This document shows, one piece after another, positions 1 through 27,737 of a stretch of 27,737 bases of DNA. The notes under the pieces were generated by a model, which worked only from the letters and a program-made list of their open reading frames with translations, did no database searches and had not been told where the DNA came from. The translations under genes were made by a program, and so were the position numbers. The DNA is from Opitutia bacterium. GTDB taxonomy: Bacteria; Verrucomicrobiota; Verrucomicrobiae; Opitutales; UBA953. Location: positions 1 through 27,737 of the forward strand of contig CANHZL010000012.1 in assembly GCA_947465345.1 (NCBI GenBank), read 5' to 3'. How positions within the stretch are numbered: the stretch's first letter is position 1; every line of letters starts with the position of its first letter.

Positions 1-61
1 CCTTGCCCGGCTCATCGCACGTCGCCTTGCGAACGGCGGCCATGGCAATGGCCGCCCTACC
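1..61 (-). repeat. REPIN-like element A, cut by window edge
   Basis: This is the REP1 end of a REPIN, in minus orientation. It ends in CCCTACC at 55-61, with the hairpin GGCGGCCAT/ATGGCCGCC just inside. The bases to the left (CCCGGCTCAT... to TTGCGAACGG) resemble the interior of the complete copies at 8044-8163 and 8242-8360. The partner end should therefore lie outside the window. Confidence 0.8.
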
Positions 62-107
62 TGTGCCTTGCCTACCCCGACCCCTGGCCCTACCCCTATC
101 CCTGCTT
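62..107. repeat. 6-bp CCCTRN-type low-complexity array
   Basis: A short degenerate tract with a roughly 6-bp period (CCCTGG, CCCTAC, CCCTAT) lies between the REPIN end and the start of the acetyltransferase gene. Related tracts occur near 7976, 8374, 10098, 17605 and 21479. It fills the whole leader of the downstream gene, and I see no clear promoter in it. Confidence 0.55.
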
Positions 108-117
108 CGCACCCGCC

Positions 118-789
118 ATGTCCTGGACCCTCTATCGCCACTACAAGGGCAACCATTACCTCCGGCTCGGGGTGGCCGCGCATTCCGAGGATCTTTCGCC
201 GCAGGTGGTCTATCGCTGCCTGTATGATAATCCCGCGGCGCGCACGTGGGTCCGCCCGCAGCCGATGTTCGAAGGCGTGATCGAAGACGGACGTCAGCGT
301 TTCACGCCTGTGGGCCGGCTGCGTCTCGTGCAATCCGAAGACCTGCGCGCCGTCCTCACCTTCGGCTTCGATGCGTGGAAGCAAGGGAAGACCTTTGATC
401 AATACTGCGCCGATAAGGATCAGGATCCAAACCATGTCCGCGGTACGCGTTACCTGCTCGAGGATGCTTCCGGCCAGCCCGTCTCCGCCCTGAACGTCCT
501 GCGCTTCCGCGAAAGCCTCGTCGGCCTCGCCTCCGTCGCGACCTCGCCGGAAAACCGCGGCAAGGGCTACGCCTCGCGGCTGCTCCGCGCCGTGATGGAG
601 CTCCATCGCTTCGCCCAGCTCGATACGCGCTTCCTGCTCTTCTCCGAGGTCAAGCCGGCCATCTACGAACGCCACGGCTTCCGCGTGCTACCGGCGGAGC
701 ACCAGCGCTTCCCTAAGGCTCTCGCCATGGCCACGGGCGACACGCCGCTGTCCGAGGCCGAGGCCGAGTTCCTGAAGGCCTATTTCTAG
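118..789 (+). CDS. GNAT family N-acetyltransferase
   Basis: A 223-residue cytoplasmic protein likely to move an acetyl group from acetyl-CoA to an unidentified amine. The GNAT signature is at residues about 140-155, where VATSPENRGKGYASRLL carries the R-G-K-G-Y pyrophosphate-binding loop after the beta-4 strand. It is followed by the usual C-terminal YERHGFRVLP strand-turn (the YxxxGF motif). The N-terminal third (SWTLYRHYKGN...) resembles short DUF1653-like modules that often begin WxxYxHyKG, so this may be a two-part protein; that is a weaker call. ATG at 118 is the first in-frame start with family-like sequence. No Shine-Dalgarno is visible. It converges on the hydrolase gene, with only 9 bp between the two stop codons. 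The substrate cannot be told. Confidence 0.85.
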   Translation: MSWTLYRHYKGNHYLRLGVAAHSEDLSPQVVYRCLYDNPAARTWVRPQPMFEGVIEDGRQRFTPVGRLRLVQSEDLRAVLTFGFDAWKQGKTFDQYCADKDQDPNHVRGTRYLLEDASGQPVSALNVLRFRESLVGLASVATSPENRGKGYASRLLRAVMELHRFAQLDTRFLLFSEVKPAIYERHGFRVLPAEHQRFPKALAMATGDTPLSEAEAEFLKAYF

Positions 790-798
790 ACCAGCGAC

Positions 799-1659
799 TT
801 ACTTCTTCGCCGGCGTAGCCAAGGCGACCTTCGCGAGCCATTCCGCGACCTTGGGGTGTTCGGTTTCGGCGAAAGCGTGGCCGACGCCGGCCATCTCGCT
901 GCCGACGACCGTCGCGCCCTTGGCCTTGAGGGCCTTGGGGAGCTGGCTGGTGGCGGGCTTGTTCGAGCCTTTCTCGGAGCCCCAGCAGGCGTAGGCGAAC
1001 TTGCCCTTAAGGTCGGGGAGATTGCCCTTCGAGGAATAGGCGGTGCCGCCGCCGTCGGCGAAGACGAAGATGCCGAAATAGTCGGTGAGCTTCGGGCCGC
1101 TGCTCAGGCGCAGCATGCCGTCGATGGCGTGGCCGCCATTGCTGAAGCCGGCGATGATCGAGCGGGACTTGTCGATGTTCGGGATGACCTTGGCGATCTC
1201 CTCGAGCATGAAGCGCTGGTAGGCCCAGACCTTGGCGTAATCGCCGACCATGTTCGCTTGGGCGGGATTGTTCGCGCCCTTGGGGTAGGGGAGCCCGACG
1301 AGGATGAAAGCGCCTTCCGGCAGGAACGCGCTGCTCGGACTATTGCCGCCTTCGCCGCCGCCAAGCCAGGCCACCAGAGGATATTTCTTCCCCGGCTCGA
1401 AGCCGGCGGGGAGTTTCACGTTGCAGGCGGCGAGCGCGCCGTGGCGATCCACGGTCAGCTCCGGGAAGTCGAACTTCAGCGAAGCGCCCGGCGCGACCAG
1501 TGCCTTGAGGTCGGCTCGAGGCACGGCTTTCTCCGCCGGGGCTGCGGCCCTGCCTTCGGCCTTCGCCGTAGCCTTCGCTTCCCCCTTGGAGGCAGGCTTA
1601 TCCGCTGCGATCAGCGAGGCGGAAGTCGCGAGCAGGAGGAAGAAGCGGACGAGGCTCAT
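799..1659 (-). CDS. Secreted alpha/beta hydrolase (esterase-like)
   Basis: A 286-residue exported protein. Residues 1-19 (MSLVRFFLLLATSASLIAA) form a signal peptide. Residues 20-48 are an Ala/Lys-rich linker. The rest is an alpha/beta hydrolase fold of the dienelactone-hydrolase/feruloyl-esterase/PHB-depolymerase type. The nucleophile elbow is GFSNGG at 171-176 (Ser173), and the likely catalytic His is H261 in GVGHAF. An oxyanion-type GGG turn lies near 100. The frame extends upstream into menD, but the signal peptide shows that translation starts at the ATG at 1659, 8 bp after the menD stop, so the two are probably cotranscribed. Its function is probably hydrolysis of an ester or carbohydrate-linked acyl group in the periplasm. 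The substrate is unknown, and there is no sign that it acts in menaquinone synthesis. Confidence 0.8.
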   Translation of the reverse strand: MSLVRFFLLLATSASLIAADKPASKGEAKATAKAEGRAAAPAEKAVPRADLKALVAPGASLKFDFPELTVDRHGALAACNVKLPAGFEPGKKYPLVAWLGGGEGGNSPSSAFLPEGAFILVGLPYPKGANNPAQANMVGDYAKVWAYQRFMLEEIAKVIPNIDKSRSIIAGFSNGGHAIDGMLRLSSGPKLTDYFGIFVFADGGGTAYSSKGNLPDLKGKFAYACWGSEKGSNKPATSQLPKALKAKGATVVGSEMAGVGHAFAETEHPKVAEWLAKVALATPAKK

Positions 1660-1667
1660 GGGAAGTC

Positions 1668-3374
1668 TTAGCGGAACGATTTCTGACGCCAGGCGGCGTC
1701 GGCTTCGCGGTCGGTCCGGAATTCGATGACGCGCACGCCTTTGCCGCGGATCTCGAGGAGGCGGCGTAGGTCGTTCCAACCGTCGGCGAGGTCATGGCGT
1801 ACTTTGTGCGCGGCGCAGAGCTTCCCGAGGTCGGCCGCCTGCGGCGTACCCCAGAGTTGTTCGAAGCGGGCGCTCTTCGCGACGGCGAGGTGATTGAAGA
1901 TGCCGCCGCCCTGGTTGTTGATCACGACGACCGTGAGGTCGCCGCGGTGGCCGTAGGCGGAGAGCAGGGCGTTGCTGTCGTGCAGGAAAGTCAGGTCTCC
2001 GCAGAGGAGCACCGTGCGCTTGCCGTCGAGCGACGCGCCGAGCGCAGTCGAGACGGTGCCGTCGATACCATTGGCGCCGCGGTTGGTGAGGATCTCAGGG
2101 CCCGGGCCGGGAGGGTGGTAGAACCACTCGACGTCGCGGATCGGCATGCTGCTTCCGACGAACAGCCGGTCGTCCGGGCCGAGAGCTTCATCGAGCAACG
2201 AAACGACGCGGCCTTCGAAGGGCCAGTCGACGTCCACGATGCGCGTGAGCTTCTTGGCGGCGGCTTTCTGCGCCGACTGCCAGGCCTTGCCGTAAGCGGA
2301 GGCTTTTGACGAAACCTTGTCGCCCGAGGGCACGAGCTGGCCGTCGAGGCGGCTCCAGCGCGAATGGGTGGGGTCGGTGTTCTCGCCGGCGCGGCCGAGC
2401 TGGATGACGGTGATATCGCCTTCCTTCAGCCAAGCGCGCAGGACCTTGCTGGTCGGGAGCGGGCCGACGAACACCGCGGCCTGCGGACGGAGCGACTTGG
2501 CGGCTTTGACGTCGCGCAGGATGAGGTCGTAGCCGGAGATCAGCGAAGCGTCGCCCGCGAGGTCGCCGCGGAGCGTGCCGGCGCCGTCGGCGAGGATCGG
2601 CCAGCCGGTGAGCTGCGAAAGTTCGCGGAGGGCAGCGGCGCTTTCGTCGCGGTCTTCGAAGGCATGCGGGCCGGCCACGATGACGCCGCGGTCCGTCTTC
2701 GGAAGCAGGCTGGCGACCGTGGCGGGCGTGAGGGTCGGACGGACGATGCCGCAGGGCGGGACCGCCGTGAAGGTCTCGAGATTAAGGCCAGCAGGCGCCT
2801 TGAAGCCCTTTTCATGGTCGGTGGGGGCGAGAGGGTCGCGGAAGGGCAGATTGAGGTGTACCGGGCCAGCCAGAGGGCCTTGGGAGCGCTGCCAGGCGTC
2901 GACCAGTAGCTGACGCCAGTGGCGGAGCAGGGTGAGGTCGGTCGAAGGCACGGCGGCCTCGGCGGCCAAGACGGGATATGCGCCATATATTCCGTTCTGG
3001 GTGATCGTCTGCCCCGAGTGACATTCGCGGAGTTCGGGCGGGCGATCGGCGGTCAGGACGAGCAGGGGCGTGGCTGCGAGGCGTGCTTCGACGACGGCGG
3101 GTAGGTAGTTGGCAGCCGCGGTACCGGAGGTGCAGAGCAGGGCGGCGGGGCGACCGGTGGCCTTGGCGAGGCCGAGGGCGATGAAGCCGGCCGAACGTTC
3201 GTCCAGCGCGACGGTCACCAGCAGGCCGGCGGATTCGGCGAAAGCATGGGCCAGCGGCGTCGAGCGCGAACCAGGCGAGATAACCACGTGCGTGAGGCCG
3301 AGCCGGCGGAGGGTGCGCACGCCAACGTCAGCCCAGAGGGCGTTCGTGTTTAGGTGCTTGGTCGCGCGAGCCAT
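1668..3374 (-). CDS. menD: 2-succinyl-5-enolpyruvyl-6-hydroxy-3-cyclohexene-1-carboxylate synthase
   Basis: MenD is a thiamine-diphosphate enzyme that joins isochorismate and 2-oxoglutarate (with decarboxylation) to give SEPHCHC, an early step of menaquinone synthesis. Recognisable parts are VVISPGSRSTPLA near the N-terminus, the catalytic glutamate in ALDERSAGF, LLCTSGTAAANYLPAVVEA, LTADRPPELRECHSGQTI, and the C-terminal ThDP/Mg motif from GDLTFLHDSN to NNQGGGIF. From the ATG at 3374 the protein is 568 residues, normal for the family. An in-frame TTG at 3386 would add four residues and is less likely. The 92-bp gap to the divergent gene at 3467 should hold the promoter. No other men genes are in the window. 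The gene implies menaquinone respiration, which suits the c-type haem proteins nearby. Confidence 0.95.
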   Translation of the reverse strand: MARATKHLNTNALWADVGVRTLRRLGLTHVVISPGSRSTPLAHAFAESAGLLVTVALDERSAGFIALGLAKATGRPAALLCTSGTAAANYLPAVVEARLAATPLLVLTADRPPELRECHSGQTITQNGIYGAYPVLAAEAAVPSTDLTLLRHWRQLLVDAWQRSQGPLAGPVHLNLPFRDPLAPTDHEKGFKAPAGLNLETFTAVPPCGIVRPTLTPATVASLLPKTDRGVIVAGPHAFEDRDESAAALRELSQLTGWPILADGAGTLRGDLAGDASLISGYDLILRDVKAAKSLRPQAAVFVGPLPTSKVLRAWLKEGDITVIQLGRAGENTDPTHSRWSRLDGQLVPSGDKVSSKASAYGKAWQSAQKAAAKKLTRIVDVDWPFEGRVVSLLDEALGPDDRLFVGSSMPIRDVEWFYHPPGPGPEILTNRGANGIDGTVSTALGASLDGKRTVLLCGDLTFLHDSNALLSAYGHRGDLTVVVINNQGGGIFNHLAVAKSARFEQLWGTPQAADLGKLCAAHKVRHDLADGWNDLRRLLEIRGKGVRVIEFRTDREADAAWRQKSFR

Positions 3375-3450
3375 GACATCAGGCAATCCGTCAAGGGTGG
3401 GGCTGTCCAGCGTGGGCTTGGTTTTGGGTTTAAGCCCGGCCGATTAGCCC

Positions 3451-3456
3451 TATTAT
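3451..3456 (+). promoter_or_regulatory. Possible -10 box (TATTAT) for the small membrane protein
   Basis: TATTAT stands out in this GC-rich sequence, ending 10 bp before the ATG at 3467. A sigma-70 start from it would leave a leader of only a few bases. No convincing -35 box is found at the right distance, so this is a weak call. Confidence 0.25.
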
Positions 3457-3466
3457 TTCCAGACAA

Positions 3467-3805
3467 ATGGAGGTCTTCCTGCATCTGTTGCCCCTCGTCG
3501 GGTCCTTCGTGTTCGCCGGCTTACTGCTCCACGCGATCTTCTGGGGTATGACGTTCACCGTCGACGAAGCGTATACGCGCGTGCGCGTCTATGGTTGGAC
3601 TGTGCGTAAGATAGCCCACAGCGATGTCGAGTGGGCAGTCCAGGATTGGTGCTTCTGGAATGAGCATTACACCAATACCGTGAACCCCAAGAAGATGATC
3701 CTGCTCCGTCGTCGCACCGGTGTGTTCAAAAATTTTCTCATCAGCCCGCCTTCGCCGTCGGAGTTCCTCAAGGAACTCGCGGCTAAGGGCGTGACGATCC
3801 GTTAA
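3467..3805 (+). CDS. Small single-pass membrane protein, unknown function
   Basis: A 112-residue protein. Residues about 4-28 (LHLLPLVGSFVFAGLLLHAIFW) form one transmembrane segment. The remaining 80 residues are soluble and alternate short strands with charged turns (VDEAYTRVRVYGWTVRKI, KKMILLRRRTGVFKNFLISP), ending in a helix (SEFLKELAAKGVTIR). The pattern resembles small bacterial PH-like domain proteins, but that is only an impression. The stop at 3803-3805 is 5 bp before the ATG of the TIM-barrel gene, so the two are probably an operon. The leader has no Shine-Dalgarno. It is a real gene by its position, coherent composition and tight spacing. Confidence 0.7.
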   Translation: MEVFLHLLPLVGSFVFAGLLLHAIFWGMTFTVDEAYTRVRVYGWTVRKIAHSDVEWAVQDWCFWNEHYTNTVNPKKMILLRRRTGVFKNFLISPPSPSEFLKELAAKGVTIR

Positions 3806-3810
3806 ACCTT

Positions 3811-4647
3811 ATGCGTCCACTCTTCGCTTTCTTCTGTTCCGCCGTCGCGCTGGTCGCCGCGGATCGGCCTGCTTTCTTCGCCATGGACACGGCGGCTCGT
3901 CTCGCGCCGACGGAATGCGCGCAGGTGCTGGCCGATCTGGGTTATGCGGGCTTGGGCGGCCGCCCGGCCACGGCCAAGGCGCATGCGACGTCTTTGCAGG
4001 CCAAGGGCCTCGTCTTCTACAACGGCTACCACGTCACGAACTTCGGGCATGGCCAGACGGAGCTACCGGCTGATCTCACCAAGGCGGTCGACGACCTCGC
4101 CGGCACGGGGGGCACGCTTTGGCTGGGTGTCAATCAGGTCGCTTATCCGGCTGGGGTCAGGGCTGGGCCTGAATACGGCGACACGATTGTCGTGCCTCAG
4201 CTCAAGCAGCTGCTGGCCTATGCGAAGCCGAAGGGCGTGAAGGTGTCCCTTTATCCTCATGCCGGTTTCTGGGCGGCGCAGTTCGAAGTCTGCCTCCGGG
4301 TCGCGAACAAGGTCGACGACCCCGCGCTTGGCGTGACGTTCAACCTTTGCCACTGGCTCAAAGTCGAGGGTTCGGAGCGCGACCCGTTGCCACTCATCAA
4401 GGAGTCTCTGCCGCGCCTGAACTTCGTCACCATCAACGGCGCCGACACCGGTGACACACGGAAGCTCGGCTGGGATAAACTCATCCAGCCGCTGGGCCGC
4501 GGGAATTATGACGTCGGTGCGTTCGTCGCGAAGACTCGCACCGCTGGTTATCGCGGCCCGTTTGGATTCCAGGGCTTCGGCATCAAGATGGACTCAAACG
4601 AACTCCTGAAGGAGACGATGGCAGGTTGGCAGAAGATGGTGAGGTAG
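3811..4647 (+). CDS. Secreted sugar phosphate isomerase/epimerase-like TIM-barrel protein
   Basis: A 278-residue protein of the xylose-isomerase-like TIM-barrel group (AP-endonuclease family 2 fold). It begins with a signal peptide, MRPLFAFFCSAVALVAA, so it acts outside the cytoplasm, as many verrucomicrobial and planctomycete relatives do. The LADLGYAGLGG strand-turn near 41-50 is typical. Likely metal ligands or substrate contacts are H150 (SLYPHAGFW) and H181 (FNLCHWLKVEGSE). The C-terminal part, GYRGPFGFQGFGI, is the usual closing strand. Substrate and reaction cannot be told; some relatives act on keto-sugars or inositols. It follows the small membrane protein by 5 bp. Its stop codon TAG (4645-4647) lies inside the GGTAGGG boundary of the adjacent REPIN, so the element has set the gene's 3' end. 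Confidence 0.82.
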   Translation: MRPLFAFFCSAVALVAADRPAFFAMDTAARLAPTECAQVLADLGYAGLGGRPATAKAHATSLQAKGLVFYNGYHVTNFGHGQTELPADLTKAVDDLAGTGGTLWLGVNQVAYPAGVRAGPEYGDTIVVPQLKQLLAYAKPKGVKVSLYPHAGFWAAQFEVCLRVANKVDDPALGVTFNLCHWLKVEGSERDPLPLIKESLPRLNFVTINGADTGDTRKLGWDKLIQPLGRGNYDVGAFVAKTRTAGYRGPFGFQGFGIKMDSNELLKETMAGWQKMVR

Positions 4648-4743
4648 GGCGGCCATTGCCATGGCCGCCGTTCGCCTAAGCCAGCACGCGGTGCTGCCCC
4701 TGCCTTGATTCATGCTATGTCGTGACGCGGTCCCGACCCTACC
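4643..4743. repeat. REPIN-like element B (REP1 + REP3)
   Basis: The element is GGTAGGG at 4643-4649 followed by the REP1 hairpin, a short interior, then a second hairpin ending CCCTACC at 4737-4743. The second end is not REP2. It carries GTCG-T-GAC/GTC-C-CGAC around GCG, and the same sequence stands alone at 21056-21080. The element overlaps the end of the upstream coding region. Confidence 0.8.
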
Positions 4744-4761
4744 TGTTGAAGGTCGCCCAAT

Positions 4762-4787
4762 AAAAAACCCCGGTTGCCCGGGGTTTT
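4762..4787. terminator. Bidirectional rho-independent terminator
   Basis: Stem CCCCGG/CCGGGG with loop TTGC is flanked by a run of six A on the left and TTTT on the right. It can end transcription from both sides, the TIM-barrel gene on the plus strand and the DUF3500 gene on the minus strand. Confidence 0.88.
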
Positions 4788-4808
4788 GTCTGCTGCCTGT
4801 CGTCAGGC

Positions 4809-5861
4809 TTATTTGTGGTCCTTGGCGTGCTCGGCGAGCGGGCTGTAGCCGAAGTCCTTCTTTAGGTCGCGCCAAGAGGCGTGGACGTGATTGGCGCCGT
4901 TCTGGAAGTTGGCGAACTCGAGGAGGAAGGTCGGGCCCTGGATGCTGTAGTAGTGAGGCTGGCCGGCTTCTGTGCCGCCGTTATAGCCGAAGAAGAGCTG
5001 GTCTTCCGGGGTCGCGGAGATGGCCGCCATTTCCTTAATGGCGAAGTCGGAGCGGGCGCGACCGACGTATTCCTTGATGATCGTGCCAGCCAGTTTCTTC
5101 TGCTCGGCGGTGAGGGCGGAGAAGGCGACGCCCTTGTGCTTGATGATGCCATCGGCCTTCGGCTTGTTGCCGGTGATGACGTCCTGCGGGGTTTTGCCAG
5201 GGATGATGCCGTCCTTGCGCTGTTCGGCGGTGAGGGACTTGGCGAGTTCGCGACCGGCGGCGTCTTCTGCATCAAGGAGTTCGAAGCCGACGAGGCCGGG
5301 CATGGTGTCGCCTACGTGGGCGGTGTCGGACTTCACCTGGCCGGGATTCGTGCCGAGGAAGGAAGGCGTCGAGCTGACAAGCACACCGTCAACGATGGTG
5401 AAGTTCTGCGAGCAGTGGTGGCCTTCCCAGCGGAAGCCCCAGGTGCCATGCGCGTCGGGCTTACCGAAGATCGACACGAAGTAGTTCTCGGCGTCGCGCT
5501 TGTTGGCACCCTTGCCTTCCTCGATGAGGAAGAGGAGGTACTCAAGGGCCATGACGGATTCGACCTTCATGTGGCCGCGCTGGCTGAGGGAGACGGAGAG
5601 GAGGGCCTGGGCGAAGTGGCGCTGGCCGGGATTCATTTCCTTGATCGGCAGGCCGAGGCGCACGGCGGGGACGAAGATCCAGTGGGTGCGTTCGGCGCCG
5701 TCGAATTCAAAGGTCGCCTTGGCGCGCTGGGCGTCATTGAGCGAGCCGAGGAAGGCGTTGGCGGATTTAGCCATTTCTTCGCCGGCAGTATGGCCGAAGG
5801 CGGCGGGGACGGCGGCGGCCAGGAGGGCAAGCACGCTCAGGAGACGGGTGAGGGAACGCAT
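4809..5861 (-). CDS. Secreted DUF3500 domain protein
   Basis: A 350-residue exported protein. Residues 1-23 (MRSLTRLLSVLALLAAAVPAAFG) are a signal peptide. The rest matches the DUF3500 family over most of its length: HTAGEEMAKSANAFLGSLNDAQRAKATFEF at the N-terminus, the WGFRWEGHHCSQNFTIVDG segment in the middle, and HYYSIQGPTFLLEFAN...NHVHASWRDLKKDFG near the C-terminus. Conserved His, Asn and Trp/Arg clusters suggest a catalytic or ligand-binding site, but the family has no established function. It is transcribed alone, towards the shared terminator at 4762-4787. The region upstream has operator-like repeats (5942-6048). No Shine-Dalgarno is seen before the ATG. Confidence 0.88.
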   Translation of the reverse strand: MRSLTRLLSVLALLAAAVPAAFGHTAGEEMAKSANAFLGSLNDAQRAKATFEFDGAERTHWIFVPAVRLGLPIKEMNPGQRHFAQALLSVSLSQRGHMKVESVMALEYLLFLIEEGKGANKRDAENYFVSIFGKPDAHGTWGFRWEGHHCSQNFTIVDGVLVSSTPSFLGTNPGQVKSDTAHVGDTMPGLVGFELLDAEDAAGRELAKSLTAEQRKDGIIPGKTPQDVITGNKPKADGIIKHKGVAFSALTAEQKKLAGTIIKEYVGRARSDFAIKEMAAISATPEDQLFFGYNGGTEAGQPHYYSIQGPTFLLEFANFQNGANHVHASWRDLKKDFGYSPLAEHAKDHK

Positions 5862-5941
5862 GGGGGTGTCAGGTAAGGACAGGGGTGTAAGGGAAGGGTT
5901 CCCTGAGAGCCAGAAGGGAATGACGACGAAGTCGCCATTCC

Positions 5942-6048
5942 GTGCAAAAGTGATAAAACAGGCCTCTTAGTAGCCTGTGTTGATGGGCCTCGGTTTGGGC
6001 CACGTTTGCACTTTTGCACAGCGCAACGCGCGATTTGCACTTTTGCAC
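5942..6048. promoter_or_regulatory. Repeated TGCACTTTTGCA sites upstream of the DUF3500 gene
   Basis: The 15-mer TTTGCACTTTTGCAC occurs twice in direct orientation (6005-6019 and 6034-6048, 29 bp apart). An 11-bp inverted copy, GTGCAAAAGTG, is at 5942-5952. Each copy contains two TGCA palindromes spaced by four bases. A set of near-identical sites within about 110 bp, 80-190 bp upstream of the DUF3500 start, looks like a transcription-factor operator set. The regulator is unknown. Confidence 0.4.
5955..5978 (-). terminator. Possible terminator after the ABC-F gene
   Basis: Read on the minus strand, ACAGGC and GCCTGT form a 6-bp stem around a 9-base loop, followed by TTTTATC. It lies about 90 bases after the ABC-F stop. 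The stem is short, so the call is moderate at best. Confidence 0.35.
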
Positions 6049-6068
6049 GCGAAGCCTTGGGCTTCGCG
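6048..6068 (-). terminator. 9-bp GC-rich hairpin just after the ABC-F stop
   Basis: CGCGAAGCC and GGCTTCGCG form a perfect 9-bp stem with a 3-base loop, ending one base before the stop codon at 6070-6072. No T-run follows. It resembles the hairpins at the nadK and DUF6807 gene ends and may protect the 3' end or work with the weak terminator at 5955-5978. Confidence 0.5.
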
Positions 6069-6069
6069 C

Positions 6070-7929
6070 TCAGGCGCTCTCTGCCTCGCTCAGCTTCTGC
6101 GCGGCCTGTTCCCAGGCGGCGGTGGCGGCTTGGAGGGCATTAATCGTATCTCGGAGGCGGGCGTTCAATTGCGGGAGATTGACGCCACCGGTGTATGTGG
6201 CCGGGTCGGCGAGTTCGGCGGTGATCTGCGCCTGCTTGGCTTCCAGTTCCGAGACCTGCTGTTCGCACTTAGTGACATCGGCTTTCAGCTTGCGGATATC
6301 CGCAGCGGAGGGTTTCACGGGGGCCTTCGGCTTTTCTGCCTTTGGCGCTTCATCCTGTTTCGGACGGGCGTCGGTGAAGCCGGCGGTCAGCGCGGCGCGC
6401 TCGTTGCCGGACTTAGATTTCTCGAGGTAGTAGGCGTAGTCGCCGGCGTACTGCGTCAGGCGTCCGGAGTGCACGTGCAGGACGGTCTTGGCAATCTCGC
6501 GGATGAAGTGGACGTCGTGACTCACGAAGTAGAGCGTGCCTTCGTAAGTCTTCAGGGCGGCGATGAGCGCGTCGATCGACATGATGTCGAGGTGCGTCGT
6601 CGGTTCGTCCATGAGCAGGAAGTTGGGCGGATTGATCATCAGCTTCACTAGGGCGAGACGGGATTTCTCTCCGCCCGAAAGGACCGAGACGCGCTTGTTC
6701 ACGTCGTCTTTACGGAAGAGGAACGTGCCGAGCATGCCGCGGGCCTGTTGTTCAGTGAGGCCGTTCTCCGTGGTGCGGAGTTCCATGACGTTCTCGAGGA
6801 CGGTCAGCTTCGGGTTGAGGTTGTCGACGCGGTTCTGGGCGAAGTAACCGGTGATGACGTTGCCGCCTTCCTCGCGCACACCCCCATTAATCGGGATGAC
6901 GCCGGCGAGGATCTTGAGGAGGGTCGATTTACCCGCGCCGTTGGGGCCGACGAGCACCGTGCGCTGACCGCGTTCACACTCGAAATTCAGGTCTTTATAG
7001 ACGACGTGGTCGCCGTACGACTGCTGCACATGCTCCAGCTTCATGACCTTGAGGCCAGAGCGCGGAGGCTGCGGGAAACGGAACTGAATCTTCTTCAGGT
7101 CGTCCTCAGGCTCATCAATCGCGGCCTCTTCGAGGCGGGCAATCTGCTTCTCCTTGGACTTCGCACGGGAAGCCATCGAAGCCTTGGCACCGAAGCGGTC
7201 GACGAAGGTCTGGAGGTGGGCGATTTCGCGCTGCTGGTTCTTGAACATCGCCTGTTGGCGATCTTTACGGGCCACGCGTTCAAGGATGAAGTCGTCGTAG
7301 TTACCGGAGTACTCGTGCAGACGCTGGCCGCGCAGTTCGATGGTGCCGGTGCAGAGTGCGTTGAGGAAGGCACGGTCGTGTGAGATCACCACGAGGCCTC
7401 CCGGATAGCGCGTGAGGTAATCCTGGAACCAGAGCAGGGCTTCGAGGTCGAGGTGATTCGTCGGTTCGTCGAGCAGCAGGAGCGTCGGTTCGCTGACGAG
7501 CAGACGGGCGAGGTGCGCGCGCATGACCCAGCCACCAGAAAAGGTCTTGGCGACTTTGTCGTGGTCGGTCTCGCGGAAACCGAGGCCTGCGAGTATCTTC
7601 TTTGCGCGGGGCTCGAGCGTATAGTCGATGTCCCAGTCATCGTCGTTTTCGGGCTCAAGTTTGCCGCCGCTCGTCGCAATCTGGAGAATCGTCTCGTCTC
7701 CGGCTGGCGCGCTTTCCTGGGGCAGGAAGCCGAAGTTCGCTCCGCGTTCCCATTCGATGAGGCCTTCATCCGGGTTGTCCTTGCCGAGGATGATGTTGAA
7801 AAGGGTCGATTTGCCCGCGCCGTTGGCGCCGACGAGCCCGAGCCGGTCCGTCCGGGCAATATTCAGCGAGACCTCCGCGAACAAGGTGCGGGGCCCGTAG
7901 GACTTGGAAATATTGGCAATCGTCAGCAT
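6070..7929 (-). CDS. ABC-F family ATPase
   Basis: A 619-residue soluble protein with two ABC domains and no membrane segments, typical of ABC-F proteins that act on ribosomes or translation factors. Domain 1 has Walker A GANGAGKST (residues 34-42), the signature FSGGWVMRAHLARLL and Walker B LLLLDEPTNHLDL. A charged linker (about 240-310, rich in Arg, Lys and Gln) matches the P-site tRNA-interaction motif region. Domain 2 has GPNGAGKST, LSGGEKSRLAL and LLMDEPTTHLDI. Both Walker B motifs end in Glu, so both sites should hydrolyse ATP. The C-terminal 80 residues hold a Lys/Pro-rich stretch and a coiled coil, as in Uup-like members. The frame continues upstream through the repeats, but the family start is MLTIANISKSYG, so the ATG at 7929 is used. 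The exact subfamily is unclear. Confidence 0.93.
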   Translation of the reverse strand: MLTIANISKSYGPRTLFAEVSLNIARTDRLGLVGANGAGKSTLFNIILGKDNPDEGLIEWERGANFGFLPQESAPAGDETILQIATSGGKLEPENDDDWDIDYTLEPRAKKILAGLGFRETDHDKVAKTFSGGWVMRAHLARLLVSEPTLLLLDEPTNHLDLEALLWFQDYLTRYPGGLVVISHDRAFLNALCTGTIELRGQRLHEYSGNYDDFILERVARKDRQQAMFKNQQREIAHLQTFVDRFGAKASMASRAKSKEKQIARLEEAAIDEPEDDLKKIQFRFPQPPRSGLKVMKLEHVQQSYGDHVVYKDLNFECERGQRTVLVGPNGAGKSTLLKILAGVIPINGGVREEGGNVITGYFAQNRVDNLNPKLTVLENVMELRTTENGLTEQQARGMLGTFLFRKDDVNKRVSVLSGGEKSRLALVKLMINPPNFLLMDEPTTHLDIMSIDALIAALKTYEGTLYFVSHDVHFIREIAKTVLHVHSGRLTQYAGDYAYYLEKSKSGNERAALTAGFTDARPKQDEAPKAEKPKAPVKPSAADIRKLKADVTKCEQQVSELEAKQAQITAELADPATYTGGVNLPQLNARLRDTINALQAATAAWEQAAQKLSEAESA

Positions 7930-7975
7930 CGAAGGGGCGTTAAAGAGGCGGGAAGGCGGAAGGGCAAGAGAAAGG

Positions 7976-8012
7976 GCTGGGGGAGGGCTAGGGCTGGGGC
8001 TAGAAGCGGGAA
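7976..8012. repeat. 6-bp TAGGGC-type array
   Basis: A degenerate GCTGGGGGAGGGCTAGGG-type tract with about 6-bp spacing lies in the ABC-F leader. It is related to the tracts at 10098-10125 and 17605-17634. Confidence 0.5.
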
Positions 8013-8043
8013 GGGCTGACCACCCCTGGTCAGCCGTTTCATG

Positions 8044-8163
8044 GGTAGGGCGGCCATTGCCATGGCCGCCGTTCGCAGCGGCACGTGCCATGAGCCGGGC
8101 ATGATTACCGACCATTCCAAGCGTCCGTCCGCCCACGGACGTGATGGCAATCACGTCCCTACC
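8044..8163. repeat. REPIN-like element C (REP1 + REP2a)
   Basis: A 120-bp element bounded by GGTAGGG (8044-8050) and CCCTACC (8157-8163). The left end carries the REP1 hairpin. The right end carries GGACGTGAT/ATCACGTCC (8137-8158) around GGCA. A second possible hairpin, CGTCCG/CGGACG with loop CCCA (8126-8141), shares bases 8137-8141 with it. The copy at 8242-8360 is almost identical. Confidence 0.9.
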
Positions 8164-8176
8164 TAAGGCCTTAGCT

Positions 8177-8237
8177 GATTATCCGGTTTCCCTTTGCTGC
8201 TTTGCCTAACCGCTAACCGCCAACCGCTACCACCTTA
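8177..8237. repeat. Half copy of the CAAAGGG/ACCGG palindrome with GCGGTTGGC units
   Basis: CCGGTTTCCCTTTGCTG is followed by CCTAACCGCTAACCGCCAAC and CGCTACCACC. The left arm found at 10237 and 13296 is missing. The same right half plus junction (CCACCTTACATGGGTAGGG) precedes REPIN E at 10362. Confidence 0.75.
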
Positions 8238-8241
8238 CATG

Positions 8242-8360
8242 GGTAGGGCGGCCATTGCCATGGCCGCCGTTCGCAGCGGCACGTGCCATGAGCCGGGCAT
8301 GATTACCGACCATTCCAAGCTCCGTCCGCCCACGGACGTGATGGCAATCACGTCCCTACC
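8242..8360. repeat. REPIN-like element D (REP1 + REP2a)
   Basis: A 119-bp element from GGTAGGG (8242-8248) to CCCTACC (8354-8360). It appears to differ from element C by a one-base deletion next to the second hairpin (AAGCGTCCG becomes AAGCTCCG). The two copies are in direct orientation, 198 bp apart. Confidence 0.9.
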
Positions 8361-8373
8361 TAAGCCAATCAAA

Positions 8374-8400
8374 CCTATCCCGACCCCTGCCCCTACCCCT
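8374..8400. repeat. 6-bp CCCTRN-type array
   Basis: A short run of CCCGACCCCTGCCCCTAC-like units directly abuts the nadK 3' hairpin. The same junction (CCCTRN array, then end hairpin) occurs at 21479-21543. Confidence 0.5.
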
Positions 8401-8437
8401 GTGGAGCTAAGGCGGGCTTCGCCCGCCTTAGCTCCAC
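8401..8437 (-). terminator. Perfect 17-bp hairpin overlapping the nadK stop codon
   Basis: GTGGAGCTAAGGCGGGC (8401-8417) pairs perfectly with 8421-8437 around a 3-base loop. One arm is made of the last nadK codons (Trp-Ser-stop), so the stop codon TAA (8428-8430) lies in the stem. There is no T-run. It may be a terminator or an RNA 3'-end protector. Confidence 0.6.
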
Positions 8438-9240
8438 TTGAGCTTACTGCGCAGGACGTCGAAATGGGTGAGCGATTTTGGACGCAGGAGGGCGAGCTGG
8501 ACCTTGGCGGTGCGGATGATGAGGGGGAGTCGGCTCTGGGCCTCGAGGGTCTCGCGGCCGTCGACCGAGAGGCCGAGCAGGGCGCTGTCTTCGCTGCGGA
8601 TCTCGAGCTCGGTCTCGCCGTCGAAGATCACCGAGCGATTCGAGAGGGTATGCGCGCAAATCGGTGTCAGGACGATCACCGAGGCGGCGGGATCGACGAG
8701 CGGGCCGCCGGCGGCGAGGTTATAGGCCGAGGTTCCGGTGGGAGAGGCGAGGATGAGGCCGTCGGCACGGTATTCGTTCACGCGGGCGCCATCAGCGAGC
8801 ACGGCGAAGCGACCCATACGGAAGACGTCGCGCGTCTTGATCACGAGGTCGTTCAACGCCAGGGCGAAGCTGCCGTCGGCGAAGCGGATTTCGAGGAGCG
8901 CGCGTTTCTCGACGCGAAAGTCGCCGGAAAGAATGGATTGGAGCGAGGCGCCGACGTCTTCGCTCGGGTAGGCGGCGAGGAAGCCTAGCTTGCCGCGGTT
9001 GATGCCGAAGAGCGGGACGCCTTCGAGCGCAGCGGCCTCGGCCACGCCGAGGAAGGTACCGTCGCCGCCGACCACGCCGCACGCGTCGGCACCCTTGAGG
9101 GTGGCGCAGCTGATCGGCCAGCCGTCCGCGACCGTGAGGGTCACGCCGGCTTTCTGGGTGGCGTCCTGGACCGCGCGCACAATGTCATCCACACCGGGCT
9201 TGGTGCGGTTGACGACGAGCGTGAGGCGGCGGATGGCCAT
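8428..9240 (-). CDS. nadK: NAD kinase
   Basis: A 270-residue cytoplasmic enzyme that phosphorylates NAD to NADP. The GGDGT motif is at 58-62 with catalytic Asp60. It is followed by PLFGINRGKLGFLA (the family's GxNxGxLGFL), LNDLVI near 128-133 (usually LNEVVI, here Asp in place of Glu), and the glycine-rich SPTGTSAYNLAAGGPLVDP. Near the C-terminus are SNRSVIFDG and LSVDGRE, typical of the domain-2 sheet. ATG at 9240 gives normal length. The last codons form one arm of a perfect hairpin (8401-8437). The gene 66 bp upstream runs in the same direction and may be cotranscribed, though nothing links their functions. Confidence 0.95.
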   Translation of the reverse strand: MAIRRLTLVVNRTKPGVDDIVRAVQDATQKAGVTLTVADGWPISCATLKGADACGVVGGDGTFLGVAEAAALEGVPLFGINRGKLGFLAAYPSEDVGASLQSILSGDFRVEKRALLEIRFADGSFALALNDLVIKTRDVFRMGRFAVLADGARVNEYRADGLILASPTGTSAYNLAAGGPLVDPAASVIVLTPICAHTLSNRSVIFDGETELEIRSEDSALLGLSVDGRETLEAQSRLPLIIRTAKVQLALLRPKSLTHFDVLRSKLKWS

Positions 9241-9306
9241 GAATGACGACTAGACGTCCTTCAGGGAAGGGCAAGGACAAGCCGGGGCTGCCGGCCTATA
9301 AAACCC

Positions 9307-10041
9307 TTATTTCGTGGCCTTTTGAGGCGGCGGCGTGAGGAAAGCCATTCGGTAGGCGAGGCTGACCTCGAAGCGCTTGCCGCCGAGGGCGACGACGTCG
9401 ACGGACTGGGCGAGGCTGGCGAGCTCCAGGGTCCACTGTCCTTCGGGCAGGTGCTTCTTGGCTTCTTCGAAATCGTTTTTGATCTGATCCAGCAGTTCGT
9501 TGCGATAGTCCTGGGGGTTCGTCAGCACGTACTCGGGATTACCGACGGCCAGCTTCTCGTCGTCGTTCTTCGCTTTCACGAGGTCTGCCGCTTTGCTGTG
9601 CAAGATTTCCAAGCCCTTGATTCCTTTGTCTGCTTCGGTGTGTAGTTCCCAGCGGGCGTTGGCGACATAGGTGACGTCGCCCTTGTCGGCGTCGTCGTCG
9701 CCGAAGAGTTTGCTGCCGCCGGTGGGACGCGAGACATAGGACTTGGCTTCGGCGTGGGCGAACTCCGCGGAGATCTCACGGAGTTCCCACCCCGGCTGAT
9801 CCTTGAAGCGTTTCTCGAGCTCCTTGCGAATCGCGTCGATGCGTGCGTCAACCGCAGCGCGGTCCTTACCCTTGATGGAAATCGAGAGCGGAAGGGCGAG
9901 ATGATCAGCGTCGACCTGCATGCGCACGTGGAGCTTAGACCCAATTCCGTGGTTCTTGCCGACCCGCGGGGCGCTATCGCTCTGGGCGGAAGTCGTCAGC
10001 GGGGTAAGTGCGAGCAGGGCGAGGAAGGCGATGAGGCGCAT
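9307..10041 (-). CDS. Exported protein of unknown function
   Basis: A 244-residue protein. Residues 1-20 (MRLIAFLALLALTPLTTSAQ) are a signal peptide. The mature part starts with SDSAPRVGKNHGIGSKLHVRMQVDADHLALPLSISIKGKDRAAVDARIDAIRKELEKRF: a strand, then a long helix. Later parts repeat the strand-helix pattern, with helix YRNELLDQIKNDFEEAKKHL near the end. This alternation is reminiscent of periplasmic SIMPL (DUF541) proteins, but I cannot confirm it. The reading frame continues upstream through the repeat spacer, and that part is not coding; the signal peptide fixes the start at the ATG at 10041. It lies between alaS and nadK on the same strand. Confidence 0.7.
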   Translation of the reverse strand: MRLIAFLALLALTPLTTSAQSDSAPRVGKNHGIGSKLHVRMQVDADHLALPLSISIKGKDRAAVDARIDAIRKELEKRFKDQPGWELREISAEFAHAEAKSYVSRPTGGSKLFGDDDADKGDVTYVANARWELHTEADKGIKGLEILHSKAADLVKAKNDDEKLAVGNPEYVLTNPQDYRNELLDQIKNDFEEAKKHLPEGQWTLELASLAQSVDVVALGGKRFEVSLAYRMAFLTPPPQKATK

Positions 10042-10097
10042 GGTACTGGGGAGATGTGATGAAGGATGGAGGATGAAGGAGGAATGATAAAGGAATA

Positions 10098-10125
10098 TAG
10101 GGCTAGGGCTGGGGCCAGGGCTAGG
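10098..10125. repeat. 6-bp TAGGGC array
   Basis: TAGGGC units repeat at 6-bp spacing (TAGGGCTAGGGCTGGGGCCAG and on). It resembles a telomere-like hexamer array, but is short and degenerate. Confidence 0.55.
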
Positions 10126-10127
10126 AA

Positions 10128-10179
10128 AGAGGGCAGATGGCTGAATCGATGACAGAGGGCAGATGACAGAGGGCAGATG
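10128..10179. repeat. Degenerate 12-bp-type array
   Basis: Alternating GAGGGCAGATGG, CTGAATCGATGA and CAGAGGGCAGAT units share words (CTGAATCGATGACAGAGG) with the arrays at 20901 and 26161. The period is less regular here. Confidence 0.6.
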
Positions 10180-10223
10180 TCCCGCCACCCGCCACCTGGG
10201 GCTGTCACCTGCCACCCGAGGCG
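10180..10223. repeat. 43-bp GCCACC element
   Basis: CCGCCACCCGCCACCTGGGG followed by a second GTCACCTGCCACCCGAGGCG half. It matches 17696-17738 at most positions, in the same orientation and in the same place relative to a 12-bp array. Confidence 0.65.
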
Positions 10224-10236
10224 AAATCATGACACA

Positions 10237-10316
10237 CAAAGGGAAACCGGAGACCGGATGATTGGCTGGGGTTTCATATGTCCGTAGCCAACTACCCGGT
10301 CTCCGGTTTCCCTTTG
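10237..10316. repeat. CAAAGGG/ACCGG palindrome, complete
   Basis: The 21-bp arms at 10237-10257 and 10296-10316 are perfect inverted copies. Inside them, GATTGGCT and AGCCAAC can also pair. The whole 80 bp could extrude as a cruciform or fold as a long RNA hairpin. Partial copies occur at 8177, 13296, 17899, 21262 and 27591. Confidence 0.85.
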
Positions 10317-10361
10317 CTGATTAGCCTAACCGCTAACCGCCAACCGCTACCACCTTACATG

Positions 10362-10478
10362 GGTAGGGCGGCCATTGCCATGGCCGCCGTTCGCAGCGGC
10401 GCGTGCCCTGAGCCGGGCAGGATGATTGACCTTATGATGTCCGTCCGCCCACGGACGCGACGCAGTCGCGCCCCTACC
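10362..10478. repeat. REPIN-like element E (REP1 + REP2b)
   Basis: GGTAGGG (10362-10368) to CCCTACC (10472-10478). The left end is REP1. The right end has a changed stem, GGCGCGAC/GTCGCGTCC (minus strand) around TGC, in place of the ACGTGAT/ATCACGT stem of REP2a. The second hairpin CGTCCG/CGGACG is kept. The alaS stop codon lies 6 bp beyond. Confidence 0.85.
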
Positions 10479-10483
10479 TATTC

Positions 10484-13174
10484 CTACCCCACACTACCCA
10501 AGGCCTCGGCGACCTTGGAGACGTCGGTGCCGCCACCCATCGCGGCGTCGGGCTTGCCGCCACCCTTGCCGCCCAGCTTGCCGCAGGCGTCAGTGACGAT
10601 CTTGCCAGCGGCCTTACCCGCCTTGACGGCGTCCGGACCGCAGTTGGCCACAAGAGAGACCTTGTCGCCGAAGACGGCGGCGAGGACGACGACGGCGGCA
10701 GGACCGACCTTGCCGGCCACCTTGGCGCCGAGGTCGCGGAGATCGTTGGGCGTCTCGGCACTGACCTGCGCGATGACGTACTTCAGGCCCGCGCGATCGC
10801 TGGCCTTGGCGGCCAGGGCGTCGGCGAGCTGCGAGGATTCCTTGTCGCGGTAGACCTTGAGCTTCTTCTCGAGCAAGGAGCTCTGCTCCATGATCTGCTC
10901 GAGGCGCTTGGCGAGGTCGGTGACCGGGGTGTTGGTCGAGGAGGCGAGTGCCTTCAGGAGCTCGGCTTCGGACTTCGCGCGTTCGTAAGAGGCGAGGCCG
11001 GCGACGGCTTCGATGCGGCGGACACCCGCGGCGATGGCGTTTTCACCGACGATGCGGAAGAGCCCGATCTCGCCGGTGTGGCGGACGTGCGTACCCGCGC
11101 AGAGTTCCATCGACCAGCCGTTGAGCGAGGCGGCCTTGCCGCCGACCTGCACGACGCGCACGGCGTCGCCGTACTTATCGCCGAAGAATTGCATGATGTC
11201 CGGGCGGCCTTTGACGGAGGCGTAGGCGACTTCGCTCCACGTCACGGCGTCGTTGGCAAGGATGCGCTCGTTGACGAGCTTTTCGATGTCGGCCAGCTGG
11301 CCCGGCGTGAGCGCCGCGCCGTTGAAGTCGAAGGTGAGCTTCGTCGGATCGACCGCGGAGCCCTTCTGCGAGGCTTCCTTGGAGACGACCTCATGGAGCG
11401 CCCAGTGGAGGATGTGCGTGACCGTGTGGTGGCGCTGGATGGCGTCGCGGCGGGCTTGGTCGACGGCGATCTCAATCATCGCGCCGGTCTCCGGGGCGTC
11501 TTCGCCATCGAGGAAGTGGAGCCAGGTCTGGCCGGACTTCTGGGTGTCGGTGACGTGCCACTGGCGGCCGCCGAGGGTGATGATGGCGGCGTCGCCGACC
11601 TGGCCGCCCATCTCGGCGTAGCAGGGGGACTTATCGAGGATGACGGCGGAGCGGTCCTTGATCTTAGCGATCTGGGCGACCTTAGCCTGCGTGGTGAGGG
11701 CGTCGTAGCCGACGAAAGTGGTCGGGTGGTCTGAACCGATGTCGGAGAGCGTGATAATCTCCTTCTTCTGCGCGGCGCGGGCGCGGTTACGCTGTTCTTC
11801 CATCAGCTTTTCGAAGCCGGCGCCGTCGACGGTCAGGCCGCGCTCGCGGGCCATGAGCTGCGTGAGGTCGAGCGGGAAGCCCTGCTCGTCATAGAGACGG
11901 AAAGCGATGGCGCCCGAGATAGCCCCGCCGGCCTTGAGTTTGCTGGCTTCGTCTTCGAAGAGCGCGATGCCCTTGTCGAGGGTGCGGTTGAAGGACTCTT
12001 CTTCGATGCGGATGACGTCGGCTACCACCGTGCGGCGGGTGCGGATCTCCGGGAAGACGTCGCCCATCGTTTCGGCGAGCACGCCGACGAGCTGGTGGAA
12101 GAAGCCATTCTTTAGGCCGAGTGTGCGTCCGTAGCGGACGGCGCGGCGCAGGATGCGGCGGAGGACGTAGTTGCGGTCCGAGTTGCCGGGCTGGATGCCG
12201 TCGGCAATCGCGAAGGATAGCGTGCGGATGTGGTCGGCGATGACGCGGAAGGCTACGTCGTCCTTCTCCTGCTGCGTGTCGCCGATCGAGCCGGCGGCGG
12301 GCAGGGTGGAGCCGTACTTCTTGCCAGAGAGTTCCTCGAGGCGGCGGAAGAGCGGGCTGAAGACGTCGCTCTCGTAGTTGGAGATCACGCCGGAGAAGTC
12401 TTTGAAGTTCTTCGTGCATTGCATGATGCCAGCAACGCGTTCGAAGCCCATGCCGGTGTCGACGTGGCGGGCAGGGAGCGGGCTGAACGTGCCGTCAGGG
12501 TTGGCGTTGAACTGGATGAAGACCAGGTTCCAGATCTCCATGCAGCGGGCGTCGCTGCCGTTGACGAGCGTGCCCTTTGTATCGCCTTCCGGCGTGAGGT
12601 CGACGTGGAGTTCGGTGCAAGGACCGCAGGGGCCGGTCTCGCCCATCATCCAGAAATTATCTTTCTTATTCCCGTTCACGATGTGCACCTCGGGGTCGAG
12701 GCCGGCGGCGCGGAACTTCTCGGCCCAGACGTCCCAGGCTTCCTGGTCGAAATCGGACGGGTCGCCCTTGGACTTGTCGGGCTTGTAGACAGTGGCGTAG
12801 AGGCGGTGCTTCGGGAACTTCCAGACCTCGGTGATGAGCTCCCAGGCGTAGTCGATGGCCTCGCGCTTGAAGTAGTCGCCGAAGGACCAGTTGCCCAGCA
12901 TCTCGAAGAACGTGTGGTGGTAGGTGTCCAGGCCGACGTCTTCGAGGTCGTTGTGCTTACCGCCGGCGCGGATGCACTTCTGGGTGTCGGCGGCGCGGCC
13001 GGGGGTGTACGGGCACTTCGTCTGGCCGAGGAAGATGGGGACGAACTGGTTCATCCCGGCGTTGGTGAAGAGCAGGTTGGGGGAGTCCGGCATCAGGCTC
13101 GACGACTGGACGATCGAGTGCTGCTTCGATTTGAAGAAATCGAGGAAGGATTGGCGGACTTGGGCGGAGGTCAT
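10484..13174 (-). CDS. alaS: Alanine-tRNA ligase
   Basis: An 896-residue alanyl-tRNA synthetase that charges tRNA-Ala and edits mischarged Ser/Gly. The class II catalytic core is at the N-terminus (FLDFFKSKQHSIVQSSSL, LFTNAGMNQFVPIFLGQ, HHTFFEMLGNWSFGDYFKREAI). The editing-domain zinc site is HHTVTH (with the HxxxH motif) and CAGTHVRHTGEIG (with CxxxH). The C-terminal DHHA1 domain includes GGKGGGKPDAAMGGG. Length is normal (E. coli enzyme 876). ATG at 13174 starts the well-conserved SxxVRQxFLDFF motif; no Shine-Dalgarno precedes it. The stop, TAG in the context GGGGTAGG, lies 6 bp from REPIN E. Confidence 0.97.
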   Translation of the reverse strand: MTSAQVRQSFLDFFKSKQHSIVQSSSLMPDSPNLLFTNAGMNQFVPIFLGQTKCPYTPGRAADTQKCIRAGGKHNDLEDVGLDTYHHTFFEMLGNWSFGDYFKREAIDYAWELITEVWKFPKHRLYATVYKPDKSKGDPSDFDQEAWDVWAEKFRAAGLDPEVHIVNGNKKDNFWMMGETGPCGPCTELHVDLTPEGDTKGTLVNGSDARCMEIWNLVFIQFNANPDGTFSPLPARHVDTGMGFERVAGIMQCTKNFKDFSGVISNYESDVFSPLFRRLEELSGKKYGSTLPAAGSIGDTQQEKDDVAFRVIADHIRTLSFAIADGIQPGNSDRNYVLRRILRRAVRYGRTLGLKNGFFHQLVGVLAETMGDVFPEIRTRRTVVADVIRIEEESFNRTLDKGIALFEDEASKLKAGGAISGAIAFRLYDEQGFPLDLTQLMARERGLTVDGAGFEKLMEEQRNRARAAQKKEIITLSDIGSDHPTTFVGYDALTTQAKVAQIAKIKDRSAVILDKSPCYAEMGGQVGDAAIITLGGRQWHVTDTQKSGQTWLHFLDGEDAPETGAMIEIAVDQARRDAIQRHHTVTHILHWALHEVVSKEASQKGSAVDPTKLTFDFNGAALTPGQLADIEKLVNERILANDAVTWSEVAYASVKGRPDIMQFFGDKYGDAVRVVQVGGKAASLNGWSMELCAGTHVRHTGEIGLFRIVGENAIAAGVRRIEAVAGLASYERAKSEAELLKALASSTNTPVTDLAKRLEQIMEQSSLLEKKLKVYRDKESSQLADALAAKASDRAGLKYVIAQVSAETPNDLRDLGAKVAGKVGPAAVVVLAAVFGDKVSLVANCGPDAVKAGKAAGKIVTDACGKLGGKGGGKPDAAMGGGTDVSKVAEALGSVG

Positions 13175-13249
13175 GGGACGGTAAAGGGGACGAGGGAAGG
13201 GGTCTTTTTAAGCCCTTGTCGGGTCAAAAGGGAAGGGAAATGAAGGGTG

Positions 13250-13407
13250 GAAGCGGTTGGCGGTCAGCGGTTGGCGGATGGGCTGATACCAGATTCAAAG
13301 GGAGACCGGAAACCGGGAAGGATGCTGCGGCCATAAAAGGCCCATGCCAATCATCCGGTCTCCCTTTGCTGTTTCACCTATCCGCTAACCGCCAACCGCT
13401 ACCACCC
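13250..13407. repeat. CAAAGGG/ACCGG palindrome with outer GCGGTTGGC arms
   Basis: The inner arms CAAAGGGAGACCGGA (13296-13310) and its perfect inverse (13354-13368) are flanked by GCGGTTGGCGG units on the left (13251-13279) and the inverted CCGCTAACCGCCAACCGCT on the right (13382-13400). The module is therefore about 150 bp of nested inverted repeats. Confidence 0.8.
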
Positions 13408-13413
13408 GACATG

Positions 13414-13531
13414 GGTAGGGCGGCCATTGCCATGGCCGCCGTTCGAGTCCGCACGCGCGGATCACCGGGCAGACTGCTCGACCCTATAACCTCCCTCCGC
13501 CCACGGACGTGATGGCAATCACGTCCCTACC
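13414..13531. repeat. REPIN-like element F (REP1 + REP2a)
   Basis: GGTAGGG (13414-13420) to CCCTACC (13525-13531), 118 bp. Its interior (GAGTCCGCACGCGCGGATCA and on) differs from elements C and D but is nearly identical, inverted, to element G at 17746-17863. Confidence 0.9.
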
Positions 13532-13550
13532 CGATGCAGGCGTAAGGACT

Positions 13551-13633
13551 CATCCATCCAGTCCTCCATGCAGTCCTCAACGCAGTCCTCAATTCAGTCC
13601 TCTGCCATCTGTCATCGACTCAGTCCTCCCCAG
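13551..13633 (-). repeat. 12-bp tandem array, GAGGACTG type (minus orientation)
   Basis: On the minus strand the units read GAGGACTGAATT, GAGGACTGCGTT, GAGGACTGCATG and so on at 12-bp steps. Unlike the other arrays, it runs in the opposite direction on the plus strand. Confidence 0.75.
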
Positions 13634-13648
13634 TCGCCCCGCGACCGC

Positions 13649-14098
13649 TCACTCCCCTGCGGCGATCAGCTCCGCGTGGAGTTGGAAGAGTGCGTGGGCG
13701 CTGCCGGCGTAGAACAGCGAGAGGCGCTCGATGAGCTTGGTGTCATGCCAAGAGACCACGTTGGCCTTGAAGGTCAGGCGGGCTTCACCGAGGCCGTCGC
13801 GTCGGCGATGGGAGAGTTCCTGGGAGAAGTGTAGCGTCGATGGGAGCTTCTTGGCGTAACGCTTCTGGTCCGAGAGAAAGGCTGCGATCGCTCCCAATTC
13901 GGACTGAGCGTCGAGCGTGAGTGTCACCGTTGCCTCGCCAGGGACGTCGCCTTCGCGCGGCTGGTAGAAGAGGCGGACGACCGCGGTCGAGCCTTTCAGC
14001 GAGGCGCGGGCGTTGAAATCGTCCCGCGCGGTCAGGCGATAGGCCGGGTCATGCTTTTTGAGGTGGTCGGCGACGGCCTTCCAGAGGGCGGGTCTCAT
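13649..14098 (-). CDS. Small conserved-looking protein of unknown function
   Basis: A 149-residue protein, probably cytoplasmic, with no signal peptide or membrane segment. It starts MRPALWKAVADHLKKHDPAYRLTARDDFNARA; strands with regular alternation follow (KGSTAVVRLFYQP, GEATVTLTLDA), then ARLTFKANVVSWHDTKLIERLSLFYAGSAHALFQLHAEL at the C-terminus. I do not recognise the family. The frame is open upstream to 14197, but that part runs through the terminator of the next gene, so the ATG at 14098 is used. AGGGG 2 bases before it is the nearest thing to a Shine-Dalgarno in the window, though closer to the ATG than usual. It stands alone between two terminator or repeat regions. Confidence 0.6.
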   Translation of the reverse strand: MRPALWKAVADHLKKHDPAYRLTARDDFNARASLKGSTAVVRLFYQPREGDVPGEATVTLTLDAQSELGAIAAFLSDQKRYAKKLPSTLHFSQELSHRRRDGLGEARLTFKANVVSWHDTKLIERLSLFYAGSAHALFQLHAELIAAGE

Positions 14099-14176
14099 GC
14101 CCCTACTCTTGCTAATCTCGTGCCAGAGGCAAGCGGACCGCTCGTCATAGCCTGCCGAGTTATTGACAGGCACGAA

Positions 14177-14204
14177 AAAGGGCGTGCCGATTGGCACGCC
14201 CTTT
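14177..14204 (-). terminator. Rho-independent terminator
   Basis: A perfect 12-bp stem, AAAGGGCGTGCC/GGCACGCCCTTT, has a 4-base loop and five T's following on the minus strand. It ends the dehydrogenase-cytochrome gene. A smaller hairpin, GTCGC/GCGAC around TTC (14213-14225), sits directly after the stop codon. Confidence 0.88.
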
Positions 14205-14225
14205 GCGGTGAGGTCGCTTCGCGAC

Positions 14226-17200
14226 TTACTTCTTGGCCGGGGTGCCGAGCGGGTGCTGTTTGAGCACTTCCTCGACGGTGTAAGGCGCGTTGTTCTTATC
14301 CTTGATCTCGGCGCGGACCTTCTTGACCTGGGCGGCCTTGACGGGCGGCAGGTTATTGCCGAAGGACTGGCGAACGTAGGTGAGCACAGCGGCGACGTCG
14401 TCGTCGTTCATGAGCTGGCCGAGGCCGGTCATCGCTGGCTGACCGGTGGCGATGTCGCCGTAGGTCTTACCGTCGATCGTCTGCGTGCCGTAGAGGCCAT
14501 TGAGGACGATCTTGATGGAGCGGTCAGCGTCGCCTTCGAGCCAGCCGTTGGACGGGTAGCCCGGGGTGCGGCTGAGGGGAGGGTAAGCGCCGCGGACGGC
14601 CTTGCCGGGTTCCTTGGGCATCTCGGCGCCACGGCCATCGGCCTGGTGGCAGGTCACGCAATGGGCTTCGCGGAAGTAGACTTCCTTACCCTTGTCGTAG
14701 AGCTTCTTGTCGGCGGCGGAGAGCTTCTTGTCCGTCGGGCCGTAGGAGGCTTCCTTCGGGTCAGCGAAGTCCTTGAGGTTGAGCTTGTCCTTACCTTCAG
14801 GGAGGGAGGCGAGCTGCTTAACGGTCTCGCGGAGACAGTAGGCAATCGTCGGGTCCTTCGCACCCTTGAGGGAGGAGGCGGCCGCGATGGCGCGTTCGGT
14901 GTCCTTGCCGTTGAAGAAGCTGAGGCCACGGACGCCTTCGAGCTGGACGCGGAGGTTAGCGTCCTTGACGGCGTTCTCCATGATCGCGAGCGCGTCCGGG
15001 ATGCGGTCACGCTGGTAGATGGCGACGCGGACGGCTTGGGCGCGAGCGCGGGGCTCGGGGGACTTTAGCAACTGGCCGAGGAGCTCGAGGTTGACGGCGT
15101 TATGCCACTGGTGGACCCAGAGGGCTTCGAGCAGGTGGTGGGCGTCTTCGACCTTGTTTGCATCGAACTGCTTGGCCCACTTCTGGGTGGCGGCGATGAC
15201 CTTCGCGGAGTCGTGCTTATGCAGCTCAATCTTGGCGCGCTGGCGGACGTTGTCTTCGTGCTCGGTGAGGAGCGCGAGGAGGTTCTCGACCGACTCGCCG
15301 TCGACCTTCTTCGGCGTGAGCAGCGGGCGGGAAGGGTAGGTGAGACGGTACAGGCGACCGTGCTGGTGGTCGCGGTTCGGATCGCGCAGGTGGTGCTGGA
15401 GGTGGCCGATGAGCATCTGGGACCAGTCCATGACGTAGAGCGAGCCATCCGGGGCGACGGCGACGCCGGAGGGGCGGAAGTTTCCGGCCTTCTCCTTGTC
15501 GGTCTCAATCAGGTTCGGCAGGATGGTCTCTCCCTTGAGGCTGGAACCGTCTTCGGTGAACTTCGCGCGGAAGATACCCTGAACGGTGATCACGTTCGTG
15601 TTAAGGAACACGCCTTGCCAGTCGTCGGGGAAGTGGCGGCTGCTGAGGATGGCGGTGCCAGGGCAGGGGCGTGACGGGCGCTTCCACATCTCGGCGTAGC
15701 GACCGTGGGAGCCGCTGTCGAGGTGGCCAGAGAAGCCCGGGCCGAAGTAGTTGGCGTTACCAGTGGCGTCGGTGATGATGTCGTTGCCCCAGTAATCGAA
15801 GACGCGGCCGTGCGGGTTGGCGAAGCCGTAGGGCACGTGGCGGTACAGCTTGCTGGTCTGCGGTTCGAAGCGGTAGATGGCGCCGTTGGTGTTGCGCAGC
15901 ACGCCGTTGAAGGTCTCGACCTGGGTGCGGTGGAATACGCCGTCGGAGAGGTAGAGGGCGCCTCCTGGTTCATAGCAGATGGAGTTCGTCTCGTGGTGCG
16001 AGTCGGCGGCGTCCATGCCGGTGAGCAGGCGTTCCTTCCAGTCGGCCTTGCCGTCGCCGTCGGTGTCGCGGACGAACCAGATGTCAGGCGACTGAATCAG
16101 GATGACGCCATCCTTGTAGAACTGGAAGCCGGTCGGGCAGTTGAGGCCGTCGAGGAAGGTGGTCGACTTGAGGACCTTGCCGGTCTTCGGATCGAGGTCC
16201 AGGACGATGAGCTTGTCGAAGACCTTAGTCGTCGGGCTGGTCTCAGGGTAAGTCGGCCAGCAGGCGATCCAGAGGCGGCCCTTGGTGTCGAAGTTCATCT
16301 GCACCGGGTTGATCAGTTCAGGAATGGTGGTCTCGTCGGCCACGAACTCGACCTTCACGCCTTCGGGCGTGGTGAGGTGCTTGAGCTGTTCTTCGCCGCT
16401 GAGGTAAGGGACGGGCTGCTTACGGTTCGGCGGGACGGGAATCTCGGCCTTGAGATTGTCGTGCTTCACTTCGACGGTCTTTCCCTGAGCGGCGGCCCAG
16501 ATACCCTTGTCGTGATTGGCGGTCTTGAGATCGCGGTTGGCGAGCTCGGCGCCGAGCACGGTCGCGTTGTCGATGCCCTCATACTTGATGCGCGAGCGCT
16601 GGCCGAAGATATTGAACTGGTCGACGGTGCGGTAGCGGTGGTGCCACTGAATGCTCTTCTCGTTGACCTGGGCGCGGACCTTCTCGTCCACCGTGCCAGC
16701 GGCCTTGCCGAAGACGGACTGGAACTGGACCGGGGCTAGGGCGGCGTCGCCCGCGACGTTAAGGTGAATGCCGTTGATGGTGAGCGGGGACTGGGCGGCC
16801 GCAAAGACCTGCTGGGAAGAAGCGAAGAGGTCGACGAACTGGACGCCGTTGGCCTTGGCAACGTCAGCCATAGCGCCGGTGTAGAGCGCGAGGTTCTTGT
16901 TGTTCTCGGCGACGAGCTTGGCGTCGAAGTGGGCGGACTTCAGGTCTTCGTGTGCGATCGGAGAGAAGAGGACGACGCGGACCTTGCCCTTGCCGTAGTC
17001 GGCCGCGAGGGTCTTCTTGAGCCAGGTGTCGAGGTTGGTCTTAAAGGTATCGAGACCAGCCTGGCCAGCGAAGGACTCATTGAAGCCCCAATAGGCGAAG
17101 ATCACATTCGCATGGAAGTGAGCGCCGGCATGGTAGGTCACCTCGGTCTTGCCGACCATGGTGGTCAGGGCGCCGGGCTTCATGTTGAGGAAGTAGTCGA

Positions 17201-17453
17201 GCTCGGCGACCTCGTCGGAGCGGTGCGGCTTGATGCCGACTTCGTCGCCGGAGAAACCGAGGTTGCGGACCACGAGATTGTGTTCCGGGAAGGCCTGATG
17301 GATCAGGGCCTCAAAGTTGCCGTGGTGCTGCTGCCGGTCGGCGAGGCCGCTGCCGACGAAGGCGATGTTGTCACCCTTTTCGAGGGTGAGGGGTTGGGCC
17401 GAGACGGAGGCGACTCCGAGCAGGGCTAACAGGAGGGTGGACAGCTTGCGCAT
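14226..17453 (-). CDS. SGNH-like / PVC-type membrane-bound dehydrogenase / cytochrome c fusion
   Basis: A 1075-residue exported protein with a signal peptide MRKLSTLLLALLGVASVSA. Residues about 25-260 form an SGNH/GDSL-like domain: GDNIAFVGSGLADR as block I, YWGFNES as block III, NGIHLN as the His block. Residues about 340-700 are the dehydrogenase propeller known from planctomycetes and verrucomicrobia (TIGR02604-like), with DTDGDGKADW, SHHETNSICYEPGGALYLSDG and PSGVAVAPDGSLYVMDWS. Residues about 700-880 are HEAT-like helices. A cytochrome c domain follows, with CVTCH at 932-936 and a likely distal Met in GQPAMTGLG. Covalent haem needs periplasmic maturation, so it acts outside the cytoplasm. 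It probably oxidises a sugar or alcohol and passes electrons to the haem. The block I nucleophile Ser seems replaced by Gly (VGSGLADR), so hydrolase activity is doubtful. Confidence 0.88.
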   Translation of the reverse strand: MRKLSTLLLALLGVASVSAQPLTLEKGDNIAFVGSGLADRQQHHGNFEALIHQAFPEHNLVVRNLGFSGDEVGIKPHRSDEVAELDYFLNMKPGALTTMVGKTEVTYHAGAHFHANVIFAYWGFNESFAGQAGLDTFKTNLDTWLKKTLAADYGKGKVRVVLFSPIAHEDLKSAHFDAKLVAENNKNLALYTGAMADVAKANGVQFVDLFASSQQVFAAAQSPLTINGIHLNVAGDAALAPVQFQSVFGKAAGTVDEKVRAQVNEKSIQWHHRYRTVDQFNIFGQRSRIKYEGIDNATVLGAELANRDLKTANHDKGIWAAAQGKTVEVKHDNLKAEIPVPPNRKQPVPYLSGEEQLKHLTTPEGVKVEFVADETTIPELINPVQMNFDTKGRLWIACWPTYPETSPTTKVFDKLIVLDLDPKTGKVLKSTTFLDGLNCPTGFQFYKDGVILIQSPDIWFVRDTDGDGKADWKERLLTGMDAADSHHETNSICYEPGGALYLSDGVFHRTQVETFNGVLRNTNGAIYRFEPQTSKLYRHVPYGFANPHGRVFDYWGNDIITDATGNANYFGPGFSGHLDSGSHGRYAEMWKRPSRPCPGTAILSSRHFPDDWQGVFLNTNVITVQGIFRAKFTEDGSSLKGETILPNLIETDKEKAGNFRPSGVAVAPDGSLYVMDWSQMLIGHLQHHLRDPNRDHQHGRLYRLTYPSRPLLTPKKVDGESVENLLALLTEHEDNVRQRAKIELHKHDSAKVIAATQKWAKQFDANKVEDAHHLLEALWVHQWHNAVNLELLGQLLKSPEPRARAQAVRVAIYQRDRIPDALAIMENAVKDANLRVQLEGVRGLSFFNGKDTERAIAAASSLKGAKDPTIAYCLRETVKQLASLPEGKDKLNLKDFADPKEASYGPTDKKLSAADKKLYDKGKEVYFREAHCVTCHQADGRGAEMPKEPGKAVRGAYPPLSRTPGYPSNGWLEGDADRSIKIVLNGLYGTQTIDGKTYGDIATGQPAMTGLGQLMNDDDVAAVLTYVRQSFGNNLPPVKAAQVKKVRAEIKDKNNAPYTVEEVLKQHPLGTPAKK

Positions 17454-17604
17454 AGGTTGGTGGTTTTGGTAAAAAGGGGAAGGCCATGCGGGGAGGCATG
17501 GTCGAGGCGGGGAGAGGAAAACTTGTCGCTCTTACAACAACCTGCCAAGGGGAATGTTCCTCGGGTGGCCGGCATTTGACCTTCAAATTCGCTCAAATGC
17601 GGCC

Positions 17605-17634
17605 GATAGGGGTAGGGGCAGGGGGAGGGGTGGG
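17605..17634. repeat. G-rich 6-bp-type array
   Basis: GATAGGGGTAGGGGCAGGGG and following G-runs. Five G-runs lie close together on the plus strand, so a G-quadruplex is possible on that strand. Confidence 0.5.
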
Positions 17635-17638
17635 CGGA

Positions 17639-17693
17639 AGAGGACTGAGTTGATGACTGCATAGAGGACTGAGTGGAGGGCTGAATGGATGAT
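17639..17693 (+). repeat. 12-bp tandem array
   Basis: Units GAGGACTGAGTT, GATGACTGCATA, GAGGACTGAGTG, GAGGGCTGAATG and GATGATG lie at 12-bp steps. They belong to the same family as 20901-21025 and 26161-26247. Confidence 0.75.
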
Positions 17694-17695
17694 GC

Positions 17696-17738
17696 TCCGC
17701 CACCTGCTACCTGGGGCCGCCACCCGCCACCCGAAGCG
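17696..17738. repeat. 43-bp GCCACC element
   Basis: CCGCCACCTGCTACCTGGGG followed by a CCGCCACCCGCCACCCGAAG half. It matches 10180-10223. It lies between the 12-bp array and REPIN G. Confidence 0.65.
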
Positions 17739-17745
17739 TGCCTTG

Positions 17746-17863
17746 GGTAGGGACGTGATTGCCATCACGTCCGTGGGCGGAGGGAGGTTATAGGGTCGAG
17801 CAGTCTACCTGGTGATCCGCGCGTGCGGACTCGAACGGCGGCCATGGCAATGGCCGCCCTACC
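17746..17863. repeat. REPIN-like element G (REP2a + REP1)
   Basis: An inverted near-identical copy of element F, from GGTAGGG (17746-17752) with REP2a to CCCTACC (17857-17863) with REP1. I count two interior differences from F (AGGTAGACT against GGGCAGACT). Confidence 0.9.
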
Positions 17864-17869
17864 CAATGC

Positions 17870-18028
17870 AGCGGTTGGCGGATAGAATAAGCCAAAAACA
17901 GAAACCGGAGACTGGGTGATTGGCTGGGATGTCTTATGCTCGCAGCCAACTTTCCGGTTTCCGGTCTCCCTCTGCTTGTTTGGTTTGCCCAACCGCCAGC
18001 CGCTAACCGCCAACCGCTAATACCTTTC
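17870..18028. repeat. CAAAGGG/ACCGG palindrome, diverged
   Basis: The left part is AGCGGTTGGCGGAT and then CAGAAACCGGAGAC (17899-17912). The right part is TTTCCGGTTTCCGGTCTCCC and then CCAACCGCCAGCCGCTAACC. ATTGGCTGGG and CAGCCAAC in the middle can pair. The module ends at the 3' end of the YHYH gene. Confidence 0.75.
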
Positions 18029-18031
18029 TCA

Positions 18032-19870
18032 TCACTGCCCCAACGGCTTCGACAGATCGAACTCAGCTTTGGTGGTCCAGCGTTGCTTGTAGCCTGCGGG
18101 GGCTTCGACGCGGGTGCGGAAGATGACGGTGTTGTCGAGGTCGAGGTCTTCCGACCAGATAAACTTCGCGCCGACGAAGCTTTCCCTGGCCTTGGTGAAG
18201 GACTCCTTGGGGTTCACGCGCTCCTCGGTGAATTCGGTCGCGTTAGCCCATTTGCTGTCGTCGAAGTCGACCGCGAACCAGTCGGCGGGTACGGGCGTGT
18301 GTACGACCTTGGGATTCTTCACGTCGCCGTTGAGCGGGCCTTTGAAGAAGTTCTTCGCCTTCCACTTCGCGTTGGTGACGGTGCCGTCGGAGAATTTCAC
18401 GATCAGGCCAGCGTCGCCGATGTGGTCGCCGTATTCCAGGCCGGTCTTGGGGTCGGCGTTGTCGCGCCCCATAATCGCGATCGTCATCGGGTACTCCGGC
18501 AGGATGTCGACGGAAACAACGTTGTGCGGCATGTAGTCGATCGGGTCGACGACGCGGAGCTTACCGTTGATATAGAGGATGAACCAGTTGTCGGCGTAGA
18601 CGTTGAGTTTGATGGTGTCTTCCATTGAGGGCTTCACCATGCCGGGCTTGTCGCCCTTCTTGCCTTTCCCCTTCTTGCCCTTGCCTTCGCCGCCAGGGGG
18701 CGGGCCAGTCTCATTCGCCGCTTCACTGGTGACCTCGAGATCCGACGGCACGATGGCGCCGCCATCGCCGGGCGGAGGGCGTTTACCTTTCTCGCCTTTG
18801 CCTTTACCCTTTTCGCCACCCTTGCCTTTGCCGCCGCCCGGGCCGCGCTCATTCGGCGTATAGGTCTCGGTCTCCGTCGAGCCGTCGGCTTTCGAATAAA
18901 CAAACGTCCAGGTCTTATCGTCGTTGAGGGTGTACTTCACGCTGAGGGCCTTGCCGTTGAGCGTGTAGTTGAGCGCGAACTTCTTGCCATCAGACGTGAA
19001 GTCCTTGATCAGCGCGCCGCGGAGCGGGCTCTGGGAATAGGCCGAGCCTTCGCGGCGGACGTGGCTTGCCGAAGGTTGCGGGTCGACCTGTCCATCGACT
19101 TCAGTCACTTCCCCGTGGAAGCCGCCGTTGATGTACGGATACTTCTTCTGGGCGTGGTAATGGTAGCCGAGTGGCTTGGTCTCATGGCCGCCGAAGGCGT
19201 CGAGCTTGCCGACCGCCGCGCCGTCCGGTTCGTTGTACCCGTAGATCGCGTAACCATCGAGGGCGACCGCGATGGGCTTGCCCTTGCCGAGCTCTTTCTC
19301 GAGGAAGACTGGAGCGTCATGGTAGTGGTAGTCGTCGGCTTTGCCGCAGTGTCCGCCCCAGTTGTCGAGTTCACCGAAGGCCTTCGCGTCGTCGCCACGG
19401 TTGTTGAGCGCGTTGAAGATCGGCACGCCGTTGGCGGCGAGCGCGATGGCACCGCGCATGAAGTGCGTCTTGGCGGACATGGGCTCCTTGGCCGGTACAG
19501 GCTTGAGCGGGATGCGCCAGGCGGTGGCGCCGGCATAGGTCTGCGGGATTGGCACCTGCTGCTGCCAGGACTTGATGCCGGCCATCATCGGGTGGTCGGG
19601 CAGTCCCTTGGCTTCCACGTAGAGGGTGGTGTCGTCCCAGCGGACGCTGACGTTTTTGGCGAACGCCTGGAACGGCGCGGCGATCAGCGGCGCGTTGCCG
19701 ACGGCGGCGGCGAGATAAGTGCTGGTCAGCACGTACTTCGCGGCGGGCGTCACGACCGCGGGCGCTTCGGACGGCGTGCGGTACTGGTTGTCGACCGGCG
19801 GGAGGTGCGCCAACGCGGCGGTGTGGCAGCCGAGCACGGCGAGCAGGAAGGCGGTGGACGTGGGTCGCAT
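18032..19870 (-). CDS. Secreted YHYH-domain protein with Lys/Gly-rich linker
   Basis: A 612-residue exported protein. Residues 1-22 (MRPTSTAFLLAVLGCHTAALAH) are a signal peptide. Residues about 60-260 form the YHYH domain, with YHYH at 181-184 and 236-239, GGHCG before the first and LDGYAIYGY between; a His-rich metal site is possible. Residues about 342-410 are low complexity, made mostly of Lys, Gly, Glu and Pro. Residues about 415-612 look like a galactose-binding beta-sandwich (VYADNWFILYINGKL, DWFAVDFDDSKW, NTVIFRTRVEAP). An ATG at 19894 would add eight residues. The shorter start is chosen because every other exported protein here begins M-R, M-K or M-S directly before the hydrophobic core. 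It lies 70 bp from the aldo/keto reductase. The function of the family is not known. Confidence 0.82.
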   Translation of the reverse strand: MRPTSTAFLLAVLGCHTAALAHLPPVDNQYRTPSEAPAVVTPAAKYVLTSTYLAAAVGNAPLIAAPFQAFAKNVSVRWDDTTLYVEAKGLPDHPMMAGIKSWQQQVPIPQTYAGATAWRIPLKPVPAKEPMSAKTHFMRGAIALAANGVPIFNALNNRGDDAKAFGELDNWGGHCGKADDYHYHDAPVFLEKELGKGKPIAVALDGYAIYGYNEPDGAAVGKLDAFGGHETKPLGYHYHAQKKYPYINGGFHGEVTEVDGQVDPQPSASHVRREGSAYSQSPLRGALIKDFTSDGKKFALNYTLNGKALSVKYTLNDDKTWTFVYSKADGSTETETYTPNERGPGGGKGKGGEKGKGKGEKGKRPPPGDGGAIVPSDLEVTSEAANETGPPPGGEGKGKKGKGKKGDKPGMVKPSMEDTIKLNVYADNWFILYINGKLRVVDPIDYMPHNVVSVDILPEYPMTIAIMGRDNADPKTGLEYGDHIGDAGLIVKFSDGTVTNAKWKAKNFFKGPLNGDVKNPKVVHTPVPADWFAVDFDDSKWANATEFTEERVNPKESFTKARESFVGAKFIWSEDLDLDNTVIFRTRVEAPAGYKQRWTTKAEFDLSKPLGQ

Positions 19871-19940
19871 GGCTTTGGGTGTGGCTACTATCATAACCGA
19901 AGCGACCTTAAGGGGACGTTAAGTCTCCCGTCTTAAGGCA

Positions 19941-20897
19941 TCAGCCGCGGGCGACCAGGGCTTCCTCGATCCGCGCGAGGTCGTCCGGCTTGATGACAAA
20001 CTTACCACCCGAGACGGTTTCCTTGATCTGGCCGGGCTTGCGGGCACCCACGATGGCGGCGGTCACGCGCGGTTGACGTAAGACCCAAGCGATGGCGAGT
20101 TCGGCGGAGTTGCGTCCGTAACGGTGGGCGATCTCGGCCAAGACCTTGGCGAGAGCGACGTTCTTCGAGAGAAGGGGTTCATTAAACTGCGGGTCCGCGC
20201 GGCGATGGTCATCGGCTGGGAGGGCGTCGGCCCATTCCTTCGTCACCTTGCCGCTGAGTAGGCCCTTCTGCATCGGGCTGTAGGAGACGATCCCGATGTC
20301 GTTGGCTTCACAGTAGGGCAGGAGCGCCGCCTCGATGCTCCGGTTTAGCATGCTGTAAGGTGGCTGCAGGAAGGTGACGCGGTGGATGGGCTGGATGCGC
20401 TCGAGCTGGGCAACGCTGAAATTACTGACCCCTGCGAAGCGGACCTTGCCCTCCTTGATGAGCTCGGCGACGGCGGACCAGCCTTCCTCGATGTCCTCGT
20501 CCGGCTGTGGCCAGTGGATCTGGTACATGTCGATGACGTCGATCTGGAGGCGGCGGAGGCTATCCTCGCACTCCTGCTTCACGCTCGCGCGCTTGAGGCG
20601 CGGAACGATCGTGCCGTCCGCTTCCCAGCAGCGTTCGCACTTCGTCGAGATGATCGGCTTAGTCTTCATCTCCTTCAGCGCGCGCCCGACGACTTCTTCG
20701 GAACGACCGAGGCCGTAGACCGCGGCGGTGTCGATCCAGTTGATGCCGACAGCCATGGCCTCGTGGATGGTGCGGATCGAAAGGGCGTCGTCCTGCGGCC
20801 CCCAGCCGAACTTCCAGTCGCCGCCGCCGATGGCCCAAGTACCCAGGCCGACGGGCGTGAGATGAAGCGGGGAGTTGCCGAGTTTACGGGTCTTCAT
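19941..20897 (-). CDS. Aldo/keto reductase
   Basis: A 318-residue cytoplasmic NAD(P)H-dependent oxidoreductase of the AKR (beta/alpha)8 fold. The catalytic tetrad is visible: Asp56 and Tyr61 in WIDTAAVYG, Lys86 in IISTKCER, His128 in YQIHWPQ. Further AKR landmarks are RKLGNSPLHLTPVGLGTWAIGG, RFAGVSNF, YSMLNRSIE and the C-terminal cofactor loop VGARKPGQIKE. The frame runs upstream through a 12-bp repeat array, which gives a repetitive false N-terminus; the family start is MKTRKLG at 20897. The array begins within a few bases upstream of the start codon, so it is the leader. The gene may be cotranscribed with the downstream YHYH gene. The substrate, probably a sugar or aldehyde, is unknown. Confidence 0.9.
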   Translation of the reverse strand: MKTRKLGNSPLHLTPVGLGTWAIGGGDWKFGWGPQDDALSIRTIHEAMAVGINWIDTAAVYGLGRSEEVVGRALKEMKTKPIISTKCERCWEADGTIVPRLKRASVKQECEDSLRRLQIDVIDMYQIHWPQPDEDIEEGWSAVAELIKEGKVRFAGVSNFSVAQLERIQPIHRVTFLQPPYSMLNRSIEAALLPYCEANDIGIVSYSPMQKGLLSGKVTKEWADALPADDHRRADPQFNEPLLSKNVALAKVLAEIAHRYGRNSAELAIAWVLRQPRVTAAIVGARKPGQIKETVSGGKFVIKPDDLARIEEALVARG

Positions 20898-20900
20898 GGC

Positions 20901-21025
20901 GTTGAGGGAATTGAAGGGAGAATTGAGGGCTGAATCGAGGACTGAGTTGAGGGCTGAATGGAGGGCTGAATGGATGTCTGCATCGATGACAGAGGACTGA
21001 ATCGATGACGGAGGACTGAATGGAA
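20901..21025 (+). repeat. 12-bp tandem array in the aldo/keto reductase leader
   Basis: About ten units at a 12-bp step: GAGGGCTGAATC, GAGGACTGAGTT, GAGGGCTGAATG (twice in a row), GATGTCTGCATC and then GATGACAGAGGACTGAATC-type units. It is the longest array in the window and starts 3 bp from the start codon of the gene transcribed away from it. Confidence 0.85.
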
Positions 21026-21027
21026 AC

Positions 21028-21048
21028 CCGCTACCCGCCACCTAAGGC
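21028..21048. repeat. Part of the GCCACC element
   Basis: CCGCTACCCGCCACCTAAGG matches the first half of the 43-bp element. It lies between a 12-bp array and a REP, as at 10180 and 17696. Confidence 0.5.
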
Positions 21049-21055
21049 TATATCG

Positions 21056-21080
21056 GGTAGGGTCGGGACCGCGTCACGAC
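21056..21080 (+). repeat. Lone REP3
   Basis: GGTAGGG (21056-21062) is followed by GTCGGGACCGCGTCACGAC, an imperfect hairpin. It is identical, inverted, to the right end of element B (4737-4743 and the bases before it). No matching CCCTACC end is directly attached. A worn copy (GGTAGGGTGGGGACCGAG) is at 27514. Confidence 0.7.
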
Positions 21081-21149
21081 ATAGTTGTAGCTCTGGGCTG
21101 TTCTTAGTTCTTGGTCCGTAGTTTTTGGTTATTTCAGGCCGCCGCCTTG

Positions 21150-21257
21150 GGTAGGGCGGCCATTGCCATGGCCGCCGTTCGCCTCAAGAGCTGCGCACCT
21201 CGATCGAGAAGCTACGCCGGATTCGGTCAACGGCGGGCACGCAGAGCCCGCCCTACC
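21150..21257. repeat. REPIN-like element H (REP1 + REP4)
   Basis: GGTAGGG (21150-21156) to CCCTACC (21251-21257), 108 bp. The right end is REP4, GGCGGGC/GCCCGCC around TCTGCGT. An almost identical inverted copy is element L at 27628-27735. Confidence 0.9.
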
Positions 21258-21261
21258 CAAG

Positions 21262-21302
21262 ACAACAGCCAATCATCCGGTTTCCGGTCTCCCTTTGCTG
21301 TT
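21262..21302. repeat. Half copy of the CAAAGGG/ACCGG palindrome
   Basis: CAGCCAATCATCCGG followed by TTTCCGGTCTCCCTTTGCTG. This is the right half of the palindrome, placed between REPINs H and I. Confidence 0.65.
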
Positions 21303-21318
21303 ACCTCAGTCTGCCTTG

Positions 21319-21437
21319 GGTAGGGCGGCCATTGCCATGGCCGCCGTTCGCCGAGGCACTTTGGATTAACCGGGCAGACTTTCTGACCATTCAAACGTCC
21401 GTCCGCCCACGGACGTGATGGCAATCACGTCCCTACC
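21319..21437. repeat. REPIN-like element I (REP1 + REP2a)
   Basis: GGTAGGG (21319-21325) to CCCTACC (21431-21437), 119 bp. It carries the full REP2a hairpin and the second hairpin CGTCCG/CGGACG. The interior (ACTTTGGATTAACCGGGCAG) is related to element J at 26293-26409. Confidence 0.88.
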
Positions 21438-21446
21438 CAAACAAAA

Positions 21447-21466
21447 AAGGGGCCTAGGGGCCCCTT
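21447..21466 (-). terminator. Rho-independent terminator of the DUF6807 gene
   Basis: On the minus strand the stem AAGGGGCC/GGCCCCTT with a 4-base loop is followed by six T's in total. It lies about 75 bases after the stop codon at 21540-21542. Confidence 0.85.
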
Positions 21467-21478
21467 CATCATTTCAAC

Positions 21479-21510
21479 TGTCCCTAGCCCTAGCTCTGTC
21501 CCTGGCCCTG
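21479..21510. repeat. 6-bp CCCTRN array
   Basis: Units such as CCCTAG, CCCTAG, CTCTGT, CCCTGG and CCCTG lie at 6-bp spacing. They abut the end hairpin of the DUF6807 gene, as the similar tract abuts nadK at 8374-8400. Confidence 0.55.
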
Positions 21511-21543
21511 TGAAGTCGGCGAGCTTGGCTCGCCGGACTTCAC
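21510..21543 (-). terminator. Hairpin overlapping the DUF6807 gene stop codon
   Basis: GTGAAGTC then GGCGAGC (21510-21524) pairs with GCTCGCC then GGACTTCAC (21528-21543), with one bulged G and a 3-base loop. The stop codon TGA (21540-21542) is in the stem. It has the same design as the nadK end hairpin, with no T-run of its own. Confidence 0.6.
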
Positions 21544-22580
21544 TGCACATCCTTCAGGAACTGCTGATACTGGGCTTCGGTCTGCTCCGCGGTGAGCTTG
21601 CCGGAGTGGATCAGGATGCGGAAACGGAAGGTCTCGGACTTACCGGCCTTGATCGTGAAGTTGAGCGTGGTCTTTCCCTTGGTGAATTCCTTGGCGCCGA
21701 ACGGATTGGCGGCGAAGAGGCCGTAGCCACGGTTGTGCCAGTAGGTCGGGTAGGTGACGTTCTTCGGGTGGTCGAAGATGCCGATGCTGACGTCTTCGCC
21801 CTTCACGTTGCCGGAGAGGGTCATCCACTTGGCACGCGTGCTCCAGGATTCCTTTTCGCCGACTTTGCCTTCGCTGCTCAGGTAGACGCCGTTGACGCCG
21901 GTATTATCGAGCTTGGCGACGGCGGTGGGCTTGCCGGAGGCGTCGGTGAAGACTTCCTTCTTGGTGGAAGGTTCTTCGAGGGAGCGGGTCACGCGGATGG
22001 CGATGACGCCTTCCTTCGAGTCACGGAACACGGCGTCCTTGTCCTGGGCGGTGAGGGTGACGATACGGTCGATGATGCGCAGGTCCTTGGAAGCGCGGAA
22101 GACGAGTTGTTCGTCCTGCTGCAGCACCTTGGAGCCGTCGTGCATGATCCAATCGGAGGAGACTTCGAGCGTGGCCGAGCCGTTGCCGCTGTTGATCGAC
22201 TTGATGCTCTTATGGCGCACGGCGCCGTAGGGGGTCTTGCTGTCGCGGGTGAAGCCTTCGGGCGGAGAGTTCCAGAAATCACAGCCGTTGATGTCTCCGT
22301 AGTTGAACCACGAGGAGATGTGGTGCGGGTGGTCGGTGCGTTCGCCGGCGACCTTTTCGAGCGGGAAACCGCGGGTGAAGATGTTGCCCTGCGAGGTGCG
22401 GAGCGGGGAGAGCAGGGGCTTCTTCTGGTTGGACCAGTAGACGTAGGAGGTGAAGGGCTGGCCGTCGACGAGGACGTCGACCTGCTGCTTGTCCTTCTGT
22501 TCGACGAGCTTCACTTCTTCGGCGACGGCGGCTTGGCCGAACGCGGCGAGGAGGGCGAGGAGGGCGAGGGGGTGCTTCAT
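21540..22580 (-). CDS. Secreted DUF6807 (PmoA-like) protein
   Basis: A 346-residue exported protein with signal peptide MKHPLALLALLAAFGQAAVA. It matches the DUF6807 family, often annotated PmoA after a misleading methane-monooxygenase label. Key segments are RTDHPHHISSWFNYGDINGCDFW (DHPHH at 83-87, a likely metal or substrate site), GVIAIRVTRSLEEP, GVYLSSEGKVGEKESWSTRAKWMTLSG, and IGIFDHPKNVTYPTYWHNRGYGLFAANPFG near the C-terminus. Relatives are secreted and found in polysaccharide-degrading PVC bacteria, usually near dehydrogenases and glycoside enzymes; the biochemical function is unknown. It is divergent from the 1146-residue dehydrogenase, with 138 bp between them, so they may share control. 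There is no real evidence of methane oxidation. Confidence 0.88.
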   Translation of the reverse strand: MKHPLALLALLAAFGQAAVAEEVKLVEQKDKQQVDVLVDGQPFTSYVYWSNQKKPLLSPLRTSQGNIFTRGFPLEKVAGERTDHPHHISSWFNYGDINGCDFWNSPPEGFTRDSKTPYGAVRHKSIKSINSGNGSATLEVSSDWIMHDGSKVLQQDEQLVFRASKDLRIIDRIVTLTAQDKDAVFRDSKEGVIAIRVTRSLEEPSTKKEVFTDASGKPTAVAKLDNTGVNGVYLSSEGKVGEKESWSTRAKWMTLSGNVKGEDVSIGIFDHPKNVTYPTYWHNRGYGLFAANPFGAKEFTKGKTTLNFTIKAGKSETFRFRILIHSGKLTAEQTEAQYQQFLKDVQ

Positions 22581-22602
22581 GGGTATGAGTTAGGACATAC
22601 CC
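22581..22602. promoter_or_regulatory. Inverted repeat abutting the DUF6807 start codon
   Basis: GGGTATG (22581-22587) and CATACCC (22596-22602) form a perfect 7-bp inverted repeat with an 8-base spacer, directly upstream of the ATG at 22580. It could be an operator in the divergent region or an mRNA hairpin at the start codon. Confidence 0.4.
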
Positions 22603-22718
22603 CAGCCCCAAAGGTTGCCAATCTGAAAGGGGCCAACTTAACCAAGGAACGGCGTTTGCGTATCAGGATTTCGGCTTCCTTAAGTCCGCCTCCGCCCTAA
22701 TCGTGTCCGCACCCCGCC

Positions 22719-25700
22719 ATGCGATTCCTCGCGCTCTTCTTCGTTTCCGCCTGCCTCGCCGCCCCGGCCCTCCCGCCTGGTCCGGCCGAACGCGTCGCGC
22801 CTTCCTCCTATAAGTCAGGCCAGACGGCGGCCGAGGCGATGAAGACGATGTCCCTTCCCGCAGGCTTCCAGCTCTCGCTCGTCGCCGGCGAGCCGAAGGT
22901 GGTTCAGCCGATTGCGATGTGCTTCGACGAACGCGGCCGCCTCTGGGTCGTGGAAGGGTTGTCCTATCCGAAGAAGCGCCCGGACGGCACCGGTCCCGAT
23001 CGCATCCTGATTTTGGAAGACGTGAACAAGGACGGCTCCTATGCGAAGGTCACGGTCTTCAAGGAAGGACTCAATCTCGTCTCGGGCATCGAAGTTGGCC
23101 ACGGCGGTGTCTGGGTCGGCGCGGCCCCGGAGTTCCTTTTCATTCCGAAGGATGCCAATGACCAGGCCGGCACCCCGGTGGTGCTGCTCGACGGTTGGGG
23201 CTTCCATGACACGCATGAGACGCTCAACAGCTTCGTCTGGGGGCCGGACGGCTGGCTCTACGGTAATCACGGCGTCTTCACCCACTCAGTCGTCGGTCGG
23301 CCCGGCACGCCCGAGGGGAAGCGCGTGAAGATCAACGCGGGCGTCTGGCGCTTCCATCCAACCCGTCACGTCTTCGAGGTCTTCGCCGAAGGTACGAGTA
23401 ATCCATGGGGCCTCGACTACGATGCGCGCGGCGAATTCTTCAACACGGCCTGCGTCATCCCGCACCTCTATCATATCCTGCCCGGCGCCCGCTATCAGCG
23501 TCAGGCCGGCCAGCATTTCAATCCTTTCACCTACGACGACATCAAGACGATCGCTGACCACGCCCACTACGCGGGCTCGCGCATCCACCAGCCGACGGTT
23601 TCGAAGATCCCCGAGAGTACCGACAGCATCGGTGGCGGCCACGCCCACTCTGGGCTCGCCATCTACAATGGCGATAACTTCCCGGCCGCCTATCAGGGTA
23701 TGCTCATCTTTGGTAATCTCCATGGGCATCGCCTCGTCTCCGATCAGGTCGTGCCCGAGGGCAGCGGCTACGCTGGTCATCACGGCAACGACTTCCTGCG
23801 CAGCAACGACGCCCACTTTATCCCGGTATCGCAACGCGTGGGCCCAGACGGCGCCCTGTACGTCAGCGACTGGACGGACAAGCAGGTCTGCCATAATGGA
23901 AACACCGAAATCTGGGACCGCACTAATGGCCGCATCTATCGCGTGAGCTACGGTAATCCGGTCTCCCGTGCCCGCGACCTCGCGACCTTGTCGGACCTCG
24001 AGCTAGTCGGCCTCGCGCTGGATGATGCCAACGAGTATTATGTCCGCCAGGCTCGTAAGGTGCTCGCCGAGCGCGGTCTTTCGGGTCGGACGATCGCCGC
24101 CGAAGCACGCGCCCAGCTCCGCACCACGCTGTCGGCCGCCGGCCCCGCCGTCCGTCGCCTGCGCGCCCTCTGGGTGCTGCAGTCCGCCAACCTTCTGGAC
24201 GACGCCGTGCTGGCCGCCGCGCTGAACGACGCCGAGCCGGCGCTTCGTGCCTGGGCTGTCCGTCTGATCGCTCAGCAGTGGACTGCCGGCGTGCCGGCCT
24301 TGGCGAAGCTCGCTCGATCGGAATCATCGCCTGTCGTCCGTCGCGAACTCGCCTCCGCCCTATCCGTCCTGCCGCTCTCCGAGCGCGCTGCCATCGCCAC
24401 CGCCTTGCTTGCCGTCGCGGATGACGCGAAAGACCACAATATCCCGCTGCTGCTTTGGTACGGTATCGAGCCGCTAGTCGGGGCGGATGCCGATCAGGGG
24501 CTCGCCCTCGCGGACGTCTCCAAAATCGAGGTGATCACGGATTATATTTACCGTCGTCTCGCCGGCGACGAGGTCGCTCGCGGCCGCGTGCTCGCTCTTG
24601 CCATTAAATCGTCCGACGCCCCTCGCCGTGCCAAGATTGTCAGCCGCGTCGTCGACGGCGTCCGCCAGGCGGGTGCCTTCCGGGCCCCGGCTGGTTGGCC
24701 GGAAATCGCCGCGTTGCTCCGCAAGGACGCCTCGCCGGAGGCGATCGCTAATATTAACGAACTCGACGCCCTCGCCGGCGACGAAGCCAGCCGCGCTTTC
24801 TATCGCGGTCATCTCGCCGACGAAAAGGCGCCGCTCCCGGCTCGCCAGCGTGCGCTCGCCGTGCTCGTCGCTGCGCGCGATCGCGCCGCCGCCCCAGTGA
24901 TTCATAAGGTGTTCGCCGAGCAGACCCCGCCGTCCTTCCGCCGCGCGCTCATCCAGGCGCTTGCGACTGTCGGCGACGCCGCCTCGCCCGCCGTGCTACT
25001 CGCCCGTCTGGCAACTTTCACTCCGGAACAGTCGGCCGATGCGGTCGCCGCCCTCGCGGTTAACGCCGTCGGCGGCAAGGCGCTGCTCGCCGCCGTCGCC
25101 GCAGGCAAAGCCGAGAAGGCCTTACTTTCGCCGCTCGTCGTGCGCCAGTTGAAGTCACTCGGTGACAAGGAGCTCGACGCCCAGCTCACCGCGGTGGTCG
25201 GCGTGGTCAATGTGACGAAGGCCGACTTCGCCAAGAACAAGGCGAAGTACGAGGCGATGCTCAAACCCGAGTCCGTGCGCAAGGGTGACATCGCGGCCGG
25301 TCGCCAGCTCTTCACTTCGACCTGCGGCATCTGCCATACCTTCGGCTATATCGGCAATCAGGTCGGCCCCGGCCTCGCCGGCTCTAATATCGGCAAGCTC
25401 GACTACTTCCTCGAGAACGTGCTCAACCCCAACGGCGTCATCGGCAAGGATTACCAGCTCAACGTCTTTAAGCTAAAGAGTGGCGCAACCATGAGTGGGA
25501 TTGTCCAGTTCGAGGACGCGCAATCGTTCCGCCTGGCGCTGCCAGGTGGAACGAAGTTCACCGTCGCGAAGAGCGAGGTCGAGAAGCGCGAGGTCCTGGC
25601 GATATCCCTCATGCCTGAAGGCCTGCTCGACGCGCTGACCAAGGAGCAGGTGATCAATCTCGTAGCTTACCTGCAGTTCCCCGACGGCTTCCCCACTGGC

Positions 25701-26159
25701 GCCCCCGGTGTCTGGCGTCTTGAGGGCGCGCTTGAAGGCGAAAGCCTCAAGGTGCTGTCCGTCACCGGCGGCAAGACCAGCAATCAGAAGATGTCTGGCT
25801 TCAAGGCGAGCCGCTGGAGTGGCGACGACCACGTCTGGTGGACCGGCGGCAAGGTTGGTGATACCCTGACGTTGGCTGTGCCGGTCGCGGTCAAGGGCGC
25901 CTATGAGGTGAAGTTCGTTTGTACCAAGGCCCATGATTACGGTGCCTTCGAACTCCGTCTCGACGGCAAGTTACTCGGTGCGGAAGGTTACGATTTCTAC
26001 AACCCCGCCGAAGTGGTCACCACCGGCGAACTCAATGGCGGTCACCACGAGCTCGACGTCGGTGAGCATCGCCTCGAGATCAAAATTCTTGCGCCGAATC
26101 CCGCCGCCACGCCGAGGAATATGTTTGGGTTGGATTATCTGAAGCTGGAGAGGAAGTGA
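22719..26159 (+). CDS. PVC-type membrane-bound dehydrogenase with c-haem and CBM-like domain
   Basis: An 1146-residue exported protein with signal peptide MRFLALFFVSACLAAPA. Residues about 30-420 form the TIGR02604-like dehydrogenase propeller (MCFDERGRLWVVEGLSYP, GWGFHDTHETLNSFVWGPDGWLYGNHG, AIYNGDNFPAAYQGMLIFGNLHGHRL, RVGPDGALYVSDWTDKQVCHNG). Residues about 420-830 are HEAT-like Ala/Leu-rich helices. Then comes a TIGR02603-like haem domain with CGICH at 869-873, followed by GPGLAG. Residues about 997-1146 are a C-terminal beta-sandwich like those appended to glycosidases (VWWTGGKVGDTLTL, AYEVKFVCTKAHDYGAFELRLDGKLLG, FGLDYLKLERK), so a carbohydrate link is likely. The likely role is oxidation of a sugar outside the cytoplasm, with electrons taken by the haem. 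It is divergent from the DUF6807 gene. Confidence 0.9.
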   Translation: MRFLALFFVSACLAAPALPPGPAERVAPSSYKSGQTAAEAMKTMSLPAGFQLSLVAGEPKVVQPIAMCFDERGRLWVVEGLSYPKKRPDGTGPDRILILEDVNKDGSYAKVTVFKEGLNLVSGIEVGHGGVWVGAAPEFLFIPKDANDQAGTPVVLLDGWGFHDTHETLNSFVWGPDGWLYGNHGVFTHSVVGRPGTPEGKRVKINAGVWRFHPTRHVFEVFAEGTSNPWGLDYDARGEFFNTACVIPHLYHILPGARYQRQAGQHFNPFTYDDIKTIADHAHYAGSRIHQPTVSKIPESTDSIGGGHAHSGLAIYNGDNFPAAYQGMLIFGNLHGHRLVSDQVVPEGSGYAGHHGNDFLRSNDAHFIPVSQRVGPDGALYVSDWTDKQVCHNGNTEIWDRTNGRIYRVSYGNPVSRARDLATLSDLELVGLALDDANEYYVRQARKVLAERGLSGRTIAAEARAQLRTTLSAAGPAVRRLRALWVLQSANLLDDAVLAAALNDAEPALRAWAVRLIAQQWTAGVPALAKLARSESSPVVRRELASALSVLPLSERAAIATALLAVADDAKDHNIPLLLWYGIEPLVGADADQGLALADVSKIEVITDYIYRRLAGDEVARGRVLALAIKSSDAPRRAKIVSRVVDGVRQAGAFRAPAGWPEIAALLRKDASPEAIANINELDALAGDEASRAFYRGHLADEKAPLPARQRALAVLVAARDRAAAPVIHKVFAEQTPPSFRRALIQALATVGDAASPAVLLARLATFTPEQSADAVAALAVNAVGGKALLAAVAAGKAEKALLSPLVVRQLKSLGDKELDAQLTAVVGVVNVTKADFAKNKAKYEAMLKPESVRKGDIAAGRQLFTSTCGICHTFGYIGNQVGPGLAGSNIGKLDYFLENVLNPNGVIGKDYQLNVFKLKSGATMSGIVQFEDAQSFRLALPGGTKFTVAKSEVEKREVLAISLMPEGLLDALTKEQVINLVAYLQFPDGFPTGAPGVWRLEGALEGESLKVLSVTGGKTSNQKMSGFKASRWSGDDHVWWTGGKVGDTLTLAVPVAVKGAYEVKFVCTKAHDYGAFELRLDGKLLGAEGYDFYNPAEVVTTGELNGGHHELDVGEHRLEIKILAPNPAATPRNMFGLDYLKLERK

Positions 26160-26160
26160 G

Positions 26161-26247
26161 CGGAGGACAGAGGACGGAGGACTGAATCGATGACAGAGGG
26201 CTGAATCGATGACTGCGTTGAGGACTGAATGGAGGGCTGAATGGATG
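26161..26247 (+). repeat. 12-bp tandem array
   Basis: Units such as GGAGGACTGAATC, GATGACAGAGGG, CTGAATCGATGA, CTGCGTTGAGGA, CTGAATGGAGGG and CTGAATGGATGA. The array begins one base after the stop codon of the dehydrogenase gene. Confidence 0.8.
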
Positions 26248-26292
26248 AGTAAGCGGAGACGCTTCAGGTGGCGGGCGTTAAGCGATGCATCG

Positions 26293-26409
26293 GGTGGGGA
26301 TGTGATGACATCACGTCCGTGGGCGGACGGACGTGGAATTGGTAAAGAGTCTGCCCGGTAAATCCAACGTGACGTGGCGAACGGCGGCCATGGCAATGGC
26401 CGCCCTACC
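26293..26409. repeat. REPIN-like element J (worn REP2a + REP1)
   Basis: GGTGGGG (26293-26299, one base off GGTAGGG) to CCCTACC (26403-26409). The REP2 stem is slightly changed, GATGTGAT/ATCACGTC, with loop GAC. REP1 is intact in inverted orientation. CGTCCG/CGGACG around TGGG is kept. Confidence 0.8.
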
Positions 26410-26436
26410 TTAGGGCCGAGGGTATTGATTGTCTTG

Positions 26437-26526
26437 GGTAGGGCGGGCTCTGCGTGCCCGCCGTTGAGCCGATCGAGAGTCGAATCTCACATGGCTAACG
26501 GCGGCCATGGCAATGGCCACCCTACC
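26437..26526. repeat. REPIN-like element K (REP4 + REP1)
   Basis: GGTAGGG (26437-26443) with REP4 to CCCTACC (26520-26526) with REP1, 90 bp. Its interior is shorter than in H and L. One arm of the REP1 stem has GCCAC where the others have GCCGC, which disrupts a pair. Confidence 0.85.
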
Positions 26527-26541
26527 TCATTGTGCGCGCGG

Positions 26542-27504
26542 TCAGAATCCCGCGCCTTTGACCTTCGTCTTCACGCGCAGGAGTCGATCCTTGGACGTGA
26601 TGTAGAGGGTGTGGCCGTCATCGCCCCAGGCGAGGTTCGCCGTCGGCTGGCCGCAAAGGATGGAGCCGAGGTGCTTGCCTTCGGGAGTGACAATCAGGAC
26701 GCCGCCCGGACCGGTGGTCCAGATATTACCCTGGGCGTCCAGCTTCAAGCCGTCGCAGGAACCGCCGCGGGTCTTGCTCTTCAGAGGTGCCGCGAGGAAG
26801 ACATCGCGCAGGCCGGAGCCATCGAGGTTGCACACGGAGACGCGGGGATTCTTGCCGTCCGAGATCGCGAGGTAGAGGGATTTCTGGTCGAGGCTGAGGG
26901 CGATGCCGTTGGGCCACTGCACTTCCTTGGTCACAAGGGAAACCTTGCCGTCGGTCGATAGCTTATAGACGCCATGGTAGGCGACCTCGGTTTTTTCGCC
27001 CTTAGGAATACCGTAGGGCGGGTCGGTGAAGAAGACCGTTCCGTCCTTGGTCACGCAAAGGTCGTTGGGGCTATTGAAGCGGGCGCCGTCCTGATTCTTC
27101 GCCGCAAGAACCTGGAATTTACCATCACCGCCGAGGCGGGCGACGCGACGGGTGCCGTGCTGGCAAAGCAGCATGTTGCCCTGGGGGTCGACGGAGAGTC
27201 CATTCGAGCCTTGGTTCGCAGAAGGCGCGTCGGTGCCGCTGGGCTTGAGGAAGACGGAAGCCTTCGCATCGCCTTCGATCCACTGGTAGGCGACGTTGTT
27301 GGGCACGTCCGAGAAGACGATGCGTCCCTTATACCAGACGGGACCTTCGGACCACGAATAGCCTCCATTCGAGATGGTCTCGATCTTGGCGCCGCTGTCT
27401 AGGAGCGCATCCAAGGCAGGGTCGAGCTTCTCGATGGATTGCTGGGGGCCTTCGGCGGCGAAGGCGGTGACGAGGGAGAGGAAGAAGGCGGGGAGGAGCT
27501 TCAT
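26542..27504 (-). CDS. Secreted SMP-30/gluconolactonase-type lactonase
   Basis: A 320-residue exported six-bladed propeller of the SMP-30/gluconolactonase/LRE-like family. Residues 1-17 (MKLLPAFFLSLVTAFAA) are a signal peptide. The Ca-binding and catalytic positions of the family are present: Glu53 in WSEGPVW, Asn147 in FNSPNDL, Asn199 in WPNGIAL, Asp251 in SCDGLKLD. Further family strands are FTDPPYG and GVYKLSTDGKVSLV. The likely reaction is hydrolysis of a sugar lactone to the acid in the periplasm or outside, which would follow a sugar dehydrogenase. The reading frame extends 12 residues upstream through a worn REP3, but the signal peptide shows the start at 27504. No Shine-Dalgarno. Confidence 0.88.
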   Translation of the reverse strand: MKLLPAFFLSLVTAFAAEGPQQSIEKLDPALDALLDSGAKIETISNGGYSWSEGPVWYKGRIVFSDVPNNVAYQWIEGDAKASVFLKPSGTDAPSANQGSNGLSVDPQGNMLLCQHGTRRVARLGGDGKFQVLAAKNQDGARFNSPNDLCVTKDGTVFFTDPPYGIPKGEKTEVAYHGVYKLSTDGKVSLVTKEVQWPNGIALSLDQKSLYLAISDGKNPRVSVCNLDGSGLRDVFLAAPLKSKTRGGSCDGLKLDAQGNIWTTGPGGVLIVTPEGKHLGSILCGQPTANLAWGDDGHTLYITSKDRLLRVKTKVKGAGF

Positions 27505-27513
27505 GGTTGAATG

Positions 27514-27530
27514 GGTAGGGTGGGGACCGA
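27514..27530 (+). repeat. Worn REP3 fragment in the lactonase leader
   Basis: GGTAGGGTGGGGACCGA resembles the start of REP3 (21056-21080), but the hairpin is lost. It lies 10 bp from the lactonase start codon. Confidence 0.4.
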
Positions 27531-27559
27531 GCGGAGGCAAATCAAAGGTAGGGGTGATG

Positions 27560-27622
27560 GCGGTTGGCGGTTAGCGGTTGGGAACATCAGCAAGCAAGGG
27601 GAGACCGGTTGATTGGCTGATG
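27560..27622. repeat. Partial CAAAGGG/ACCGG palindrome (left half)
   Basis: GCGGTTGGCGGTTAGCGG is followed by CAAGGGGAGACCGG and TTGATTGGCTG. This is the left half of the module, next to REPIN L. The right arm is missing. Confidence 0.6.
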
Positions 27623-27627
27623 TCTTG

Positions 27628-27735
27628 GGTAGGGCGGGCTCTGCGTGCCCGCCGTTGACCGAATCCGGCGTAGCTTCTCGATCAAGGTGCGCAGCTCTTG
27701 AGGCGAACGGCGGCCATGGCAATGGCCGCCCTACC
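27628..27735. repeat. REPIN-like element L (REP4 + REP1)
   Basis: GGTAGGG (27628-27634) to CCCTACC (27729-27735), 108 bp. It is an inverted copy of element H (21150-21257). By eye the interiors differ at about one position (CACCTCGATC against CACCTTGATC on the same strand). Confidence 0.9.
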
Positions 27736-27737
27736 CA

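Follow-up and report, generated by a model that had tools for sequence, protein, structure and literature searches.

REPIN–RAYT families with unequal ends in Opitutae and related bacteria

RESULTS

GTAG-tagged hairpin pairs in the window

The DNA analysed here, a stretch of 27,737 nucleotides (contig CANHZL010000012.1) that we call the window, carries ordinary chromosomal genes. Pfam matches among the 17 ORFs scanned include a TPP enzyme, ABC_tran, NAD kinase, alanyl-tRNA synthetase (hence our reading of the gene as alaS), DUF7133 with cytochrome c, aldo/keto reductase, DUF6807 and SMP-30/gluconolactonase. Rfam gave no match in the window at the gathering thresholds.

The motif GGTAGGG occurs 29 times in the 27.7 kb against an expectation of 2.54, and none of 100 shuffled sequences reached 29. 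The original prediction had listed 13 elements or parts of elements ended by this motif, and we found it at all these places except 26293, where the variant GGTGGGG stands. When we searched for perfect stems of 7 bp or more preceded by GTAG, we obtained 19 hairpins, with stems of 7 or 9 bp that begin directly after GTAG, as had been predicted. Eleven of these are type A (GGCGGCCAT-TGCC), five are type B (GGACGTGAT-TGCC) and three are type C (GGCGGGC-TCTGCGT). Reading of the sequence gave 11 pairs whose hairpins face inward, together with a half pair and a fragment (Table 1). The main pair, of about 118 bp, is GGTAG-GGCGGCCAT-TGCC-ATGGCCGCC facing GGTAG-GGACGTGAT-TGCC-ATCACGTCC. Every one of the 11 pairs includes type A (once in degenerate form), which faces B or a B-like end, C or D. 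Thus, the expectation of a hairpin inside each end was confirmed, but the two ends are not of one hairpin kind: their stems are unlike in 11/11 pairs.

Table 1. Hairpin elements of the window
Element	Start	End	Strand	Basis
Half REPIN; REP-A hairpin at 35-61, other end presumably past the window edge	1	61	-	hairpin scan, sequence reading
REPIN A/D; end D imperfect	4643	4743	+	hairpin scan, sequence reading
REPIN A/B	8044	8163	+	hairpin scan, sequence reading
REPIN A/B	8242	8360	+	hairpin scan, sequence reading
REPIN A/B-like; B-like end imperfect; 5 bases from the alaS ORF 3′ end	10362	10478	+	sequence reading
REPIN A/B	13414	13531	+	hairpin scan, sequence reading
REPIN B/A; A at right	17746	17863	-	hairpin scan, sequence reading
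End D fragment, lone	21056	21084	+	motif count, sequence reading
REPIN A/C	21150	21257	+	hairpin scan, sequence reading
REPIN A/B; beside terminator-like sequence	21319	21437	+	hairpin scan, sequence reading
REPIN B-like (GTGG)/A	26293	26409	-	hairpin scan, sequence reading
REPIN C/A; A degenerate	26437	26526	-	hairpin scan, sequence reading
REPIN C/A	27628	27735	-	hairpin scan, sequence reading

By ORF reading the elements are intergenic and most of them lie near the 3′ end of a gene; this reading allows for starts placed too far upstream in the ORF list (for example, 8154 for ORF 6070-8154). ORF 3811-4647 ends within the GGTAGGG of the element at 4643, its stop codon being the TAG at 4645-4647.

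Other repeats share the intergenic regions. One is devoid of GTAG and consists of inverted GGGAAACCGGAGACCGG...CCGGTTTCCGGTCTCCC arms, after which CCGCTAACCGCCAACCGC often stands (8182-8236, 10235-10356, 13294-13408, 17871-18026 and 21266-21299); it is present also in relatives, for example at loci L197 and L198. Another is degenerate and recurs about every 12 nt (GAGGACTGAATGGA...; 10123-10163, 13548-13609, 17615-17703, 20900-21019 and 26164-26259), and similar stretches were seen in relatives.

Conservation of the hairpin and of the pair

We compared 301 unique hairpins, for which the GG...AT frame and at least seven of nine base pairs were required. The stem is perfect in 277 of them, with 10 different perfect stems, and the loop is TGCC in 266. 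Stem positions 3, 4, 6 and 7 vary on both sides, mostly as between types A and B, and the changes are paired (C-G/A-T, G-C/C-G/T-A, C-G/T-A and G-C/C-G, respectively). The GG base, the apex AT and the loop are nearly invariant, AT being fixed by the filter. The hairpin is under structural constraint.

The consensus of 91 unique CGGxx/ACGTG elements has conserved ends and a variable middle, with the exception of a CCGGGCA block and a CGTCCGCCCACGGACG motif adjoining end B. Inverted pairs with GTAG outermost and a spacer between the hairpins numbered 78 in loci L001–L083 and the window together, and 73 of these were 118–120 nt long.

Distribution beyond the window

The original prediction called for further copies elsewhere, and these are plentiful. 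The exact 27-mer of hairpin A was found in 83 stretches when genome contigs were scanned; as this broad scan used one exact 27-mer, there may be carriers in other phyla as well. Most of the records are titled Opitutae, Opitutus or Verrucomicrobia, and some Akkermansia or Polynucleobacter. The titles Akkermansia muciniphila and Polynucleobacter meluiroseus stand on hairpin carriers L021, L030, L081, L011, L019 and L046; two genomes among these, G014 and G015 (L021 and L011), belong to the family of genome G001, so that such titles may be wrong.

The strict pattern GGTAGGG-N5-ATTGCCAT-N5-CC was present in all the 21 genomes reached from 21 of the 83 loci, whereas the reversed pattern, used as the control, gave no match. 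Twenty of these genomes have 2 to 116 strict-pattern hairpins and one (G006) has a single copy. As the 21 genomes were picked for the hairpin, the family-wide and class-wide scans carry more weight. Within G001's family, 33 of 79 genomes carry the hairpin, as do 5 of 384 genomes drawn from the class, all five being also in the family set.

The predicted density of about one element per 2 kb holds in the window and does not extend to whole genomes of relatives: there are 17 strict-pattern hairpins in the 27.7 kb of the window and 116 in the 2.5 Mb of G001, the richest relative. The high density in the window may be local. Hairpin counts on the contigs syntenic with the alaS region did not support a hot spot common to all relatives, with 4 of 15 hairpins in G010 (contig C37), 1 of 14 in G007 (contig C5) and at least 21 of 116 in G001 (contig C47). 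Contig C47 (57.8 kb; L107, L108 and L226) has both the alaS and the aldo/keto reductase regions of the window.

RAYT genes bracketed by the hairpins

A Y1/RAYT gene flanked by the same hairpins had been proposed as the mobilising gene, and we found such genes at two loci. At L105 (G001), the RAYT is a 178-codon open frame (about 150 aa from the likely start) flanked on either side by two A/B pairs, and its stop codon lies directly before the GGTAGGG of the next pair. A relative at L163 (G012) has one pair on each side, A with the B variant GGATGTGAT. The L105 protein resembles the solved TnpA_REP 4er8 (E 7.4e-9); its scores of 67.3 bits for NCBIfam NF047646 and 21.5 for Pfam are below both cut-offs (80 and 23, respectively). 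These were the only RAYTs found to be bracketed by the window's hairpin family in the 21 genomes. In the window itself no RAYT was found among the 17 ORFs scanned, and the motif P[DNE]H[VLIMF]H was absent in six frames.

Y1_Tnp (Pfam) matches occurred in 13 of the 21 genomes and NF047646 matches (E ≤ 0.001) in 17, those in four genomes being above the 80-bit cut-off. Hairpin carriers G002 (60 hairpins), G003 (43), G009 (27) and G016 (6) had no NF047646 match; most of the genomes are titled as MAGs, so that genes may be missing from them. Using phmmer matches (E ≤ 1e-4) to four seed RAYTs and counting identical proteins once, we obtained 35 RAYT ORFs from the 21 genomes. GTAG hairpins lie within 450 bp of 31 of these, and four are without. 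The HxH motif and the Tyr were present in all the 13 aligned RAYTs.

Of 384 genomes of the class, 175 have relatives of the L105 RAYT. Among 30 class RAYT loci, 15 have GTAG hairpins within 300 bp (two of these are the loci of L105 and L127 again) and 15 do not. Twelve of 23 Y1_Tnp loci were without a GTAG hairpin in the stretch examined, seven of the twelve being frames of 308–325 aa. The RAYTs of L158, L159, L147, L144 and L132 are enclosed by two identical inverted single REPs (GGGCAGCAC-CGC or GGACAGCAC-CAC) about 540–590 bp apart, an IS-like arrangement that is unlike the REPIN-RAYT-REPIN loci.

RAYT clades and hairpin types

We labelled RAYTs by the commonest nearby GTAG or GTGG hairpin, the label (apex type) being the last two stem bases and the loop, and built an IQ-TREE tree of 44 RAYTs. 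The input had 60 rows after removal of three RAYTs shorter than 130 aa and the re-fetched loci L167 and L168; the 44 rows had at least 120 residues and either a hairpin label or a place among four chosen unlabelled rows. For 28 rows with 15 apex types, the tree required 14 label changes, the fewest possible (mean of 200 shuffles 21.8, lowest 19). With all the 40 labelled rows and 24 types, 25 changes were required, two above the minimum (shuffles: mean 33.4, lowest 30). As related RAYTs share descent with their neighbourhoods, this congruence by itself indicates linkage and co-descent, and not recognition.

Filled, empty and otherwise filled sites

The site downstream of alaS (10362-10478) was aligned between the window and 9 of 30 fetched loci. 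A pair of the window's family is present in the window, L200 and L226, and L197, L198, L203 and L206 are empty of such pairs. The site is otherwise filled in L199 and L210 by another GTAG element and in L211 by a related variant. The junction is not clean, because the window copy lacks neighbouring sequence that is present in the empty sites. These insertion differences occur among genomes 91–94% alike to the window over the alaS region. In L200, the REPIN is immediately followed by an extra GGCTGACC...GGTCAGCC hairpin, as though one insertion had taken place next to, or within, an earlier one.

Both flanking genes of the aldo/keto reductase–DUF6807 gap were present in 11 of 30 fetched loci. 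The A/B element of the window ends here at the CAAACAAAAAAGGGG of a terminator-like sequence. In L233, similar flanks stand without any insert. L227, L229, L230, L231 and L235 lack a hairpin pair. L228 and L241 have a GGCCGAGCA/GGCCAACCA-type element, L238 and L240 a GGACGGCTG/GGCGGGTTG element (with the left tag GTGG in L238) and L237 an imperfect GGTAGGG element. Judged from orthologous sites that are filled, empty or otherwise filled, the elements appear to have moved. Sites taken by different REPIN families at one point also offer material for studying the choice of insertion site.

In the flanks, we observed a weak consensus GCCT(T/C)(G/A) upstream of GGTAG at end A and a purine at -1. 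CT or CA occurs at most 6 nt upstream of GGTAG at 85 of 113 A ends and 76 of 113 B ends, compared to 48% of random 6-mers. Direct duplications of 2–9 bases beside the ends were not in excess over shuffled flanks (112 pairs).

Unequal ends and predicted folding

Head-to-head pairs were collected from all fetched loci, counting same-context pairs once. The near-identical, symmetrical halves of the Pseudomonas fluorescens style were not found: 176 of 177 pairs (59 pair types in all) have unlike stems, the exception being in L127. A part of these data was chosen for REP-A or RAYTs, and the pairs are not independent, since whole elements have presumably been copied. Stems were unlike in 13/13 pairs from synteny-fetched loci and in 13/13 from class RAYT loci. 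The loop is common to both partners in 126 of the 177 pairs. We count this asymmetry as a variant of the REPIN and not as grounds for exclusion, because heterodimers are common among GTAG repeats (PMC3733652).

In silico folding of 163 unique elements with DNA energy parameters predicted two hairpins for 97, a mixed outcome for 18 and one long hairpin for 48, and the idea that unequal stems always prevent the long hairpin was therefore rejected. In the window's TGCC-like group (n = 102) the corresponding numbers are 67, 16 and 19. When the right REP was replaced by a copy of the left, all the 163 were predicted to form the long hairpin, and the median gain was 16.7 kcal/mol. Some groups fold long as they are, namely A/C (12/12), GGACGGCTC/GGCGGGCTC (6/6) and GGTCAGCAC/GGTCGGCAC (4/4).

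DISCUSSION

The repeats of the window form a family that has its own RAYTs and is polymorphic in its insertions, and RAYT clade and hairpin type are congruent. Copies outside the window, the RAYTs bracketed at L105 and L163 and the variably filled sites together make this a RAYT-linked REPIN population, which bears out the REPIN and RAYT reading of the original prediction. Very probably, the repeats are non-autonomous REPINs with two different GTAG hairpins, spread in trans by a RAYT (TnpA_REP). They belong to a set of REPIN–RAYT families in Opitutae and relatives that is of a known kind and has a strict pattern of unequal ends.

A possible course of events can be drawn from the biochemistry of RAYTs in E. 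coli, Stenotrophomonas and Marinomonas, where GTAG and the stem-loop are read on single strands, loop bases are read too in two perfect-palindrome systems, and cleavage occurs at a nearby CT or CA (PMC8266576). By analogy, the RAYT would read GTAG and the stem-loop on single-stranded DNA and cut close by, at CT (or CA); the element would be joined elsewhere. Unequal stems would hinder end-to-end pairing and favour two separate hairpins (the ‘clover’) over one long hairpin.

Other origins of the repeats have to be weighed against this. The inverted GGTAGGG...CCCTACC ends could suggest MITEs with terminal inverted repeats, mobilised by a conventional double-strand (DDE) transposase. The negative test for direct duplications disfavours this, the flanks have CT/CA and a purine at -1 instead, and the linked transposase is of the HUH-Tyr kind; we regard such an origin as extremely improbable. 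It is also conceivable that the hairpins are retained for a host function, at transcript 3′ ends, in mRNA stability or in supercoiling, and spread only passively. The intergenic position of the window elements, mostly near a gene 3′ end, and stems that remain paired despite sequence change would agree with it. However, a single intergenic spot, vacant in some relatives, is otherwise occupied by elements of three different REPIN families (the window's included), and the bracketing of RAYT genes is specific, so that retention without active spread seems quite improbable to us. A host function and mobility are nevertheless compatible with each other.

The repeats might instead be relics, once driven by a RAYT and now inert, which are inherited or copied by recombination. 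Several carriers without a detectable RAYT and the degenerate copies in the window (at 10362, 26293 and 26437) point in this direction, whereas the insertion differences among genomes so closely alike over the alaS region and the many exact hairpin copies point away from it. We consider this unlikely, and prefer the spread of REPINs by a RAYT acting in trans.

Why the ends are unequal is a separate question. Most GTAG and CGTC families favour heterodimers, a fact for which PMC3733652 finds ‘no obvious explanation’. In P. entomophila and P. putida, homodimers make up the majority of GTAG-1 dimers (PMC3733652), which indicates that equal ends are possible elsewhere. It is proposed in PMC3116915 (Figure S11 legend) that RAYTs probably recognise the ‘clover’ form and probably do not recognise the long hairpin; unequal ends would thus favour the usable form. 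We tentatively suggest, with considerable doubt, that unequal ends are a functional requirement, the RAYT reading the apex and loop, which the two ends usually have in common, as a family code and the differing stems keeping the element in the usable two-hairpin form. The clover as the sole cause is disfavoured by the A/C, GGACGGCTC/GGCGGGCTC and GGTCAGCAC/GGTCGGCAC groups, which fold long. Protection from degradation (SbcCD), a reading offered in PMC3733652, may account for the unequal ends, and so may a founder effect in which each family descends from one unequal ancestor. If a functional requirement is true, it would answer the question raised in 2013 of why repeats of this sort are mostly heterodimers. 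As equal-ended pairs are nearly absent (1/177), the preference is directly testable through the clover-versus-hairpin idea, and about 15 RAYT-linked hairpin types, unlike in loop and stem, in one bacterial family constitute a natural test set for how RAYTs read their targets.

As in IS200/IS605 transposons, hairpins lie near the ends of the element and the enzyme is of the HUH-Tyr kind; in contrast to those transposons, the REPINs have no gene, and the RAYT is presumed to act in trans. The supposition that no such family had been described for the phylum was not borne out. Di Nocera et al. (2013; PMC3733652) report that Opitutus terrae, a verrucomicrobium, is ‘highly enriched in GTAG repeats’ and name its elements GTAG-17, GTAG-19 and GTAG-20. 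Apart from that paper, we found none on Verrucomicrobia REPs among the titles and abstract beginnings screened, and the word ‘Verrucomicrobia’ is absent from the main text of PMC6006769. Our elements have what marks a GTAG REP, a short stem-loop (7 or 9 bp) beside GTAG in many copies per genome; published stems are mostly 6–9 bp and reach 13 (PMC3733652).

The O. terrae repeats resemble those of the window in the GTAG tag, the hairpin, the dimers and the verrucomicrobial host, whose name is close to that of the Opitutae records. They differ in the distance between partners, which is 1–2 bp in GTAG-17 HH dimers and about 64 bp in our elements, in the GTGG tag of most GTAG-20 copies, and in that O. 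terrae had the highest number of repeats inside genes, the window's being read as intergenic (PMC3733652). This comparison is one of published descriptions, and the hairpin of the window may be among these O. terrae elements. The REPINs of P. fluorescens SBW25 (Bertels and Rainey 2011; PMC3116915) likewise have two inverted REPs and a spacer as the unit and lie next to RAYTs, but they are symmetrical with a consensus that forms one long hairpin, whereas the end stems differ here. The BIMEs of E. coli are like our elements in that unlike REPs are paired (y with either z1 or z2) and that the Y1 enzyme, TnpA_REP, reads GTAG (PMC8266576). E. coli REPs, however, require a bulge in the stem, while the window hairpins are perfect palindromes with nearly fixed loop bases, and are in this respect nearer to the group 3 systems of Stenotrophomonas and Marinomonas than to that of E. 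coli (PMC8266576).
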